In this document: one piece after another, positions 1 through 64,000 of the stretch | How positions within the stretch are numbered: the stretch's first letter is position 1 | Layout: the number at the start of each line of letters is the position of its first letter | Assembly: GCF_002944315.1 (NCBI RefSeq) | Contig: NZ_CP024314.1 | Coordinates: forward strand, 2,294,001-2,358,000 | Direction of reading: 5' to 3' | DNA length: 64,000 nucleotides | Origin: Rhizobium sp. NXC24 | GTDB taxonomy: Bacteria > Pseudomonadota > Alphaproteobacteria > Rhizobiales > Rhizobiaceae | Program-made: the position numbers and the translations under genes | Notes under the pieces: model-generated | Databases searched by the model: none | What the model was told of the DNA's origin: nothing | Seen by the model: the letters and a program-made list of their open reading frames with translations, nothing else

Positions 1-558
1 CCCGATTGCCTGCATGCCGCCGAGAACATAGATCTCGTGCGCACCGCCCTTGTGCATCGCTGCGATGATGGCTGGATGAGGTTCACCTTTCTGGGCTGGC
101 GCAGCAGCAACGATACGAGGCACACCGGCAACCGAGGCAGTTAGCACGGACATATGCGCCGAGGCGACCATCGGGAACTTGCCGCCCGGGACATAGCAGC
201 CGACCGATTGGACGGGGATGTTGCGGTGGCCGAGGATGACGCCGGGGTACGTTTCCACCTCAACGTCCTTCATCGAATCCCGCTGAACCTGCGCGAACTT
301 GCGGATCTGAGCCTGGGCGAACTCGATATCGGCCATGTCCCGTGTGGAGACCTTGTTGATGGCCGCCTCTATTTCAGACGTCGAAAGAAGGAAGGAAGGC
401 GGCGAATACTTGTCGAACTTTTCGGAAAGCTCGCGCACAGCGGCATCGCCCCGCGCCTCGATATCCTTCAGGGTAGCTTCGACAACTGCCCGAACCTTCG
501 CATCGTCCTCGGCGCGATCGGCGGCAGGCTTGCCTGTCTTCAGGTGGCGAATGGTCAT
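1..558 (-). CDS. HisD-family (histidinol dehydrogenase-like) NAD-dependent dehydrogenase, 3' part cut by window edge
   Basis: The first 186 codons are present and the C-terminal half lies outside the window. ATG at 558 is preceded by AGGAGGTTCACCC, a strong ribosome binding site. The family signature [17 protein letters not shown] and the following VAGV segment match the NAD-binding N-terminal domain of histidinol dehydrogenases. Family members oxidise an alcohol to an acid in two NAD-dependent steps. Because the gene ends a sugar/cyclitol catabolic operon rather than a his operon, I infer a catabolic paralogue (of the kind that oxidises diols or sulfonated diols) and not histidine synthesis. 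Substrate unknown. It lies 121 bp downstream of the Gfo/Idh gene, with its own good RBS. Confidence 0.85.
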
Positions 559-679
559 GGGTGAACCTCCTAGAAAATTGGTTGGCTGGCGCGACCGCGC
601 TCGAACTGTTGCAGATGGGAATCCAAGCTCCTTGCTACGGAATTCCATGTGAGATCCGGATCTGGTCCGGATCGAAATG

Positions 680-1684
680 TCAGGCGTCCAAGTCGAGGCG
701 GACGACAGTTCCTTCCTTCAGCGATTTCCGCGCAGCGTCGGCGAGCAGCACCGCCTTGCGGCCGCTCTGGAAGTCGGACTCGATCTTCCGCTCGTTTGAC
801 ACCGCGTCGATGAAGTAATCGAGTTCCGTCGCGTAGGTCGGCAGATAGCGTTCCATGAATCCCGGTAACAGCGTATCGCGTGCATTCGTGGCGGCGGCGC
901 CGAACCGCTCGATCCCCGTCTTGAGCAGATTGGCAGAGGTCACCATGCCCTTTGATCCGAAGACCTCGACGCGCTGGTCATAGCCATAGGTTGCCCGACG
1001 ACTGCAATCGATGCGGCAAAAAGCGCCGTTGGCAAACCGGATCAGAACCTGCGCAGTGTCGGTATCACCCGCCTCCCCGATTGCCGGATCGACCAGATTG
1101 CTCCCCATGGCGCATATCTCGAGTGAACCCTTCGGCTCGGCGAGCCACAGGGCCATGTCGAAGTCGTGGATCATCTGATCGTGGAACTGGCCGCCGGAAA
1201 CCTTGATGTAGGATGCGGGTGGCGGAGATGGATCGCGGCTGACGATCGTGATGACCTCGACCTGGCCGACCTCTCCTCCGGCAACGGCCTTCCTCACGGC
1301 CATGTGCGTAGCGTCGAAGCGCCGTTGGAATCCGATCATAATCGGGACGTTGAGGCCGCTGATCTGCTGCGCGCAGTAATCGACCCGGGCGATATCGAGA
1401 TCAATCGGCTTTTCGCAGAGGACAGCTTTGCCGGCTTTTGCAGCGTCGACTATCAGGTCTACGTGAGTGTTGGTCGCGGATGCGATGATGACCGCGTCGA
1501 CGGCCGGATCGTTCAAAGCCACGCGGGGATTATCGGTGGCCTGCGCACCGTAACGAGCCGCAAGCGCTTGGGCGCGACTCAAGTCGACATCAACCACATA
1601 CTCGAGCACGGCATTCTCGTTGGCCGCGACATTCGCGATGTGCTGCGCGCCCATGCGGCCGGCACCGAAAACACAGAACTTCAT
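680..1684 (-). CDS. Gfo/Idh/MocA oxidoreductase, inositol 2-dehydrogenase-like (IolG-like)
   Basis: 334 residues, the usual length for IolG. The Rossmann motif FGAGRMG lies at residues 6-12, the cofactor/substrate lysine motif CEKP at 90-93, and the catalytic-domain stretch [10 protein letters not shown] at 171-180, as in myo-inositol 2-dehydrogenases. It would oxidise a ring or sugar hydroxyl to a ketone with NAD(P)+. It starts 30 bp downstream of the SMP-30 gene in the same operon, and the TIM-barrel protein and IolD homologue nearby support a cyclitol-like substrate. Sequence alone does not separate inositol dehydrogenase from other family activities. Confidence 0.85.
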
Positions 1685-1714
1685 CGTCTCATTCCTTCGT
1701 TTAAAAAGACCAAT

Positions 1715-2584
1715 TCATAGAGCGGCAAGGCGTTGGGGAACGCCTGGAACCTTGACCTGGACCGCGAAAAGCCCGCCGGCGAGGGGTGCTGCCTCCAGTT
1801 CATCGTCGGTGTGCATAACGCGTAATGTTGTCGCGTAGAGGGTTCGTCCGTCCTTGCCACCAAGCGTCACGCAGGTCGGCCCCTTGGTCGGCAGTTTCAC
1901 CGTCTCCTGGACCTGACCGTCCTGACCGATCCGCGCAAGGCAGCCGCCCCACACCCGGGCGCTCCAATACGACCCTTCGGAATCGACCACAGCTCCATCC
2001 GGCCGGCCATCCGCGACGTCGAGATTGGCCAGGGGAGCAAGCTCCCTCAAGTTCGTCCAACCCGAACTTCTGATCTCGAAGCGGCGAATGGTTCCCTCGG
2101 CCGTGTCGGCGAAATACATGACGTCCCCCGAGGGCGAGAACGCGATCCCGTTGCTGATCGTGATCCCTTCGAGCAGTTTCGTGATCTCGCCTGTCGGAGC
2201 GCAGCGATAAAGAGCAGCGGCTGGCTTGCGGTCCCGCTCGTCGAACGTTCCGAACACGACGCCGCCGAAAGGATCGACAGCCGCGTCATTGACGCGGGTC
2301 TGCGGAAGCCCCTCCTCGATGACGGAGACTGTCTCGAAGTTCCTGAATCCCGCATCGCCGATCACCACACGGGTTGCGAGCCCGAGCACAAAGCCCGAAT
2401 GCTTCCGAGGCAGAATGAATCCTGCCCGCTCCGGAAGCGGAAAAACCGTCACTGCGCCATCAGCGCCGAGCTTGTAGATTCTACTCTCGGCGATATCCGT
2501 CCAGTAGACACTTCGGTCGCGAGGGTCCCAAACGCAACCCTCGCCAAGCGTGTTCTTGCAATCGACGACGCAGGACGCTTCCAT
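1715..2584 (-). CDS. SMP-30/gluconolactonase family lactonase
   Basis: A six-bladed beta-propeller hydrolase of 289 residues. I start it at ATG 2584 because the longer open frame upstream overlaps the conserved IolE-like gene completely. The family's divalent-metal ligands are all present: Glu15 (LGEGCVW), Asn99 (RVNDAAVDP), Asn145 (ISNGIAFSP) and Asp196 (RPDGAVVD). Such enzymes open sugar lactones formed by dehydrogenases, so it may act on the product of one of the two Gfo/Idh proteins. It begins 2 bp after the stop of the upstream IolE-like gene, which indicates translational coupling. Confidence 0.88.
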   Translation of the reverse strand: MEASCVVDCKNTLGEGCVWDPRDRSVYWTDIAESRIYKLGADGAVTVFPLPERAGFILPRKHSGFVLGLATRVVIGDAGFRNFETVSVIEEGLPQTRVNDAAVDPFGGVVFGTFDERDRKPAAALYRCAPTGEITKLLEGITISNGIAFSPSGDVMYFADTAEGTIRRFEIRSSGWTNLRELAPLANLDVADGRPDGAVVDSEGSYWSARVWGGCLARIGQDGQVQETVKLPTKGPTCVTLGGKDGRTLYATTLRVMHTDDELEAAPLAGGLFAVQVKVPGVPQRLAAL

Positions 2585-2586
2585 CT

Positions 2587-3501
2587 TCAGCCCCTGTCCG
2601 ACGACGACATCCCGATCGAAGCGAGGTAGTCGTGGCTTTCCCTGGCATTGCTGAGCGGCGACGCATTGCCGGTGGGATCGACGTCTTGCTCGACAACGGC
2701 CATCCCACGGTAGCCGATAGCATCGAGCGCATCGCGAACTTCGACGAAGTCGACGACGCCCTTGCCCAATGGGCAGAAGATGCCGCGGGCGATCGCATCG
2801 AAGAATCCGGTCTTGTCGGCGACGCACGCCGCGTGAACGTCCCTGTCGATGTTCTTGAGGTGCATGTGGCCGATACGGCTGCCATACCGCCGGATCAGGG
2901 CGATCGGGTCGATCCCGGCATAGGCGGAATGCCCGGTGTCGACGCAAAGGCCAACCAAGTCCTCCGGAAGGTCCGACATGGCGCGGTCGAGTTCATCTTC
3001 ATATTCGATGTAGCAGCCCGCGTGGGCATGGAGGTAGGATTTAACTCCGTACTCGTTCTTCGCGATCTTCGCGAGCTCGACGATACGGCCGATCATGGCC
3101 TTCCAATCCTCTGACGAAAGACGCGGAGCGTCGCTGGGGCGGCCAGCGTATTTGCCGCGCTCGTCGGACACGCAGTCGATGATGACGAGCCGGGGGGCGT
3201 CGAGATCCTTGAGGATCGAGCATGTGCGTCTCGTCTTGTCGACAATGCCATCGAACGCGCGGGCATCCGTGAGCGGATCGAAGAGACCGCCCGCCGAGAG
3301 CCGAAGATTTCTCTTCGAAAGCTCGTTCTTAAGCTGGGAGGGATCTGTCGGGAAAAATCCGACTGGCCCGAGATCGATGGCGGAGAAACCTGCCGACGCC
3401 GCTTCGTCGAGCACTTTCGTCCATGCCGGATTCTCCGGACGGTCAGCGAAATCGATGCCCCATGAGCATGGGGCATTGGCGAGCTGGTATGCGGCGGTCA
3501 T
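2587..3501 (-). CDS. Sugar phosphate isomerase/epimerase family TIM-barrel protein, IolE/MocC-like
   Basis: 304 residues of the AP-endonuclease-2-like TIM barrel. The APCSWG motif at residues 10-15 is characteristic of IolE (2-keto-myo-inositol dehydratase) and MocC. Likely metal and catalytic positions are His158/His160 in HAHAG, Asp188-His191 in DTGH, His212/His214 in GHMHLK, and Glu in VVEQD near the C-terminus; ESHDYL is also typical of IolE. It probably dehydrates or epimerises the keto-cyclitol made by the adjacent Gfo/Idh enzymes. Its start overlaps the stop of the upstream Gfo/Idh gene by one base. Confidence 0.85.
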   Translation of the reverse strand: MTAAYQLANAPCSWGIDFADRPENPAWTKVLDEAASAGFSAIDLGPVGFFPTDPSQLKNELSKRNLRLSAGGLFDPLTDARAFDGIVDKTRRTCSILKDLDAPRLVIIDCVSDERGKYAGRPSDAPRLSSEDWKAMIGRIVELAKIAKNEYGVKSYLHAHAGCYIEYEDELDRAMSDLPEDLVGLCVDTGHSAYAGIDPIALIRRYGSRIGHMHLKNIDRDVHAACVADKTGFFDAIARGIFCPLGKGVVDFVEVRDALDAIGYRGMAVVEQDVDPTGNASPLSNARESHDYLASIGMSSSDRG

Positions 3502-4634
3502 CAGGCAATCTCCTCAGTCTTCACCCATCGGCCTTCGTCGGCCGAAACAAGAACCGCTTCGACCACGCGGTCGACGGTGTATCCAAACTCGAAATTCGCG
3601 ATCCAGCTCTGGCCGGAGATGACGGACTCGATCAGCCGACGCGCTTCGATGATCTTCAGATCATTGTAACCGAGTGGATTTCCCTGAAGTCCGAAGAAGG
3701 CCGCATAGTCCGGATGCTGCGGAGCCACGAGAACGCGCTTGTAGCCTCGCTCTGCCGGATCGTCGGTCTGACGGTAGAAGTTCAGCTCATTCATGCGCTC
3801 CTGGTCGAAGAACAGCGCGCCTTTGGTGCCCTGGATTTCGTATGAGAGGTAAAGCTTGCGACCCGTCCCGATGCGGCTCGCTTCCAGATAGCCGGAAGCG
3901 CCATTCTTGAAGCGGCAGATGAAGTGCGCAAGATCGTCGTTTTCGACGGTGCGCTCTGCGCCTTTTGCGTCGCGGCGCTTGGCATGAAGGATCTGGCGCG
4001 CGCCACTTACTTCCGTCACCTCACCGACAAGATAATGCGCGAGGCTCAGGACATGGCTTGCCATATCGCCGAGAGCGCCCGCCTTGCCTGCGGCAGTCGC
4101 GTCCGTCCGCCAGGTAAACGGGAAACTCTCATCGACCATGTAGTCGTTGTCGAATGTGCCTCGGAAATGGAAGATCTCGCCCAGATCCCCGTTTTCGATA
4201 AGCTGCCGGGCGTAGGCCTGGATCGGGCTGCAAAGATAGTTGAACCCGACAAGCGTGACGACGCCGGCCTTCTTGGCGGCTTCGTGCATGGCACGCGCCT
4301 CGGCCGCCGTATTCGCCATCGGCTTTTCGCAGTACATGTGCTTGCCAGCCGCGATTGCCGCGAGAGCGATCTCAGGATGAGCATCGTTCGGCGTCGTGAT
4401 GTCGATGACATCGATCTCGGGATCGTTGACGATGCTTGTCCAGTCGCTTGTATATCGCTCGACGCCAAACCGCTCGGCAAATCCCTTCGCGGCAGGTTCG
4501 TTGACATCCGCCACAGCCACGATCTTCAGGGTGGCAGGCTCCGTCCCGAATATCCGGGTCGCATTCTCAAAGGCAGCCGCATGGGCACGTCCCATCCAGC
4601 CTGCGCCGATGAGACCTATTTTGATAACGGTCAC
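3501..4634 (-). CDS. Gfo/Idh/MocA family oxidoreductase (second copy in operon)
   Basis: 377 residues with the Rossmann motif GLIGAGWMG at residues 8-16, the CEKP motif at 102-105 and GDMASH at 189-194, the catalytic-face histidine region. The start codon is GTG at 4634, preceded by GGAGAAGCAAA. It is longer than, and clearly not a recent duplicate of, the IolG-like protein at 680-1684, so the two probably oxidise different positions or different intermediates. It follows the ABC importer genes and overlaps the IolE-like gene by one base. The substrate cannot be read from the sequence. Confidence 0.85.
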   Translation of the reverse strand: MTVIKIGLIGAGWMGRAHAAAFENATRIFGTEPATLKIVAVADVNEPAAKGFAERFGVERYTSDWTSIVNDPEIDVIDITTPNDAHPEIALAAIAAGKHMYCEKPMANTAAEARAMHEAAKKAGVVTLVGFNYLCSPIQAYARQLIENGDLGEIFHFRGTFDNDYMVDESFPFTWRTDATAAGKAGALGDMASHVLSLAHYLVGEVTEVSGARQILHAKRRDAKGAERTVENDDLAHFICRFKNGASGYLEASRIGTGRKLYLSYEIQGTKGALFFDQERMNELNFYRQTDDPAERGYKRVLVAPQHPDYAAFFGLQGNPLGYNDLKIIEARRLIESVISGQSWIANFEFGYTVDRVVEAVLVSADEGRWVKTEEIA

Positions 4635-4654
4635 TTTGCTTCTCCGTAGTAGTA

Positions 4655-5458
4655 CTAGATTGTTCCGCCGAGCTCGTCCGAGAGGCTCTGTAATTCCTTG
4701 CCGCCCGCCATCAGATTCTGCAGCTCGTCGATGGCGATCTCGTCCTTCTTGAAAACGCCGACGGTCTTGCCGCGGTTGAGAACAGTGAAGCGGTTCCCGA
4801 CCGCGTAGGCATGACGGACGTTGTGGGTGATGAAGATCACTCCCAGCCCCTTCGACCGGACGGCATCGATGTATTTCAAGACCATCGACGTCTGCGCAAC
4901 GCCGAGTGCGGACGTGGGTTCATCGAGGATGAGAACCTTCGCACCGAAGTACACGGCGCGGGCGATGGCGACGCACTGACGTTCGCCACCCGACAGGGTA
5001 CCGACCGCCTGGTTCGGGTCGCGGACATCGATCCCGATCTTCATCATCTCGTCGTGGGTGACCGTATCCGCGAACTTGCGGTCGAACCAAGAAATCGGCC
5101 CCAGTCGCTTCAGTGGCTCGCGTCCCATGAAGAAGTTCCGGCTCACCGACATCAGCGGGATCATTGCGAGGTCCTGGTAGACCGTGGCGATTCCGGCATC
5201 CAGCGCGTCGCGCGGACTGCCGAATTCAACCGGCTCGCCGTCCACCAAGAACTCGCCGGAGGTGGGTTTGTGAACACCCGACAACGTCTTGATCAGCGTA
5301 GATTTGCCTGCGCCGTTGTCGCCCAAAAGGCAGAGCACCTCTCCAGCCCGTACGCTTAATGAAACGCCATTCAGCGCGATCACCGCTCCAAAGTGTTTGA
5401 CCAAATCTCTGATCTCGATGAAGGGCGTCGTTGTGTCTGAGTTTTGACGATGTAACAT
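4655..5458 (-). CDS. Sugar ABC transporter ATP-binding protein (single-domain, FrcA-like)
   Basis: 267 residues with one nucleotide-binding domain: Walker A GDNGAGKS (46-53), Q-loop VYQD, signature LSGGE (155-159), Walker B VLILDEP (175-181) and switch His212. Members of the ribose/inositol importer family often have two fused ATPase domains; this one has a single domain, as in fructose-type FrcA, so it must work as a homodimer. I choose ATG 5458 over an upstream TTG because AGGAGAAAATCT sits directly before it; the RBS overlaps the permease stop region. It energises uptake of the operon's substrate. Confidence 0.92.
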
Positions 5459-5469
5459 AGATTTTCTCC

Positions 5470-6585
5470 TCAACGCTCGCCAGTTACGCGTTTGCGGATG
5501 ATGTTGTTGAAGAGAACGGCAAGCAGAAGCATGCCGCCGAGGAAGACCTGATACCAGTCCTGGTCAATCTGCGTGTAGGTGAGGCCGATGAGGACCATAC
5601 CGAAGATGATGGAGCCGAAGAACGCCCCGATCGCTGAGCCATAACCGCCCGTCAGAAGGCAGCCACCGATGACAGCGGCGATGATCGCTTCGAATTCCTT
5701 CTGGAAACCGCGACGCGCGTCTGTTGATCCAGCATCGAGAACCGTCAAAATGGCAACCAAAGCCGCCGCGCAGGCGGTCATGATGAACAGGATGGTCTTG
5801 ACGCGAGCCACCGGAACGCCGGAATTGCGAGCCGCATTGGCGTCGCCGCCGGCAGCGAAGATCCAGTTGCCGAATCCCGTGCGGATGAGCAGATAGGTGG
5901 CCGCCAGCGCGATGACCAGGAACCAGATGAGCTCAACTGGAACACCGGGGACCGTCGGAGAGCCATTGGGAAACTTGGAAATGACGTCCTTGTCCGCGAG
6001 GTACTGGAAGAACCCCTTAAAGGCGTCTCCGGAGAAAATCGGCGCCAAGGGACTGCCGGCGACGGCGTCCTTGATCCCGCGCATTTGAGTTGCGCCGCCC
6101 GTCGCCCACTTCAGACCCACCAGGGAAAGGCCGCGCAGTACAAACAGAAAGGCGAGTGTCACGATGAAGGATGGCAGTCCGGTTCGCATGACGATCTGGG
6201 CGTTGGTGATCCCCAGAAGGGCGGCCACGGCAAGAGTCATGAGGATTGCAAGGCTGAGCGGCAGCCCCCATGCGACAACCGCGGTCCCGAAAATCATACC
6301 GCTGAATGCGATCATCGAGCCGATCGACAGGTCGAACTCGCCGCCGATCATGAGAAGAGCGGCAGCAACGGCCAGAATACCGAGCTGTGAGGCAGGCGCC
6401 ATGAAATTCATCACGCCCGCCAGGGTGAACATCTGAGGGCTTGCGGTCGTGAGGAAAAACACGAAGACAAAGATCAGGCCCGCGAGCGCCCCAAGTTCAG
6501 GCCGCCGGATAAGCGATGCCATCAATGAAATGCGGATCAATCGTTCGTCTTTCGCACCATGAGGTGCCTTGGTTATGTCAACCAT
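5470..6585 (-). CDS. Sugar ABC transporter permease (RbsC/FrcC family)
   Basis: 371 residues, almost entirely hydrophobic helices, about ten predicted membrane spans. The family motif [11 protein letters not shown] lies about a third of the way in, and the cytoplasmic coupling region [21 protein letters not shown] is near the C-terminus. It forms the membrane channel for the importer with the ATPase 11 bp downstream and the binding protein upstream. A 57-bp gap separates it from the binding-protein gene and contains a strong stem-loop (6603-6632). Confidence 0.92.
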
Positions 6586-6602
6586 TTTTCGTCTCCCGAT
6601 CA

Positions 6603-6632
6603 GGCATGGACGGCTCCAACACCATCCATGCC
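6603..6632 (-). promoter_or_regulatory. Intercistronic stem-loop between binding-protein and permease genes
   Basis: GGCATGGACGG (6603-6613) and CCATCCATGCC (6622-6632) are inverted with one mismatch around an 8-base loop. No T-run follows on the minus strand, so this is probably an mRNA-stabilising or attenuating hairpin that keeps the binding protein more abundant than the permease, as is usual in such operons, and not a full terminator. Confidence 0.6.
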
Positions 6633-6642
6633 TTCTCTCATG

Positions 6643-7578
6643 CTATCGGATTGATTTCTTGGCGAGTTCGAGCACCTGTGGCGCTTCCTTGGCAGTGATG
6701 AACTTCGGTCCGCTTTCGATCAGATCGTTCGTCGGCATCAGCCCGTAGCGGATGTAGTTCGTCAGAAGGACCGTGCTGAGGTAGCCGTGGAAGAACGGCT
6801 GGTGTTCGACCGCGAACGACGCCTTGCCATCGATGATGGCCTGCAGGAAGCCCGGTGAAAGGTCAAAAGAAACGACCTTTACCTTGGTGTTGCCCGTTGT
6901 CTGAACCGCATCAACTGCGGGTTCGCCGGCCTGGCCGGCGCTAAGCGCGACGATGGTATCGATCTGCGGATCGCTGGCCAGCGCTGCCGTGACCTTCGAC
7001 TTTACTTCCTGGAAGTCATTGGTTGTCGGCAACACAGTGACCGGTCCTCCGAAACCGTCGGCCACACCGCGGCAACGGTCGTCGAGGGCCGTGTTGCCGA
7101 CTTCGTGGTTGATGCAGATCGCCTTCTTCTGGCCAAGCTCCTTGAGCTTCTCGCCGACACGCTTGCCGGCCGGATATTCGTCCTGACCAATGTGGATCAA
7201 AGTGCCGAAGCTTTTTGCGACAGTTGCACCCGAGTTGACCGAGACCACCGGAATGCCCGACGCAACGGCGGTTTTGATGGCATCCTTCAGTGCATCGGCA
7301 TCCGGGATGGTCACGATGATCCCATCGGGCTTCTGGTTGACCGCCGAGGTTATCAGCTCGGACATGCGGACCATGTCGAACGTCTCCGGAGCCACGTAGT
7401 CAAACTTCACGCCCATCTGCTTGGCGGCCATGTCGCCACCGTTCTTGACGATGTTCCAGTACGGATCGTTCGCAAGGCCGTGGCTGATCATGATGATGCG
7501 TTCCTCGGCGAAGCTGCTGGTCGCAGCTCCAATCAGTGCCGCGCCAGCAAGAACCGCGATCTTCATAAAGTTTTTCAT
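6643..7578 (-). CDS. Sugar ABC transporter periplasmic substrate-binding protein (RbsB/MocB-like)
   Basis: 311 residues. ATG 7578 follows GGAGGAGAATGGC; in-frame codons upstream of it are not needed. Residues 1-24 are a Sec signal peptide ending in SSFA before EER. The type I periplasmic fold is indicated by ISHGLANDPYWNIVKNGG near the mature N-terminus, IIVTIPDAD, and FDLSPGFLQAIIDGK with AVEHQPF near the C-terminus. It captures the substrate for the permease/ATPase pair encoded downstream. The family includes binding proteins for ribose, inositol and rhizopine; the ligand is not identifiable here. Confidence 0.92.
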   Translation of the reverse strand: MKNFMKIAVLAGAALIGAATSSFAEERIIMISHGLANDPYWNIVKNGGDMAAKQMGVKFDYVAPETFDMVRMSELITSAVNQKPDGIIVTIPDADALKDAIKTAVASGIPVVSVNSGATVAKSFGTLIHIGQDEYPAGKRVGEKLKELGQKKAICINHEVGNTALDDRCRGVADGFGGPVTVLPTTNDFQEVKSKVTAALASDPQIDTIVALSAGQAGEPAVDAVQTTGNTKVKVVSFDLSPGFLQAIIDGKASFAVEHQPFFHGYLSTVLLTNYIRYGLMPTNDLIESGPKFITAKEAPQVLELAKKSIR

Positions 7579-7635
7579 GCCATTCTCCTCCCACGATGGA
7601 GATGGTGCATCCCGTGCACCATCAGTTACCCGCAC

Positions 7636-8406
7636 CTATTTGCGGACATTCACTCTCGCTCCGCTCGCCTCCGCGTTGAGAGCCGATTTCAGAAGGTTTG
7701 CGTCGCTGTTTGGAACGACGAAGTCGAAGCCCTCGCTGCTGCGGCGCGCTGCGACGGCGCTCGACGGGCAAAAGATCCCAGCATGCTTGCCGTGTTTTCT
7801 TGCAACCGAAAGGCAGCGCAGGATTGCTTCCCGCACGGTTTCGTCCGTCGGATCGCCGAGCGTGCCTTTTCCCAAGGCGAGCCCCAGGTCGTTCGGGCCG
7901 ACGAAAATCCCATCGAGCCCATCAACCGCACAGATCTCGTCGAGTGCATTCAAGCCTTCCAGCGTTTCGATCATGCCCAAGCGAACGATCGATCTGTCAG
8001 CATGCTGGAAATAGTCGGCGCCGCCGTAGAGAAGCCCGCGAGCTGGACCGAAACTGCGGTTCCCAAGAGGCGGATATCGCGTCGCCGCAACAAAGGCCTC
8101 CGCTTCCCTAGCGCTGTTGATCATCGGGCAGATGATCCCAAACGCGCCCGCGTCCAATGCCTTCATGATGACTGGTGGATCGCACGACGGAACACGCACC
8201 ATCGGCGTTGCCGGGGTTGCCGAAATCGCCTGCAGCATCGAGATCATGGTCCGAACGTCTGTCATGCCGTGCTGAAGGTCGACGAGGACACAATCGTATC
8301 CCGACCATCCTGCGATTTCTGCGGTGTAGGCATTTCCGATCGAGAGCCAAGCGGACACGACCGCTTCGCCACGTTCCCAGACATCGCGGATGTTGTTATT
8401 TCGCAT
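7636..8406 (-). CDS. HpcH/HpaI-family class II aldolase (2-oxo acid aldolase)
   Basis: 256 residues, typical for metal-dependent pyruvate aldolases. The catalytic His47 (DLQHG), Arg71 (VRVPS), and the metal ligands Glu147 (MIETLEG) and Asp173 (GPNDLG) are all present. The enzyme cleaves a 4-hydroxy-2-oxo acid into pyruvate (or a related oxo acid) and an aldehyde. In this operon it is the likely carbon-carbon cleavage step that replaces IolJ of the standard inositol pathway; that is inference. It overlaps the end of the D-2-hydroxyacid dehydrogenase gene by 11 bp and is followed by the transporter genes. Confidence 0.88.
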   Translation of the reverse strand: MRNNNIRDVWERGEAVVSAWLSIGNAYTAEIAGWSGYDCVLVDLQHGMTDVRTMISMLQAISATPATPMVRVPSCDPPVIMKALDAGAFGIICPMINSAREAEAFVAATRYPPLGNRSFGPARGLLYGGADYFQHADRSIVRLGMIETLEGLNALDEICAVDGLDGIFVGPNDLGLALGKGTLGDPTDETVREAILRCLSVARKHGKHAGIFCPSSAVAARRSSEGFDFVVPNSDANLLKSALNAEASGARVNVRK

Positions 8407-9373
8407 CGACGGAAACCTTCAGAACGGATCGATTGACCACCAGTTGCGGATCGAGGTTTCCGTCGATGCCTGCAAGCGCATTGCGCGCAGTCATCACGCC
8501 CATTGCGATCAGGGATTCCTCGGTGAGCGCGGCCGAGTGCGGGCTGAGGACGACCCGCTCTTCCGAGACCAGGCGATCGGTCGTGGGGAGCGGCTCCGTC
8601 GCGAAGGTGTCCAGGCCCGCCGCCCGCACTTGTCCGTCCGCCAGCGCATCGCCGAGCGCGTCTTCATCGATGATCCCGCCGCGAGCGGTATTGATGATGA
8701 TGGCGCCGCGCTTCAACTGTCTGAGGGCGTCGGCGTCGATGAGATTGCGCGTCGTATCCGACAGAGGAATATGAAGAGTGACGACGTCTGCTGCGGCCAA
8801 GCCATCTTCGAGGCTATCCACGAAGGTGGCACCCTCGACTTCGGAACGCTTGGCATAAGGATCGTAGACGACGATATCCATGCCGAAGCTCGCGGAACGT
8901 TTCGCCACTTCGCGTCCGATGCGTCCAAAGCCCACAACGAGGAGCGTACGTCCACGCAACTCTATCCCGATCAGTCTCGACCGTGCGGCAAAATCCCCCC
9001 GGCGGACGGCTGCATCGAGCTGGACGCCGGACTTGGCCGCGGCCAGCATGAGAAACATAGTCTGTTCGGCTACGGAGATGGCGTTTACGTCGCCGACGAC
9101 GGTGACCGGAATTCCGCGCGAGGTGCAGTAGTCGATCGGGATGTTGTCGTAGCCGACGCCATGCCTCGATACGATTTTCAGGTTCGGTGCCGCAGCAAGG
9201 ACATCCGCCGGTAGCGGGGCATCGCGGACAGTGATGGCGTCGGCATCGCCGACGTGCTTCAGGAGATTGTCCCTGGAAAAATCGGCAACGACTTCATACG
9301 AGACGTCGGTTCGCTGGTCGAACAGGCGCAGAGCTTCTGGCCGAAGCGGCTGCACAACAAGTATCTTCTTCAA
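8396..9373 (-). CDS. D-isomer-specific 2-hydroxyacid dehydrogenase (SerA/hydroxypyruvate reductase-like)
   Basis: 325 residues with a Rossmann motif GFGRIG at 148-153 and the catalytic triad Arg231 (NTARGG), Glu260 (ATEP) and His279 (SPHSA). It interconverts 2-oxo and D-2-hydroxy acids using NAD(H) or NADP(H). The start codon is TTG at 9373: GGGAGGACTGAA lies just upstream and no in-frame ATG precedes the conserved KKILVVQPL strand. Located between the epimerase and aldolase genes of the same operon, it could supply or remove the oxo acid handled by the aldolase. Confidence 0.88.
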   Translation of the reverse strand: MKKILVVQPLRPEALRLFDQRTDVSYEVVADFSRDNLLKHVGDADAITVRDAPLPADVLAAAPNLKIVSRHGVGYDNIPIDYCTSRGIPVTVVGDVNAISVAEQTMFLMLAAAKSGVQLDAAVRRGDFAARSRLIGIELRGRTLLVVGFGRIGREVAKRSASFGMDIVVYDPYAKRSEVEGATFVDSLEDGLAAADVVTLHIPLSDTTRNLIDADALRQLKRGAIIINTARGGIIDEDALGDALADGQVRAAGLDTFATEPLPTTDRLVSEERVVLSPHSAALTEESLIAMGVMTARNALAGIDGNLDPQLVVNRSVLKVSVDAK

Positions 9374-9385
9374 TTCAGTCCTCCC

Positions 9386-10219
9386 TCACCAACGCCTGCC
9401 CAAGGGCGGCACCGAGGAACCGGACGGAGCGAGCTTCTCGCGAAGACACGCAGTCCGATCCTTCAGCCAACCTGAGAAACTCAATTCCGGCCGATGCCGC
9501 TCAAGCGGCGCGTATCCGATGACACGACCAGCCTCCTCCAGGTCCCAGCGCATTCCGTCGTTGCGAGAGACGATGTTGATCGCGTGGAAACCTTCGTACC
9601 GGGAGGTAACCGACTTCTCGACAGCCTGCGCCCAGTCCTGATTTCCGAGCCACATCTGCTGGCCCCATGTGCCGAATGCCATCTGTGGGCCGGGCTTGTT
9701 CTCGCCCGGCTGGCAATAGCCGATCCGAAGCGACAGAAACGCCATGCCCGTCTCGTCACTGACCATGCGGCCATAGCGTTCAACGAAGAGCTTCGAAGCG
9801 CCGTATGGATTGACGGGCCGCGGCGGCAGCGCCGAATTCAGCCGATCCTTCCCGAAGCGATATCCACCGAGTACCCAGTTGGAACTGGCAAAGACAAACC
9901 GCTTGACAGCCGCATGTCGCGCTGCGCGCAAGACATTGAGCGCAAGATCGATGTTGAGAGGCGACACGGTGTCCCAATCCCCGGCGGCGCGCGGGTCGGC
10001 GGCTAGATGCAGAACTGTGTCGACGCCCTTGAAGTGTTCAACCCAGGCTTCGTCGTAGACCTCGAGGTTTGCTGTGATGACCTCGGGATCAGCACCACCG
10101 TTTCGGCCGATGCGCGTCAACGACACACCCTCCACCGATTGGAGCGCCATCGTCGCCTTGTGCCCGAGGTTTCCCGTCGATCCCGTCATGAGAACGCGGG
10201 TCGTGGTCGGCGCTGACAT
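9386..10219 (-). CDS. NAD-dependent epimerase/dehydratase family protein, uronate dehydrogenase-like
   Basis: 277 residues of the extended SDR fold. The nucleotide motif is MTGSTGNLG (11-19), the active-site serines lie in ASSNW (111-115), and the catalytic Tyr139 and Lys143 lie in YGASK. The SSN/YGASK pattern and short length resemble uronate dehydrogenases, which oxidise a uronic acid to its lactone, so a lactone product for the SMP-30 enzyme is plausible. It lies 4 bp from the iolD-like stop and 13 bp before the TTG of the hydroxyacid dehydrogenase. Confidence 0.82.
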   Translation of the reverse strand: MSAPTTTRVLMTGSTGNLGHKATMALQSVEGVSLTRIGRNGGADPEVITANLEVYDEAWVEHFKGVDTVLHLAADPRAAGDWDTVSPLNIDLALNVLRAARHAAVKRFVFASSNWVLGGYRFGKDRLNSALPPRPVNPYGASKLFVERYGRMVSDETGMAFLSLRIGYCQPGENKPGPQMAFGTWGQQMWLGNQDWAQAVEKSVTSRYEGFHAINIVSRNDGMRWDLEEAGRVIGYAPLERHRPELSFSGWLKDRTACLREKLAPSGSSVPPLGRRW

Positions 10220-10222
10220 CCG

Positions 10223-12070
10223 TCAGACTCCCTTGCGCTGGTGCTTGCGTTGAGCTTCCTGTGCGTCACGCGCCGTGGCGATCGAGTGACGGTTTGTCAC
10301 CTCCGGCATCCCGACATCCCACCAGGAGCCGCCGTCCATCCACTCGTACGGATGCGTGCGAAGCGCGATGACGTAAGTACGATCGCTCTGGCGCGCGCGA
10401 CCGATCGCCGCCTCGAGCTCTTCGATCGTCGTGACGTTTTCGGATTCCGCGCCCATCGAACGGGCGTGCATGGCGAAGTCGATACGCGGGACCTCGCCGG
10501 CATGTTTCGACGAAGCGAGAAGATTGTTGAATTCCGCCCCGCCTTTTCCAGTCTGCAGGCGATTGATGACGGCGAATCCGCCGTTATCGCAGACGATGCA
10601 AATAATCTTGTTGCCCGTGAGAACCGATGAATAGATGTCGGAGTTCAACATCATGTAGGAGCCGTCACCCAGCATGGCGATGATCTCCCGCTCAGGGTTT
10701 GCGATCTTCTGGCCATAGGCTCCGGCGATCTCGTAACCCATGCAGGAAAACCCGTATTCGGATTCGAACGTCCCAACCCCGATGGACTTCCAAGTGCAAT
10801 AAAGCTCGCCTGGAAGACCGCCGGCCGCGGATACGATCACATCATCCGGCTTCGCATTCCGCTGAACCGCGCCGATGACCTGCGGATAATTCGGGACATC
10901 CTGGTTCGTCCGGCCCGTGCGCTGTTCAACAATGGCGTCCCAGGCTTCCTTTTCCCGGACGGCCTCGTCGGCCCAAGCGGCCGGAGCAAGCCAGTCACCG
11001 AGTTTCGCTGTGATGGCTTCCAGCGACAACTTCGCATCTCCGACGACGGGTTGCGCCATGTGCTTGTTGGCATCGAAGCGGTTTGCATTCAGCGACAGGA
11101 ACTTGACATCCGGATCTCGGAACACGCTCCAGGAACCGGTGATCATGTCCGCCAGCCTCGTGCCGATCGCGATTACCAGATCAGCCTTCTGGCCGATATT
11201 GTTTCCAGCGTTTCCGCCCATGACACCAATCGACGCGATGTTGAGCCGATGGTTATGAAGAAGTGCGGATCTGCCCATGATCGTCTCTGCGACCGGGATG
11301 CCGAAGCGATCGCTGAAATCTGCGAGCTCGTCAGTGGCGCCAGAATAATGAACGCCACCTCCAGCAATGATCAACGGCCGTTTTGCTTCCTTGATCAGGC
11401 GGACAGCAGCGTCGATTTGATGATCAGCGGCCGGATAACGTGGGATCTTGTGCACACGCTCGGCGAAAAAGGATTCCGGATAGTCGAAGGCCTCTCCTTG
11501 CACATCCTGGGCAAGCGAGATGGTGGCGGGACCACAAGCGGCCGGATCGAGCATCAGAGCAACTGCCTGCGGCAGGGAATTGAGGATCTGCTCCGGGCGA
11601 GTGATGCGATCGAAGAATGACGAGACCGCCTTGAAGGCGTCGTTGGTCGTCAGCGACATATCGTGGAAATGCTCGACCTGCTGGAGAACCGGATCCGGAA
11701 GGCGCGAGGCGAAGTTGTCACCGCACAGAAAGAGGACCGGAAGGCGATCGGACATCGCGACGCCAGCGGCCGTCACCATGTTCGAGGAGCCAGGACCAAC
11801 CGACGCCGAGCATACATGGATCTGCTTGCGGCGACGGGCGCGGGCATAGGCCACTGCCGCGAGCGCCATCGACTGCTCGTTCTGGCCGCGATAGGTCGGA
11901 AGTTCGTTCTGCACCTCCTCGAGAGCGGAACCGAGGCAGGTCACATTCCCATGCCCGAAGATCGCATGGACGCCGGCGAAGAGCGGGAGGACATCGCCCT
12001 CATCTTCGATCCTCTGCGCGATTAGAAAACGAACAATCGCCTGCGCGAGCGTCAACCGAACGGTACTCAT
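10223..12070 (-). CDS. iolD: IolD-like ThDP-dependent trihydroxycyclohexane-1,2-dione hydrolase
   Basis: 615 residues, the normal length of IolD (3D-(3,5/4)-trihydroxycyclohexane-1,2-dione hydrolase), which opens the cyclitol ring. The cofactor-activating Glu65 lies in YRGQNEQSMA, and the diphosphate-binding motif runs from LGDGSYMM to the CDNGG stretch about 30 residues later. The N-terminal segment GVHAIFGHGNVTCLG is highly IolD-like. It is the first gene of the long minus-strand operon, so its 5' region (12071-12294) holds the operon promoter. True IolD and paralogues acting on related diketones cannot be separated here. Confidence 0.85.
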   Translation of the reverse strand: MSTVRLTLAQAIVRFLIAQRIEDEGDVLPLFAGVHAIFGHGNVTCLGSALEEVQNELPTYRGQNEQSMALAAVAYARARRRKQIHVCSASVGPGSSNMVTAAGVAMSDRLPVLFLCGDNFASRLPDPVLQQVEHFHDMSLTTNDAFKAVSSFFDRITRPEQILNSLPQAVALMLDPAACGPATISLAQDVQGEAFDYPESFFAERVHKIPRYPAADHQIDAAVRLIKEAKRPLIIAGGGVHYSGATDELADFSDRFGIPVAETIMGRSALLHNHRLNIASIGVMGGNAGNNIGQKADLVIAIGTRLADMITGSWSVFRDPDVKFLSLNANRFDANKHMAQPVVGDAKLSLEAITAKLGDWLAPAAWADEAVREKEAWDAIVEQRTGRTNQDVPNYPQVIGAVQRNAKPDDVIVSAAGGLPGELYCTWKSIGVGTFESEYGFSCMGYEIAGAYGQKIANPEREIIAMLGDGSYMMLNSDIYSSVLTGNKIICIVCDNGGFAVINRLQTGKGGAEFNNLLASSKHAGEVPRIDFAMHARSMGAESENVTTIEELEAAIGRARQSDRTYVIALRTHPYEWMDGGSWWDVGMPEVTNRHSIATARDAQEAQRKHQRKGV

Positions 12071-12294
12071 GAATTTCCTCCTTCAGGCGCCTCTAATCAG
12101 ATCGCGTGACGTTAGCGACCGCTGGCCGCTATTCACTGCTGCGACTGATCACCTCCTCATCTGTCTTCGCGTCCATCGACGGAGGTCTTCGGAAGCGATG
12201 GCGATACATATTTCACATTCAAAACACGCTGTCAACATATCGCGCAACTGCGCGATTATCGCACATTGACATGATATCAAGGACGTGAGATTAG
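12071..12294. promoter_or_regulatory. Divergent promoter region with perfect 18-bp palindrome (candidate IclR operator)
   Basis: The intergenic region between the iolD-led operon and the IclR gene. It contains ATCGCGCAACTGCGCGAT at 12239-12256, an 8-bp perfect inverted repeat with a 2-bp spacer, in an AT-richer stretch 39 bp before the regulator start. The spacing and symmetry fit an operator bound by the adjacent IclR-type dimer and controlling both directions. No clear -35/-10 hexamers could be assigned with confidence. Confidence 0.6.
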
Positions 12295-13098
12295 ATGCTC
12301 ATGGACAATGACATTCAAAAGCGCGACTTCGCGCAGACCCTCGCGAGAGGCCTGAACTGCTTGGAAAAGCTGGCCGAAACGGATGCTCCGGCAACATGCA
12401 CTGAGGTCGCCCGCGCGATGGATGTCAGCCGCGCCGCGGCCCGAAGGATATTGCTTACATTAGAGAGCCTGGGATACGTGAAGGAGGAGCGCGGTCTATA
12501 CGCTTCCACACCAAAGGTCCTATCGCTTGGACGGGGCGTACTTCATCGGACGAATGTCTGGACGGCGGCGTCCTCGATCATCATGCGTCTTGCCGATGAG
12601 TTGAACGAACCTTGTTCTATCTCGGTGCTGGAAGGGCTCGACATCCTGTTCGTCAGCCGCGACGCCACGCGCCGGATCTATACGTCTCGACTGGGTGTCG
12701 GCGATCGCCTTCCCGCCCACTGTTCGGCCAGTGGCAAGATGCTGCTTGCTTCATTACCTTTCAACGAATTGGACCAAAGGCTCGACGGTGTCACTCTGCG
12801 TAAACAGGGGCCTGCCTCCATTACGGATGTCGATATCCTGAAATTGAAACTGGGCGAGGCTCGGCAGGCCGATTTCGCAACTGCAGTCGATGAGATGGAG
12901 AACGGCACCATCTCGATAGCCGTTCCACTTCGCGAGAGGGGCGGTCGCGTCGTAGCTGCGATGAGCGTTGCGTCTCACCGAGACCGGATGGCACCTGGGG
13001 AGTTGGAAGAAAGAATTCTGCCGCCGCTCCGACGTTCCGCACGGGAGGTTCAAGACATATTGCGAGATTACCAAGATCGAAACTGGGCGGTACTTTAG
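12295..13098 (+). CDS. IclR-family transcriptional regulator
   Basis: 267 residues: an N-terminal winged helix-turn-helix (about residues 15-75; TCTEVARAMDVSRAAARRIL is the recognition unit) and a C-terminal IclR effector-binding domain (about 85-255, with LPAHCSASGKMLLA). It is transcribed away from the catabolic operon and is its probable local regulator, most often a repressor relieved by a pathway metabolite in this family. ATG at 12295 and ATG at 12301 are both possible starts, with no strong RBS to decide. Confidence 0.9.
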   Translation: MLMDNDIQKRDFAQTLARGLNCLEKLAETDAPATCTEVARAMDVSRAAARRILLTLESLGYVKEERGLYASTPKVLSLGRGVLHRTNVWTAASSIIMRLADELNEPCSISVLEGLDILFVSRDATRRIYTSRLGVGDRLPAHCSASGKMLLASLPFNELDQRLDGVTLRKQGPASITDVDILKLKLGEARQADFATAVDEMENGTISIAVPLRERGGRVVAAMSVASHRDRMAPGELEERILPPLRRSAREVQDILRDYQDRNWAVL

Positions 13099-13468
13099 AA
13101 GGCGCCCGGCGGCGGCAACGAAACTAGACTTGAAGTCAGCTAGGTGCAACCGTCATCAAAGTCGAGCCCCTCTCCGGTGGCAAGAGAAACCGTGCATCCA
13201 GTCGAGATCCGGACCATCGGCGAAAAAAGGTCGAAGAAGAGTTCGGCTTCGCCGAAATGCAAGTTCTTTCCTTCGAGAACCTCTTTACACCGACCGTCGC
13301 ACGAACTGCTGGCACCAAGCATCACGGACATCGAAGCCACCTTTCGGCAGGAATTTGAAGGGATGACAGTCGATGCTGTGATATTGGAAGATTTGCTGGA
13401 GGCGAGGAAGCGGCTGCTCGCCGACATTCGCGACAAGCTGGCCTCTACGATCTTAATAGCTATTGTCT
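13099..13468. other. 370-bp region without a convincing gene
   Basis: Lies between the IclR gene and the convergently transcribed GntR gene. Short open frames exist on both strands (for example 13144-13542 plus and 13140-13436 minus), but they overlap each other or the GntR gene, lack ribosome binding sites, and show no family I recognise. It may be a decayed gene remnant; nothing definite can be named. Confidence 0.5.
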
Positions 13469-14137
13469 CTATTCGGCTTCCTCGCCGATTTCCATATAGC
13501 GTGCCAATGCCAGGGCCGCATTCAGCATGTGCTCGCGCATGATCAAAGCTGCTTCCGTCGCATCACCGCGCATCATGGCTCGCAGGATCGCCTCATGCTC
13601 ATGAAATGACGCTTCCAATCGCTTCGGCTGACGTAGCTGAGTTCTGCGAAATGGCAGGAGCCTTGCACGCAGCCGCATCAATTCATCAAACAGAAACTCA
13701 TTATGTGCGCCGCGATACAGCGTTTCGTGGAAAGATAAATTGAGTTTGTCATATTGTTCAAAGTCGTCCGCTTTTGCCGCAAGGTCGGAACGCTCGTGAA
13801 TCTCAGCCAGAACCGCGCGTTCCATGCCAGTTATGCGATGAGTTGCCAGACGGACGCACATGCATTCCATCTCTGCAGTCACTTCGAACATCTCCATAAG
13901 CCGCGGCAAGGTCAGCGGCAGGACCGTTGCACCGCGTCGGGGGCGGATCTCAACCAAGCCGATCGCCTCCAGCTGACGTAGAGCCTCCCTTACCGGCGTA
14001 CGAGAAGCGCCAAAGCGGCTACTCAGCGTTGCCTCGTCCAGACTCGTACCAGGCCTTATGGCGCCGGAGGAAATCTCATCCATCAGCACTAATTTAATGC
14101 GCTGACCGATCGATCCGGCTTCGTCAATTTCAGTCAT
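13469..14137 (-). CDS. GntR-family transcriptional regulator, FCD subfamily
   Basis: 222 residues. The winged helix-turn-helix occupies about residues 10-75 (SRTPVREALRQLEAIGLVEI is the hallmark), followed by an all-helical FCD ligand domain with the metal-binding pattern around SFHETLYRGAHN and further histidines in SFHEHE and REHM. It is transcribed 74 bp downstream of acsA and may be co-transcribed with it. FCD regulators commonly control organic-acid use, and known malonate regulators of rhizobia belong to GntR, so this is the best local candidate for control of the malonate genes; the assignment is inference. Confidence 0.85.
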   Translation of the reverse strand: MTEIDEAGSIGQRIKLVLMDEISSGAIRPGTSLDEATLSSRFGASRTPVREALRQLEAIGLVEIRPRRGATVLPLTLPRLMEMFEVTAEMECMCVRLATHRITGMERAVLAEIHERSDLAAKADDFEQYDKLNLSFHETLYRGAHNEFLFDELMRLRARLLPFRRTQLRQPKRLEASFHEHEAILRAMMRGDATEAALIMREHMLNAALALARYMEIGEEAE

Positions 14138-14211
14138 TTCAAACCTTACTTCCGATTTGGCGGTTCGGTTTTACACCATCCAATTCGAAAGATAGCAATC
14201 AATATAAAGCA

Positions 14212-16170
14212 TCAAGCCGCATCCGCCCTGTTCTGCCGGTTGGCGATCAGATCATCGACAACAGCGGGATCGGCCAGCGTTGAGGTATCGCCGAGTGCGC
14301 CGAAATCGTCTTCGGCGATCTTGCGCAGGATGCGGCGCATGATCTTGCCGGAGCGGGTTTTCGGCAGGCCCGGGGCGAACTGGATCTTGTCGGGCGAGGC
14401 GATCGGGCCGATTTGGGCGCGAACATGTTTGACGAGCTCCTGGCGCAACGTATCCGAACCCTCCTGACCCGCCATCAGCGTCACGTAGCAATAGATGCCC
14501 TGCCCCTTGATCGCATGTGGATAGCCGACAACGGCGGCTTCCGAGACATGCTGGTGCGAGACGAGGGCCGATTCGACTTCGGCCGTGCCGAGCCGGTGGC
14601 CGGAGACGTTCAGCACGTCGTCGACGCGGCCTGTGATCCAATAATAGCCGTCCTCGTCACGCCGGCAGCCGTCGCCGGTAAAATATTTGCCCTTGTAGGT
14701 GGAGAAATAGGTCTGGATGAAGCGTTCGTGGTCGCCGTAGACCGTGCGCATCTGGCCGGGCCAGCTATCGGCGATGACGAGATTGCCGTCGGCCGCCCCT
14801 TCCAGCAGATTGCCCTCATTGTCCACCAATTGCGGCTGGACGCCGAAGAACGGGGTCGTCGCCGAACCCGGCTTCAGGTCGGTCGCACCCGGCAATGGCG
14901 TGATCATGTGGCCGCCGGTCTCCGTCTGCCACCAGGTATCGACGATCGGGCAGCGGCCATCGCCGACGACGTTATAGTACCATTCCCAGACTTCCGGATT
15001 GATCGGCTCGCCGACCGTGCCGAGCAGGCGCAGGCTGGAGCGCGACGAGCGCTTGACGAACTGATCGCCGGCACCCATCAGCGAGCGGATCGCCGTCGGC
15101 GCCGTATAGAAGATATTGACCTTGTGCTTGTCGATGACCTCCCAGAAGCGGCCCTGATCCGGGAAATTCGGCACGCCTTCGAACATCAGCGAGGTCGCGC
15201 CGTTCGCCAGCGGCCCGTAGACGATATAGGAATGGCCGGTCACCCAGCCGACATCGGCCGTGCACCAGTAGATGTCGCCGGGATGATAATCGAAGACATA
15301 TTCATGCGTCATCGCCGCATAGACAAGATAGCCGCCCGTCGTGTGCAGCACGCCCTTCGGCTTGCCGGTCGAACCCGACGTATAGAGGATGAACAGCGGG
15401 TCTTCCGCCTTCATCTTCGCCGGCGGGCAGTCCGGTTTCACCTTGGCGACCTCCTCGTGATACCAGAGATCGCGACCCGGCGCCCAACCGGTCTTGCCGC
15501 CGGTGCGGCGCACGACCAGCACCTTTTCCACGGTGACATAGTGCCGGCCGGCAATGTGGATCGCCGTATCGGTATTGTCCTTGAGCGGCACCGGCTTGCC
15601 ACCGCGCAGGCCCTCGTCGCAGGTAATGACGAAGGTCGACTGGCAATCGATGATGCGGCCGGCCAGCGCCTCCGGGGAGAAACCACCGAAGACGACGGAG
15701 TGCACGGCGCCAATACGGGCGCAGGCAAGCATCGCATAGGCGGCCTCGGGGATCATCGGCACGTAGATGGTGACGCGATCGCCCTTCTTGACGCCCTGCT
15801 TCTTCAGGACATTCGCCAGCCGGCAGACATGCTCGTAGAGCTCGTTATAGGTGATCTTCTTGTCGATATAGGGATTGTCGCCCTCCCAGATGAAGGCCAC
15901 GTCATCGCCGTGCTTCTTCAGGTGGCGGTCGATGCAATTGTAAGAGACGTTGGTCAGTCCGTCTTCGAACCATTTGATTGAGACCTTGCCCGTGAAAGAC
16001 GTGTTCTTGACCTTGGTGTAGGGCTTGAACCAGTCGATGCGTTCGCCGTGCTTGCCCCAGAACCTGTCGGGATCCTCGACGCTTTGCTTGTACCATTTCT
16101 GATATTTCGCCGCGTCGATCAAAGCGCGCGCTTGAACCGGCTTCGTCACCGGATGAATCTTTTCCGACAT
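14212..16170 (-). CDS. acsA: Acetyl-CoA synthetase (AMP-forming)
   Basis: 652 residues, exactly the usual length. The ATP-binding loop [11 protein letters not shown] is at 263-273, WWQTETGG at 413-420, and the acetylation-regulated catalytic Lys609 lies in RSGKIMRR (607-614). The enzyme makes acetyl-CoA from acetate, ATP and CoA via acetyl-AMP in the cytoplasm. I choose the second of two adjacent ATGs (16170) because AGGAGGAA is better spaced from it. It follows madLM on the same strand; malonate decarboxylation by the Mdc complex releases acetate, which this enzyme can feed into central metabolism. Confidence 0.96.
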
Positions 16171-16389
16171 CATTTCCTCCTCCCGTGGGCTCGCTGGGGG
16201 ATCCCGCAGCGGCCTTATCAAGCCTCTAAAATATTCGACATAGGCACCCTCTCAGCATCTTTGTCGCCCAAGTCGTGGATGAGGTTCATGGTGCGGCTTC
16301 ATCGAGCGATTGCGTCCCAAAGTCATGGTTTAGGTCACCAAACGCACCCATGTCGCCTCGATCTCCCTCAAATCCCTTTCATTGAGCCG

Positions 16390-16405
16390 CATGCCGGCCG
16401 GCATG
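16390..16405. repeat. 16-bp perfect palindrome downstream of madM
   Basis: CATGCCGGCCGGCATG is a fully self-complementary site 11 bp beyond the madM stop codon, in the 246-bp gap before acsA. It could fold as a 6-bp stem with a GGCC loop (weak terminator without a T-run) or act as a protein-binding site upstream of acsA. The function is undecided. Confidence 0.5.
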
Positions 16406-16416
16406 TTCACGCCACT

Positions 16417-17181
16417 TCAGCCTCCCACAATCGCCCGTACGGCAAGATAAAGGATCGAAGGTGCGACGAGGCAGCCCAGCCCCGTATGAAACGTCGCAGT
16501 CAATGCGCCATAGGGAACGAGACGACGATCGGTCGCCGCCAAGCCGCCCGACACGCCGCTGACGGTTCCCATCAGGCCACCGAACACCATGGCGCTACGG
16601 GGATTGTCGAGACCGATCGCCCTGGCGACAATCGGGGTTCCGACCATGACAAGGACCGCCTTGAAAACACCGGTCGCGATGGACAGCGCGATCACCGCTG
16701 AGCTTGCGCCCAGAGCGGCACCCGTCACAGGTCCCACAATGTAAGTAACGGCACCGGCACCGATCGTCGTTATGGATACGGCATCCGTGTAACCGAAAGC
16801 GACGGCGAGCAACGACCCGATGATGAACGGGAGCAGCGTGCCGAGGCCAAGGGCCAGTGCACCGACGGCACCAGCCTTACGCGCCTGCGCAACGTCCACT
16901 TCAAAGGCTGTGGCGACGATGGCGAAATCGCGCAGCATGGCTCCGCCCATCAGGCCGATGCCGCTGAGGATGGGAATATCCACAACCCCTTTTTCGCCTC
17001 CGGTCCACAGACCAGCGGCAAAGGCTGCCGCGAGCCCCAGAACGATTGCAATGGCTGAGCCGTGGACGCGGCCAAACAGGATATGTTTAGAAATGGCGTT
17101 CGACAGCCACATGACCAATCCAACGATCGCAAACGCGGTGAGCAGACTGTTGGCGGTCAAGCCGTGTTTCAAGATCTCCAT
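16417..17181 (-). CDS. madM: Malonate transporter subunit MadM
   Basis: 254 residues, nearly all hydrophobic helices (about seven to nine spans). The N-terminal segment GLVMWLSNAISKHILFGRVHGSAIAI and the region GIGLMGGAMLRDFAIVATAFEVD are typical of MadM, the larger subunit of the sodium-dependent two-component malonate importer. It lies 11 bp after madL and the two work as a pair. Placement opposite the mdc operon confirms the role. Confidence 0.93.
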   Translation of the reverse strand: MEILKHGLTANSLLTAFAIVGLVMWLSNAISKHILFGRVHGSAIAIVLGLAAAFAAGLWTGGEKGVVDIPILSGIGLMGGAMLRDFAIVATAFEVDVAQARKAGAVGALALGLGTLLPFIIGSLLAVAFGYTDAVSITTIGAGAVTYIVGPVTGAALGASSAVIALSIATGVFKAVLVMVGTPIVARAIGLDNPRSAMVFGGLMGTVSGVSGGLAATDRRLVPYGALTATFHTGLGCLVAPSILYLAVRAIVGG

Positions 17182-17192
17182 GAAAGCCTCCC

Positions 17193-17615
17193 TCAGGCCG
17201 CGTTGCCGGAGGTGGCAAGCTCACCCCTGGCCCTCGCTTCGATTTCATCCATCGTTTCGCCTCTCTCGCCGAGACGGCTCATCAGCGCGACGGTCGCGAA
17301 GCAAACGAAAACCGTCACGATCCCGGCAATCAGCACCAGCGGACCGCTACGCGCAGCCACCAACACGTTCTGTTGAGCCGCCATGGCAACGACGATCGGA
17401 ATATAGAGAGCGCCCCAGAACTCGACGCCGAGTTTGAGCGGCAGCGTCAACAGACCCCGCCTGCTCAGCCATAACCGCGTGGCGATGAGCAGGATCATGG
17501 CTATGCCGACGCCGCCGACATTCGCCTTTACGCCAAGCACCATCCCCAGGAGGTCACCGAGGATACTCCCCAAGAGGGTACAAAGGGCAAGCATTGCGAC
17601 ACCGGAGATCACCAT
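17193..17615 (-). CDS. madL: Malonate transporter subunit MadL
   Basis: 140 residues, the normal size of MadL, with about four membrane helices; GDLLGMVLGVKANVGGVGIAMILL is the characteristic glycine-rich segment. I start at ATG 17615 because GGGGAGGATCATCC directly precedes it; an open frame continues upstream but crosses the promoter and mdcA. With MadM it forms the malonate importer. The start overlaps the end of a possible 17-codon leader ORF (17609-17662). Confidence 0.93.
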   Translation of the reverse strand: MVISGVAMLALCTLLGSILGDLLGMVLGVKANVGGVGIAMILLIATRLWLSRRGLLTLPLKLGVEFWGALYIPIVVAMAAQQNVLVAARSGPLVLIAGIVTVFVCFATVALMSRLGERGETMDEIEARARGELATSGNAA

Positions 17616-17662
17616 GGATGATCCTCCCCATATGCGTGCCCGAAGAAATACAAGATCGACAT
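17609..17662 (-). CDS. Possible 17-codon leader ORF overlapping madL start
   Basis: ATG at 17662 is preceded by GGGAGGAGAACAA, a strong ribosome binding site, and encodes MSILYFFGHAYGEDHPW before a TGA that overlaps the madL ATG region. The arrangement would couple madL translation to reading of the leader. There is no homology evidence; it is proposed from the RBS and overlap alone and could be accidental. Confidence 0.35.
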   Translation of the reverse strand: MSILYFFGHAYGEDHPW

Positions 17663-17791
17663 TTGTTCTCCTCCCATGAATACAAAGATGCCGTATATCG
17701 AAATTAAAATACACATTATTGCGTTCCTGGCAATTGTATATATAGTGAACGCACGAAAACGCTCTCTTGCGCATACAAAGGGCAATCGAAA
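17616..17791. promoter_or_regulatory. Divergent madL/mdcA promoter region with repeated ATACAA-type half-sites
   Basis: An AT-rich region between madL and mdcA. ATACAAAG occurs at 17680-17687 and again at 17773-17780, with ATACAAG at 17648-17654 and TTGTATATATAG at 17734-17745 in the opposite sense. The known rhizobial malonate regulator of the GntR family recognises a TTGTATACAA-like palindrome, so these degenerate half-sites are candidate operators controlling both malonate uptake and decarboxylation. Confidence 0.4.
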
Positions 17792-19441
17792 ATGCGAGAT
17801 TGGAACACAAAGGGCCGTGAAAGGCTGGCACGTCTAGAAGCCGGCCAGCGCTTCTCTGCCGGCAAGCTTGTCGACCCGCAGCACCTCGTAGCTTTCCTGG
17901 AAGCGATCCTGAGACCCGGGGATCGAGTTTGCCTTGAGGGCGACAATCAGAAGCAGGCCGACCTGTTGGCCAAGGCGCTGTCTAAGGTCGATGTCGACAA
18001 CGTACACGACCTGCATATGGTGCAGTCGGGCGTGGTCTTACCGGAGCATCTCGACATTTTCGAAAGTGGCGTCGCCCGGCGGCTTGATTTTTCCTATTCC
18101 GGCCCGCAGTCGGCCCGCATCGCGCGCATGATGTTCGGCGGCCAGATCGAACTGGGTGCCGTTCACACCTATCTGGAACTCTTCGCCCGCTACTTCATTG
18201 ATCTGACGCCACAGGTGGCCCTCATCGCCGCGGTCAGCGCGGACAAGGCCGGAAATCTCTACACCGGGCCGAATACGGAAGACACGCCAACGGTCGTCGA
18301 GGCGACGAGCTTCGGCAAGGGACTGGTCGTCGCCCAGGTGGGCGAGATCGTCGAGCGTGTGCCGCGCGTCGACATTCCTGCCGACCAGGTTCATTTCGTG
18401 GTGGACGCCAAGCGCCCCTTCTATGTGGAACCGCTGTTCACGCGCGATCCCGCGGCCATTACCGAAACGCAAATTCTGACGGCAATGCTGGCCATCAAGG
18501 GACTGTATGCGCCCTATGGCGTGCGTCGCCTCAATCATGGCATCGGCTTCAATACCGCAGCCATCGAACTGCTGCTGCCGAACTATGGCGAACGGCTGGG
18601 ATTGAAGGGCAAGGTCTGCACGCACTGGGCGCTGAACCCTCACCCAACTCTGATCCCTGCCATCGAAGCAGGATGGGTGGAGCAGATTCATTGCTTCGGG
18701 TCCGAAGTGGGCATGGAAAACTATATGCAGGCTCGCCCTGACATTTTTTTCACGGGACCCGACGGCTCCTTGCGCTCCAACCGTGCCTTCTGCCAGACCG
18801 CCGGACTTTATGCCTGCGACATGTTCATCGGCTCGACCTTGCAGATCGACCTTTCCGGCAACAGTTCGACCGTGACTGGCAGCAGGGTCGCAGGTTTCGG
18901 CGGCGCCCCCAATATGGGATCGGACGCCCGAGGTCGGCGTCATCCGAGCGAAGCCTGGTTGCGTGCCGGCAGGGAAGCCGACCCCGCCGCAGCCACCCCT
19001 GCCCTGCGTCGAGGACGTAAACTGGTTGTTCAGATTGGCGAGACCTTTGGCGACGGCATGGTGCCGATGTTCGTCGAGCGTTTGGCCGCGTTGGATTTGG
19101 CCGACAAGCTGCAACTCGATCTGGCTCCTGTGATGGTTTACGGCGACGACGTGACCCACATTGTTACGGAAGAGGGGATCGCCAATCTGCTGTTGTGCCG
19201 TGACAAGGACGAACGGGAGCAGGCGATCCGCGGCGTGGCCGGCTACACCGAAGTCGGTCGCGCCCGGGACCGCAAGATGGTGGAGCATCTGCGTCAGCGC
19301 AAAGTCATCCAGCGTCCCGAAGACCTTGGAATAGATCCATTGGATGCCGATCGCAGTCTGCTGGCTGCCCATTCCATCAAAGATCTGATGCTTGCCTCCG
19401 GCGGCCTCTACAGGCCGCCCACCCGGTTCCGCAATTGGTAA
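17792..19441 (+). CDS. mdcA: Malonate decarboxylase alpha subunit (acetyl-S-ACP:malonate ACP transferase)
   Basis: 549 residues, matching MdcA. It swaps acetate for malonate on the prosthetic group of the acyl-carrier subunit MdcC, giving malonyl-ACP and free acetate. Recognisable family stretches include VHDLHMVQSGVVLPEHLDIFE near residue 75, AVSADKAGNLYTGPNTEDTP near 160, and FGGAPNMGSDARGRRHPSEAW in the C-terminal half. It is the first gene of the mdcACDEGBH operon, divergent from madLM. Confidence 0.96.
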   Translation: MRDWNTKGRERLARLEAGQRFSAGKLVDPQHLVAFLEAILRPGDRVCLEGDNQKQADLLAKALSKVDVDNVHDLHMVQSGVVLPEHLDIFESGVARRLDFSYSGPQSARIARMMFGGQIELGAVHTYLELFARYFIDLTPQVALIAAVSADKAGNLYTGPNTEDTPTVVEATSFGKGLVVAQVGEIVERVPRVDIPADQVHFVVDAKRPFYVEPLFTRDPAAITETQILTAMLAIKGLYAPYGVRRLNHGIGFNTAAIELLLPNYGERLGLKGKVCTHWALNPHPTLIPAIEAGWVEQIHCFGSEVGMENYMQARPDIFFTGPDGSLRSNRAFCQTAGLYACDMFIGSTLQIDLSGNSSTVTGSRVAGFGGAPNMGSDARGRRHPSEAWLRAGREADPAAATPALRRGRKLVVQIGETFGDGMVPMFVERLAALDLADKLQLDLAPVMVYGDDVTHIVTEEGIANLLLCRDKDEREQAIRGVAGYTEVGRARDRKMVEHLRQRKVIQRPEDLGIDPLDADRSLLAAHSIKDLMLASGGLYRPPTRFRNW

Positions 19442-19451
19442 GGCCGATACC

Positions 19452-19763
19452 ATGGAAAATCTGCTCTATGAATTGAAATCGACACAGACCGGCGGAACCC
19501 GCGCCGTCGCTCTGGTGGGCGTCGTCGCTTCGGGTAACCTCGAAATATTGCTTGAACGGCGGGAAGCGCCCGACCGGTGCGTCATCGAGATCGCAACGCC
19601 GGCTCATGGTTTCGCCGAGTTGTGGGCGGCGGTCACCGAAGATTTCGCGGCACGCTCTGCCGCCGGCGGTCTGCGCATCACGATCAATGATGGCGGCGCA
19701 CGACCTGACATGGTGGCGCTGCGCCTGGCCCAGGGCGTGCGGCTGATGGAGAAGCCAGAATGA
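19452..19763 (+). CDS. mdcC: Malonate decarboxylase acyl carrier protein (delta subunit)
   Basis: 103 residues, the usual length of MdcC. The site for the 2'-(5''-phosphoribosyl)-3'-dephospho-CoA prosthetic group is the conserved serine in VVASGNLEI (Ser27 here). ATG 19452 lies 10 bp after the mdcA stop. The protein carries acetyl and malonyl thioesters between the transferase, decarboxylase and acylating subunits. Its stop overlaps the mdcD start (ATGA). Confidence 0.94.
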   Translation: MENLLYELKSTQTGGTRAVALVGVVASGNLEILLERREAPDRCVIEIATPAHGFAELWAAVTEDFAARSAAGGLRITINDGGARPDMVALRLAQGVRLMEKPE

Positions 19764-20671
19764 ACGATCCTCGCACGCTACGCCGAAGCTGGTACGAAGA
19801 ATCTGCCCGCGGCCGGTTGCTGCATCTGCTCGATGCCGGCAGCTTCACCGAATTCCTAGGCCCGGAATGGCGGGAGACAAGCCCGCACCTTGCGCTCTTC
19901 GATTTGCCTCGGCAGTTCGACGACGGCATCATCGTCGGTGCCGGCCGCATCGACAGTCGCCCCGTGCTGGTGGCCGCCCAGGAAGGGCGCTTCATGGGCG
20001 GCGCCATTGGCGAAGTTCACGGCGCCAAGCTGACAGGCCTGCTGCAAGCCGCGGCCAAGATGCGGCGGGATATCGTCATTCTCTTCGACACCGGTGGCGT
20101 GCGCCTCCAGGAGGCCAATGCCGGCGAGCTGGCGATCTCCGAGATCATGCGCGCCGTGCTGGAGGCGCGATCCGGGGGCGTGCGTGTCATCGGCCTTCTT
20201 GGCGGCAGGGCGGGCTGCTATGGCGGCGGCAGCCTGATTGCCGGCTGCTGCTCCGCGCTCGTCATCTCCGAGCAGGGGCGTTTATCCGTTTCCGGGCCGG
20301 AGGTTATCGAGACGAACAAAGGCGTGGAAGAATTCGACTCCCGCGATCGAGCCTTGGTCTGGCGAACCATGGGCGGCAAGCATCGCTACCTGATTGGCGG
20401 GGTTGATGTCTTCGTCGAAGACGATATCCCCGCTTTCCGGGTTGGTGCAATTGCCGCGCTACAACGGCCAGCCATCTTGGACCAAGCGGTGCTCGAAGCG
20501 GAACAGACGCGGCTCGAATATCGATTGCGCCGTTTTGGTGATGCCCGTGATGCCACCGAGATATGGGCCCGGCTGCATATTGAGCATTCCGCCGAAATAC
20601 CGGACCGGGATATCGAGACTTTCCTCACCACAGCCAATATCCATCGGGAGAGTGCCGATGCAGCTCGCTGA
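19760..20671 (+). CDS. mdcD: Malonate decarboxylase beta subunit (malonyl-S-ACP decarboxylase)
   Basis: 303 residues of the crotonase-like carboxyltransferase fold. MdcD with MdcE decarboxylates malonyl-ACP to acetyl-ACP. Typical segments are AAQEGRFMGGAIGEVHGAKL (about residues 71-90), the oxyanion-hole region FDTGGVRLQEANAGEL, and RAGCYGGGSLIAGCC. It overlaps mdcC by 4 bp and mdcE by 14 bp, which indicates tight coupling and equimolar synthesis. Confidence 0.96.
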   Translation: MNDPRTLRRSWYEESARGRLLHLLDAGSFTEFLGPEWRETSPHLALFDLPRQFDDGIIVGAGRIDSRPVLVAAQEGRFMGGAIGEVHGAKLTGLLQAAAKMRRDIVILFDTGGVRLQEANAGELAISEIMRAVLEARSGGVRVIGLLGGRAGCYGGGSLIAGCCSALVISEQGRLSVSGPEVIETNKGVEEFDSRDRALVWRTMGGKHRYLIGGVDVFVEDDIPAFRVGAIAALQRPAILDQAVLEAEQTRLEYRLRRFGDARDATEIWARLHIEHSAEIPDRDIETFLTTANIHRESADAAR

Positions 20672-21380
20672 TATTCTTCCTTCACTCTTTCCAGCCGGCT
20701 ACGAGATAACGCAGGCGGATGGGCTTGTTACCGGCTGGGGCCGGTTGGACCAACAAAACCGGATCGATCTGATCGGCGTAGCCGACAAGACCTATCCCGG
20801 CGTCGATGAGGCGCTAGCCGTGGCCGCGCATGTCCTTTCCGTCGCCCGGCGGCCGGACAGGTCGCCCCTGCTCTTCCTGGTCGACTCCGGCAGCCAACGG
20901 ATGAGCCGGCGTGATGAACTCCTTGGTCTCAGCGAGGCGTTGGCGCACTTGGCGAAGGCATTATGGCAGGCAGAGCGTGCCGGACATCGCACGGTCGGCC
21001 TGCTCTACGGTGGCAGCGCTGCCGGCGCCTTCATTGCCACCGCGCTGGCCTGCGGATCGCTCGCAGCCCTGCCCACCGCCTGGCCTGAAGTCATGGATCT
21101 GCCATCCATGGCGCGAGTGACCAAGCTGCCGCTCGCTACGCTGAAGGAAAAGGCCGAGACAACCCCCGTCTTCGCGCCCGGCCTCGATAATCTTCTTGCA
21201 ACCGGCGCCATAGCAGAGGTTTGGGATCCAGCGGCTTCTTTGAACGCTCAACTCGCAGCAGTTCTTGCCAAGCCTGCTTCAAGTGATCTGCGCGCAAGAT
21301 TGGGCGCCGATCGAGGCGGCCGGCCGAAGGCCGCCATGATTGCGGCCGAAGTGGAACGGCTGGCTTTGCTCCATGATTGA
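20658..21380 (+). CDS. mdcE: Malonate decarboxylase gamma subunit
   Basis: 240 residues starting at ATG 20658 inside the end of mdcD. The carboxyltransferase-type segments FLVDSGSQRMSRRDELLGLSE and GLLYGGSAAGAFIATALACG are conserved, as is LPTAWPEVMDLPSMARVTKLP, which contributes to the co-decarboxylase active site with MdcD. An open frame continues 88 codons upstream within mdcD but is out of phase with it and is not part of the gene. The gene overlaps mdcG by 8 bp. Confidence 0.95.
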   Translation: MQLADILPSLFPAGYEITQADGLVTGWGRLDQQNRIDLIGVADKTYPGVDEALAVAAHVLSVARRPDRSPLLFLVDSGSQRMSRRDELLGLSEALAHLAKALWQAERAGHRTVGLLYGGSAAGAFIATALACGSLAALPTAWPEVMDLPSMARVTKLPLATLKEKAETTPVFAPGLDNLLATGAIAEVWDPAASLNAQLAAVLAKPASSDLRARLGADRGGRPKAAMIAAEVERLALLHD

Positions 21381-22014
21381 TGTCGCTGCCCTCCGCCGTC
21401 ACGATCTCGCCTATGTGCGCTCCGAGGCATGGCCCGGCCTGCTGCAAGGCCGAGTCGAGGCGGAAATGGAGCCCGATCTGCTGGCATGGGCAACATTGGG
21501 GCGACCGACAATTTTCCGTCGTCGAATCTGCAGCGATCCAACAGATATCATACCCTTGGGGCTGCCACTTCCACCGGGCATGGGGCGCAAACGGCTTGCG
21601 CTCGCCTGCCCACCGACTGCCGTGATACGGACAGCGCCTCCTCCTCTGCTGAGGGATGTGCTGCCCGCGGCACCGGCACGATGGCGCCCGACCATTGGCG
21701 CGCTGTTGGAGGCAAATGCCTCGTGTCGCTGCTTCGGGAGTTTGGCTTGGCAATACCTGACCGGCCTTTCCTATCTGATCGATACTTCCGATCTCGATCT
21801 TTTGATCGAGTGTCGCTCGAGCACAGATGCAATGCGAGCGACGGCTTTGCTGAACCATGTTGCCGAACGCGCGCCGATGCGTATCGACGCGGAATTGATC
21901 ACGCCTTGCGGCACGGCCGTGCAATGGCGGGAATGGCTGTCGGGAAACCCGGAGCTACTGGTTAAATCCCATACCGGATCGGCCCTGATTGCGCGGGAGG
22001 CGCTCTTTGCATGA
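21373..22014 (+). CDS. mdcG: Phosphoribosyl-dephospho-CoA transferase (holo-MdcC synthase)
   Basis: 213 residues of the MdcG family. It transfers the triphosphoribosyl-dephospho-CoA group made by MdcB to the serine of MdcC. The nucleotidyltransferase-like residues lie in FGSLAWQYLTGLSYLIDTSDLDLLIE (the SDLDLL aspartates are the expected metal ligands). ATG 21373 overlaps the mdcE stop by 8 bp, and the TGA overlaps the mdcB ATG by 4 bp. Confidence 0.93.
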   Translation: MIDVAALRRHDLAYVRSEAWPGLLQGRVEAEMEPDLLAWATLGRPTIFRRRICSDPTDIIPLGLPLPPGMGRKRLALACPPTAVIRTAPPPLLRDVLPAAPARWRPTIGALLEANASCRCFGSLAWQYLTGLSYLIDTSDLDLLIECRSSTDAMRATALLNHVAERAPMRIDAELITPCGTAVQWREWLSGNPELLVKSHTGSALIAREALFA

Positions 22015-22865
22015 CGTTTCCATTGTTGGCTGAACGACGCTCTGTCGCCATCGAGCATTGCGATCCCGAGCTGATCGGACAGTATGCCGCACGAGCGCTG
22101 GTTCTGGAGGTGGAAACTTGGCCCAAGCCCGGCTTGGTCAGCCACATCGACAACGGCGCTCACGCCGACATGGACGCTGATCTCCTGCGCCTGAGCGCTC
22201 GGACGCTGGAACCATTCTTCATCGCGCTTGCCGAGGCGGGCGCCATGGATGCGAGCATGGATCGTCTGCGCCAAGTCGGTATAGAGGCGGAAAGCGCAAT
22301 GCGGAGTGCGACCGGAGGGGTCAATACCCATCGCGGCGCCATCTTCGGTCTTGGCCTGCTGGCGGCGGCAGCCGGCTTGGCGGCAACGTGCGATTGGCAG
22401 GCACCGCTCGGTGCCCTGATCAAGCTGCGTTGGGGACAGGATATCATCGGCAAGGCGCCGGAGCATGACAGTCACGGCAGTATCGTGGCGCGACGCTACC
22501 ATGTCGGCGGCGCCAGGACGGAGGCTGCCGCCGGCATGCCGTCCGTCTACGATATTGCCCGCCCGGCGCTTGCCGAAGGACGGCGTCTGGCCATGGGTGA
22601 CGAGGAAGCGGCAAGGGTCCATGCGTGCATGGCTCTGATCGCGGTGGTCGACGACAGCAATTTGCTCTATCGTGCCGGCTCTGAAGGGCTGAATTTCGCC
22701 CGCGACAAGGCACGCGCCTTCCTGGCGGATGGCGGGGTCGGACGGGCGAATTGGCGCTGGGATGCCAAAGCCATTCACGAGGCGTTCGTCGCGCGCAACC
22801 TCAGCCCGGGCGGGTGCGCCGATCTCCTTGCCATGGCGCTATTTACCGAGGTGTTGGAATTGTGA
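22011..22865 (+). CDS. mdcB: Triphosphoribosyl-dephospho-CoA synthase
   Basis: 284 residues of the CitG/MdcB family, which joins ATP and dephospho-CoA to make the precursor of the MdcC prosthetic group. Conserved segments are EVETWPKPGLVSHIDNGAHADMD (about residues 29-51) and GGVNTHRGAIFGLGLLAAAAGL (about 102-123), both hallmarks of the family. It lies between mdcG and mdcH, with start and stop overlaps of 4 bp on each side. Confidence 0.95.
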   Translation: MTFPLLAERRSVAIEHCDPELIGQYAARALVLEVETWPKPGLVSHIDNGAHADMDADLLRLSARTLEPFFIALAEAGAMDASMDRLRQVGIEAESAMRSATGGVNTHRGAIFGLGLLAAAAGLAATCDWQAPLGALIKLRWGQDIIGKAPEHDSHGSIVARRYHVGGARTEAAAGMPSVYDIARPALAEGRRLAMGDEEAARVHACMALIAVVDDSNLLYRAGSEGLNFARDKARAFLADGGVGRANWRWDAKAIHEAFVARNLSPGGCADLLAMALFTEVLEL

Positions 22866-23782
22866 CCCTTGCGCTGCTTTGTTCGGGCCAAGGCCATCAG
22901 AACCGGGAGATGTTCCGGCTGCTGGCAACGGAACCCGAAGCGCAGCCCATATTCGAGGCCGCGACCGCCGTGCTCGGGATCCACCCAATGGACTTCTGCC
23001 GAACTGCTCCCGAAGCCGCCTTGCATGCAAACCGCGAGGGCCAGATCCTGTGCGTGACGCGCGCGCTTGCGATTGTTCGCGCCCTTTTCCCGACCGGCGC
23101 GCCCAGCGAAACGCTGGTGGCCGGCTACAGCGTCGGCGAAATGGCGGCATGGGGGGTGGCCGGCATCTGGTCGCCCATGGATACTCTCAGGCTTGTCGAT
23201 CAGCGGGCACGGGCAATGGATGCAGCGGGCGGGCCAAATGACGGGCTCGGCTATGTGCGCGGTTTGCCAGAGGCGGCCGTGGAACATCTAGCCAACCGGT
23301 TCGGCTGCGCAATCGCCATTGTAAACCCGGATCTCCTGTTCATCGTTGGCGGTGACAGACGATCAATCGATGCGCTCTGCGCAGCGGCGCTGCAGGAAGG
23401 TGCCGCGCGTGCCGCCCCGATGATGGTACATGTCGCCTCTCATACACCACGGCTCGCCGGTGCGGTCGCACAGTTTGACAACGCTCTTGCCTCGGCGGTC
23501 ATGAACCGCCCGATCCTCCGCCTCATGACCGCCAGTGGTGCCACCCTTGTTACCGATCCGCATCGCGCTCGAAAAGGTCTGGCACGGCAACTGGCCGAGA
23601 GGATCGATTGGGCAGGCATGGTTGAAGCCGTGGCCGAACGTGGCGTGACCGCGATCCTCGAACTGGGGCCTGGCCGTGCTCTGGCGGAAATGGCAGCCGT
23701 TGCCCTGCCTTCAGTCATGGTGCGCGCAGTGGATGACTTCCACAGTCTTGCAGGTGTTAGGGCCTGGCTGGCTGCTCGCTGA
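22862..23782 (+). CDS. mdcH: Malonate decarboxylase epsilon subunit (malonyl-CoA:ACP transacylase)
   Basis: 306 residues with a GTG start that overlaps the mdcB stop (GTGA). The acyltransferase nucleophile Ser90 sits in GYSVGEM and the catalytic His193 in ASHTP. MdcH first charges MdcC with malonyl from malonyl-CoA so that the decarboxylase cycle can begin. It is the last gene of the operon; the order ACDEGBH with divergent LM is the arrangement known from Acinetobacter. The 126 bp to the convergent glycosidase gene contain no obvious terminator. Confidence 0.95.
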   Translation: MTLALLCSGQGHQNREMFRLLATEPEAQPIFEAATAVLGIHPMDFCRTAPEAALHANREGQILCVTRALAIVRALFPTGAPSETLVAGYSVGEMAAWGVAGIWSPMDTLRLVDQRARAMDAAGGPNDGLGYVRGLPEAAVEHLANRFGCAIAIVNPDLLFIVGGDRRSIDALCAAALQEGAARAAPMMVHVASHTPRLAGAVAQFDNALASAVMNRPILRLMTASGATLVTDPHRARKGLARQLAERIDWAGMVEAVAERGVTAILELGPGRALAEMAAVALPSVMVRAVDDFHSLAGVRAWLAAR

Positions 23783-23908
23783 AATCAAGACCTCTGCCTC
23801 GATTCCTCGAAGCGACCGCGGCACAGATACCTCTCTCGTAGTGACGGTGGAAACGGATGCAGACGACCCTTGGGACCGATTTCATTCAGACAAGTGGACG
23901 GCCCTATG

Positions 23909-25876
23909 TCAGTACTGCATGCTGAAACCGATCGGATACAGCGGATTGGCCGTGTCGTGCGGAACGTCGGATTTCTGCGCCAACACCTCGGCCATGGATG
24001 AGGGAAGTTCGAACGGCAGCTTGCCTTGCGCCTTCTGCTTACCCTCGATCACATCGAACAGGGCTTCGTCGCTGGCACCGAAATTGGCAAGGATAGCACC
24101 GGCCCGATCACGGAGGCCGGTGAGGATCGCCGGCCGCGCCAGATAGATCGTGACAATGGTCGGAACCTCCTTGGCGGCGCTTTTGAAGGCCTCGAAATCA
24201 GCATTGCCGTCCTTGAAATCAAGATCGCCCTCCTGGTGACGGGAGCCGAAGAAATAGTTCATATGCGGCTGTTGATAGGGTGCACTCAGCCGCACCAGCG
24301 CAAAATCAGCTTCGCGGGCCGTAGCAACGACCGTAAAGCCGCGGGCCGCTGCCACTTTCGGATCGACCCCATAAAGGAACACCTTCTTGTCGCTCCGGAC
24401 CGGCAGAAGCTTGGCTTTGTTGTCGAGCAACACCATTGCCTTGGCCTGCGCGGCAGTCGCTTCCGCTGCGAATGTCGGATTGCCGACGATCGAGCGTGCC
24501 TTCTCCGGATCGACATAGGGATTCTCGAACAGGCCCTGCTCGAATTTCTGGATCAGGATCCGGGTCGCGGATTGATCGATGCGCTCTTCGTTGATCTTCT
24601 TATCCTTCACCGCTTCCACGAGAAGGTCCGAGGACGTCACGCCGCCGAACTGATCGACGCCGGCATTGACGGCTTTTGCGAACCGGTCGACACGGCTCAT
24701 GTCCTCCACACCCCAGGGCATGCCGAAGGTTTCCTCGTTCAGAGTTGGCTTCACACCCGGCTTCTCACCTTCCAGGCAGGTGCCCTTGCAATCGTTGGTG
24801 ATAAGCCAATCGCTGAGGATGACGCCGTCGAAACCGTATTTCCCGCGCAGCAGGTCGGTCAGAAGCTGCTTGCTGTATCCGGCTCCGACCGGTTCCAGCG
24901 GCTTGCCGTCAAGGTTGACGCCCTCGAGGATCGAATAGGTGGGCATCACGCCTGCGACCTTGGCCTTGAACGCTCCTTCGAAGGGGATCAGATGCTCGGC
25001 GAAATTATTGCCGGGAAAAACGGAACGGCGGCCATAGGCGTTGTGACTGTCGTAACCGTCCTTTGCAGCACCATAACCGACCCAGTGCTTAGCAACGGCG
25101 ACGACGCTATCGCGGTTGATGCCGGTCTCGCCGTTCTGAAAACCGGCGACATAGGCTTCCGCCATGGATTTGGAAAGTTGCGCATCCTCGCCGAACGTGC
25201 CGTTGATGCGCGGCCAGCGGGGTTCGCTTGCGAGGTCGATCTGGGGAGAGAGCGCCTCCTGGATACCGACGGCGCGATATTCCTGGCGGGCAATGTCGCC
25301 GAACCTTCGCACGAGCGCCGCATCGCCGATGGCCGCGAAACCAAGAGTCTCAGGCCACTTCGAGAAGCCGCCGGCAGAAACGCTCGCACCGAGCACGAAT
25401 TGGAAATGATTGCGAGGATCAGTACTGATCGTCGCCGGAATGCCGAGACGGCCGGCTTCGGCGATCTCCTGCAACTTGTTGTTCTCTCCGGCGAGAACAG
25501 CAGGATCGCCAGACAATCGGGTGATGAAGGTGACGACCTTGCGCTTGTCGATCATCTCGCTAGCGCGGTCGAGATCATATTGGGAACCGACACCCATGCC
25601 GGCTCCGGGACCGACGGAAGGCGCCGTGCCGTGCATCATCAAGCCCGCCTTCTCCTCGAGAGTCATACGCCTGACGAGATCGGCAGCGCGCTCAGCGGCC
25701 GGCAGCCGCCAATCCTCGTAAGGGTCGAGTTTGCCGTTGCTATCGAGATCCTTGAACGACAGCCCGTCCACGTTCAGCGTTTTGGCGATGCGGGCGGAGA
25801 GCGCCGGCTGCTCCTGCGACAAAGCCGTCGAAGCGAACAGCGATCCGAGCACGGACATGGCGATGAAATATTTCAT
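23909..25876 (-). CDS. Secreted glycoside hydrolase family 3 beta-glycosidase
   Basis: 655 residues. Residues 1-20 form a signal peptide, so the protein is periplasmic or exported. The family nucleophile is Asp356 in GVILSDW, and KHW (263-265) and DPRNHFQF (153-160) are substrate-site segments. The second (alpha/beta sandwich) domain runs from about 430 to the end. Residues 43-55 (DLDSNGKLDPYED) match an EF-hand-type calcium loop, as in many secreted GH3 enzymes. It lies on the same strand just after the ring-cleavage operon, so it may release phenolic aglycones from plant glucosides for that pathway; this is inference. Confidence 0.92.
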   Translation of the reverse strand: MKYFIAMSVLGSLFASTALSQEQPALSARIAKTLNVDGLSFKDLDSNGKLDPYEDWRLPAAERAADLVRRMTLEEKAGLMMHGTAPSVGPGAGMGVGSQYDLDRASEMIDKRKVVTFITRLSGDPAVLAGENNKLQEIAEAGRLGIPATISTDPRNHFQFVLGASVSAGGFSKWPETLGFAAIGDAALVRRFGDIARQEYRAVGIQEALSPQIDLASEPRWPRINGTFGEDAQLSKSMAEAYVAGFQNGETGINRDSVVAVAKHWVGYGAAKDGYDSHNAYGRRSVFPGNNFAEHLIPFEGAFKAKVAGVMPTYSILEGVNLDGKPLEPVGAGYSKQLLTDLLRGKYGFDGVILSDWLITNDCKGTCLEGEKPGVKPTLNEETFGMPWGVEDMSRVDRFAKAVNAGVDQFGGVTSSDLLVEAVKDKKINEERIDQSATRILIQKFEQGLFENPYVDPEKARSIVGNPTFAAEATAAQAKAMVLLDNKAKLLPVRSDKKVFLYGVDPKVAAARGFTVVATAREADFALVRLSAPYQQPHMNYFFGSRHQEGDLDFKDGNADFEAFKSAAKEVPTIVTIYLARPAILTGLRDRAGAILANFGASDEALFDVIEGKQKAQGKLPFELPSSMAEVLAQKSDVPHDTANPLYPIGFSMQY

Positions 25877-25971
25877 GGCATCCCTCTCAAAAGCATCCTA
25901 ATCGATCCCTAAGCTGAAGGGGCGCAGACTGCGCCGCGTCATTGTGCAATCATATAATCCGTAAGCAAAAA

Positions 25972-26820
25972 CTAACGTAACTCATCGACGATCGGATTGC
26001 TGAGAATACCGAGCCTGTCGACTTCCACCTCGACGACATCTCCGGGCTTCATCCACAACGGCGGCTGGCGCTTGGCGCCAACGCCGCCCGGCGTGCCGCT
26101 GACAATGACGTCGCCTGGCTCCAACCGAGTGAAACTGGAGCAATACTCAATCTGCTGGGCGATATCGAAAATCATCTGGCCGAAGGTCGCGTCCTGCACG
26201 ACTGTTCCATTGAGACGCGTCTGAATACGAAGATCGGGCAGCGGACCAAGCTCGTCCGGCGTCATCATCCACGGCCCGAAAGCGCCGGTGTCGGGAAAGT
26301 TTTTGCCCGGGGTGAACTGGTGCGTATGACGCTGGAAGTCGCGCACGCTGCCATCGTTGTAGCAGGCATAGCCGGCGACATAGCCCATGGCCTCATCGCG
26401 CGTAATGTAACGGCCGGACTTGCCGATAATGACTGCCAGCTCGCCTTCGAAATCGAGTTCCGTCGAGACCTTGGGACGCACGATCGGGCCGAGATGGCCT
26501 ATCTGGCTATTGGCATAGCGAGCAAAGATCGTCGGATTTTCCACCTCCGCACGTCCCGTCTCCTTGCGATGCATTTCATAGTTCAAGCCGACGCAGAGGA
26601 TCTTGTCGGGATTGGGAATGACCGGCAGCCATTCGATTTGGCTAAGCGGCGTGGCAGGGGCGGAAGCGGCTGCCTCGGCAACGCCGGCAAGACCGGCGGC
26701 CACAGCCGATTTGAGATCGGCATAGCGCGATGCGAGAGCCACGCCGGTATCGAGGAAGCGATCGCCCTCCACGACGCCCCAGGTCGTGCGGCCGGCGATC
26801 TTGACGGTGGACAGTCTCAT
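25972..26820 (-). CDS. Fumarylacetoacetate hydrolase family protein
   Basis: 282 residues. ATG 26820 is preceded by CAGGAGCAAGAACC, and in-frame codons above it are not conserved in type. The metal ligands are Glu125 and Glu127 (DFEGELAV) and Asp156 (YNDGSVRDFQ). The family hydrolyses C-C bonds in diketo acids or hydrates, decarboxylates or isomerises ring-cleavage products. As the last enzyme of the aromatic operon it would process the meta-cleavage product after the dioxygenase. It lies 44 bp from the MFS transporter gene. Confidence 0.9.
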   Translation of the reverse strand: MRLSTVKIAGRTTWGVVEGDRFLDTGVALASRYADLKSAVAAGLAGVAEAAASAPATPLSQIEWLPVIPNPDKILCVGLNYEMHRKETGRAEVENPTIFARYANSQIGHLGPIVRPKVSTELDFEGELAVIIGKSGRYITRDEAMGYVAGYACYNDGSVRDFQRHTHQFTPGKNFPDTGAFGPWMMTPDELGPLPDLRIQTRLNGTVVQDATFGQMIFDIAQQIEYCSSFTRLEPGDVIVSGTPGGVGAKRQPPLWMKPGDVVEVEVDRLGILSNPIVDELR

Positions 26821-26864
26821 GGTTCTTGCTCCTGTAGTGGGATCAGACTTGGCGGCGGGCGCTT

Positions 26865-28175
26865 TCACACCCGCTGCATTTGATCGGTGAAGCGCGTCAT
26901 CTTGCCGAAGCGCTCAATGGTGCGATCCGGAAAGATCAGCGCGAAGGCGGAAATTGCGCCGATGATGAGGATTGCGGCGGTGAACAGCATGGCATTTGCA
27001 TAGCCGGCGGCGACATGATCGGGTCCGGCGGCCTGCACGATCATGCCGGTGACGGCGTTGGATGCGAGCGCGGAGACAGCGTTTGCCGAATAGATCACAA
27101 CGATCAGCCGGCCGCGCTGGACGGCGGGCGCGACGCTTCCGAGTGTGATTGGGCCGTAGATGGTCGTCAGGCTCGGAGCGGCAAAAGCAATCGCGATCAG
27201 CGCCAGTTGCAGCGGGCCGCTGACATGAACCGAGGCGATCAGCGCCAGGCCGCTGACGAGCAATGCATAGCCCGAGGCGCTGCCGAGGGCGGTACGCTTG
27301 CTGACACCCTTCTGAAGCATCCGCTGCGCGATCCATGATCCGATGAGCAACAGCGGCGACTGAAAGATATAGACAGCCGAGATGATCGAACCGGTCTCAG
27401 TCTGCGAATAGCCGAGACCCTGCTGCAGGAAGGGCGGCAGCCATGTGGCCGACATGCCGACGATCCAGTAAGACATGGTCGACATGATGATGACGCCGAT
27501 CACGGTCGGGTCGAGCCAGAGCTTGCGAGCCGGAATCGGGGACTCTTCGCCAACAACGCGAGCTTTTTCATTCTCCGCGACCGCATGCGGTCCCTCGCCG
27601 CCGATGAGCAGCCAGGCGATGATCCAGGCGACACCGATCAGCCCGCAGAAAAGGAAGCCCGAACGCCAGCCATAATTGACGATCACATAGGTCAGGATCG
27701 GCCCGCCGGCGAGCAAGCCGACGCTGATGCCCTGCAGCACGACGGCACTCGGCACGCTGCGCTTTTGCGGGCTGAACCAGTTGTGGCAGGCATGCAATGC
27801 CGTCGGCAGCCCAGGTCCTTCTCCAAGGCCGAGCAGGATGCGGCAGGCGACAAGAACCGTCACCGAACTGGTGAAGTAGATCGGGATCTGCGCGATCGAC
27901 CAGATTGCCGCAAGAATGACAAGGATCCATTTGACAGGAACGCGGCCGATCACGAAGAGGCCGACGAGGACGCCGGATATCGAGAACAAGAGAAAGAAGC
28001 TGCTGCCGATCAGGCCGAACTGCTGCGGCGAAATACCGAGGTCTTTCATGATCGACACGGCGGAAAGGCCGAAGACGAGCTTGTCGAAGAAGTTCAGCGT
28101 TTGGAACAGAAAGAGAAGGATAAGGACGGCAAAAGGTCGCCAATTGCTGGCGGTATCAGCGGTTGACTTGGTCAT
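26865..28175 (-). CDS. MFS transporter, anion:cation symporter type (aromatic acid uptake)
   Basis: 436 residues, about 12 membrane helices in two halves. I use ATG 28175, preceded by CTGGGAGGAACAT, and reject an 81-codon upstream extension that runs into the monooxygenase gene. The N-terminal signature LNFFDKLVFGLSAVSIMKDLGIS resembles the phthalate/hexuronate (ACS) family, whose members import aromatic or sugar acids with protons or sodium. Its place between the FAH-family and monooxygenase genes points to uptake of the aromatic substrate. Confidence 0.9.
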   Translation of the reverse strand: MTKSTADTASNWRPFAVLILLFLFQTLNFFDKLVFGLSAVSIMKDLGISPQQFGLIGSSFFLLFSISGVLVGLFVIGRVPVKWILVILAAIWSIAQIPIYFTSSVTVLVACRILLGLGEGPGLPTALHACHNWFSPQKRSVPSAVVLQGISVGLLAGGPILTYVIVNYGWRSGFLFCGLIGVAWIIAWLLIGGEGPHAVAENEKARVVGEESPIPARKLWLDPTVIGVIIMSTMSYWIVGMSATWLPPFLQQGLGYSQTETGSIISAVYIFQSPLLLIGSWIAQRMLQKGVSKRTALGSASGYALLVSGLALIASVHVSGPLQLALIAIAFAAPSLTTIYGPITLGSVAPAVQRGRLIVVIYSANAVSALASNAVTGMIVQAAGPDHVAAGYANAMLFTAAILIIGAISAFALIFPDRTIERFGKMTRFTDQMQRV

Positions 28176-28227
28176 ATGTTCCTCCCAGAACCCCACAAAA
28201 AACTGCAATTCCTGACGGGCGCATCTG

Positions 28228-29811
28228 TCAGGCGAGACGAGTACGCAGATCGGCGATCTGCTGGCGAAGCGTCTCGACGTTGCTGGCGGCGCCAAAAACA
28301 TAATGATCAGGGCGCACCAGCGCGGCGACCGCGCCATGGCGGTCGAACCAGGCCGAAAGCACACCGTCCTTTTCACGAAGCGCCGACGGATCGGCTGCAT
28401 CATCGTTTTGACGCGCAACGGCTTTCACAACGATCCCGTCGATCGCTTCGGCCAGGGCTTCTCCCTCTCCCGCCCTGATCCGACGGCCGTCGAGAACAAG
28501 CCGCCATTCCGGTCCGGTAAAGGTATCCAACAGGCGCGCAGAAGCGCCTTCGACGATTACCGGCTGCGGGAATAGCAATCCTCGCGCCGGTGTGCCTTCC
28601 GCTGCGATCAGACCTTCCTCGATCGGCGGTACGATTTCCTGACGGGTCAGGACGGGTGGTTTGCCGCCGCCCTCCGCGAGAATGCGTGCGTCGCGTGCGG
28701 CAGCTGCCGCCGGGTCGCGTTCACAGATCGTCTGGCCGATCGCCTTGATCTTGCCGGTCAGCGCCCGCACATGCCGCTTGCGCTCGACCGTGTAAGTGTC
28801 CAGCAGCTTTTCGGAAGATTGCCCCTTCAGGATGCGATCAAGCCGCCAGACGAGATTGGAGACGTCGCGCAGGCCCTGGCACATGCCTTGGCCGATGAAG
28901 GGCGGCTGCTGGTGCGCGGCATCACCGGCAATCATTACCCTGCCCCGTCGCCATTCGTCGGCGACCAGCGCATGAAAGCGATAGGCGGCGGCGCGCCAAA
29001 GCTTACCCTCGTCCGGCGTCAACCAGGGCGACAGCAGCCGCCAGACATTCTCCGGCTTTTCCATCTCGCGTGGGTCTTCGCCTGGCAGAAGCATGATTTC
29101 CCACCGGCGGTGGTTCTTCGGCCCCATGATGTAGCTGGTCGGACGCGCCGGATTGCAGAACTGGGCCGAAGTCTGCGGCAAGTTACCAAGTGCAGCCTCA
29201 TGCACCTGCACATCGACGACGAGCCACGGCTCGTCGAAGACGAGATCTTCGAGCCTCATTCCGGATAATTCTCGCACGCGGCTCCAGGCACCATCGCAGC
29301 CGGTCACGTATTTTGCGGTGATCGTCTGATATTCGCCGGAGGCATTCTTAAGCGTTGCGACGACCTCATCAGACCGCGACTGAAGAGCGACCATTTCCGT
29401 ACCAAGCTCTATCGTCACGCAGTCGAAGCTCTCCGCATGACGCCTCAAGACGGCCTCGACCGGAGGCTGGGTAAACACCATGCTGGGGGTATAGCCGAGC
29501 GGATAGGGCTCGGGCACCATATCGATACGGCGAATGAGCTGCCCTTCAGCGCCAAAGTGCTGGGATGCCGTGAATGGTGCGATATGGGGAAGCACTTCGT
29601 CGGCAATGCCCATATTGTCGAAATGGCGCAAAATTTCGTGGTCGAGCGCGATGGCGCGCGGCTTGTCGTAAATACCGGTCAGCCGATCGACGACGAGCGT
29701 GGAATGGCCGCGTGCGCCAAGCATGCCGGCAGCCACGGCTCCCGCCGGGCCGAACCCGACCACCAGCACGTCATAATGATTTGAAATATCGTTGTCGTTC
29801 TTCACAGGCAT
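28228..29811 (-). CDS. FAD-dependent aromatic monooxygenase, MhpA-like 3-(3-hydroxyphenyl)propionate hydroxylase family
   Basis: 527 residues. The FAD dinucleotide motif GFGPAG is at 19-24, the second FAD contact GDAAHQQPPFIGQGMCQGLRD starts at Gly296-Asp297, and the C-terminus carries the thioredoxin-like domain of phenol-type hydroxylases. GDAAHQQPP..GQGMC is characteristic of MhpA-type enzymes, which add an ortho hydroxyl to a phenol to give a catechol. ATG 29811 is preceded by GCAGAGGC. The product would be the substrate of the extradiol dioxygenase encoded 26 bp upstream. The exact substrate is not determinable. Confidence 0.88.
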   Translation of the reverse strand: MPVKNDNDISNHYDVLVVGFGPAGAVAAGMLGARGHSTLVVDRLTGIYDKPRAIALDHEILRHFDNMGIADEVLPHIAPFTASQHFGAEGQLIRRIDMVPEPYPLGYTPSMVFTQPPVEAVLRRHAESFDCVTIELGTEMVALQSRSDEVVATLKNASGEYQTITAKYVTGCDGAWSRVRELSGMRLEDLVFDEPWLVVDVQVHEAALGNLPQTSAQFCNPARPTSYIMGPKNHRRWEIMLLPGEDPREMEKPENVWRLLSPWLTPDEGKLWRAAAYRFHALVADEWRRGRVMIAGDAAHQQPPFIGQGMCQGLRDVSNLVWRLDRILKGQSSEKLLDTYTVERKRHVRALTGKIKAIGQTICERDPAAAAARDARILAEGGGKPPVLTRQEIVPPIEEGLIAAEGTPARGLLFPQPVIVEGASARLLDTFTGPEWRLVLDGRRIRAGEGEALAEAIDGIVVKAVARQNDDAADPSALREKDGVLSAWFDRHGAVAALVRPDHYVFGAASNVETLRQQIADLRTRLA

Positions 29812-29837
29812 GCCTCTGCAAGTGTCTACTGGGCGCA

Positions 29838-30731
29838 TCAGGCGCCGGAAAATCCGATGGAAATCTGCGCCTTCTTGCAGGCGTCGCTCTTTGGAGGCGC
29901 AATGCCCCAGTGGTCGGTCCGACCGGGCGGCCAGACCCATTCCTCCGGACCTCGGGCTCGGTAGCTGTCATCGACCTGCAGGACTTCCGCGGTGTATTCG
30001 ATCACCACGCCATGCGGATCGACAAAATAGGCGAAGACGTTGTCGCCCGGCCCATGCCGGCCGACGCCCCAGCCGATCGGATAGCCGTGATCGACGACGC
30101 GGCCCGAGCCTCGCATGACGGATTCGAGATCGGGCATCAGGAAGGCGACATGATTCAGCCCATTTGCCGGTGCTTCAGCCAGCACGACCGCATGATGGTC
30201 GTCGTTGCAACGCAGGAAGGCCATAAGCTTCGATCGGTCGGTCAAGCGGAAACCAAGAACATCGCGGTAGAATTCCGAAAGCGCCTCGATCTGAGCGCTG
30301 TTGATATTCACATGGGCAAGCCGCCCGGGCCGATTGGGGACCACATGCCCTTGCTTGCGGTGGTCACCGTACACAAATTCCAGAACCGAACCTTGTGGCT
30401 CGCGGATGACGAAACGCTCGCCGCCAGAGGGCGCATCGGCGGGCCCGATTTCGCGCAGGACTGCGCAGCCTGCAGTAACTGTTTTTGCGAAGAGCGATCT
30501 CAATTCTTCGGGCGTACTCACGCGAAAGCTGATCTTGCGCAATTCCGAGCGGTCGCTTTGCTTCAATTCCAGCACATGAAAATCATCGCCCGTTGCCGCT
30601 AGGAAAACCTTGTTCCCCACCCCGGCAACGACATCCAGCCCCCACACGCGGGTGTAGAAATCGACCGACGCCGCAAGATCGGGCGTACCCAGTTCCACGC
30701 TGCGCAGAGCAATAACAGGAAATTCGGTCAT
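29838..30731 (-). CDS. Extradiol ring-cleavage dioxygenase (type I, vicinal oxygen chelate fold)
   Basis: 297 residues with two glyoxalase-like modules (about 6-120 and 137-250). The Fe(II)-binding triad of the catalytic module is intact: His140 (LAHVNI), His194 (LNHVAF) and Glu245 (VIEYTAE). It cleaves a catechol next to the hydroxyl pair to give a coloured semialdehyde or oxo acid. The start ATG 30731 lies 4 bp from the amidohydrolase stop. The C-terminal tail VWPPGRTDHWGI occurs in cleavage enzymes of this kind. Confidence 0.9.
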   Translation of the reverse strand: MTEFPVIALRSVELGTPDLAASVDFYTRVWGLDVVAGVGNKVFLAATGDDFHVLELKQSDRSELRKISFRVSTPEELRSLFAKTVTAGCAVLREIGPADAPSGGERFVIREPQGSVLEFVYGDHRKQGHVVPNRPGRLAHVNINSAQIEALSEFYRDVLGFRLTDRSKLMAFLRCNDDHHAVVLAEAPANGLNHVAFLMPDLESVMRGSGRVVDHGYPIGWGVGRHGPGDNVFAYFVDPHGVVIEYTAEVLQVDDSYRARGPEEWVWPPGRTDHWGIAPPKSDACKKAQISIGFSGA

Positions 30732-30735
30732 AGGA

Positions 30736-31674
30736 TCAAACCTCATCCAGAGCCAGAAAGGCTTGCGCATTCCCAAATGTCAGGCGCTCGCGCAAACCTG
30801 TATCTGCGAACGCTTCCTCGATGCGAGTAACAGGCTCGTTCTCGCGGAAATTAAAGGGATAGTCGGTGCCGAGCAGCACGCGCTCCTCGCCGAAAATAGA
30901 AACCAAGCGGCGCAGCATGTCCGCATCGAAGACCAGCGAGTCCACGTAGAGCCGCCGTACCTGCTCCGCGGGCCTCTCCGGCATGGTCTCATTGAGGGCC
31001 GGGAAAGCCGAATAACCTTGCTCCAGCCGCGGCAGCAGCGAAGCGAACGTGCCACCGCCATGACTGAAGGCGATCCGCAGTTTCGGGAATTTCCGAAGTA
31101 GCCCGCCGGTAATCACGGATGCGGCTGCCAATCCGACATCGGTCGGGTAGCCGAGCACCTGCTGAAGCGGAGCCGGCCCAAACAGCCTGTCCATACCGGT
31201 CGGACGCACCGCATGTACGAACACGGCGGCGCCAAACTTCTCGGCTTCCGCAAAGAACGGATGAAAACGCGGATCGCCGATCGTGACACCATTGATGTTG
31301 CTGCCGATCTCGACACCGCGAAAGCCGAGTTCGCCGACGATGCGATGCAATTCGAGGATGGCAAGATCGATATCCTGAAGGGGAACACCCCCAAGTCCGA
31401 CGAAGCGCCCCTCTCCTTCGGTAACAATCGCGGCGATCGAATCATTGACGTGTCGGACCAGGTCGCAGGCAGCGCTTGTTTCGATCCAGTAGCCGAAGAG
31501 TTCCGGCATGGGCGAAAGTGCCTGAATCCGAACGCCGGTCCTGTCCATCTCCTCCAGCCGTCTTTCAGCAACCCAGCAGGCATCGCTGACCGTGCGGTAT
31601 GGCTTGTCATCGATGCCACGGCAGGTGCAGCCGTTCGAAAAGGCGCCCGGCGCTCCCTTTTCCGCTCCGCTCAT
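30736..31674 (-). CDS. Amidohydrolase-2 (ACMSD-like) family protein lacking the N-terminal HxH motif
   Basis: 312 residues. Later family residues are present: His154 (FVHAVRP), His205 (FSHGGG) and Asp271 (GTDYPF), with SPMPELFGYW (54-63) as in ACMSD-like decarboxylases and hydrolases. The usual N-terminal metal motif (DxHxH within the first 15 residues) is missing; the N-terminus instead reads MSGAEKGAPGAFSNGCTCRG. ATG 31674 has an excellent RBS (GGGAGGATCC) and an in-frame TGA at 31699-31701 prevents a longer start. It is the first gene of the aromatic operon. It may be truncated, or use a different metal site. Confidence 0.8.
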   Translation of the reverse strand: MSGAEKGAPGAFSNGCTCRGIDDKPYRTVSDACWVAERRLEEMDRTGVRIQALSPMPELFGYWIETSAACDLVRHVNDSIAAIVTEGEGRFVGLGGVPLQDIDLAILELHRIVGELGFRGVEIGSNINGVTIGDPRFHPFFAEAEKFGAAVFVHAVRPTGMDRLFGPAPLQQVLGYPTDVGLAAASVITGGLLRKFPKLRIAFSHGGGTFASLLPRLEQGYSAFPALNETMPERPAEQVRRLYVDSLVFDADMLRRLVSIFGEERVLLGTDYPFNFRENEPVTRIEEAFADTGLRERLTFGNAQAFLALDEV

Positions 31675-31798
31675 TGGATCCTCCCTCATCAGCACCCCTC
31701 ATAATGTATAAACTTTTCTGCGTAAAGCAAAAATTTATAAATTTCGCGCGGACGCTTCATCGTGTATATAAAAAGCGATTTGCAAGCCAGAGAGCACC

Positions 31799-32524
31799 AT
31801 GAACGTCAACCTGCTGAAGAAAGGGGCCGAAAGCCCCGCGACATTGGCAACCAGCATCTATGAGCGGCTGAAGGCCGACATCCTCTCAACGCGACTGGAG
31901 CCCGGCCGGAAGCTGCAATTGCGCTTTCTGATCGAGCATTACGATGCCGGCCAGACGCCATTGCGCGAGGCACTGAACCGCCTGACGACGGAGGATCTCG
32001 TCATTGGAAAGGAACAGCGCGGCTTCTTCGTGAAACCGATCAGTCTGGATGAATTACACGAACTGACGAAAACGCGTTGCTGGGTGGAGGGGCTGGCGCT
32101 GCGCGAATCCATGGCGAACGCAACGCCCGAGTGGGAGGAGGCGCTTCTGGTGGCGCATCACCGGCTGGAGCGCACTCCGCGCTCGCTCAATCCGGACCAT
32201 TTTGAAGACAATCCGGAATGGGAAAGGTTCCATCGCGCCTTTCATGCGCTTCTCATTGGCGGCTGCGGATCGAAGCCTCTGATCGGCTTTTGCGAACAGC
32301 TTGCTGACCGGCTTTACCGCTATCGAGCCCTTTCAATTCGCAAGGCCTTTCGGGTCCGCAAGGTCAGCGACGAGCATGCTCGTATCCTGAAAGCCGTGCT
32401 TGATCGAGATACCGCTGAAGCTGAGCGGCTATTGCAGCAACATTATGAGAAGACGGCAGAGATCATCCGCGTTGATCTTGAAGCCGAAACAGTCAGCCCT
32501 GACCCGCGAGGCAGAGTAGCCTGA
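31799..32524 (+). CDS. GntR-family transcriptional regulator, FCD subfamily
   Basis: 241 residues, with a winged helix-turn-helix at about 17-82 (GQTPLREALNRLTTEDLVIG) and a helical FCD effector domain with RFHRAFHALLIGGC and DEHARILKAVLDRD histidine motifs. It is transcribed away from the aromatic operon across an AT-rich 124-bp region and is its probable repressor. The intergenic stretch 31700-31798 contains AT-rich inverted elements (AAATTTATAAATTT at 31731-31744 is nearly symmetrical) that could be the operator. Confidence 0.9.
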   Translation: MNVNLLKKGAESPATLATSIYERLKADILSTRLEPGRKLQLRFLIEHYDAGQTPLREALNRLTTEDLVIGKEQRGFFVKPISLDELHELTKTRCWVEGLALRESMANATPEWEEALLVAHHRLERTPRSLNPDHFEDNPEWERFHRAFHALLIGGCGSKPLIGFCEQLADRLYRYRALSIRKAFRVRKVSDEHARILKAVLDRDTAEAERLLQQHYEKTAEIIRVDLEAETVSPDPRGRVA

Positions 32525-32978
32525 TCCCGTCATGAAAGAGCTCGGCAGGTAACGGGATAACAAAACCGGGCTCTTGAAGGGTACCCGAACCGACGGCCTT
32601 CTCGTCTCAATGCTGGCTGTCAAAGCTTCGTGAATTCAACACGGTATCAGCATAAAATCCTGCCCCATGGGCTGCCCGGGCCAGCGTAATCAGTGCCCTT
32701 GCTCGCTCGGCCACGGACTTGCCCTTGAGGTTCGTCCATCCATATTCCGTGACGACGATATGCATGTCGTTGCGCGATGTAGTCACCGGCCCGGTCAGTG
32801 CCGGAACAATGCGCGAGAGCGGGCCAGGTTTTTGCCGTCATAGGCGCCATCGGTGGACGGCAATTGTGTGAGGTGCTTCGCCGTTGTATTCTGTAGGGTG
32901 ACAAGTGCGTAGCGTGCTCGATTGATAGCCGAGCCGAAGTCCGATCGCGTTTCAACCCGTGAATAAGTAGCCGCGGAT
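32525..32978. other. 454-bp intergenic stretch before nuoH
   Basis: Holds the CoA-transferase remnant (32607-32880) and the presumed nuoH promoter in the last 100 bp. An imperfect inverted repeat (AAGAGCTCGG near 32536 and CCGGGCTCTT near 32567) lies just after the GntR stop and might form a weak transcription end. There is no intact gene here. Confidence 0.5.
32607..32880 (-). pseudogene. C-terminal remnant of an acetyl-CoA hydrolase/CoA-transferase gene, frameshifted
   Basis: Reading the minus strand down to a TGA at 32607 gives about 70 codons containing SRIVPALTGPVTTSRNDMHI, VVTEYGWTNLKGKSVAERAR and ALITLA, the strongly conserved C-terminal end of acetyl-CoA hydrolase/4-hydroxybutyrate CoA-transferase proteins. 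Just upstream the family's LPST segment (LTQLPSTDGAYDGKNLA) continues only in a different frame, so a frameshift near 32815-32825 is required. The N-terminal nine-tenths of the gene is absent, replaced by the nuoH promoter region. A decayed gene at the junction of two operons. Confidence 0.75.
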
Positions 32979-33965
32979 ATGGAACTTATTGTCGCCCTTG
33001 GCCTGATCATCTTCAAGGTCGCGTTTCTGATTGCGATCCTTTTACTGCTGCCCTTGCCGCTGACCTGGCTGGAACGCAAGATTGCCGGGCACATGCAGCA
33101 GCGGATGGGCCCGATGCGCGTGGGGTGGCACGGGCTGCTGCAGCCGATGGCGGATGGGATCAAGCTCTTCACCAAAGAGGACCATATCCCTGCCGAGGCC
33201 GATCGCTTCCTGTTCAAACTGGCGCCAATACTGGCACTTGTCCCACCCTTTGTGGTGTTCGTCGCGATCCCGTTCGGCGAAACCGTCTCGGTTCTCGGCA
33301 CCAAGATCACGCTCTACGTCTCCAACATGAATGTGGCGATCCTGTTCGTATTCGCGGTGATCGGGATCGAGGTCTATGGCGTCATCTTCGGCGGCTGGGC
33401 CGCCAACAGCAAATATGCTGTCCTCGGCAGTCTCAGGACGTGCGCGCAGATGATCAGCTATGAGATCCCGATGGGGTTCTCGGTCATCGGCGTGGTGATG
33501 CTGGCGCAATCCATGAGTCTCCTTGAGATCGTGCGAGCGCAAGCCGATGTTTGGAACATCGTCTATCAACCGATCGGCTTCTTCGTGTTCTTCGTCGCCG
33601 GCCTGGCCGAAGCGCAGCGCATTCCCTTCGATTTGGCGGAAGCGGAAGGCGATCTAGGGGCCGGGTTCCATACCGAATACAGCGGCATCCGCTTTGCGTT
33701 CTTCATGGTCAGCGAATATGCCATCGTCTTGCTGGTGTCCGTCCTGGTGGTGATCCTATTCTTGGGCGGCTGGAACGGCATATTACTCCCCTTGCCGCCA
33801 CTCCTCTGGTTTCTGCTCAAGGTCGCGTTCGTCGTCTATTTGTTTATGTGGTTCCGCTTCACTTTCCCCCGTTACCGCTATGATCAACTGATGGCGATCG
33901 GATGGAAAGTCTTGCTTCCTCTGTCGATCGCGAACATAATCATAAGTGGTATCGCTTTCTTTTAG
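32979..33965 (+). CDS. nuoH: NADH-quinone oxidoreductase subunit H
   Basis: 328 residues, with about eight to nine membrane helices. Quinone-tunnel signatures are present: PLTWLERKIAGHMQQRMGPMRVGWHGLLQPMADGIKLFTKED (about residues 28-69, discussed here only by position), and the cytoplasmic loop IPFDLAEAEGDLGAGFHTEYSG near 215-236. It links the peripheral arm to the proton-pumping arm of complex I. In this window it stands apart from the other membrane subunits, on the opposite strand, followed by nuoI. Confidence 0.96.
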   Translation: MELIVALGLIIFKVAFLIAILLLLPLPLTWLERKIAGHMQQRMGPMRVGWHGLLQPMADGIKLFTKEDHIPAEADRFLFKLAPILALVPPFVVFVAIPFGETVSVLGTKITLYVSNMNVAILFVFAVIGIEVYGVIFGGWAANSKYAVLGSLRTCAQMISYEIPMGFSVIGVVMLAQSMSLLEIVRAQADVWNIVYQPIGFFVFFVAGLAEAQRIPFDLAEAEGDLGAGFHTEYSGIRFAFFMVSEYAIVLLVSVLVVILFLGGWNGILLPLPPLLWFLLKVAFVVYLFMWFRFTFPRYRYDQLMAIGWKVLLPLSIANIIISGIAFF

Positions 33966-33995
33966 GGGCCACGGCGGCTCCGCAGCGAGGCGACA

Positions 33996-34562
33996 ATGTC
34001 GCGCGCACAGGACAGACTTGGAACATGGATCGGCTGGGCATTCTTCGCCGATCTGGCGGGCGGCTTGGCTTTGACCTTCGGCTACATGTTCTCCAGATCC
34101 GTAACCATGCAATATCCTGACAAGGAAAAATGGCTGCCCTACTCGCGTTATCGTGGGCACCACTTCCTGACGCGCGACGACGAGGGTGAGATCAAATGCG
34201 TGGCCTGCGAACTCTGCGCCCGGATTTGTCCCTGCGACTGCATCGAAGTCGTCCCCTACGAGGATGCGAAGGGCAATCGGCACCCGGCAAAATTCGAGAT
34301 CGACACGGCCCGGTGCCTGTTTTGCGGGCTTTGCGAGGATGCCTGCCCCGCGGATGCGATCGCGCTTGGCCAGCAGTACGAATTCTCTAGTTTTTCCTCC
34401 CGTGACCTGGTGATCGGACGCGAGGATCTGCTCGGCAAGCCGGGCAAGGCGACAACCGGCGGCGGCGTGGTCGCTGCGCGCCTGAACGCCGGACAGGACG
34501 TTCGGGTCGAGACGAACGATCCGCAGGGTTACAACTGGTGGCGAAATATCCGGCGAACATGA
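33996..34562 (+). CDS. nuoI: NADH-quinone oxidoreductase subunit I (two 4Fe-4S clusters)
   Basis: 188 residues. Two full 4Fe-4S motifs are visible: Cys68, 71, 74, 78 and Cys107, 110, 113, 117, each with the proline after the fourth cysteine. These hold clusters N6a and N6b and pass electrons from NuoG to NuoB. The N-terminal part is an amphipathic anchor. It follows nuoH by 30 bp and precedes the CBS gene by 43 bp, forming a three-gene plus-strand unit convergent with nuoG. Confidence 0.95.
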   Translation: MSRAQDRLGTWIGWAFFADLAGGLALTFGYMFSRSVTMQYPDKEKWLPYSRYRGHHFLTRDDEGEIKCVACELCARICPCDCIEVVPYEDAKGNRHPAKFEIDTARCLFCGLCEDACPADAIALGQQYEFSSFSSRDLVIGREDLLGKPGKATTGGGVVAARLNAGQDVRVETNDPQGYNWWRNIRRT

Positions 34563-34605
34563 GCGCGCCCGCGGGCAAGCCGGAGCGCGCAGACAGGAGG
34601 CTCAG

Positions 34606-35046
34606 ATGCTTGTTTGCCAAATCTTGAAAACCAAATCGCCCGAGCTCATCTCGATCAGGCCAGATCGGCCCATGTTGGAGGTCCTGCGATTGTTTAGGGA
34701 AAACAACATCGGCTTCGTGGTCGTCGGCCGCAAACCGGGGGAATGCCTGGGTACGCTGTCGGAGCGGGACTGCTGCAATGCGGTGGCTGAATACGGAACC
34801 GAGGCTCCGATGATGCGGGTTGCCGACATCATGAACCGCAGGGTGGCGACCTGTTCGACACAGGATTTGCTGCCCTTTGTGATGGCGCTTATGACCAAAC
34901 GACGCACGCGCCATGTGTTGGTCATGGAGGGCGGCAGCCCTGTCGGGGTGGTGAGCATCGGCGACGTGGTCAAGCACCGGCTCGATGAATCGCTGCGCAA
35001 CGAGCAGGCACTGCATGATTATATTGCCGGAACCGGTTATCACTGA
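34606..35046 (+). CDS. Tandem CBS-domain protein
   Basis: 146 residues made of two CBS modules (about 8-62 and 78-135). PMLEVLRLFRENNIGFVVVG and DLLPFVMALMTKRRTRHVLV are the paired helices, and GVVSIGDVVKHRLDE is the typical end. CBS pairs bind adenine nucleotides (AMP, ATP, NAD-type ligands) and act as energy sensors. It is the last gene of the nuoH-nuoI unit, so an NADH- or adenylate-responsive role on this complex I is a reasonable guess, without direct proof. An RBS (AGGAGG) precedes the ATG by 7 bp. Confidence 0.88.
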   Translation: MLVCQILKTKSPELISIRPDRPMLEVLRLFRENNIGFVVVGRKPGECLGTLSERDCCNAVAEYGTEAPMMRVADIMNRRVATCSTQDLLPFVMALMTKRRTRHVLVMEGGSPVGVVSIGDVVKHRLDESLRNEQALHDYIAGTGYH

Positions 35047-35096
35047 TGATGCCGGCCTGATATAGAGACGCGGGACCAGGCTGGCAGTAGGAGCCC

Positions 35097-37688
35097 TCAG
35101 CGCAAGCTATTGGATTTTGCGTCTCCGTCGACGACCGTGGGAATCGCGAAGGTCGCGTACGCCTTTCGAACGTCGACGGGGCATGGATATTCGCCCCGCC
35201 GCATCAATGCGTTGAGGCGCAGAGCTCTGTAGTTTTCGGGAATGAATACGAGCCCTTCGGGAAAGCGCCTGTTGACCTTGAGCTTCGCCGTCAACTCGCC
35301 CCGAGCAGATCGCACGGTGACCTGATCAAGATCCGAAAGGCCGAGTTGAGCGGCATCCTGCGCGCTCATCTCGACATAAGGGTCATCTGCGACCGTATTC
35401 AGGATTTCCGAGCGCTCGGAGAGATACCCGTTGTGGAATAGGCAGTCTCCGGTGATGAGCATGAGCCGGTCGGCTGCTTTCGGCGCCGGTGGTGACGCGA
35501 AGAACTCGCCGGCCGGTATTGCGGGGACTGCCTTGGTGAATGCGCCATCGGCGCCAAGCCCCGCCTGTGTCAGCCCCTGATAGGCGGGAACCAATTGGGT
35601 AATCTCGGCAAAAATTTCGCCTTGTATCGATGGCCGCAAAGCTTGGTTGCGAAGCGCCGCGACGAAGTCGAAGATCGCCAGATTGCCTCGCGCCTCGAAG
35701 GCGGGTTCGCGAAATTTGCGGACCGTTTGAGTCCGGCCTTCATTATTGGTGAAGGTGCCGGTTTCTTCGCCGTAACCTGCCGCGGGTAGGACGACCTCGG
35801 CAAGACCCGCGGTATCCGTAAGGAAAGTGTCCTGCACGATCAGCAGATCGGCGGCGCCAAGCGCCCGGGTCACGAAATCCCTGTCGGGATAAGCGATCAG
35901 AGGATCGGCTCCGGCTATGTAAAGTGCGCCCATCTCCCCACTGACGCAGAGCTCCAACATGGCGTCGAGACCCGCGCCGGATTCAGACGGGATTTCGGTA
36001 CCCCAGCTCCGTGCGAGTGTGGCTCGCGCCGCGTCATCATGGATCGCCTGCAACCCCGGCAGAGCCGCCGGCAAAACCCCCATATCCCAGGCGCCCATCT
36101 GGTTGGCGCGGTCGAAGAGGAACTGCATTGCAGGGTTCTTGCCGAGCAGGCGGAGAACCCGCAGCAGGTTGTTGAGCTGTTGCAACGTCGCCCGCGCTTC
36201 GGGTGATCTCAGCAGCTCAATGCTGACGAGCACGCTGACGCTGCCGCCGTTATTGAGGGCTTCGACGAGGTGATCCGGCCGGTCATTGCCGGTACTCGCC
36301 GCCGATCTACCAATTTTTGCGCTGATGTCGGCCAAAGCGTCACGCTGCAAAGTCTGGTCGGCCGCTGCCAAGAGCCCGGTTACTACCGCCGCGAGGCTCG
36401 CCGGTTCTCCACCTGGGGAAACGCGAACGACCACCCGGGCATCGGCATCCAGACGGGATGGCCGCGCCGAAAGCATCAGCAATGCGGTATGTCGCCGCCG
36501 GGCGCCGTCCCGCAGCAGGTATTCGGTAACCGGGTTCTCTTCGGTGACGTTGCCGCCAACGATCAGCACGCAGTCATTGCCGATCATTTCCTCGAGCGGT
36601 GCGCGGCTGTAGAAGCTTGCCGCCAACGGGCCGAGTATATCGAAGGGCGTGGACCAGCGCGTCGAACAGTCAATGTTGTTGGTCCGGAACACCGTCCGCA
36701 TCAGCTTCTGGAACTGATACAGCACTTCATTCGGCAAACGCGGCGAGGCCAGCCCGCTGGCAGCCTTACTCTTGACGTCCGACAACCGCCGGCGCAGATA
36801 GTCCCCTGCTTCGTCCCAGGAAACCGGGACCAGGGCGCCATCGCGACGGATCATCGGCCGCTTGATCCGGTCTCTGCTCGAGACGAAATCCAGACCGAAG
36901 CGTCCTCGCACGCAGAGCGTTTCGCGGTTGAGCCCCTGATCCCACTTCGAGCGCACCCGCATGAACTCGCCCTTGCGCGTGCCCACCGTTAGCTGGCAAC
37001 CGGTGCCGCAATGCGGGCAGACAGTATCGGTTTCAACCAGATCCCAGGGCCGCGCCTTATAGCGATAGGGGAAGCTCATCAGCGCGCCGACCGGGCAGAC
37101 CTCGATGCAATTGCCGCACTGATCGCAACTCGCGAGGCTACCCTCGAAACCGGTGACGGCGGTATCCATGCCTTTTTCGACGGTTCCGAGCGCGACCGCG
37201 CCGACGACCTCCTCACACATCCGGACGCAGCGCTGGCACTGGATGCAGCGGTTGACGTTCATGATGATCACGGGGCTGAGGCGGATGTCCTTGGAGTGGA
37301 ACACACGCTTTTCATCGCGGAATCCACTTTCACGGGGCCCGTAGGCCATCACCATGTTCTGAAGCTCGCATTCGCCGCCCTTGTCGCAGATCGGGCAATC
37401 GAGAGGGTGGTTGGCGAGCAGCATGTCGAGCATCGAAGAGCGCGTTTCCTCAATGAGCGGCGTGGTCGTCCGTACCACCATGCCGTCGGTGACCGCGGTG
37501 GCGCAGGACGGCTGCAGCCGCCGCAGCCCCTCGATCTCCACCAGACACATGCGGCAGGAGGCCAGCGCCGGCAGGCGCTTCAGATAGCAGAAGGTCGGGA
37601 TATCGATGCCCAAACGCTGGGCGGCCTGCAGCACGGTCGAGCCAGCCTCAACTTCCAGCGTTTGTGTGTCGATCGTAATGCTAACCAT
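35097..37688 (-). CDS. nuoG: NADH-quinone oxidoreductase subunit G
   Basis: 863 residues. All iron-sulfur ligand sets are visible: 2Fe-2S Cys34, 45, 48, 62; the His94/Cys98/Cys101/Cys107 cluster; 4Fe-4S Cys148, 151, 154, 158 and 188, 191, 194, 198; and the extra N7-type set Cys224, 227, 231, 259. The rest is a molybdopterin-oxidoreductase-like domain that has lost the cofactor in this family. ATG 37688 follows GAGGAAGCC. It is the last gene of the minus-strand nuo cluster, 50 bp from the convergent CBS gene, with no clear terminator between. Confidence 0.95.
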   Translation of the reverse strand: MVSITIDTQTLEVEAGSTVLQAAQRLGIDIPTFCYLKRLPALASCRMCLVEIEGLRRLQPSCATAVTDGMVVRTTTPLIEETRSSMLDMLLANHPLDCPICDKGGECELQNMVMAYGPRESGFRDEKRVFHSKDIRLSPVIIMNVNRCIQCQRCVRMCEEVVGAVALGTVEKGMDTAVTGFEGSLASCDQCGNCIEVCPVGALMSFPYRYKARPWDLVETDTVCPHCGTGCQLTVGTRKGEFMRVRSKWDQGLNRETLCVRGRFGLDFVSSRDRIKRPMIRRDGALVPVSWDEAGDYLRRRLSDVKSKAASGLASPRLPNEVLYQFQKLMRTVFRTNNIDCSTRWSTPFDILGPLAASFYSRAPLEEMIGNDCVLIVGGNVTEENPVTEYLLRDGARRRHTALLMLSARPSRLDADARVVVRVSPGGEPASLAAVVTGLLAAADQTLQRDALADISAKIGRSAASTGNDRPDHLVEALNNGGSVSVLVSIELLRSPEARATLQQLNNLLRVLRLLGKNPAMQFLFDRANQMGAWDMGVLPAALPGLQAIHDDAARATLARSWGTEIPSESGAGLDAMLELCVSGEMGALYIAGADPLIAYPDRDFVTRALGAADLLIVQDTFLTDTAGLAEVVLPAAGYGEETGTFTNNEGRTQTVRKFREPAFEARGNLAIFDFVAALRNQALRPSIQGEIFAEITQLVPAYQGLTQAGLGADGAFTKAVPAIPAGEFFASPPAPKAADRLMLITGDCLFHNGYLSERSEILNTVADDPYVEMSAQDAAQLGLSDLDQVTVRSARGELTAKLKVNRRFPEGLVFIPENYRALRLNALMRRGEYPCPVDVRKAYATFAIPTVVDGDAKSNSLR

Positions 37689-37720
37689 GGCTTCCTCACG
37701 CGTCTCACCCAACGCTCTGC

Positions 37721-38986
37721 TCAGTGAAACGGACACCTCCGCTCCTCTATATGGGCGACGAATTCAGGCTCGAAATGCTGCAGCGCCGCCCTCAGCCCCA
37801 TGGCCGCGCCGTCGCCGAGCGCACAGAACGTATTGCCGAAAATGCCCTTGCAGAGTGCCTTTAACTGTTCCAGGTCGCCCGGTGCGCCCTCCCCGGCCTC
37901 AAGCCGGCGCAGCACCTTCACCACCCAGTTCAGCCCCTCGCGGCAAGGGGTACACTTGCCGCAGGACTCATGGTGGAAGAACTCGATGATCCTGGTGGCG
38001 ACCTTGACCACGCAGGTCGAGTCGTCGATCACGATCACCCCGGCCGAGCCTAGCATCGAGCCGACAGCCGCCAGCGAGTCAAAGTCCATTCCAACGTCCA
38101 GACCCCTTTCCGGGATCAGCGGCGCAGAAACGCCGCCGGGGATCACCGCCTTAATCTTGCGCCCGGGCAGCGCGCCACCGGCGTGCTCCTCGACCAGTTC
38201 GCGAAGCGGGATGCCCATCGGCAACTCGAAGAGGCCGGGTTTGCGCACCTGTCCGCTGAGGCAATAGAGCTTCGGGCCGGGGCTCTTCTCCGGGCCGATG
38301 CTGCGGAACCAATCAGGCCCTCGCATAACAATGTGCGGCACGCAAACCAGCGTCTCGACATTGTTGATAACGGTCGGGCTGGCATAGAGCCCGGCCACAG
38401 CGGGAAATGGCGGTTTCAGTCGCGGCTGAGCCCGCTTGCCCTCGAGCGACTCGAGCATCGCAGTCTCCTCGCCGCAGATATAAGCGCCTGCGCCGCCGTG
38501 AATGTGTACGGTGAAATTGAAGTCCGACCCCAGAATGCCCCTTCCGAGATAATGCTTTTCATGAGCCTCGGCGATCGCCTGCTCCAGGCGCCGTATCGCC
38601 GTTACATATTCTCCGCGAACATAAACATAGGCGATCTCGGCTCCAATTGCGTAAGCGCTAATTGCCAGCCCCTCGATGAGCTGATGCGGGTCACGCTCCA
38701 TGATGATCCGGTCCTTGAAGGTACCCGGTTCGCCTTCATCGGCGTTGCAGCACAGATATTTCGGCTTATCGGCCCGCTTCGGCACGAAGCTCCATTTCAT
38801 GCCCGTAGGGAATCCTGCACCGCCGCGACCACGCAGGTTGGACTTCTTGACGAGTTCGACGATCTCGTCGGGCGCGGACTCGCGCAGCACCTTTGCCAGC
38901 GCCTGGTAGCCACCGCCAGCCTCGTAGGTCGAGAGCAAATGGCCTTCGGGCATTCCGACATTTTTGAGTAGAACCTGCTCGAACAT
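37721..38986 (-). CDS. nuoF: NADH-quinone oxidoreductase subunit F (NADH/FMN site)
   Basis: 421 residues. The NADH-binding glycine loop GRGGAGFPTG is at 53-62; the FMN region includes CNADEGEPGTFKDR and GEETAMLESLEGKR; the 4Fe-4S cluster N3 is held by ESCGKCTPCREG near residue 350 and a further cysteine about 40 residues later. It accepts hydride from NADH and feeds electrons to NuoG, working with NuoE encoded 2 bp upstream. Confidence 0.96.
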   Translation of the reverse strand: MFEQVLLKNVGMPEGHLLSTYEAGGGYQALAKVLRESAPDEIVELVKKSNLRGRGGAGFPTGMKWSFVPKRADKPKYLCCNADEGEPGTFKDRIIMERDPHQLIEGLAISAYAIGAEIAYVYVRGEYVTAIRRLEQAIAEAHEKHYLGRGILGSDFNFTVHIHGGAGAYICGEETAMLESLEGKRAQPRLKPPFPAVAGLYASPTVINNVETLVCVPHIVMRGPDWFRSIGPEKSPGPKLYCLSGQVRKPGLFELPMGIPLRELVEEHAGGALPGRKIKAVIPGGVSAPLIPERGLDVGMDFDSLAAVGSMLGSAGVIVIDDSTCVVKVATRIIEFFHHESCGKCTPCREGLNWVVKVLRRLEAGEGAPGDLEQLKALCKGIFGNTFCALGDGAAMGLRAALQHFEPEFVAHIEERRCPFH

Positions 38987-38988
38987 GG

Positions 38989-39501
38989 CTACGCTCCCGG
39001 CGGTCGCACAGAGGCATGCTCAATGCTCGCTGCCCGCTCGGCTGTCGCCCGAAGGCGGTCCAAGAGTGCATCGATCCGCGCGATGTCGAGGTTTCCGTGA
39101 TAGTCGTCGCCGACCTGCATCGTCGGAGCCATTTCACAAGCGCCAAGGCATTCGACGGTCGAAAGCGTGAACAGCCCGTCCGGGGTGGTGTCGCCCTTTT
39201 TGATTCCCAGCACCGTTTCCAGATGCGTCAGCAGGCTCTCGGATCCGCACAGCATGCAGGAGACATTGTCGCAGAGCTGCAGGTGGAAAATCCCCACCGG
39301 CTCGGTATGGAAGTGGGTGTAGAAGGTCGCCAGTTCGTAGACCCAGATCCGCTCGACCCCGAGAATGTCTGCAACCTCTTCCAACACAGAGCCTGGCAGA
39401 TGGCCATGTTCCCTCTGGGCAATCAGAAGCGCGGGCATGATCGCCGAGCGCCGGTCGGGATACCGCACTGCCGCCTCTTCGATCTTTTCGCGCATGGTCA
39501 T
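38989..39501 (-). CDS. nuoE: NADH-quinone oxidoreductase subunit E (2Fe-2S)
   Basis: 170 residues from ATG 39501; a TTG at 39510 in the same frame is the alternative start and the RBS is weak for both. The thioredoxin-like fold carries cluster N1a at Cys77, Cys82, Cys118 and Cys122 (LCDNVSC and VECLGAC). It forms the NADH-oxidising tip with NuoF. It sits between nuoD and nuoF with gaps of 16 and 2 bp. Confidence 0.94.
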   Translation of the reverse strand: MTMREKIEEAAVRYPDRRSAIMPALLIAQREHGHLPGSVLEEVADILGVERIWVYELATFYTHFHTEPVGIFHLQLCDNVSCMLCGSESLLTHLETVLGIKKGDTTPDGLFTLSTVECLGACEMAPTMQVGDDYHGNLDIARIDALLDRLRATAERAASIEHASVRPPGA

Positions 39502-39517
39502 TGCGTCCAAATCCCTG

Positions 39518-40732
39518 CTACTTGTCCACCTCCGCCATCACGGGGTCGAGGCTGCCCAGCACGGCGATCATGTCCGCCAGGTAACGAGCGTTGGTGACCC
39601 CGAAAAGTGCCTGAAGGTTGACGAAGGAGGGTGCTCGCACCTTCATGCGGAATGGCTTTGGTGACCCGTCGCTGATGATGTAGAAGCCGAGTTCGCCCTT
39701 CGGCGCTTCGATCGCCGAATAGACCTCGCCCTTCGGCACCTTGAAGCCGTAAGCAGACAGGTCGAAATGCTGGATGAGCGCCTCCATCGAACAGTGCACC
39801 CGATCCTTATCCATCGGGAAGGCGATGGTCGGCATGTCGATCTGGAACGGCCCCTCGGGCATCTGCTCGATGCATTGCTCGATAATCCGGATGCTTTCGC
39901 GCATCTCATCGACCCGACACCTCCAGCGTGCGTAACAATCGCCCTCGCTGCGGGTGATGACGTTGAAATCGAGCCGGTCATAAATTTCATAGGGTTCGTC
40001 GCGCCGGATGTCCCAGTCGACTCCGGAAGCGCGCAGGTTCGGGCCACTCAAGCCGAGATCGATAGCGTCCTCGGCGGAGATCACGCCAACTCCTTCGGTG
40101 CGCTTGAGGAACACCCTATTTTTCTCGAGCAACCGCTCATAGTCGCGGATACGGTTCGGGAAGATGTCGCAGAACTCCCTGATCTTGGGCAGGAAGCCGT
40201 CAGGCAGGTCCTCGCGCAACCCGCCGACCCTGCAGAAGGAGGTGTGCATGCGTGCACCGGTAATCATTTCCATCAGGTCCATGATCATTTCGCGTTCGCG
40301 CATGGCGTAAAGGAGCGCGGTCATGGCGCCGAGGTCCATCGGCAACGCGCCAGTGATCAGGAGATGACCGGATATCCGCGCCAGCTCGGCCATCATCACG
40401 CGGACATACTGCGCCCTGAACGGTGCTTCTATGCCGAGGAGTTTCTCCACCGCCAGTGCAAAGGCCAGATTGTTCGAGGGCGGGCAGAGATAGTCGAGCC
40501 GATCCGTCAGCGGGAAAATCTGGGTATAGGTGAAGCTCTCCGCCAGCTTTTCGGTCCCGCGATGGAGGTAGCCGATATGCGGGTCTACGCGCTCGACGCA
40601 CTCGCCATCCAGCTCAAGGACGAGTCTGAGAACCCCATGAGTGCTGGGGTGCTGCGGGCCGAGATTGAGAAGCACTTCCCTGGTATTGAGCGCTTCGCCC
40701 TCTGGCCTGCTGAGCTCGGTGACTTCGGTCAT
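39518..40732 (-). CDS. nuoD: NADH-quinone oxidoreductase subunit D (49-kDa type)
   Basis: 404 residues, the usual length of a stand-alone NuoD. The quinone-site loop LGPQHPSTHGVLRLVLELDGE lies near residues 24-44 and the C-terminal RAPSFVNLQAL region near 365-375. I start at ATG 40732 because the longer open frame overlaps nuoC. NuoD with NuoB forms the quinone-reduction site. It is only 1 bp from the nuoC stop. Confidence 0.96.
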   Translation of the reverse strand: MTEVTELSRPEGEALNTREVLLNLGPQHPSTHGVLRLVLELDGECVERVDPHIGYLHRGTEKLAESFTYTQIFPLTDRLDYLCPPSNNLAFALAVEKLLGIEAPFRAQYVRVMMAELARISGHLLITGALPMDLGAMTALLYAMREREMIMDLMEMITGARMHTSFCRVGGLREDLPDGFLPKIREFCDIFPNRIRDYERLLEKNRVFLKRTEGVGVISAEDAIDLGLSGPNLRASGVDWDIRRDEPYEIYDRLDFNVITRSEGDCYARWRCRVDEMRESIRIIEQCIEQMPEGPFQIDMPTIAFPMDKDRVHCSMEALIQHFDLSAYGFKVPKGEVYSAIEAPKGELGFYIISDGSPKPFRMKVRAPSFVNLQALFGVTNARYLADMIAVLGSLDPVMAEVDK

Positions 40733-40733
40733 C

Positions 40734-41297
40734 TCAACTTTCCGGCGTAGAACGGACCCCCTGTGGAATGTCCCTGGTGGCGAGGTCCGGCTGCGTTGGC
40801 GGCGGGCCTTCGGCACCAAAGGGATTCAGCTTGTCCTTGTATCCGCGCAGGGGAAAATCCTTGCGCTGGGGAAACCCCGCGAAGCCCTCCCACATGTAGA
40901 TCCGGCGCAGGTCGGGATGCCCCTCGAACCTGATGCCATACATGTCCCAGGCCTCGCGCTCATGCCAGTTGGCCGTGCGCCAGACGCCTGTGACCGAGGG
41001 AAGCTGCGGTGGGTCGCCAAGCCGGCATTTGATGCGAACTCGCCACCTGTTGGATAGCGAATAGAGGTGGTAAACCGCTTCGAACCGCGGCGTTTCGGGA
41101 TAATGATCGACTCCGCAGATGTCCGAAAGAAAATTGAACTGCAGCGCCGGATGTTCTTTCAGGAATCGGCAGAACTCGACGATCGCGGCAGGTGGGACAG
41201 CAAAGGCATGAATGCCGTGGGCGACGCCGAGATCCTCGATTGCTTCTCCGAAACGCTCCATGATCAGGGCGGGATTGAGAGGCTGCTTCACGCTCAT
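40734..41297 (-). CDS. nuoC: NADH-quinone oxidoreductase subunit C (30-kDa type)
   Basis: 187 residues. The family signature [20 protein letters not shown] (about 123-142) and the following [19 protein letters not shown] are clear. NuoC is a separate protein here and not fused to NuoD. It overlaps nuoB by 4 bp. Confidence 0.95.
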
Positions 41298-41797
41298 GAC
41301 GTTGCAACCCGGTCCAGGGGCGTTCCGGCCAGCGCGCGGGACCTCTTGATCTTCTCCTGAAGCAGGAGGAAGCCATGCATCAGCGCCTCCGGCCGCGGTG
41401 GACAGCCGGGCACATGCACGTCGACGGGCACGAAGGTTTCCGACCCCTGCACCACGGCGTAGGTGTTGTAGACCCCGCCTGAAATAGCGCAGGTACCCAT
41501 TGCGATCACCCAGCGCGGTTCCGGCATCTGGTCATAAAGCCGCCGCACGACGGGCGCGAATTTCCGGGTCACAGTACCCGCGATGATCATCACATCGGAC
41601 TGTCGAGGCGAAGGACGGAACACCACGCCGAAGCGGTCAAGATCATAGCGAGCGCAACCCGCCGAAATCATCTCGATGGCGCAGCAGGCAATTCCGAAAG
41701 TCTCGGGCCACAGCGCCGACCTTCGACTCCAGCTAATAATGCTGTCGGCCGTTGTGAAAAGCACGCTGTCGCGGATCGCATTGTTTACGCCTCCCAT
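41294..41797 (-). CDS. nuoB: NADH-quinone oxidoreductase subunit B (cluster N2)
   Basis: 167 residues. The ligands of the terminal 4Fe-4S cluster N2 are Cys38-Cys39 (ACCAIEM), Cys103 (GTCAISG) and Cys132 (PGCPPRPE). ATG 41797 lies within the end of nuoA (13-bp overlap); a longer in-frame reading covers nuoA and is rejected. NuoB passes electrons to quinone. Confidence 0.96.
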
Positions 41798-42150
41798 TCC
41801 AGCGCTCCCTTCAGCCAGGCGTAGGCGAAGCCCACAAGAAGCAGCAACATGAAGACGAACATCTCGACATAGCCGACCAGCCCGATCTCTTTCAGGACGA
41901 CAGCCCAGGGAAAGAGGAACATTGCTTCGACATCGAAGACGACCAGCAGGATTGCAAGAATAAAAAACGGCACCCTGAAACGGCCACCGGCCGCCTCCCC
42001 CGCCGCGTCCATCCCACATTCATAGGGCATGTTCTTCGCGGGATAGGGATTGGATGGGCGCAGTAGCGAGGAGACGAAAAGCGTCAGCCCCGCCACCAGA
42101 ACGACTCCGGCGACCATGAAAAGAACCGGCAAGAATTCCATTGCAGTCAT
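41785..42150 (-). CDS. nuoA: NADH-quinone oxidoreductase subunit A
   Basis: 121 residues from ATG 42150; GTG 42162 and ATG 42141 are alternatives and the RBS is poor for each. Three membrane helices are present, with the typical loop [19 protein letters not shown] after the first and [14 protein letters not shown] in the second. It is the first of the nuoA-G block, 150 bp downstream of nuoN on the same strand; the gap may contain a secondary promoter. Confidence 0.94.
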
Positions 42151-42300
42151 AGCACACTGCACCGGTTACCCACTTGGAGGCTTTCCTCGGCAAACCGACC
42201 TCGTTTGGACCGGTAAGCGTCGCTCCGGAAAGCGGCTTGGGCAATCCTTTCTTGAATTGTCAGTTTATTCCGTCGGGCGGGTCATTGCAAATCCAATTGA

Positions 42301-43740
42301 TCAACCGCCAAACACCGAATGCTGGGCAAGCCTCAGAAACCACGATGGAAATAGGCCGATACCGATTGTACCGGCGGCGGTGAAGGCGAGCGTGGCGCGC
42401 ACCAATGGCGTCAGCGCCGGGGCGAAGGCCCTCCCTGGCTCGCGCATATAGATCACCATGACGATGCGGATGTAGAAGTAGGCGGCAACGGCGCTCAGCA
42501 GCACTGCGATCACCGCCAGCATGACGAAACCTCGCTCGACGAGCGCGACCAGCACGTAGAACTTGGCGAAGAACCCGGCCGTGGGCGGAATGCCGGCCAG
42601 CGAGAAGAGATAGAGCAGCATCAGAAGTGCCAGCCCCGGATGCGACTTGGCCAACCCCGCATAGTCTTCGATGACTTCGCCCGAAAAATCGCCATTCCGC
42701 ATCATGATGACGGTGCCGAAGATGCCGAGATTCATGAAAGAATAAATCAATAGGTAGAGCATCACGCTGGCGATGCCGTCCGGGCCGCCTGCCGCCACGC
42801 CAAAAATCGCGAACCCGGCATGGGCGATGCTGGAATAGGCCAGGAGGCGCTTGAAATTATCCTGCACCAGCGCCACGAAACTGCCGAGCGCCATCGTCGC
42901 CACCGCAATGACCGCAACGATGATCCAAACATTCGAGGCTGCAACGAGCGGATTGAGGAACACGCGCAGGATCACCGCGAACCCCGCAGCCTTGGGGCCA
43001 ACCGACATGAAAGCCGTGATCGTCGTCGGCGCGCCTTCGTAAACGTCCGGCACCCACATATGGAACGGGACCGCGCCGACTTTGAAGACCAGCCCCGCGA
43101 CGATGAAAACCACCGCCAGCAGTAATCCGGGGTCAAGCGGATTACCGGTCACTGCCGCAGCCATCCCGTCTAGCTGCGTCGTGCCGGTGAGCCCATAGAC
43201 AAGGGAAACGCCGAAAAGGAAAATCCCGGTCGAGACCGAGCCGAGGATCACATATTTAAGCGCCGCTTCGTTCGACCGACGCTGCTGGCGCAGGAACCCG
43301 GTCAGCACATAGGTGCAAAGCACCATCAGTTCGAGCCCCACATAGATCGACAGGAGATCGGTCGCCGAGGCCATGATCATCATTCCCGAAAGCGCGAAGA
43401 GCAGCAGGACATAGTATTCGCTGCTGCCGATCCCTTCGATATCGGCATATTTTCGTGAAAGGAGGAATGTCAGGATAGTGGCTAGGTAGAACACGAACTT
43501 GAAAAAGACCGCGAAGCGGTCGGCGATGAACATGCCTGCATAGGCCGGCCGCACCTCGCTCGCCAGCATGAGTGTCGCCAGGGCGGCGATCAGCACGACC
43601 ACGACGGAAGCCCAGACAAGGAAATATTCCTGCTCCTTTCGCACAAACTGTCCCAGGATCAGCAGGACGCAGGCTCCGGTGACCACCACGATCTCGGGTA
43701 TGCTCGCCAGGATCGACTGGAAAAGCGCGGCGTCGGTCAT
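42301..43740 (-). CDS. nuoN: NADH-quinone oxidoreductase subunit N (antiporter-like)
   Basis: 479 residues, about 14 membrane helices. The conserved Glu-bearing helix YVGLELMVLCTYVL and the Lys-bearing helix VFKVGAVPFHMWVPDVYEGAPTTITAFMS belong to NuoN-type pumps. It overlaps nuoM by 4 bp. One of four antiporter-type subunits in this cluster. Confidence 0.95.
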   Translation of the reverse strand: MTDAALFQSILASIPEIVVVTGACVLLILGQFVRKEQEYFLVWASVVVVLIAALATLMLASEVRPAYAGMFIADRFAVFFKFVFYLATILTFLLSRKYADIEGIGSSEYYVLLLFALSGMMIMASATDLLSIYVGLELMVLCTYVLTGFLRQQRRSNEAALKYVILGSVSTGIFLFGVSLVYGLTGTTQLDGMAAAVTGNPLDPGLLLAVVFIVAGLVFKVGAVPFHMWVPDVYEGAPTTITAFMSVGPKAAGFAVILRVFLNPLVAASNVWIIVAVIAVATMALGSFVALVQDNFKRLLAYSSIAHAGFAIFGVAAGGPDGIASVMLYLLIYSFMNLGIFGTVIMMRNGDFSGEVIEDYAGLAKSHPGLALLMLLYLFSLAGIPPTAGFFAKFYVLVALVERGFVMLAVIAVLLSAVAAYFYIRIVMVIYMREPGRAFAPALTPLVRATLAFTAAGTIGIGLFPSWFLRLAQHSVFGG

Positions 43741-45212
43741 TGGCCATTCCCCTCACCGTGTACGTGCGCCAGCAGATGCTTTACCGACACGTCTATGATG
43801 TTGAGAAAAGGTTTCGGGTAGAGCCCGACCCAAAGAACAAAGACGGCGAGCGGCAAGATCGCAGCCACTTCGCGGGCATTCACATCGCGTATCTTGAACC
43901 GGATGCCGACGCTGGGCGGACCGAGCGCGACTTTCCCATACATGCCAAGCAGATAGGCGGCACCCAGCAATGCGCCCAAAACAGCGGCCGCGCCGGCCGC
44001 CAGGTTGGTCGCAAACCCGCCCGACAGCACCAGCAACTCGCCCACGAACGAATTCGTTCCCGGCAGCGCCATTGATGACAGGGTGAACAGCGCGAGAAAC
44101 GCTGTGTAAACGGGCGCCACCTTCATCAGCCCGCCATAATCCGCGATGCTGCGAGTATGTGTTCGCTCGTAGATCAGGCCGACGAACAGGAACAACGCAC
44201 CCGTCGTTATGCCATGATTGAACATTTGCAGAATGCCGCCCTCGAGCCCACGAAGGTTCAGCGAAAAAATTCCCAGCGTCACGAAGCCCATGTGGCTGAT
44301 GCTGGAATAGGCCACCAGCTTCTTCAGATCGTCCTGCGCCAGCGCAAGCAACCCGCCATAGACGATCGCAAGCGCCGAAAGCCCCAGCATCAGCGGCCCA
44401 TAATACACCGACGCCTGCGGCAGCATCGGCAGCGAGAACCGCAGGAACCCATAGGCGCCCATCTTCAAGAGCACGCCGGCAAGGATGATGCTGCCCGCCG
44501 TCGGCGCCTGCACATGAGCGTCGGGCAGCCAAGTATGAAGCGGGACCATCGGCACCTTGACCGCGAAGGCGATCAGGAAGGCGAAGAATAGCCAGGACTG
44601 GAGCCGGAACGGCAAATCCTGTGCTGTGAGCGCAAGGATGTCGAAGGTCTTGCCGCCCTGGAGATAGAGCACGATGACACCGATCAGGAACAGAAGGCTG
44701 CCCGCCAGCGTGTAGAGGAAGAATTTGAACGCTGCATAGATCCGGCCGTCGCCGCCCCAGACGCCGATGATCAAATACATCGGGATCAGCATGGCCTCCC
44801 AGAAGACGTAGAACAAGAAGAGGTCGAGCGCGCAGAACACCCCCAGCATAAGAGCCTGCATGACCAGGAGACTGGCCATGAACCCCTTAACCTTGCGGTC
44901 GATCGCGACCCACGAGGCGAGTACGCAGATTGAGCCCAACAGCGCAGTCAGGAACACGAAGAGCGCGCTGATTCCGTCGATCCCAAGCGCATAGCTGATC
45001 CCGATTGCGGGCACCCACAGGCGCGTCTCGGTGAACTGCATCGCGTGGCTGGTGGTGTCAAAGTTCGCAAGCATGACGATGCAGAGAGCAAGGTCGAGAA
45101 TGGTGACGGTAAGCGCCGTCCAGCGCGCCGCTTCATCGCCGCGCAGAAACATCAGAACCGCAGCACCCGCGGCGGGCGTGAATACGATCAGGCTAAGAAG
45201 CGGGAATCCCAT
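43737..45212 (-). CDS. nuoM: NADH-quinone oxidoreductase subunit M (antiporter-like)
   Basis: 491 residues, about 14 helices. Proton-channel residues are all present: Glu139 (VFWEAMLIPMY), Lys219 (AVKVPMVPLHTWLPDAH) and Lys250 (LLKMGAYG). This makes it the canonical NuoM of the cluster. ATG 45212 lies 8 bp after the stop of the preceding NuoL-like gene; a 105-codon upstream reading overlaps that gene and is rejected. Confidence 0.95.
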   Translation of the reverse strand: MGFPLLSLIVFTPAAGAAVLMFLRGDEAARWTALTVTILDLALCIVMLANFDTTSHAMQFTETRLWVPAIGISYALGIDGISALFVFLTALLGSICVLASWVAIDRKVKGFMASLLVMQALMLGVFCALDLFLFYVFWEAMLIPMYLIIGVWGGDGRIYAAFKFFLYTLAGSLLFLIGVIVLYLQGGKTFDILALTAQDLPFRLQSWLFFAFLIAFAVKVPMVPLHTWLPDAHVQAPTAGSIILAGVLLKMGAYGFLRFSLPMLPQASVYYGPLMLGLSALAIVYGGLLALAQDDLKKLVAYSSISHMGFVTLGIFSLNLRGLEGGILQMFNHGITTGALFLFVGLIYERTHTRSIADYGGLMKVAPVYTAFLALFTLSSMALPGTNSFVGELLVLSGGFATNLAAGAAAVLGALLGAAYLLGMYGKVALGPPSVGIRFKIRDVNAREVAAILPLAVFVLWVGLYPKPFLNIIDVSVKHLLAHVHGEGNGQ

Positions 45213-45220
45213 CGCACCCC

Positions 45221-46996
45221 CTACCGCCACACCACGGCGAAGACGACGGTAGCTGCGATCACACCGACGATCATCGCCAGCGCATAATGGGTGACGACCC
45301 CGGTCTGGAGCCGCCGCAGCGCCCCGCCACCACGCAGAATCGAGCGAGCAACGCCGTTCACGGCGGCATCCACCCCGCTGAGATCGATCTGCAGTCCCGA
45401 TCGCGCCGCTCCATGCAGGAAGGGCAGGGCTGCGGTCTCGGACACGTCGCTCACCGCCTTCTCGTAGCGCGCCAGTGGTTTTTCGGCGAGCCACATGAAG
45501 AGCCGAGCGCCCTTGCGATAGAACCAATCAGTATCGATGCTGATCGTGTTCTCGGGATCGAGCGCCTTGAGGAACAGCACAAATCCCAGGGCGGTGAACA
45601 TCAAGAGGCCGAGGCTCTCAGTGACATGGAGGCCTGTGTAGGGTTCAAAGTCGACCGGATAAGGCAGAAGCGCATAGAGCGGCTGGGGGAACACTCCGAT
45701 CCCAATGCAGAGCACTGCCGCCATGGCCATTGCAACCAGCATGTTGCGTGGCGCCTCCCGCGCCTCGATTTTCCGATCCGTGCCGAAAAACATATAATAC
45801 GGCAGCTTGAGCCCGGTGTGCAGGAACGTTCCAGACGACGCCATCGTCAGCGCCAGCACTACCAGCGCCCGATGATCCGCTCCAGCGGCGGCTATCACCA
45901 TCGACTTGGTCACAAAGCCCGAGAAGAACGGAAACGCCGAGATCGCGAAAGCGCCGACCATGTAGAGTGCCACGGTAAGCGGCATGCTCTTGTAGAGGCC
46001 GCCAAGCTCGGTGAGCTTGCGCCGCCCGGTAACATAGATCACTGCGCCGGCTCCCATGAAGAGCAGGGCCTTGTAGAGGATATGCGCGAAGGCGTGGCTG
46101 GTGGCCCCATTCACGGCCATCTCCGTCCCGATGCCGATGCCCGCCACCATGTAGCCCACCTGGCTGACGATATGATAGGCCAGAAGCCGGCGGCAGTCGT
46201 TCTCCAGCACCGCGTAGATGACACCGTAAAGCGCCATTGCCGTGCCGAGCCAAACAAGAAGCTCGGTGCCTGGAAACGCCCGCGCCAGGGCATAGACGGC
46301 GGTCTTGGTGGTGAAGGCGCTCATGAACACCGCCCCGGTGACGGTCGCTTCCGGATAGGCATCGGTCAGCCAGGCATTGAGTGGCGGCACCGCTGCGTTA
46401 AGGATGAACCCGGCGAGGATCAGATAGGCGCCCACGCCCATTCCACCGTCGATCGGCCCCCACTCCATCGGGCCAAAGAGCAGCGAGCCGGTGGCGAGAC
46501 CATGGAGAATGATGCCGCCGAGCAGAACGACACCGCCGGTGATATGAACCATGAGATACCGGAACCCTGCCCGGATCGCCGGCCCGCCGCGCTGCGCGAA
46601 GACCAGGTAGGCGGAAGCGAATGCCATGGCCTCCCAGAACATGTAGAGGGTCAGGTAATCACCGGCGAACACCACGCCGAGCGCCCCGCCAACATAGATG
46701 AAGGCCGCCACGTGCTGACCAGCATCCGTCAGGTGCAGCGCATAGACCATGCCGATCAGCGCCATGATGGTGAAAACGGTAGCGAAGACGATGCTCAGCT
46801 TGTCGACCTTCGCGATCAGGATTTCCTGCCCGATGAACCGCATCTCGCCATAGCTACCCGGCTGCATCGCCAGCACGGCGAGGATCGCAAGCGCCGGGAT
46901 TACGAGCAAATAGGCCTTGCGGATCGACCCGCTGAGGAACGGGATCGGTAGAGCGCCCAGAATGAAGAGCAAAGCCGGATGGATGAAGTCAGTCAT
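45221..46996 (-). CDS. NuoL/MrpD-like antiporter subunit with C-terminal extension
   Basis: 591 residues. The antiporter core occupies about 1-470: Glu122 (MFWEAMAF) and Lys231 (FTTKTAVYAL) are present, but the position of the helix-7 channel lysine is Asn200 (LNAAVPPLNAWLTDAYPEA). The C-terminal 110 residues start with DTDWFYRKGARLFMWLAEKP and end in a last membrane helix, resembling the long lateral helix and final span of NuoL. It therefore probably holds the NuoL place in the complex, although the core is closer to MrpD-type proteins. It overlaps the 84-codon gene by 8 bp. Confidence 0.85.
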   Translation of the reverse strand: MTDFIHPALLFILGALPIPFLSGSIRKAYLLVIPALAILAVLAMQPGSYGEMRFIGQEILIAKVDKLSIVFATVFTIMALIGMVYALHLTDAGQHVAAFIYVGGALGVVFAGDYLTLYMFWEAMAFASAYLVFAQRGGPAIRAGFRYLMVHITGGVVLLGGIILHGLATGSLLFGPMEWGPIDGGMGVGAYLILAGFILNAAVPPLNAWLTDAYPEATVTGAVFMSAFTTKTAVYALARAFPGTELLVWLGTAMALYGVIYAVLENDCRRLLAYHIVSQVGYMVAGIGIGTEMAVNGATSHAFAHILYKALLFMGAGAVIYVTGRRKLTELGGLYKSMPLTVALYMVGAFAISAFPFFSGFVTKSMVIAAAGADHRALVVLALTMASSGTFLHTGLKLPYYMFFGTDRKIEAREAPRNMLVAMAMAAVLCIGIGVFPQPLYALLPYPVDFEPYTGLHVTESLGLLMFTALGFVLFLKALDPENTISIDTDWFYRKGARLFMWLAEKPLARYEKAVSDVSETAALPFLHGAARSGLQIDLSGVDAAVNGVARSILRGGGALRRLQTGVVTHYALAMIVGVIAATVVFAVVWR

Positions 46997-47243
46997 AATA
47001 ATCCTCGCGCCGCATCAGCCCGGCCCGATGGCCGAGAAACTTGGAAACGAAGATGATCAGTATGCAGGAGCCGAAGCCGTAGACGGCGGACCAGCCAGGC
47101 AGGCGGTCCCACAGATATTCGGCATGTTCGTGAGAGACCAGAAAGTCAGCCGCGACGATCAGAATGAGCACGAGATAGAATAGCCGGCGCCGGCGCCTCG
47201 CATATTCCTCGTCACCAAAGAAGTCGATGACACGCTTGATCAT
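46989..47243 (-). CDS. Small two-helix membrane protein inside the nuo cluster
   Basis: 84 residues. A charged N-terminal segment (FFGDEEYARRRRR) is followed by two hydrophobic helices (about 21-37 and 53-72) and a charged tail ending in MRREDYYD. I do not recognise a family. It overlaps the upstream MrpD-like gene by 4 bp and the downstream NuoL-like gene by 8 bp, so it is translated with them. Its position between two antiporter subunits suggests an accessory or linker subunit of the membrane arm; this is inference. Confidence 0.8.
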   Translation of the reverse strand: MIKRVIDFFGDEEYARRRRRLFYLVLILIVAADFLVSHEHAEYLWDRLPGWSAVYGFGSCILIIFVSKFLGHRAGLMRREDYYD

Positions 47244-48703
47244 TTGACCACTCCGTCGGCCAGGGTAAGGAAATAGCCGGGAAAGATGCCCATCAGCACC
47301 GACAGGATGGCGGTCGCGACGAGCGGGATCGTGACCATAGGGATTTCACGGATCGTCGCCGGGTTTTCCTCCGCCTCCGCCCCGAAAAAGGCGGCATAGC
47401 TGACTGGCAGGAAGTAGGCAGCATTCAGGATCGAGCTCACCAGGAGCACGGCCAGGAACGCGATCTGCCCTGCCTCCACGGACCCCAAAGTCAGATACCA
47501 CTTGCTGATGAAGCCCGCGGTCGGCGGTATCCCGATCATGCTCAGCGAAGCGATGAAAAATGCGCCCATCGTCCATGGCAACCTGCGGCCGATGCCCGCC
47601 ATGTCGCTGATGTTGCGCTTACCGGACGCGCAATAGATCGACCCCGCGCAGAAAAACAGTGTGATCTTCGAGAATGCGTGGGCAGCCATGTGGATAATGC
47701 CGCCAACCATCGCGACCGGCGACAGCAGAACCGCACCCAACACGATGTAGGAGAGCTGGCTAACTGTCGAATAGGCGAGCCTCGCCTTAAGGTCGTCTCG
47801 CGTCAGGGCATAGATCGACGCCATGAGGATCGTAAACGAGACCAGATAGGCCGTGGCGATGCCGAGGCCGAGCTCCCCGACCAACTTGACGCCAAAGACA
47901 TGAAACACCACTCGCAGCAGGCAAAACACGCCCATCTTGACCACGGCCACGGCATGCAAGAGCGCGCTGACCGGCGTCGGCGCCACCATCGCGGCAGGCA
48001 GCCAGGCGTGCATCGGCATCACCGCGGCCTTGGCGAAGCCGAAGAGATAGCAGAAATAGACGATCGTCAGCAGCGCCGCCGAGGCATTGACGCCCGCCAA
48101 CAGCCCGCCCTCCCTAAAATCGAGCGATCCCGCAATGGAGTAGGTCAGTGCCAGCGCGGCGAGCAGGACGCTTTTCGAGGCTCCCATCAAATAGACGAGA
48201 TATTTGTGGGCACCCCTCCACCCCTCTTCATCCTCGTGGTGATAGACAAGCGGATAGGTAACGAGGCTGAGCACCTCGTAGAAGATGACCAAGGTGAACA
48301 GATTGGCGGCGAAGGCACCCCCGACAGCCGCCGCGAGGCTGGTGGCGAAGCAGGCGAAGAAGCGGGTCTGCGCATGTTCGTTCAAGTGCCGCATATAGCC
48401 GATGGAATAGAATGCGGCCACGATCCATAAAAGCGACGAGATAGTGGCGAACACCATGCCGAGCGCGTCGGCCCGGAAAGCGAACTCGACCCCCGGCAAG
48501 ATTTCGAACAGGCGCAAGTCGACGGTCCCGCCCGCCAGCACCGTCGGCGCCATTGAAGCGACAATCGCAAACAGAACAATTGCTGCTATTGGCGATACGA
48601 TATCGCGGAGTTTCTCGCGGTTGTTCAGAAGCAGAATTATTAGGGCCGCCAGGCCTGGGACGGCGACGGCAAGCAGTGGCCGGATCGATATCACCGGGTC
48701 CAA
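47240..48703 (-). CDS. MrpD-like proton/cation antiporter subunit (extra pump subunit)
   Basis: 487 residues, about 14 helices and no NuoL-type C-terminal extension. Channel residues are Glu143 (FYEVLSL), Lys225 (FAKAAVMPMHAWLP) and Lys256 (VVKMGVF), with the segment AMVAPTPVSALLHAVAVVK shared by MrpA/MrpD/NuoL. The start is TTG at 48703 with AAAGGA 8 bp upstream. It lies between nuoK and the 84-codon gene, giving the complex a fourth antiporter-type subunit. Confidence 0.88.
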   Translation of the reverse strand: MDPVISIRPLLAVAVPGLAALIILLLNNREKLRDIVSPIAAIVLFAIVASMAPTVLAGGTVDLRLFEILPGVEFAFRADALGMVFATISSLLWIVAAFYSIGYMRHLNEHAQTRFFACFATSLAAAVGGAFAANLFTLVIFYEVLSLVTYPLVYHHEDEEGWRGAHKYLVYLMGASKSVLLAALALTYSIAGSLDFREGGLLAGVNASAALLTIVYFCYLFGFAKAAVMPMHAWLPAAMVAPTPVSALLHAVAVVKMGVFCLLRVVFHVFGVKLVGELGLGIATAYLVSFTILMASIYALTRDDLKARLAYSTVSQLSYIVLGAVLLSPVAMVGGIIHMAAHAFSKITLFFCAGSIYCASGKRNISDMAGIGRRLPWTMGAFFIASLSMIGIPPTAGFISKWYLTLGSVEAGQIAFLAVLLVSSILNAAYFLPVSYAAFFGAEAEENPATIREIPMVTIPLVATAILSVLMGIFPGYFLTLADGVVK

Positions 48704-48707
48704 GCCG

Positions 48708-49010
48708 CTATCCTTTCATCATGGTAACGTCGTCGACCTTGAGGGTGGATTTGTTCCTCACAAGGGCGACCAGGATACCGAGGGCGACGGCAACCTCCGC
48801 CGCGGTAATTGCAATGACGAAGATCGCGAAGATCTGCCCGCGGAAATCGTCGTATTGACGTCCAAAAGCGATGAAGTTGATGTTGACCGAGTTGAGCAGT
48901 AGTTCCAGCGACATCAGCACGACCAGAATATTGCGCCTGAGCAGCACGCCCGCTGCTCCGATCACGAAGAGGATCACTGCGAGCAAAATATACCACCAGA
49001 GCGGAACCAT
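48708..49010 (-). CDS. nuoK: NADH-quinone oxidoreductase subunit K
   Basis: 100 residues with three helices. Glu35 in the [15 protein letters not shown] helix and Glu71 in [13 protein letters not shown] are the conserved membrane glutamates of NuoK. Its start overlaps the nuoJ stop by one base. Confidence 0.95.
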
Positions 49011-49510
49011 CAGCTCGACTCCTTCCGCGCCAGAACGATAGCCCCGATCAGTGCCGCCAGCAGAATGACAGAGGCGACTTCAAACGGCAGAAGATAGTCG
49101 GAAAAAAGTGTCGTGCTGAGCTGCCTAATCTCATCGCCGCCACGCGCAACGACGGGCTCCGTGGCCAAAAAGCGCGGGCTCCGGAGAACCAGCACGAGCA
49201 TCTCGACGCCAAGCAGAACGAGCAGCACCAGAGCCGGCAGATTGCCACCCGGCAAGAACCGCTGCAACACCGCTTCGCGCACATCAATCATCATGATCAC
49301 GAATAGGAACAGGACCATGATCGCGCCGACATAGACGAAGATCTGGATGGCCGCGAGCAACGGCGCCCCGAGCAAGACGAAAATTGCGGAAACCTGCAGG
49401 AAACACGCCATCAGCGCCAATGCGCTGTGAACCGGATTGCGCGCCACGACGACCATCAGGGCCGCGATCACGGACACCGTAGCGAACAGAAGAAAGAACC
49501 CCTGATCCAT
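49010..49510 (-). CDS. nuoJ: NADH-quinone oxidoreductase subunit J
   Basis: 166 residues, five helices; [25 protein letters not shown] and the [18 protein letters not shown] helix are the NuoJ hallmarks. It is the first gene of the minus-strand cluster, so the promoter should lie in the 189 bp up to 49699. GGGAGGG lies 8 bp before the ATG. Confidence 0.95.
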
Positions 49511-49699
49511 CGACGCGACCCTCCCACGCGAGCTCTCACTCGGCGCGAGATGGCCGGATTCGAGTTAGCTCCGCACTTCAGGTGCATTCACAAATTGTGC
49601 CCTAGTATTAGGTTTTTCACAAGATTGTTGTCGCTAGCGGAGCAACCAAGCCGGTCCGAATGTGATGAAAACACCTCCGAAGGTCTATAAGGTGGCCGA

Positions 49700-50482
49700 T
49701 CAGGTATTTCTTGCCTCATCGGCTGTCAGCGCAGTCTCCCGCGTGCCGGAAACAATTATCTCCAAGACTTCGTGCTCGTCAGTGTTTTTGATGTAGCGGT
49801 CGCCGACATATTCACCGCGCTTGAGGACCATAACGCGATCACCCACAGCGAAAATATCGACCAGGCGGTGCGAGATGATGATCTGAGCAACGCCTTGTTT
49901 CTTCAACTCGAGCATGGTTTCGAGCAGCCGTTCGGTCGCCATCACGGAGAGGTTGGCGGTCGGCTCGTCGAGAATTACGACGCGCGGGTCGAACGAGATC
50001 GCCCGGGCAATCGCCACGGATTGCTGACGGCCGCCCGACAGGCTCTCAACCTTTTGATAGACGGAGTTGACGTCGACTTTGAGCCGTTTCAGCACGCCAT
50101 CGGCTTCCGCATACATCTTCCGGCGGTTGACGAAGGGGCCCTTGAGCGGCCAACGGCCGAGAAAGATGTTTTGACCGACGTCCATGTTCCCGCAAAGCGC
50201 GAAGTCCTGATAGATCATTTCAATGCCGACATCGCGGCTCTCATGCGGGCTCTTGAAGTGCACCGCTTGACCGGCAACAAGGATTTCACCCGCATCCCGT
50301 TGATAGGCACCGGTCAGGATTTTCATCAGAGTGGATTTGCCGGCGGAGTTGTCACCGACCAGGCCAAGAATTTCCCCGGGATAGAGCACCAGGTCGACTT
50401 TGCGGAGCGCCTGCACAGCTCCGAAAGCCTTTTCGACGCCTCGCATTTCCACAATCGGCTGTAGTGTTATCTCGTCAGCCAT
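49700..50482 (-). CDS. Sugar ABC transporter ATP-binding protein
   Basis: 260 residues, a single nucleotide-binding domain. Walker A reads GDNSAGKS (43-50; serine replaces the usual second glycine), the signature is LSGGRQ (148-153), Walker B VVILDEP (168-174), and the switch histidine is in IISHRL. It works with the fused permease and binding protein encoded upstream, overlapping the permease gene by 8 bp. A carbohydrate importer of the ribose/xylose family; substrate not determinable. Confidence 0.92.
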   Translation of the reverse strand: MADEITLQPIVEMRGVEKAFGAVQALRKVDLVLYPGEILGLVGDNSAGKSTLMKILTGAYQRDAGEILVAGQAVHFKSPHESRDVGIEMIYQDFALCGNMDVGQNIFLGRWPLKGPFVNRRKMYAEADGVLKRLKVDVNSVYQKVESLSGGRQQSVAIARAISFDPRVVILDEPTANLSVMATERLLETMLELKKQGVAQIIISHRLVDIFAVGDRVMVLKRGEYVGDRYIKNTDEHEVLEIIVSGTRETALTADEARNT

Positions 50483-52730
50483 GGATGCCTTCCTCTGTTC
50501 GCGCGCGCCTTGCGAGGCGCGCTCGCAGGCGTCCGAAGATATTGGCCTGGCGCACCCATATATCGATCAGCACCGCGACAATGAGGATGACGCCGATGAA
50601 GACATTGATCCAGTGCTGCGGCATGCTGAACCCCTGAACGTTGAGCTGAAGGAGCGCCCGAACGAGCGTGATAACAGCCGCGCCCGCCAGCGAACCGATC
50701 ACCGTGCCATAACCGCCGAAGATTGATCCGCCGCCAATGATGACCGACGCTATGGCGTCAAGCTCACGGAACTGGCCGGCGACCGGATTGAAGCTGCGGA
50801 AGTATGCGACGTTGATAATGCCGGCCATCGTTGCGCAGAGCGCGGCCAGCAAAAGGGAGATGAAGCGTACCCGGTTCGTGTTGATGCCGGCGTAGGCAGC
50901 GGCACGGACGTTGCCGCCGGCGGCACAGACCTTCAGCCCGAACGGTGTGTAGGCAAGCACGATGCCGGCGATGATGGCGACGAAAAACATCCAGATCGTC
51001 TGGACGCTGACGACCTCAGCCACCGTGCGAATGATCCCCTGCGGCAACGTAAGGCCGAAATGGAGGAGAACGTCATTCATTTTTCGACCAAGAAGATTGT
51101 AACCTTCCGGCCAGCCGGTCAATTGTTGTCCGGCGACAAACCAGGCGGCCATGCCGCGTGCAATGTAAAACATGCCGAGCGTGGCTATGAAGGCGGGGAG
51201 TTTGAAGCCGATTGTCACGACGGCGTTGACGAGTCCGGCGACCATCCCCACCAGCAAGGCCATGGTAACTGCGGTGAGCGGATCGGCACCCAGCACCTTC
51301 AAGAAATAGGCTGCGGTGCTGCCGGCCAAGGCGAGCACCGCACCGACGGAGAGATCGATGTCGCCGGCCGCGATGACGTAGGTGAGACCGACTGTAATGA
51401 TTGCCAGCTCCGTGTAGTTGAGCAGGATGGCAAAGGTGTTGGACAGGTACCACCAGTAATCCGGCCTTAGTGCAAGGCCCGTCAGCCACAACACGATTGT
51501 GAGGATAATCGCGAGAGCGTCGCGTCGGGCGAGAAATTTGCCGAGTCCCGTCGCAGACAGTGCCGTATCGGTCGCCATAGCTCCCTTGGTCTGGACGCCC
51601 TCAAGTGCCACGCCACCCATTTCATAAGCGGGCGGCGGCGGCCTACCGCGAAGCCACGCCCAAAGCCGGCCCGCGATCTGCCGGCGAATGAGGATAGGCT
51701 CAACAAGCACGGCGATAACAAGAAGCAGACCTAGAAAAACCAGCACCGCACCCGCGGGCAGCGTGAACTTGGCGCCGACGGCAATGCTTTCACCGTCGAT
51801 AACGACAGTCCGCGTGATCGGCCAGCCTTCACGCAAGACCTTGTCGATCAGGACGACGACCGCAGTGCCAAGACACGATCCGATGACCCGCCCGCGCCCA
51901 CCAAGGATCGACGCACCACCAATAATGACAGATGCTATGACGGTGAGCTCCCAGCTTACGCCGTAGAGAGGCGTCACGCCCTTGTCCTGCGCAGCCGACA
52001 GGAGAGCGGCAAGTGTGGCGCAAAGCGACGAGAGCAGATATGCGCGAATGCGCACCCAGCGCGTGCGAATGCCGGCATAGACTGCCGCTTGTTCGTTTCC
52101 CCCGGTGGCGAAAGTCTCGTAACCCCAGCGGGTCCCGGCAAGCACATAGGCCCCGATGGCAGCGATGAGGAAGAAGATCGCAATCTGGTTGTTGAACCCC
52201 AAAGCATTTGTCTCCCCCAGGTGGAAGAGCAGCGGATGGTCTTTCGCCTTGTCGGAATAGTAGATCGCCTGTCCATGTGTGAACGCGAGCACGAAGCCAC
52301 GACCGATGAAAAGCATTGTCAATGTCGCTATGAACGCAGGTACCTTCAGGATCGTAACAAACGCGCCGTTGATCAAGCCAATGGCCGTGCCCAGCAGCAC
52401 ACAGAGGATCACCGACGTCGTAACGCTGAAATCGAGAAAGTTCGGGGCAAAGAGTCTGGCAAAGACGACAGCGACCAGGCCATATGTCGATCCGACCGAA
52501 AGATCGAGATCCCTGTTGGCGATCACAAACGTCATTCCTACCGCGATGATCCCCACACGGGAAGTGTCACGGAGAAGCGCATGCAGGGCTTCGGTTGATC
52601 CGAAAAACGCCGGATTGACGAGAGTGCCGCCAAGATAGAGCAACGCAAGGAAGATCAACAGCCCGACCTCCCAGCCACCAGCGAGCTGAGGTGGCGCACG
52701 GCCCAGCGATGTCGTCGCAGTAAGCGCCAT
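50475..52730 (-). CDS. Fused tandem ABC sugar permease (two RbsC-type domains in one protein)
   Basis: 751 residues, about twice the usual permease length. The first permease unit spans about 20-350 and the second about 404-740. Each has its own membrane-domain motif (RDLDLSVGS at 73-81; GDIDLSVGA at 456-464) and its own coupling segment (ASVIIGGASILGGRG and ASVIIGGGSIFGGYG). A proline-rich linker (351-403, GRPPPPAYE) joins them. Met385, preceded by AAGGGAGCT, could be a second internal start. No stop or frameshift is needed, so the fusion is real in this sequence. With two ATPase copies it would make a complete importer. Confidence 0.92.
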   Translation of the reverse strand: MALTATTSLGRAPPQLAGGWEVGLLIFLALLYLGGTLVNPAFFGSTEALHALLRDTSRVGIIAVGMTFVIANRDLDLSVGSTYGLVAVVFARLFAPNFLDFSVTTSVILCVLLGTAIGLINGAFVTILKVPAFIATLTMLFIGRGFVLAFTHGQAIYYSDKAKDHPLLFHLGETNALGFNNQIAIFFLIAAIGAYVLAGTRWGYETFATGGNEQAAVYAGIRTRWVRIRAYLLSSLCATLAALLSAAQDKGVTPLYGVSWELTVIASVIIGGASILGGRGRVIGSCLGTAVVVLIDKVLREGWPITRTVVIDGESIAVGAKFTLPAGAVLVFLGLLLVIAVLVEPILIRRQIAGRLWAWLRGRPPPPAYEMGGVALEGVQTKGAMATDTALSATGLGKFLARRDALAIILTIVLWLTGLALRPDYWWYLSNTFAILLNYTELAIITVGLTYVIAAGDIDLSVGAVLALAGSTAAYFLKVLGADPLTAVTMALLVGMVAGLVNAVVTIGFKLPAFIATLGMFYIARGMAAWFVAGQQLTGWPEGYNLLGRKMNDVLLHFGLTLPQGIIRTVAEVVSVQTIWMFFVAIIAGIVLAYTPFGLKVCAAGGNVRAAAYAGINTNRVRFISLLLAALCATMAGIINVAYFRSFNPVAGQFRELDAIASVIIGGGSIFGGYGTVIGSLAGAAVITLVRALLQLNVQGFSMPQHWINVFIGVILIVAVLIDIWVRQANIFGRLRARLARRARTEEGIHG

Positions 52731-52762
52731 GATTTCTACCGACCAATCCTTGCCACCCGCGT

Positions 52763-52788
52763 TGCGGGAGGGCTTGTGCCCTCCCGCA
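52763..52788 (-). promoter_or_regulatory. Strong intercistronic stem-loop after the binding-protein gene
   Basis: GCGGGAGGG (52764-52772) and CCCTCCCGC (52779-52787) form a perfect 9-bp stem, 10 bp with the flanking T-A pair, around a 6-base loop. It lies in the 80-bp gap between the binding-protein stop and the permease start and lacks a T-run. As at 6603-6632, it probably raises binding-protein mRNA over permease mRNA. Confidence 0.65.
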
Positions 52789-52810
52789 TTCTCCAGATGC
52801 TTCGAGCGGC

Positions 52811-53893
52811 TTAGTTTTCGAAGCGCTTGCCAACCTTTGCGACCGTGTCCTTCGTCACGAGCTGGGCTCGCGTGTCGAGATTGGCGGCCGCAATGCCACG
52901 ATCAATTTGCAGATAGAGCTGCATGACAGGCCAGAAGCCCTGCAGGAAAGGTTGCTGTCCCAGCGAGCCGGTCAGATTTCCAGCGGCAATACCTTCCTGC
53001 TGCGCCGGGCCGAGATCGAAACCAAAACTGCAGAACTTGCCGGTCCGCCCCATCTGAGCCACTGCCTTGACGAGCGGTGGCGTAAAGACGTTGTTGGCTG
53101 TGAAGGCGCCGACCACGTCGCCGCGGGATTCGAAAAGCGAAACAAGTGCGTTGACCGGATCGTTCGGGTTGGTGTCGATGCCGACATTCTCCGGACCCGC
53201 GTCAACCTTGAAGGCGTCGAGCTTACCGGCGTCCTTCAGCGTCTTGACGATGGCGTTGAAAGCGGCGGTCACGCGATTGTTCACCTCGATGTTGCCCATC
53301 GCAGTGGAGGACGGCAGGACAATCGAGCCGCTGGTCGCTCCGCTTGCGAGCACGCATTTTGCGAGCGCCTCACCGCCGATTGCCGCCGCCGACGCATCCT
53401 GACCGGTATGGCTTATGCTGCTCCGGTCCAAGAGGTTCGCATCGAACGAGTTGGTTGTGGCAACTGGGATACCAGCCGCTTCGGCAGCCTTGACGATATC
53501 ATTATAGGCGCCGACCTGCGGCGTCGTCATGATAATCCCGTCAATGGTCGGATCTTGAACGATCTGGTTGAGGATCTCGATCTCGCGGGCGGGATCGTCC
53601 ACGGGCGATTCCGAACCCAGCAGCAATATCTTGGCCCCGATCATGTTGCCGGCAACGGTCGCGCCGACATAGACAGGGTCAAAAAAGCCGTTGCCCGCTG
53701 TGTGCGTTACAATTGCGAAGGTCAAATGACCATCAGCCGAATGGAAATTCTTCGTGCCGGGATCTTCCTTGGCGGCTTCAGCGAAATTGTAGCCGCCAAC
53801 CGCCTTCTCGACGCTGCCGGACTGCGCAAATGCATGCGAGATGCCAAGTGATAGTGCCGCGGCCGATACCGTGTACAGCAAAATCCGCCTCAT
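52811..53893 (-). CDS. Sugar ABC transporter periplasmic substrate-binding protein
   Basis: 360 residues. ATG 53893 follows AGGGAGGACCAATC. A Sec signal peptide covers residues 1-23 (ending SHAFA). The type I binding fold is indicated by FAIVTHTAGNGFFDPVYVGA, IDGIIMTTPQ, and GSLGQQPFLQGFWPVM near the C-terminus. It delivers the sugar to the fused permease. It is the first gene of the transporter operon. Confidence 0.92.
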   Translation of the reverse strand: MRRILLYTVSAAALSLGISHAFAQSGSVEKAVGGYNFAEAAKEDPGTKNFHSADGHLTFAIVTHTAGNGFFDPVYVGATVAGNMIGAKILLLGSESPVDDPAREIEILNQIVQDPTIDGIIMTTPQVGAYNDIVKAAEAAGIPVATTNSFDANLLDRSSISHTGQDASAAAIGGEALAKCVLASGATSGSIVLPSSTAMGNIEVNNRVTAAFNAIVKTLKDAGKLDAFKVDAGPENVGIDTNPNDPVNALVSLFESRGDVVGAFTANNVFTPPLVKAVAQMGRTGKFCSFGFDLGPAQQEGIAAGNLTGSLGQQPFLQGFWPVMQLYLQIDRGIAAANLDTRAQLVTKDTVAKVGKRFEN

Positions 53894-54246
53894 GATTGGT
53901 CCTCCCTTGAACCGAGGGAGAAAAGCCGTTCGGGCGCAATTTATCGGGAATGGGGCCGAAGGCTTTTTCCCATTTGCTAATATTCTTCGCAATTCTGATG
54001 CAAGTAAACGGTCAACTCATCGTATTGGCGAATTTGTTCGCTCCGAAAACACCCGATGATCGTTTTTGGCGGAATTCGACGGGTCGGCAAGCCTGGAAAA
54101 GTTTCTGGCAGGTCAGTTCCGACCGCGTTCCCCGATCCGATTTAGGATCTGACGGGCGAGCCCAAGCCGAAGAATCCGAGCGGAGTTCGCCGCTGCGCGA
54201 AGGCTCGTTTGGGTTCGTATGCCGCCAACAGCAACTCGCTGGTCCC
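53894..54246. other. 353-bp gap between AraC regulator and binding-protein genes
   Basis: No gene is supported; the short frames here lack ribosome binding sites and recognisable content. The region should contain the promoter of the transporter operon. GATCC/GGATC (54134-54138 and 54145-54149) is a small inverted repeat with a 6-bp spacer; I cannot assign it to a regulator. Confidence 0.5.
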
Positions 54247-55296
54247 TCACGCGACCAATGTGACTTTAACTGAACCCGATCCATCATGGTTGAGGGAGGC
54301 GTCCAGATCGATATGAACCCTTTCGGCGATACCGGAGAGGTAGTCCCGCGGCGTATTTCCGAACGCTCTTCGGAATGTTCGCTGAAAGTAAGAAAGATCT
54401 GAGAAGCCGGCCTCGAAGGCAATTGTGGATATGAGTTCGACCCGCCTTCCCGCGATAATCTGGTCTATTTCCTTTCTCGCATGCTCAAGCCGCTTTATCA
54501 GCAAATACTTCGTCGGCGTCGTTCCCAACGAGGCGAAGCTACGTTGAACCTGCCGCATCGACAGGCGTAGCGTGTCTGCCATTTCCCTTATCTTGAAGTC
54601 GGGATCACGATAGCGGCTATTGATATATTGCCGGCTTATTCTGAGAGCGTGATCCATGCCATTGCCCGCAGGGCTCTTGTACTCCTGCTCGCGGTCTGGC
54701 GTCTCGCGAAGCATGATGGTCAAAACGCTAAGAAGGGCATCACGCAGCAGGCTATCGAGCCCGTTTTCCGATGATGTCGTCTGCCTCATTTTCTGAAGCA
54801 TTGCAGAGATCGCGCCGTTGATCGGATCCAGCCGTGGAAGAAAATTTCCGCCGACCACCGATCCGCCTAACGCCTTGCCCAAGACATCGCCGCGAGGCAA
54901 CATGACAAAGCAGAGCTTGTTGAATTCCCCGAAGAAGGTGAATTCCGAAGGTTCGAGGCTATCGACGAGAACCATGTCCCCGGGTTGCAGCCAGTGAGAC
55001 AATTCATGCTGGCTTACCAAAGCATTGCCTTCCCGCTGAATGATCAGGAAGAAATCATCTCTGAAATCGAGGTTTATCTCCCGCCGACTTCTCGACGCCT
55101 GCTGGAGATTGGAGCACACCTCCACGAAGCTGATGCCTGCGCCGATCTCGATCGATACCTGGCCCTCAGCCTTTTTGTTGCGGGCACTCAAAAGGACGAA
55201 GTAGCCGCACATCTTGCGCAAATCCGCTTCGAAAGCCCCGATATCCGACATTATGTGCACATCCTGTTTATCGTACCAGTCGGTCTGCGACCGCAT
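54247..55296 (-). CDS. AraC-family transcriptional regulator
   Basis: About 349 residues from ATG 55296; in-frame GTGs lie further upstream (55314, 55323) and no RBS decides. The N-terminal half is a cupin-like sensing domain of the AraC-binding-2 type (WLQPGDMVLVDSLEPSEF). The C-terminal 100 residues hold two helix-turn-helix units (KIREMADTLRLSMRQVQRSF and ISTIAFEAGFSDLSYFQRTF) followed by FRRAFGNTPRDY. It lies upstream of the sugar importer on the same strand and divergent from the peptide-type importer, so it could regulate either. Confidence 0.88.
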   Translation of the reverse strand: MRSQTDWYDKQDVHIMSDIGAFEADLRKMCGYFVLLSARNKKAEGQVSIEIGAGISFVEVCSNLQQASRSRREINLDFRDDFFLIIQREGNALVSQHELSHWLQPGDMVLVDSLEPSEFTFFGEFNKLCFVMLPRGDVLGKALGGSVVGGNFLPRLDPINGAISAMLQKMRQTTSSENGLDSLLRDALLSVLTIMLRETPDREQEYKSPAGNGMDHALRISRQYINSRYRDPDFKIREMADTLRLSMRQVQRSFASLGTTPTKYLLIKRLEHARKEIDQIIAGRRVELISTIAFEAGFSDLSYFQRTFRRAFGNTPRDYLSGIAERVHIDLDASLNHDGSGSVKVTLVA

Positions 55297-55666
55297 TTGG
55301 GTCAACACGCCCACTGAAAACACGATCTGTCGCTACAGTCCGCATTTTCCGTCACTTTTGACCAAGCTTACATGAAACGATTGGTCTTAAATAGCCGTAA
55401 TGAAACCCCATTCGGCACGCGCAAGCGAGACAAATAACGCGCTCGCAAGTCGTGAGAAACGAGCCGCATTTAAGGCAAATCCGGGTCAATCCATAGCCGA
55501 CGCGCTCGTGCCGTTGTGCGGCAGCTTGCCTGCTGTTTGAAAATGCGGTGCATCGGTCCTGCGCGCAGGACGAGGAAACGGCGGTCAACGCCACATTGCG
55601 TATGTAGTCGAGGGCCGGCAGAGAGCCGGCATTCTCCGGGAGGGAGAATAATATGGGGGAGAGGAA
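55297..55666. promoter_or_regulatory. Divergent region with two 5'-UTR stem-loops and a five-codon ORF
   Basis: Lies between the AraC gene and the Tat-exported binding protein. GCCGGC-AGAGA-GCCGGC (55614-55630) and ATTCTCC-GGGAG-GGAGAAT (55631-55649) are two perfect adjacent hairpins just before the start. A tiny frame, ATG at 55653 to TGA at 55668-55670 (MGERK), has the RBS GGGAGGGAGAATAAT, part of which lies in the second hairpin, and its stop overlaps the ATG at 55667. This could control translation of the operon. No other gene is seen in the region. Confidence 0.5.
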
Positions 55667-57238
55667 ATGAAGAATTTTTTGACTGGGAATTACGGGCGCC
55701 GCGACTTCTTGAAAGCCGGGGCGTTAGCGGGCGCTGCCCTCGCCGGCGGGACCTCCTTCGTCGATCATTTTGGAAATCCGCTTGTCACAGAGGCCCGGGC
55801 CGCAACGCCAAAGCGCGGCGGCATGCTTATCCACGGTATTCAGGGCGGCAGCGCCGGCGATTCACTCGATCCGTTCAAGGTGCTTTCGGCGGCGGACTAC
55901 GCGCGGTTCACGGCACTTTACGAGACATTATGGTCGGCTTCCGCAGCTTATACGATCGATCCGTGGCTGATTGAATCGGGCGAACCGAACGCAACGCTGG
56001 ACGAATGGACAATCCGTCTCAAGAAAGGAATTCAGTTCCATCACGGCAAGACGCTGAGCGCCGACGATGTCATCTACAGTGCCCAGCGCTGCCTCGATCC
56101 GGCGACGGGAGCCATATATGGCGGTCTGCTGGCAACGCTCGATCTGAAGGAAACGAAGAAGCTCGACGAGCGCACGGTGCGCTTCAAGCTCAAATCCGGC
56201 ATGATTTGTTTTCCGGAGGCCGCATCACTTGCCTTGCCGATCGTCCCGACGGACTTCGACCTCGCAAAGCCAGTCGGGACCGGTCCATTCAAACTGCAAA
56301 GCTTTGTGCCGGGCCAGCAATCCGTCATGGTGCGGAACGAGAACTACTGGCGCGATGGACGTCCCTATGTGGACGGCATTACGCATGTCAATTTCAACGA
56401 CGAAACCGCAAGGATCAATGCCTTGCAGGGCGGCCAGATCAACATGGCCGATTTCGTATCCTTCCCGTTGATCCGCGTCCTCGCTGCGGACACCAGCCTC
56501 CAGATTAATCGCAGCGAGACAGTCAGCTTTATCCCACTCAACGTGCGGGTCGACCAGAAGCCCTATGACGATGTGCGGGTTCGCGAAGCACTCAAACTGC
56601 TCGTTGATCGCGATGCCATGGTTAAGGGTGCCTATCTGGGCGAAGGCCGCATCGCTAACGATCTCTATGCGCCTCTTGACCCCTTGTTCAATAAGGATTT
56701 GCCGCGGCGTCAGCACGATCCCGATAAGGCGAAGTTCCTGCTCAAGCAGGCCGGATTCGAAAATCTTCAAGTCGAATTGACGACCAGCGATCTCGGCTCC
56801 GGCGTGCTCACCTCGACCGAACTATACGCTGCGCAGGCGCGATCGGCAGGCGTCGACGTGAAGCTGAACAAGGTGGATTCCGCCGCATTCTATGGCGATC
56901 AGTATGGAAAGTGGAGCTTTTCTCCGAACCTTCAGCCGCCCTACAATTATTTCGTCACACTGATGCAGGCGGACGGTCCGACTTCGAGCCTCAATCTCTC
57001 GCATTTCAATGACGAGGAATTCTCCGGCCTGTTCTACAAGGCGCTTGCTGAAGCAGACGATGCAAAGCGGACATCGATGGCCCATCGTATGCAGGAAATC
57101 CAATACCAAAAAGGTGGCACGATTATCTGGGGCTTCCAAAATTCAGTCGACTTCACTCGTGGTGTGGCTGGAATCGCACCTGATGTGTCCGGTTTCTCCA
57201 CCTACCGGTCCGCAGATCTCTGGATTGAAGAGCAATGA
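55667..57238 (+). CDS. Peptide/nickel-type ABC transporter substrate-binding protein, Tat-exported
   Basis: 523 residues of the SBP_bac_5 family (DppA/OppA type). The N-terminus NYGRRDFLKAGALAGAALAGG is a twin-arginine signal, so the protein is exported folded; cleavage is likely after TEARA near residue 44. Family regions are WTIRLKKGIQFHHGKTLSADDVIYS and NENYWRDGRPYVDGI. GAGAGGAA precedes the ATG. It is the first gene of an operon with two DppBC-type permeases and an ATPase; neighbours suggest that the ligand is a carbohydrate acid or lactone rather than a peptide. Confidence 0.93.
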   Translation: MKNFLTGNYGRRDFLKAGALAGAALAGGTSFVDHFGNPLVTEARAATPKRGGMLIHGIQGGSAGDSLDPFKVLSAADYARFTALYETLWSASAAYTIDPWLIESGEPNATLDEWTIRLKKGIQFHHGKTLSADDVIYSAQRCLDPATGAIYGGLLATLDLKETKKLDERTVRFKLKSGMICFPEAASLALPIVPTDFDLAKPVGTGPFKLQSFVPGQQSVMVRNENYWRDGRPYVDGITHVNFNDETARINALQGGQINMADFVSFPLIRVLAADTSLQINRSETVSFIPLNVRVDQKPYDDVRVREALKLLVDRDAMVKGAYLGEGRIANDLYAPLDPLFNKDLPRRQHDPDKAKFLLKQAGFENLQVELTTSDLGSGVLTSTELYAAQARSAGVDVKLNKVDSAAFYGDQYGKWSFSPNLQPPYNYFVTLMQADGPTSSLNLSHFNDEEFSGLFYKALAEADDAKRTSMAHRMQEIQYQKGGTIIWGFQNSVDFTRGVAGIAPDVSGFSTYRSADLWIEEQ

Positions 57239-58011
57239 CGAGGACCGGGAAGCCCGTAGCGATCGTGACAGGTGGCGGAAGCGGCATCGGCCTTGCTTGT
57301 GCTAGGTCACTCGCCTTGGCCGGATATCGGCTTGTCATCAACGGCCGGCGTCAACGCACACTCGATGAGGCGGCGCACTCCATCCTCAGCACGGTCGCCG
57401 ACGCGGAAATAGAAACGGTCAGCGGCAGCGTCGCCAACTCGTCCGATGTCGATGCGGTTTTCGTTCGCGCGGCAAGCGCTTACGGCCGTCTGGACGCTGT
57501 TGTCAGTGCAGCGGCTGCCCTTCATGTCGCCAATTTCAAAGATATGAAGTTGCAGGATTGGGACGACATGAACGCCACCGTGCTTCGCGGCGCGGCCTTG
57601 ATCGCCATGGCTTCGACAAAGGCCTTTCTCGCCGCCGGTACGCATGGGCGCATGGTGTTCATCTCCTCGATCAGCGCGCGTGTCGCCGATCCGGGTCTTG
57701 CGCATTATTGCGCGGCGAAAGCGGGCGTCGACGCGCTCGTGCGGTCCCTTGCAGTCGACCTGTCCTCCGACGGCATCGTTGCGAACTCTGTCGCCCCGGG
57801 CTGGATTCACACGCCCATGATCGGAGAGTTCGTGGAATCCCTGCCCCCCGGCGCACTCTCGGTCATGAACCCTCAGGCACGCGCGGCTAACCCTGACGAA
57901 GTTGCGAAAGTGGTCCGGTTCCTGGTGGTGGACGCCCCGGACTTCCTCACCGGATCGACCATCACGGTGGATGGCGGTCAAACTATCATGAACCACGTAA
58001 TCGATGGATGA
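57235..58011 (+). CDS. Short-chain dehydrogenase/reductase (classical SDR)
   Basis: 258 residues. The cofactor motif TGGGSGIG is at 12-19, the catalytic Ser144 or Ser145 in FISSIS, Tyr158 and Lys162 in YCAAK. An NAD(P)-dependent oxidation of an alcohol or sugar is expected. Its ATG overlaps the stop of the binding-protein gene (ATGA). With the SMP-30 genes downstream it could produce a lactone to be opened. Confidence 0.9.
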   Translation: MTRTGKPVAIVTGGGSGIGLACARSLALAGYRLVINGRRQRTLDEAAHSILSTVADAEIETVSGSVANSSDVDAVFVRAASAYGRLDAVVSAAAALHVANFKDMKLQDWDDMNATVLRGAALIAMASTKAFLAAGTHGRMVFISSISARVADPGLAHYCAAKAGVDALVRSLAVDLSSDGIVANSVAPGWIHTPMIGEFVESLPPGALSVMNPQARAANPDEVAKVVRFLVVDAPDFLTGSTITVDGGQTIMNHVIDG

Positions 58012-58309
58012 AATGACAGCATCAGAGAAAACCGGCCTGGTCGAAGTCGTGCATATTCGCCCGAAAGAGGGCATGGCCGACGCGATCCTGGCCATGCGCC
58101 CGCGCTTCTGCAGCGATTTGAGGGAAAAGACACCCGGCTTCATTTCCAACGCCTTCTATCAGATGGCCGATGGCACGTTTCTCGACGTCGTTTTGTGGAC
58201 TGACGCGGCATCGCTTGAGGCCGTGGACGAAAACCATCCGCTGCTCGAGGAATGGTACGACAAGGTCGAAATCATTTCGATGGAAACAGGAGTGCCTGTC
58301 GATGCCTGA
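58004..58309 (+). CDS. Small ABM-like (dimeric alpha/beta barrel) protein
   Basis: 101 residues from ATG 58004, or 98 from ATG 58013. A beta-alpha-beta pattern with VEVVHIRPKEGMADAILAMRP and VVLWTDAASLEA resembles antibiotic-biosynthesis-monooxygenase-like small proteins. The function is unknown; such proteins are often lyases, monooxygenases or accessory proteins in catabolic operons. It overlaps the SDR and the SMP-30 genes by 8 bp each. Confidence 0.75.
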   Translation: MDEMTASEKTGLVEVVHIRPKEGMADAILAMRPRFCSDLREKTPGFISNAFYQMADGTFLDVVLWTDAASLEAVDENHPLLEEWYDKVEIISMETGVPVDA

Positions 58310-59189
58310 ACTTGCGGCTACGATTGCGGAGTCGCTCGGGCATCCTCAAGGACCTGACGTCATGGACGACGGCACCGTGATTTTCGCGGAAACATACAGG
58401 TCCCGTCTTATGCTGTGCAGCGCCTCGGGACGACTGTCCGAGCTTTATCGCTGCGGCGGAGGACCAAATGCGGTGCTGCTCGGAAGCGACCTGCAGGTCT
58501 ATTTCACGCAGAATGGCGGACAGGCGGGTGATTGGCGCGCCGACCATCAACGCCCACCGGCACTAGAATGCCTTGACATGTCCACTGGCAAGGTGACGGA
58601 AATCTGCCGCGAAGTGGGGGGACGGCCTCTACTTGCCCCTCACGATCTGGCGTGGGGTCCGGACGGATCCTTGTATATGACAGATTCAGGGACATGGGCT
58701 CCCGACGGAGATACGGAACCCGGTGCCATCATTGCCATTTCGCCACGCGGGCATGCCGAATTGATCCTCGACACCGGCCATGTGTTCCCGAGCGGAATCG
58801 CACTTGCCGGGGACGGGACCGTTTATTGGGCGGAATGTTATACTCGGCGGATCATGCGCATGAAAAAGGGAGGCTCGCCGGCTGAGGTTTGCACCTTGCC
58901 TCCCGGCCATACGCCGGAGTCGCTCAAAATCGACGAGAATGGCAATTTCTGGGTCGCTGCCCTGGAAGCCGCGGGCTTCGATATCATCACGCCAAACGGC
59001 GAAATCATCGGCTTCATTCCAACCGGTGGTTTGCCGCTGAACGGAACACTTCATGGCGGACGACTTTACGTTGCCGACTTGGGGCCATTCGACGAAAGCC
59101 AGCCGGCTCCACAATTTCTCGGCCGTATTCAAGCGGTGCAATGCGATGCCCGCCCCTGGCCGGCTTTTCGCTCAACGATCGACATGTGA
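58302..59189 (+). CDS. SMP-30/gluconolactonase-like beta-propeller protein, metal ligands altered (paralogue 1)
   Basis: 295 residues. The propeller repeats are clear (LAWGPDGSLYMTDSG, GDGTVYWAE, DENGNFWVA), but the metal-ligand positions have changed: Gln16 (HPQGPDV) for Glu, His in LLAPHDLAW for Asn, and Ser in FPSGIAL for Asn. It may therefore not be a calcium- or zinc-dependent lactonase of the normal kind. It overlaps the preceding gene and is followed after 8 bp by the broken isochorismatase gene. Confidence 0.85.
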   Translation: MPELAATIAESLGHPQGPDVMDDGTVIFAETYRSRLMLCSASGRLSELYRCGGGPNAVLLGSDLQVYFTQNGGQAGDWRADHQRPPALECLDMSTGKVTEICREVGGRPLLAPHDLAWGPDGSLYMTDSGTWAPDGDTEPGAIIAISPRGHAELILDTGHVFPSGIALAGDGTVYWAECYTRRIMRMKKGGSPAEVCTLPPGHTPESLKIDENGNFWVAALEAAGFDIITPNGEIIGFIPTGGLPLNGTLHGGRLYVADLGPFDESQPAPQFLGRIQAVQCDARPWPAFRSTIDM

Positions 59190-59197
59190 GGAAAGTC

Positions 59198-59759
59198 ATG
59201 CGTTTGCAAGACATTGACGCAGCCAGCACGGCACTGATCATTCTGGACATGCACGTCTGCATCGTCGGCCCGGAGGGAAATGCACAACCTCACGCGACCG
59301 AGCAGAATTTGGTCGCCAATATTGTCGCTCTGCGTGACGCAGCAAACAAGAAAGACGTCGCCGTCGTCTTCATTCATCATCGCAGGCCACGGGGCCTGAG
59401 GGCACGCTGATCCCGATCTTCAGCCGGGCGCCCCTGGACTGGAGATGCTGCCGGAGCTTTCGGTAGGCCCTAGCGATATCGTCATCGAGAAGCAGCGGGC
59501 GGGCGCTTTCGCCGGCACCGATCTCGACCAGACGCTGAGGGCGATGGGGATCGACACCCTCGTCTTGACTGGCGCATGGACTAATCTTTCGGTCGAATCG
59601 ACCGCGCGCTACGGGAGCGATCTCGGGTATCGCGTAATCATCGCCAGTGATGGCACAGCATCGCAAAGCGCTGAAATGCACGAGATCGCATTGAGCGGCG
59701 GCCTGTCCATGCTTGCCGAAATAGCGACCTGCGACGAGGTGATTGGTGCGCTGCGATGA
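59198..59759 (+). pseudogene. Isochorismatase-family cysteine hydrolase, broken by a frameshift
   Basis: ATG 59198 (RBS GAGGAAAGTC) opens a frame with the family N-terminus TALIILDMH (Asp17 is the catalytic aspartate) that ends early at TGA 59408-59410. The rest of the protein (HADLQPGAPGLEMLPEL, then EKQRAGAFAGTDLD and TGAWTNLSVESTARYG) continues in another frame from 59400 to TGA 59757. Removing one G from the run at 59400-59402 restores one protein of about 186 residues. The catalytic cysteine position reads Ser (TNLSVEST). Either a recent pseudogene or a sequencing error. Confidence 0.85.
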
Positions 59760-60781
59760 AGCCAATGTCTGACGCCGAAGCAAGAACCGTAAGCATGCCG
59801 GCGAGTTCAGACGCAGCGGCACAGCTCAAATGGCTGTTCCGGAGGATGTTGAGCGGCGTCCTCGTTCTTTTTGTCGTTTCCATTCTGATTTTTGTAGCCA
59901 CCCAGGCGTTGCCCTCGGATCCGGCACAGACCATTCTGGGCCGGCAGGCGACACCCGAACTCCTGGCCAATCTGAGGGAACAGCTCGGGCTGAACCGTCC
60001 GTTGCCAGTTCAATACGTCTCTTGGCTTGGCGGCCTCCTGACGGGCGATCTTGGCGTTTCGATTGCGGCAAAGCAGCCTGTCGTCTCCTTGATCGGAGCC
60101 CGGCTTCTCAATTCTCTGGCTCTTCTCATCTTCTCAGCGGCAATTCTCATTCCGCTTTCCATCGCTGTGGGCGTCGCAATGGCGGTCTGGCGCAACCGCA
60201 TTGTGGACAGATCGCTAATGCTGGTTTTTCTCAGCCTCATGGCGCTGCCGGATTTCGTGATCGGCACCATATTGCTGATTTCGCTCGCCACGCTCGTCTT
60301 CCAGATCTTTCCCGCCGTTTCTCTGATTCCACCGGGGCAAAACGGCTTCGGACATCCCTACAAGCTCGTCTTGCCCGTGCTGACCGGCGTGCTGATCACC
60401 GCGCCCTATCTCATACGCCAAATGCGGGCCGCGATGATCGAGGCGCTTGAATCGGAATATGTGGTCCAGGCGCGGCTGCGCGGCATCAACGAACGGCGAG
60501 TGGTGTGGCGGCATGCGCTTCCGAATGCCCTGGTGCCGATGGTGCAGGGAAGCGCCCTGATGCTCAGCTATCTCCTCGGTGGCGTTGTCGTCATCGAATA
60601 CATCTACAACTATCCCGGTCTCGGAGGGTTGCTGAATGATGCGGTCCGCTTTCGTGACCTGCCGGTCCTGCAGGCCGTGACCCTGATCTTCGCCACCGGC
60701 GTCGTCATCTTCAACATCGTCGCGGATCTGCTGACGATCCTGCTCACACCCCGCCTGCGAACCATCGAGTGGAGCAAATGA
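59756..60781 (+). CDS. Peptide-type ABC transporter permease (DppB family)
   Basis: 341 residues, six membrane helices. VLFVVSILIFVATQALPSDPA at the start of the membrane region and the coupling segment EALESEYVVQARLRGINERRVVWRHALPNAL are DppB hallmarks. ATG 59756 overlaps the TGA of the preceding gene (ATGA). It pairs with the DppC-type permease, whose ATG again overlaps its stop. Confidence 0.94.
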   Translation: MKPMSDAEARTVSMPASSDAAAQLKWLFRRMLSGVLVLFVVSILIFVATQALPSDPAQTILGRQATPELLANLREQLGLNRPLPVQYVSWLGGLLTGDLGVSIAAKQPVVSLIGARLLNSLALLIFSAAILIPLSIAVGVAMAVWRNRIVDRSLMLVFLSLMALPDFVIGTILLISLATLVFQIFPAVSLIPPGQNGFGHPYKLVLPVLTGVLITAPYLIRQMRAAMIEALESEYVVQARLRGINERRVVWRHALPNALVPMVQGSALMLSYLLGGVVVIEYIYNYPGLGGLLNDAVRFRDLPVLQAVTLIFATGVVIFNIVADLLTILLTPRLRTIEWSK

Positions 60782-61632
60782 GTAATCCATCCTACGACGC
60801 GACCGGAACCGGATTCTGTCGGAAACTGCTTGCCTCGGGGCGGGTACGCCGTGCGGCTGTGGCGACGTTTCTGTTGCTGGCGATCGCATATCTCGGACCT
60901 TTGTTCGCACCCCACGAGCCATCTGATATTGTCGGAATACCCTTCGACGTGGCAGGCGTCGGTGTCTGGCTCGGGACCGACTACCTCGGGCAAGACATAT
61001 TCTCGCGAATTCTGTGCGGAGGCCGGTCGGTTGTCTGGATGTCCACGCTGGCAAGCCTCATCGCGATCGTCTTCGGTGCCGCCCTCGGCTTGTTCGCGGC
61101 CTATGCAGGCGGGCTCGTCGACACGGCAGTTGGCTGGTTTAACGACATTCTGCTGGCGTTTCCCTTGATCGTCCTCGTCATATTGTTTCTGTCCATGCTC
61201 GGCCACGATCCGTCGTTGATCGTCGTGGTCGTCGCCATAGGCTGGCTTCCGACGGTGACGCGGCTTAGCCGCGGCGTGGCGCTGTCTGTCATCCATCAGG
61301 AATATGTCGCCTGGGCGGAGCTCGTGGGGATGCCTCGCTACAAAATTCTGCTCAAGGAAGTCCTGCCCAACGTCACAACGCCGCTGATCGTCCAATTCGG
61401 AGCGCTCCTGACCTGGTCCATCGGCATCATCGCGGGATTGAGCTTCCTCGGTTTCGGCATTCAGCCGCCGAATGCCGATTGGGGCCTGATGGTCAACGAG
61501 AACCGAAGCGGCCTGATGATCGCCCCGTGGGGAACTATCGCACCGATCGCAATGATCGCCTTCTTCGCGCTGGCAGTGAATTCACTGACGGATGCCGTCA
61601 GCGACATACTCGGTATCGGAGACGTGCTGTGA
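60778..61632 (+). CDS. Peptide-type ABC transporter permease (DppC family)
   Basis: 284 residues. The N-terminal DppC motif GTDYLGQDIFSRILCGGRSV (about 65-85) and the coupling loop EYVAWAELVGMPRYKILLKEVLPNV are clear, with the C-terminal FLGFGIQPPNADWGLM typical of the family. I use ATG 60778, overlapping the dppB-like stop, and not the GTG at 60769. Its stop overlaps the GTG of the next gene. Confidence 0.94.
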   Translation: MSNPSYDATGTGFCRKLLASGRVRRAAVATFLLLAIAYLGPLFAPHEPSDIVGIPFDVAGVGVWLGTDYLGQDIFSRILCGGRSVVWMSTLASLIAIVFGAALGLFAAYAGGLVDTAVGWFNDILLAFPLIVLVILFLSMLGHDPSLIVVVVAIGWLPTVTRLSRGVALSVIHQEYVAWAELVGMPRYKILLKEVLPNVTTPLIVQFGALLTWSIGIIAGLSFLGFGIQPPNADWGLMVNENRSGLMIAPWGTIAPIAMIAFFALAVNSLTDAVSDILGIGDVL

Positions 61633-62525
61633 CAGCGGTCGTGGAAATCGAAATTCTGGCTGAGGGCCTTGGCCATCCGGAAGGTCCCGATGTCTTGCGG
61701 GATGGCGGTATCCTGTTCGTCGAGGCCGATAGCGGCCGGGTTTGCGTATGGTATCCGGATCGAGCCGTTGTAACGCTTGCCGCCACAGGTGGCGCTCCCT
61801 ACGGCTCCACGCTCGGCTCCGACGGTTGGATCTATGTCACCCAAAGTGGAGCCAATTACGGCGGCCATGCCCTTCCGCGGCCGCAGATGCCTTCGATACA
61901 ACGAATTTCGCCGGATGGCGCTGTCGTGCAGTCGGTTTGCTCGGCATCAAATGGCGAGCCATATTTCGCACCCAACGATCTGGTCTGGGGACGGGACGGA
62001 CGGTTGTATTTCACCGATTCCGGCCTCTGGGAACCGGACAATCCGACACAATCGAGCGCCATCCACGCCGTAAGCGCGGATGGCTTGGCCGAGAAGATCA
62101 TTGATCTCGGACCTGTTTTCGCAAACGGCATCGGCTGCGAAGCGGACGGGTCGATCATCTGGCTCGAATCCTACACGAGGGTGATCGGACGATTGCGTCC
62201 CGATGGCCGACGCGAAGTCGTCGCTCGCCTGCCCGCCGGCCAGACCCCCGAGGGTGTTGCCATCGATAGCGAGGGAAATCTCTGGATCACGACGTTCGAA
62301 GCAGGGCTTGTCGCGGTCCTTTCGCGCGACGGCAGGACGCTCAGGGAAATCGAAGTCGGCGGCGTACCCGTCAATTGCACGTTTGTCGATGACTGGCTCT
62401 ACGTTACCGATTTCGGATCGCCGGTCGATCCCGGCGATGAGGACTCGCTGCGACCGGGCCGCTTACTTCGCATGCGCGTCGATGCCAAGGGCATGCCGAT
62501 GACGCGCGGCTTCATGAGGTTATGA
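61629..62525 (+). CDS. SMP-30/gluconolactonase family protein, metal ligands retained (paralogue 2)
   Basis: 298 residues with GTG start at 61629 overlapping the previous TGA. The ligands of the family are kept: Glu18 in LGHPEGPDV, Asn in YFAPNDLVW and Asn in VFANGIG, while the fourth position (PDG in most members) reads PEG. It is the likeliest active lactonase of the three paralogues. It overlaps the next SMP-30 gene by 4 bp. Confidence 0.87.
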   Translation: MTAVVEIEILAEGLGHPEGPDVLRDGGILFVEADSGRVCVWYPDRAVVTLAATGGAPYGSTLGSDGWIYVTQSGANYGGHALPRPQMPSIQRISPDGAVVQSVCSASNGEPYFAPNDLVWGRDGRLYFTDSGLWEPDNPTQSSAIHAVSADGLAEKIIDLGPVFANGIGCEADGSIIWLESYTRVIGRLRPDGRREVVARLPAGQTPEGVAIDSEGNLWITTFEAGLVAVLSRDGRTLREIEVGGVPVNCTFVDDWLYVTDFGSPVDPGDEDSLRPGRLLRMRVDAKGMPMTRGFMRL

Positions 62526-63433
62526 GGAACACCAAAATGAGCGATCAAAACACGGTTCATATCCTGGAGCGGAACTTCGGTGAGATGCCGCAGGGCGGCG
62601 ACACCCTGAAAGATGGACGCTTCCTCACGGTCGACGTAATGACTGGCGAGATCGTCGCTTATTCGCTGCGGAGTGGGCGGGAGGTTATTTCCAGGGTCAC
62701 AAGTGGCCCGATTGCCATCCTTCGCGGTAGCGACGACGCATTCTATCTCGCCCATACGGGCGGTGTCCTCGGCAATTTCTGGGCGGCGGATGACCAGATC
62801 GCACCCTGCATACAGAAGATATCGCCTGGTCAGGATCAAGCCGAAACCATCCTGACCGAGGTTGCCGGAGTGCCTCTTGTTTCTCCTCATGATATCGCTT
62901 TCGGACCGGACGGCCGGCTTTATGTCGCGGACTCCCACATTTGGGAGTGGGAGAAGGAGAACCGGAAAGGCGAAGGCCGGATTTTCGCGATCAATCCGGA
63001 CGGCAGCGCGGAACTTCTCGTCAATACGGGATGCACATTCCCTTGCGGACTTGTGGTCGAGGCGGATGGGGCCGTCGTCTGGACGGAAGCTTATTCGGAC
63101 AGGGTTCGTCGCCTGCGCAAGGACGGAAGGATCGAAGACGTCATTCAATTGCCTGAAGGCCACACGCCGCACGGCATCCGCGTCGGCGAGGACGGGACGC
63201 TTTGGATCGCTTCCTTCGGTTCCAGTTCGATCGATGAAGTCGCCCCGGACGGAAGCAGCCTGATATCCCATCCAGTCCCTGGCCACCCGATGCATCTCGC
63301 ATTCGACGGCGACGGTCTCTTGATCGCCGCCTTCCGGGCTGCCGATGCGGACAACATGGTCGGCCAACTGCTGAGGCTCCACACCGGACGGCTGGGCGCT
63401 TCGACCGCGCGCGGCGCGATCACATTGCAATGA
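62522..63433 (+). CDS. SMP-30-like beta-propeller protein, metal ligands altered (paralogue 3)
   Basis: 303 residues from ATG 62522 (ATGA overlap with the preceding stop); ATG 62537 is the alternative. Propeller repeats include IAFGPDGRLYVADS, EADGAVVWTE and GEDGTLWIAS. At the usual metal positions Glu is Gln24 (GEMPQGGD), Asn is His (LVSPHDIAF) and Asn is Cys (FPCGLVV). It probably lost the standard metal site, as did paralogue 1, and may bind rather than hydrolyse its ligand. Confidence 0.85.
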   Translation: MRNTKMSDQNTVHILERNFGEMPQGGDTLKDGRFLTVDVMTGEIVAYSLRSGREVISRVTSGPIAILRGSDDAFYLAHTGGVLGNFWAADDQIAPCIQKISPGQDQAETILTEVAGVPLVSPHDIAFGPDGRLYVADSHIWEWEKENRKGEGRIFAINPDGSAELLVNTGCTFPCGLVVEADGAVVWTEAYSDRVRRLRKDGRIEDVIQLPEGHTPHGIRVGEDGTLWIASFGSSSIDEVAPDGSSLISHPVPGHPMHLAFDGDGLLIAAFRAADADNMVGQLLRLHTGRLGASTARGAITLQ

Positions 63434-63453
63434 TCGTGGAAGAGGAGCTGACG

Positions 63454-64000
63454 ATGGCGGACCAAGATCCAGCAAGGGCTTCCCGCGCAAAGGTGACCAA
63501 TCTCTGCGTCGCGCTGAAGGACGGTCGGCAAATTGTCTCAAACGTCAATTTTGAGATCTCGCCCGGCGAAATCCTATGCCTGATTGGAGAATCGGGATCG
63601 GGCAAGACGACAGTCAGCACCGCCCTCCTGGCACACACCCGCACCGGCGCAACGATCGCATCCGGTCACGTATGCGTCGAAGGGATCGATATTCTCTCTC
63701 AGACACCGCAATCCCTCCTATCGGTTCGCGGAAAGATCATTGCCTATGTTGCGCAGGACCCGGCCTCTGCGTTCAATCCGGCCATCCGTATCCTCGATCA
63801 GATGATCGATGTCGCCCTGTGTCACGGCTGGGATCGTAGGACGGCACGAATCCGGGCAACCGAGATCCTCGGTGAAGTTGGCCTTCCCACCCACGACGAA
63901 TTTCTTGCCCGCTTTCCGCATCAGGTTTCCGGCGGCCAGCTTCAGCGTCTCGGCATAGCCATCGCCATGCTGCTGGAACCAGCGGTACTGGTGCTCGACG
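63454..64000 (+). CDS. Peptide-type ABC transporter ATP-binding protein (DppD/OppD family), cut by window edge
   Basis: The first 182 codons are present. Walker A is GESGSGKT (about residues 44-51), the Q-loop AYVAQDPASAFNP and the signature VSGGQLQRLGIAIAM are the DppD type, and Walker B begins VLVLD at the edge. ATG 63454 is preceded by GAGGAG at ideal spacing; an in-frame ATG at 63430 overlapping the previous stop is the alternative. It energises the DppBC-type permeases upstream. Confidence 0.93.
   Translation, partial: MADQDPARASRAKVTNLCVALKDGRQIVSNVNFEISPGEILCLIGESGSGKTTVSTALLAHTRTGATIASGHVCVEGIDILSQTPQSLLSVRGKIIAYVAQDPASAFNPAIRILDQMIDVALCHGWDRRTARIRATEILGEVGLPTHDEFLARFPHQVSGGQLQRLGIAIAMLLEPAVLVLD

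What the first reader, a model, noticed from the sequence alone, without database searches (positions are those of the whole stretch)
32979..49510. Rearranged complex I cluster with a fourth antiporter-type pump subunit
Seen: all 14 Nuo functions are present, but in the order J, K, MrpD-like, 84-aa protein, NuoL/MrpD-like, M, N, A-G on one strand, with H and I separated on the other strand. Instead of three antiporter-like subunits there are four (47240-48703, 45221-46996, nuoM, nuoN). Known: modified complex I cassettes with an additional pump subunit have been reported in other bacteria and are thought to change the proton/electron ratio. Inference: this cluster encodes a distinct, possibly higher-ratio or cation-coupled complex I, perhaps for a low-potential or symbiotic condition.
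Basis: partly seen in the sequence, partly recalled or inferred. Interest (0 to 1): 0.72.

Follow-up and report, generated by a model that had tools for sequence, protein, structure and literature searches.

The report
Rhizobial complex I with Mrp pumps
This is a second respiratory complex I, already described in root-nodule bacteria as "green complex I", in which two parts related to a sodium/proton antiporter stand in for one normal pump part; one of the two looks like a connecting piece and may not pump.

Summary
In detail: a complete complex I set with four antiporter-like subunits, in the order J-K-D1-x-D2-M-N-A-G, with H-I(-CBS) convergent. The kind is not new: it is the rhizobial "green complex I" (Degli Esposti & Martinez Romero 2016, seen only through later papers). 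Four plasmid relatives show the same full order, and J-K-D1-x-D2-M-N is contiguous in 80 of 80 relatives kept. The genome also has a canonical nuoL-M-N.

Three results go further. (1) D1-x-D2 also ends a separate Mrp-type antiporter cluster (25 of 25 distant loci read); green D2 nests within that family, so the module most likely moved from Mrp into complex I. (2) Green D2 is a chimera: Mrp-type body, NuoL-type last ~45 residues (14 of 14 tested), which argues that it docks in complex I. (3) Green D2 has Asn where pump subunits have the TM7 lysine (84 of 84 loci), so D1, M and N keep full residue sets and D2 does not. Sequence therefore does not support a higher H+/e- ratio. nifH co-occurs more than expected, yet 9 of 16 carriers in a 247-genome sample lack it. 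No structure could be predicted.

The parts
49010..49510 (-). nuoJ, 166 aa
   Evidence: PF00499, 137 bits; same place in S. meliloti
48708..49010 (-). nuoK, 100 aa
   Evidence: PF00420; NCBIfam NuoK over cut-off
47240..48703 (-). D1, 487 aa, Mrp-type antiporter-like subunit with a full set of pump residues
   Evidence: PRK08375.1-1, 842 bits; residues 84 of 84 loci; tree
46989..47243 (-). x, 84-aa small membrane protein (two hydrophobic stretches read by eye), always between D1 and D2
   Evidence: no Pfam or NCBIfam family; 80 of 80 green loci and 25 of 25 Mrp-type loci
45221..46996 (-). D2, 591 aa, Mrp-type body with NuoL-type tail; stands in NuoL's place
   Evidence: PRK12668, 785 bits
46397..46399 (-). 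codon of D2 Asn200, at the TM7 lysine position
   Evidence: Asn in 84 of 84 green loci
45224..45361 (-). D2 residues 546-591, NuoL-type end of helix HL and last transmembrane helix
   Evidence: identity 28% to NuoL against 14% to Mrp-type D2; profile test
43737..45212 (-). nuoM, 491 aa (start inferred from S. meliloti)
   Evidence: TIGR01972, 629 bits
42301..43740 (-). nuoN, 479 aa
   Evidence: TIGR01770, 519 bits
41785..42150 (-). nuoA (start inferred)
   Evidence: order and similarity to annotated S. meliloti
41294..41797 (-). nuoB (start inferred)
40734..41297 (-). nuoC
39518..40732 (-). nuoD (start inferred)
38989..39510 (-). nuoE
37721..38986 (-). nuoF
35097..37736 (-). nuoG ORF (true start probably 37688), with an extra Molybdop_Fe4S4 domain and a Molydop_binding domain
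   Evidence: Pfam
32979..33965 (+). nuoH
   Evidence: PF00146, 401 bits
33996..34562 (+). nuoI
   Evidence: TIGR01971 over cut-off
34606..35046 (+). CBS-pair protein that goes with H and I
   Evidence: PF00571, two stretches; also in L092-L095 and L100-L101

Best explanation
The cluster encodes the rhizobial green complex I, an NADH:quinone oxidoreductase in which NuoL has been replaced by a module, D1-x-D2, that came from an Mrp-type antiporter. D2 acquired a NuoL-type tail and sits in NuoL's place next to NuoM; D1 joins D2, with the help of x, most likely as a new outer end of the membrane arm (D1-D2-M-N). Electrons pass from NADH through F, E, G, I and B to quinone at B/D/H; the energy runs along the arm and drives protons through N, M and probably D1, while D2, which lacks the TM7 lysine, acts mainly as adaptor and relay. 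Shown here: gene content and order, common descent with the Mrp module, the NuoL-type tail, the missing lysine, a canonical nuoL-M-N elsewhere. Inferred: assembly into one complex, place of D1, role of x, and that D2 does not pump.
For: Order kept in 80 of 80 relatives for J-K-D1-x-D2-M-N and overlapping genes. D1-x-D2 shared with Mrp-type clusters in 25 of 25 distant loci, Pfam-named in two of them. Trees: green D1 with Mrp-type D1 100/100, green D2 with Mrp-type D2 100/100; green D2 one clade inside the Mrp-type family. NuoL-tail profile 34.9-43.7 bits on 14 of 14 green tails against -1.5 to 9.1 on 77 of 77 Mrp-type tails. TM7 Asn in D2 84 of 84, TM7 Lys in D1, M and N 84 of 84 each; mutation of this lysine in E. 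coli NuoL, M or N led to loss of function (PMC3046159, passage). Spacing of the last two membrane helices near that of NuoL.
Against: No protein or activity data. D2 keeps TM5 Glu and TM8 and TM12 Lys, so some conduction is possible. Counted from a motif, HL is 25 residues longer than in two NuoL (74 against 49), which would place D1 between D2 and M. PMC9040806 reads the extra subunit as an extra pump (passages). The nesting rests on a Lys-type outgroup that is not one side of a branch (two further rows lie with it). No structure prediction ran.
Confidence: 0.6

Rival explanations
1. A higher-ratio complex I: all four antiporter-like subunits move a proton, about 5 H+ per NADH.
For: Four antiporter domains in one operon; this is the reading of PMC9040806 (passages); D2 keeps TM5 Glu and TM8 and TM12 Lys in 84 of 84.
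Against: TM7 Asn in D2 in 84 of 84 loci, at a lysine whose mutation costs function in E. coli (PMC3046159).
Confidence: 0.25
2. D1 lies between D2 and NuoM and D2 reaches over it with a lengthened helix HL, as proposed for complexes with a second NuoM.
For: From a D-x-D-W motif to the last helix green D2 has 74 residues, two NuoL have 49.
Against: From TM15 to TM16 the spacing is 111 in 12 of 14 green D2 against a median of 102 in 30 NuoL; PMC3274701 describes the whole stretch between these helices as the HL (passages); PMC9040806 reports that the 26-aa insert of 'Ca. Manganitrophaceae' MrpD2 is absent from rhizobia.
Confidence: 0.2
3. A cation-coupled complex I: D1-x-D2 moves Na+ or K+ in exchange for protons, driven by the redox part.
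For: The module belongs to an Mrp-type antiporter family; TM7 of Mrp-type D2 is often Asn as well (14 of 25).
Against: MrpB, C, E, F and G and the third antiporter-like subunit are not beside the module here; no ion data.
Confidence: 0.1
4. D1-x-D2 is a separate Mrp-type antiporter that merely lies in the nuo operon.
For: Its relatives exist in clusters without nuo genes (25 of 25 distant loci).
Against: NuoL-type tail of D2; order kept in 80 of 80 and in a distant genome as far as read; otherwise the complex would have no NuoL.
Confidence: 0.05

Closest known systems
Green complex I of rhizobia (Degli Esposti & Martinez Romero 2016; not held, known here through PMC9040806 and PMC7415380)
   Same: Two MrpD-like subunits in place of NuoL, rearranged gene order, present beside a canonical complex I, in Rhizobium and Sinorhizobium.
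   Different: No difference found. The NuoL-type tail, the TM7 Asn and the Mrp-type source are additions here; I could not check whether the 2016 paper has them.
Complex_I_3 of 'Ca. Manganitrophaceae' (PMC9040806, passages)
   Same: Two MrpD-like subunits, reported there as closest to the rhizobial ones.
   Different: Has a second NuoM and, in MrpD2, a 26-aa insert reported absent from rhizobia. Its sequences were not examined here.
Nitrospira 2M complex I (Chadwick et al. 2018; not held, known through PMC9040806)
   Same: A fourth antiporter-like subunit.
   Different: There the extra subunit is a second NuoM and NuoL has an HL insert; here NuoM is single and NuoL is absent.
Mrp-type cluster with split MrpA and three antiporter-like subunits (L105-L129)
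   Same: D1-x-D2 in the same order and family.
   Different: Has MrpE, F, G, B, C and a third antiporter-like gene (Pfam in L129 and L117) and no nuo gene labelled above 35% identity; its D2 is 19 residues shorter in HL and has another C-terminus.

Membership tests
Rhizobial green complex I | Two MrpD-like subunits in place of NuoL | tested here: met
Rhizobial green complex I | Rearranged gene order shared with known carriers | tested here: met
   same full order in S. meliloti, Phyllobacterium, R. jaguaris and CB3171
Rhizobial green complex I | Present beside a canonical complex I | tested here: met
   NuoL over the TIGR01974 cut-off at C1:1470616-1472586, with two further antiporter-domain genes behind it; the other canonical subunits were not sought
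Rhizobial green complex I | Additional 4Fe-4S site in NuoG (legend in PMC4967309) | tested here: met
   Molybdop_Fe4S4 domain in NuoG; cluster binding itself not testable
Rhizobial green complex I | Induced in symbiosis | not testable with these tools
   reported in PMC7415380 (passages)
Complex I with a second NuoM (2M) | Second NuoM | tested here: not met
   one NuoM; D1 and D2 do not group with NuoM
Complex I with a second NuoM (2M) | Insert of about 26 aa in HL | tested here: inconclusive
   +25 by one count, about +9 by another
Mrp antiporter | MrpB, C, E, F and G with the antiporter-like subunits | tested here: not met
   the genes beside D1-x-D2 are nuoJ, K, M, N
Mrp antiporter | Antiporter-like subunits of Mrp descent | tested here: met

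The most novel reading that the evidence does not exclude
D2 is a captured, non-pumping adaptor: an Mrp subunit without its TM7 lysine that acquired NuoL's docking tail and so couples an Mrp-derived pump (D1) to complex I. Complex I can then gain a subunit without gaining a proton, and the published 5 H+ reading of this type is wrong.
Probability: 0.35. Interest if true: 0.65.

Novelty: already known. Interest (0 to 1): 0.4.

Why it matters
How complex I sets its proton count is an open question. This natural variant has four antiporter-like subunits, one of which lacks a residue that E. coli cannot spare, in genetically tractable rhizobia; this genome also carries a canonical NuoL-M-N for comparison. 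The transfer of a module from an Mrp antiporter into complex I, with NuoL's tail kept, also bears on how the two families exchange parts.

Tried and rejected
The 2016 paper, Chadwick 2018 and evv239 are not held, so I cannot say whether the chimera or the TM7 Asn is in print. Literature searches whose listings did not show either. Passages of PMC8879329, PMC12361115 and PMC9568556 had nothing on this cluster. PMC7268258 (passages) argues that complex I is probably impaired in acidified symbiosomes, which speaks against a simple role in nodules.

FixK-type box: one match with a mismatch in the window, at 61937, none at the nuo promoters. No sigma-70-like or terminator-like site in 49400-49720.

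I first took the 74-against-49 motif count (note 3) to mean a lengthened HL with D1 between D2 and M. I dropped it as the main reading when the TM15-TM16 spacing came out near canonical. That call used simple hydropathy: 2 of 14 green rows and at least 15 of 77 Mrp-type rows were miscalled, and E. coli NuoL came out as 89 because TM15 gave two peaks.

Considered and rejected: D2 as a broken NuoL (it fits its own family over the cut-off); D1 or D2 as a second NuoM.
Full report
What is there. The window lies at C4:2294001-2358000 of a 7.3-Mb genome in four contigs. On the minus strand, 49510 down to 35097, run nuoJ, nuoK, D1, x, D2, nuoM, nuoN and nuoA-G; on the plus strand, convergent, nuoH, nuoI and a CBS-pair protein. 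Four proteins carry Proton_antipo_M. D1 and D2 fit the NCBIfam models PRK08375.1-1 and PRK12668 over their cut-offs and stay far below the NuoL model. Elsewhere the genome has a NuoL over the TIGR01974 cut-off followed by two antiporter-domain genes, which I take for nuoM and nuoN, at C1:1471009-1475390, and two more at C1:1141532-1145634, which I take for mrpA and mrpD from size and sequence without a family scan.

It is a known kind. The scan with D1 found 161 relatives in species genomes and kept the best 80; by their titles these are Rhizobium, Sinorhizobium/Ensifer, Mesorhizobium, Phyllobacterium, Microvirga, Bosea and kin. J-K-D1-x-D2-M-N is contiguous in 80 of 80, and 74 of 80 go on through A-G within the stretch held. 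Of the other six, one stops at a contig end (L020), three have 2.2 to 4.3 kb between N and A (L017, L066, L086), and in two no A-G was found in the 5 kb held behind N (L044, L063). S. meliloti and Phyllobacterium (annotated) and R. jaguaris and CB3171 (not annotated) show the full order with convergent CBS-I-H, 4 of 4. [quoted passage not shown] PMC7415380 reports from the same source a peculiar gene order, about 70 Alphaproteobacteria with two operons, and induction in symbiosis (passages). The 2016 paper is not held.

Where D1-x-D2 comes from. A search with x in 397 genomes of the order matched in 74: 6 at 82-100% identity, the window's included, and 68 at lower identity. I fetched 30 places: the 5 other close ones and 25 of the 68. 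The 5 are green clusters. In the 25, D1, x and D2 follow one another with a third antiporter-like gene before them (25 of 25 by the labels; in L106 and L110 reading frames overlap), and an MrpA-like short gene was labelled in 24 of 25 (L112 ends with its contig). Weak labels to nuo queries also occurred there, none above 35% identity, and I take them for Mrp relatives or chance. Pfam names MrpE, MrpF, MrpG and MbhD/E in L129, and MrpB, MrpC and the three antiporter-like genes in L117; the other 23 loci were not scanned. A tree of 65 core sequences, from 15 of the 25 loci, puts green D1 with Mrp-type D1 (100/100), these with NuoL and MrpA-N (100/95), and green D2 with Mrp-type D2 (100/100); M and N go with NuoM and NuoN. 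Long branches of single reference rows are flagged there. A tree of 53 D2 bodies, rooted on Lys-type rows, has green D2, with the distant L176, as one clade (100/99), sister to 13 short-HL rows (100/100) and inside the family; the outgroup is not one side of a branch, two further rows lying with it. One sister, P0245, has the protein and contig length of L110, whose cluster I read; the other database rows have no context. So the module most likely moved once from an Mrp-type cluster into complex I.

D2 is a chimera. Along the window's D2, mean identity to 77 short-HL D2 is 35-75% per 40-residue block up to residue 480, 31% at 481-510 and 14% at 546-591; identity to 30 NuoL is 28% at 546-591 and 39% at 556-585; residues 511-545 match neither. 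A profile of NuoL tails gives 34.9-43.7 bits on 14 of 14 green tails and -1.5 to 9.1 on 77 of 77 short-HL tails; the reverse profile gives 0.9-9.4 on green tails; profile comparison gives 97.8% against 1.1%. P0328 (longer helix region) and one row with a shorter one were left out of these sets. In E. coli the last helix anchors HL in the inner part of the arm (PMC3274701, passages), so a NuoL-type tail argues for docking in complex I.

Pump residues. In 84 of 84 green loci (80, 4 plasmid loci) D1 keeps TM5 Glu, TM7 Lys, TM8 His and Lys and TM12 Lys; M and N keep theirs; D2 keeps TM5 Glu and TM8 and TM12 Lys but has Asn at TM7. The Asn is in 120 of 120 listed close relatives, the window's own included, and can be read in the distant L176. 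In Mrp-type D2 the position varies: 14 Asn and 11 Lys in the 25 loci, and 73 Asn, 4 Lys and 1 Ser in 78 short-HL database rows. D1 of the Mrp-type loci has Lys in 23 of the 23 aligned; two over-long frames were left out. Mutation of this lysine in E. coli NuoL, M or N led to loss of function (PMC3046159, passage). So three subunits have complete sets, as in ordinary complex I. This speaks against counting four pumps without excluding it.

Geometry. The last two membrane helices are 111 residues apart in 12 of 14 green D2, against a median of 102 in 30 NuoL and mostly 79-91 in short-HL D2 where called (miscalls are told under Tried and rejected). Counted from a D-x-D-W motif, green D2 has 74 residues (10 of 12 measured) where two NuoL have 49. 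I prefer the first measure, which puts D1 at the outer end; the second would put it between D2 and M. Without a structure this stays open.

Symbiosis. In 247 genomes of the family, 16 have a close x (E at most 1e-20), 14 have nifH over its cut-off, 7 have both (Fisher odds ratio 24.9, p = 3e-6, relatedness not controlled). In the 397-genome sample 2 of 6 close-x genomes have nifH over the cut-off, against 65 of 397 in all. Of 40 named carriers (the first 40 of 80), 22 have nifH. Here nifH lies on another contig, C3. So carriers are often diazotrophs, but the complex is not confined to them.

A wider range. A search with the window's NuoN in 289 genomes of the class gave, besides the own one, two genomes of another family at 66-67%, each with a second match at 44-45%; the next best genomes have 45% or less over most of the list. 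G849 has K-D1-x-D2-M-N-A-G, the NuoL-type tail and the Asn (L176, L177); the contig of G728 is cut within D2 (L175). In neither were H and I found beside G in the stretch read.

Verdict. A sound observation of a described system. What may be new are the chimera, the missing lysine and the Mrp-type source; whether any of these is in the 2016 paper I could not check.

Noticed in passing
window 34606-35046: A CBS-pair protein is co-encoded with nuoH and nuoI in the window, L092-L095 and L100-L101; a possible nucleotide sensor of this complex.
   Followed up: partly
window 50475-52730: A 751-aa protein with two BPD_transp_2 permease stretches in tandem, between an ABC ATPase (49700-50482) and a periplasmic binding protein (52811-53992): a two-in-one permease of a sugar-type importer.
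   Followed up: no
L017, L066, L086, L044, L063: Extra DNA between nuoN and nuoA: 2.2, 3.3 and 4.3 kb in three, and no nuoA within 5 kb in two. The J-to-N block stays whole.
   Followed up: partly
L175, L176: A distant green-type cluster in another family of the class, without H and I beside G in the stretch read, and with only a weak CBS-like neighbour (24%).
   Followed up: partly
P0328: A D2-like protein with a still longer HL region (87 by the count that gives 73 in green D2) but an Mrp-type end; context unknown.
   Followed up: no
G000:C3:107782-109368 and C3:212677-213501: A NiFe-hydrogenase large subunit and nifH lie on contig C3, not on C4 with this cluster.
   Followed up: no
L105-L129: An Mrp-type cluster with a split MrpA and three antiporter-like subunits occurs in many families of the order, also in genomes of about 1.3-1.6 Mb.
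   Followed up: partly
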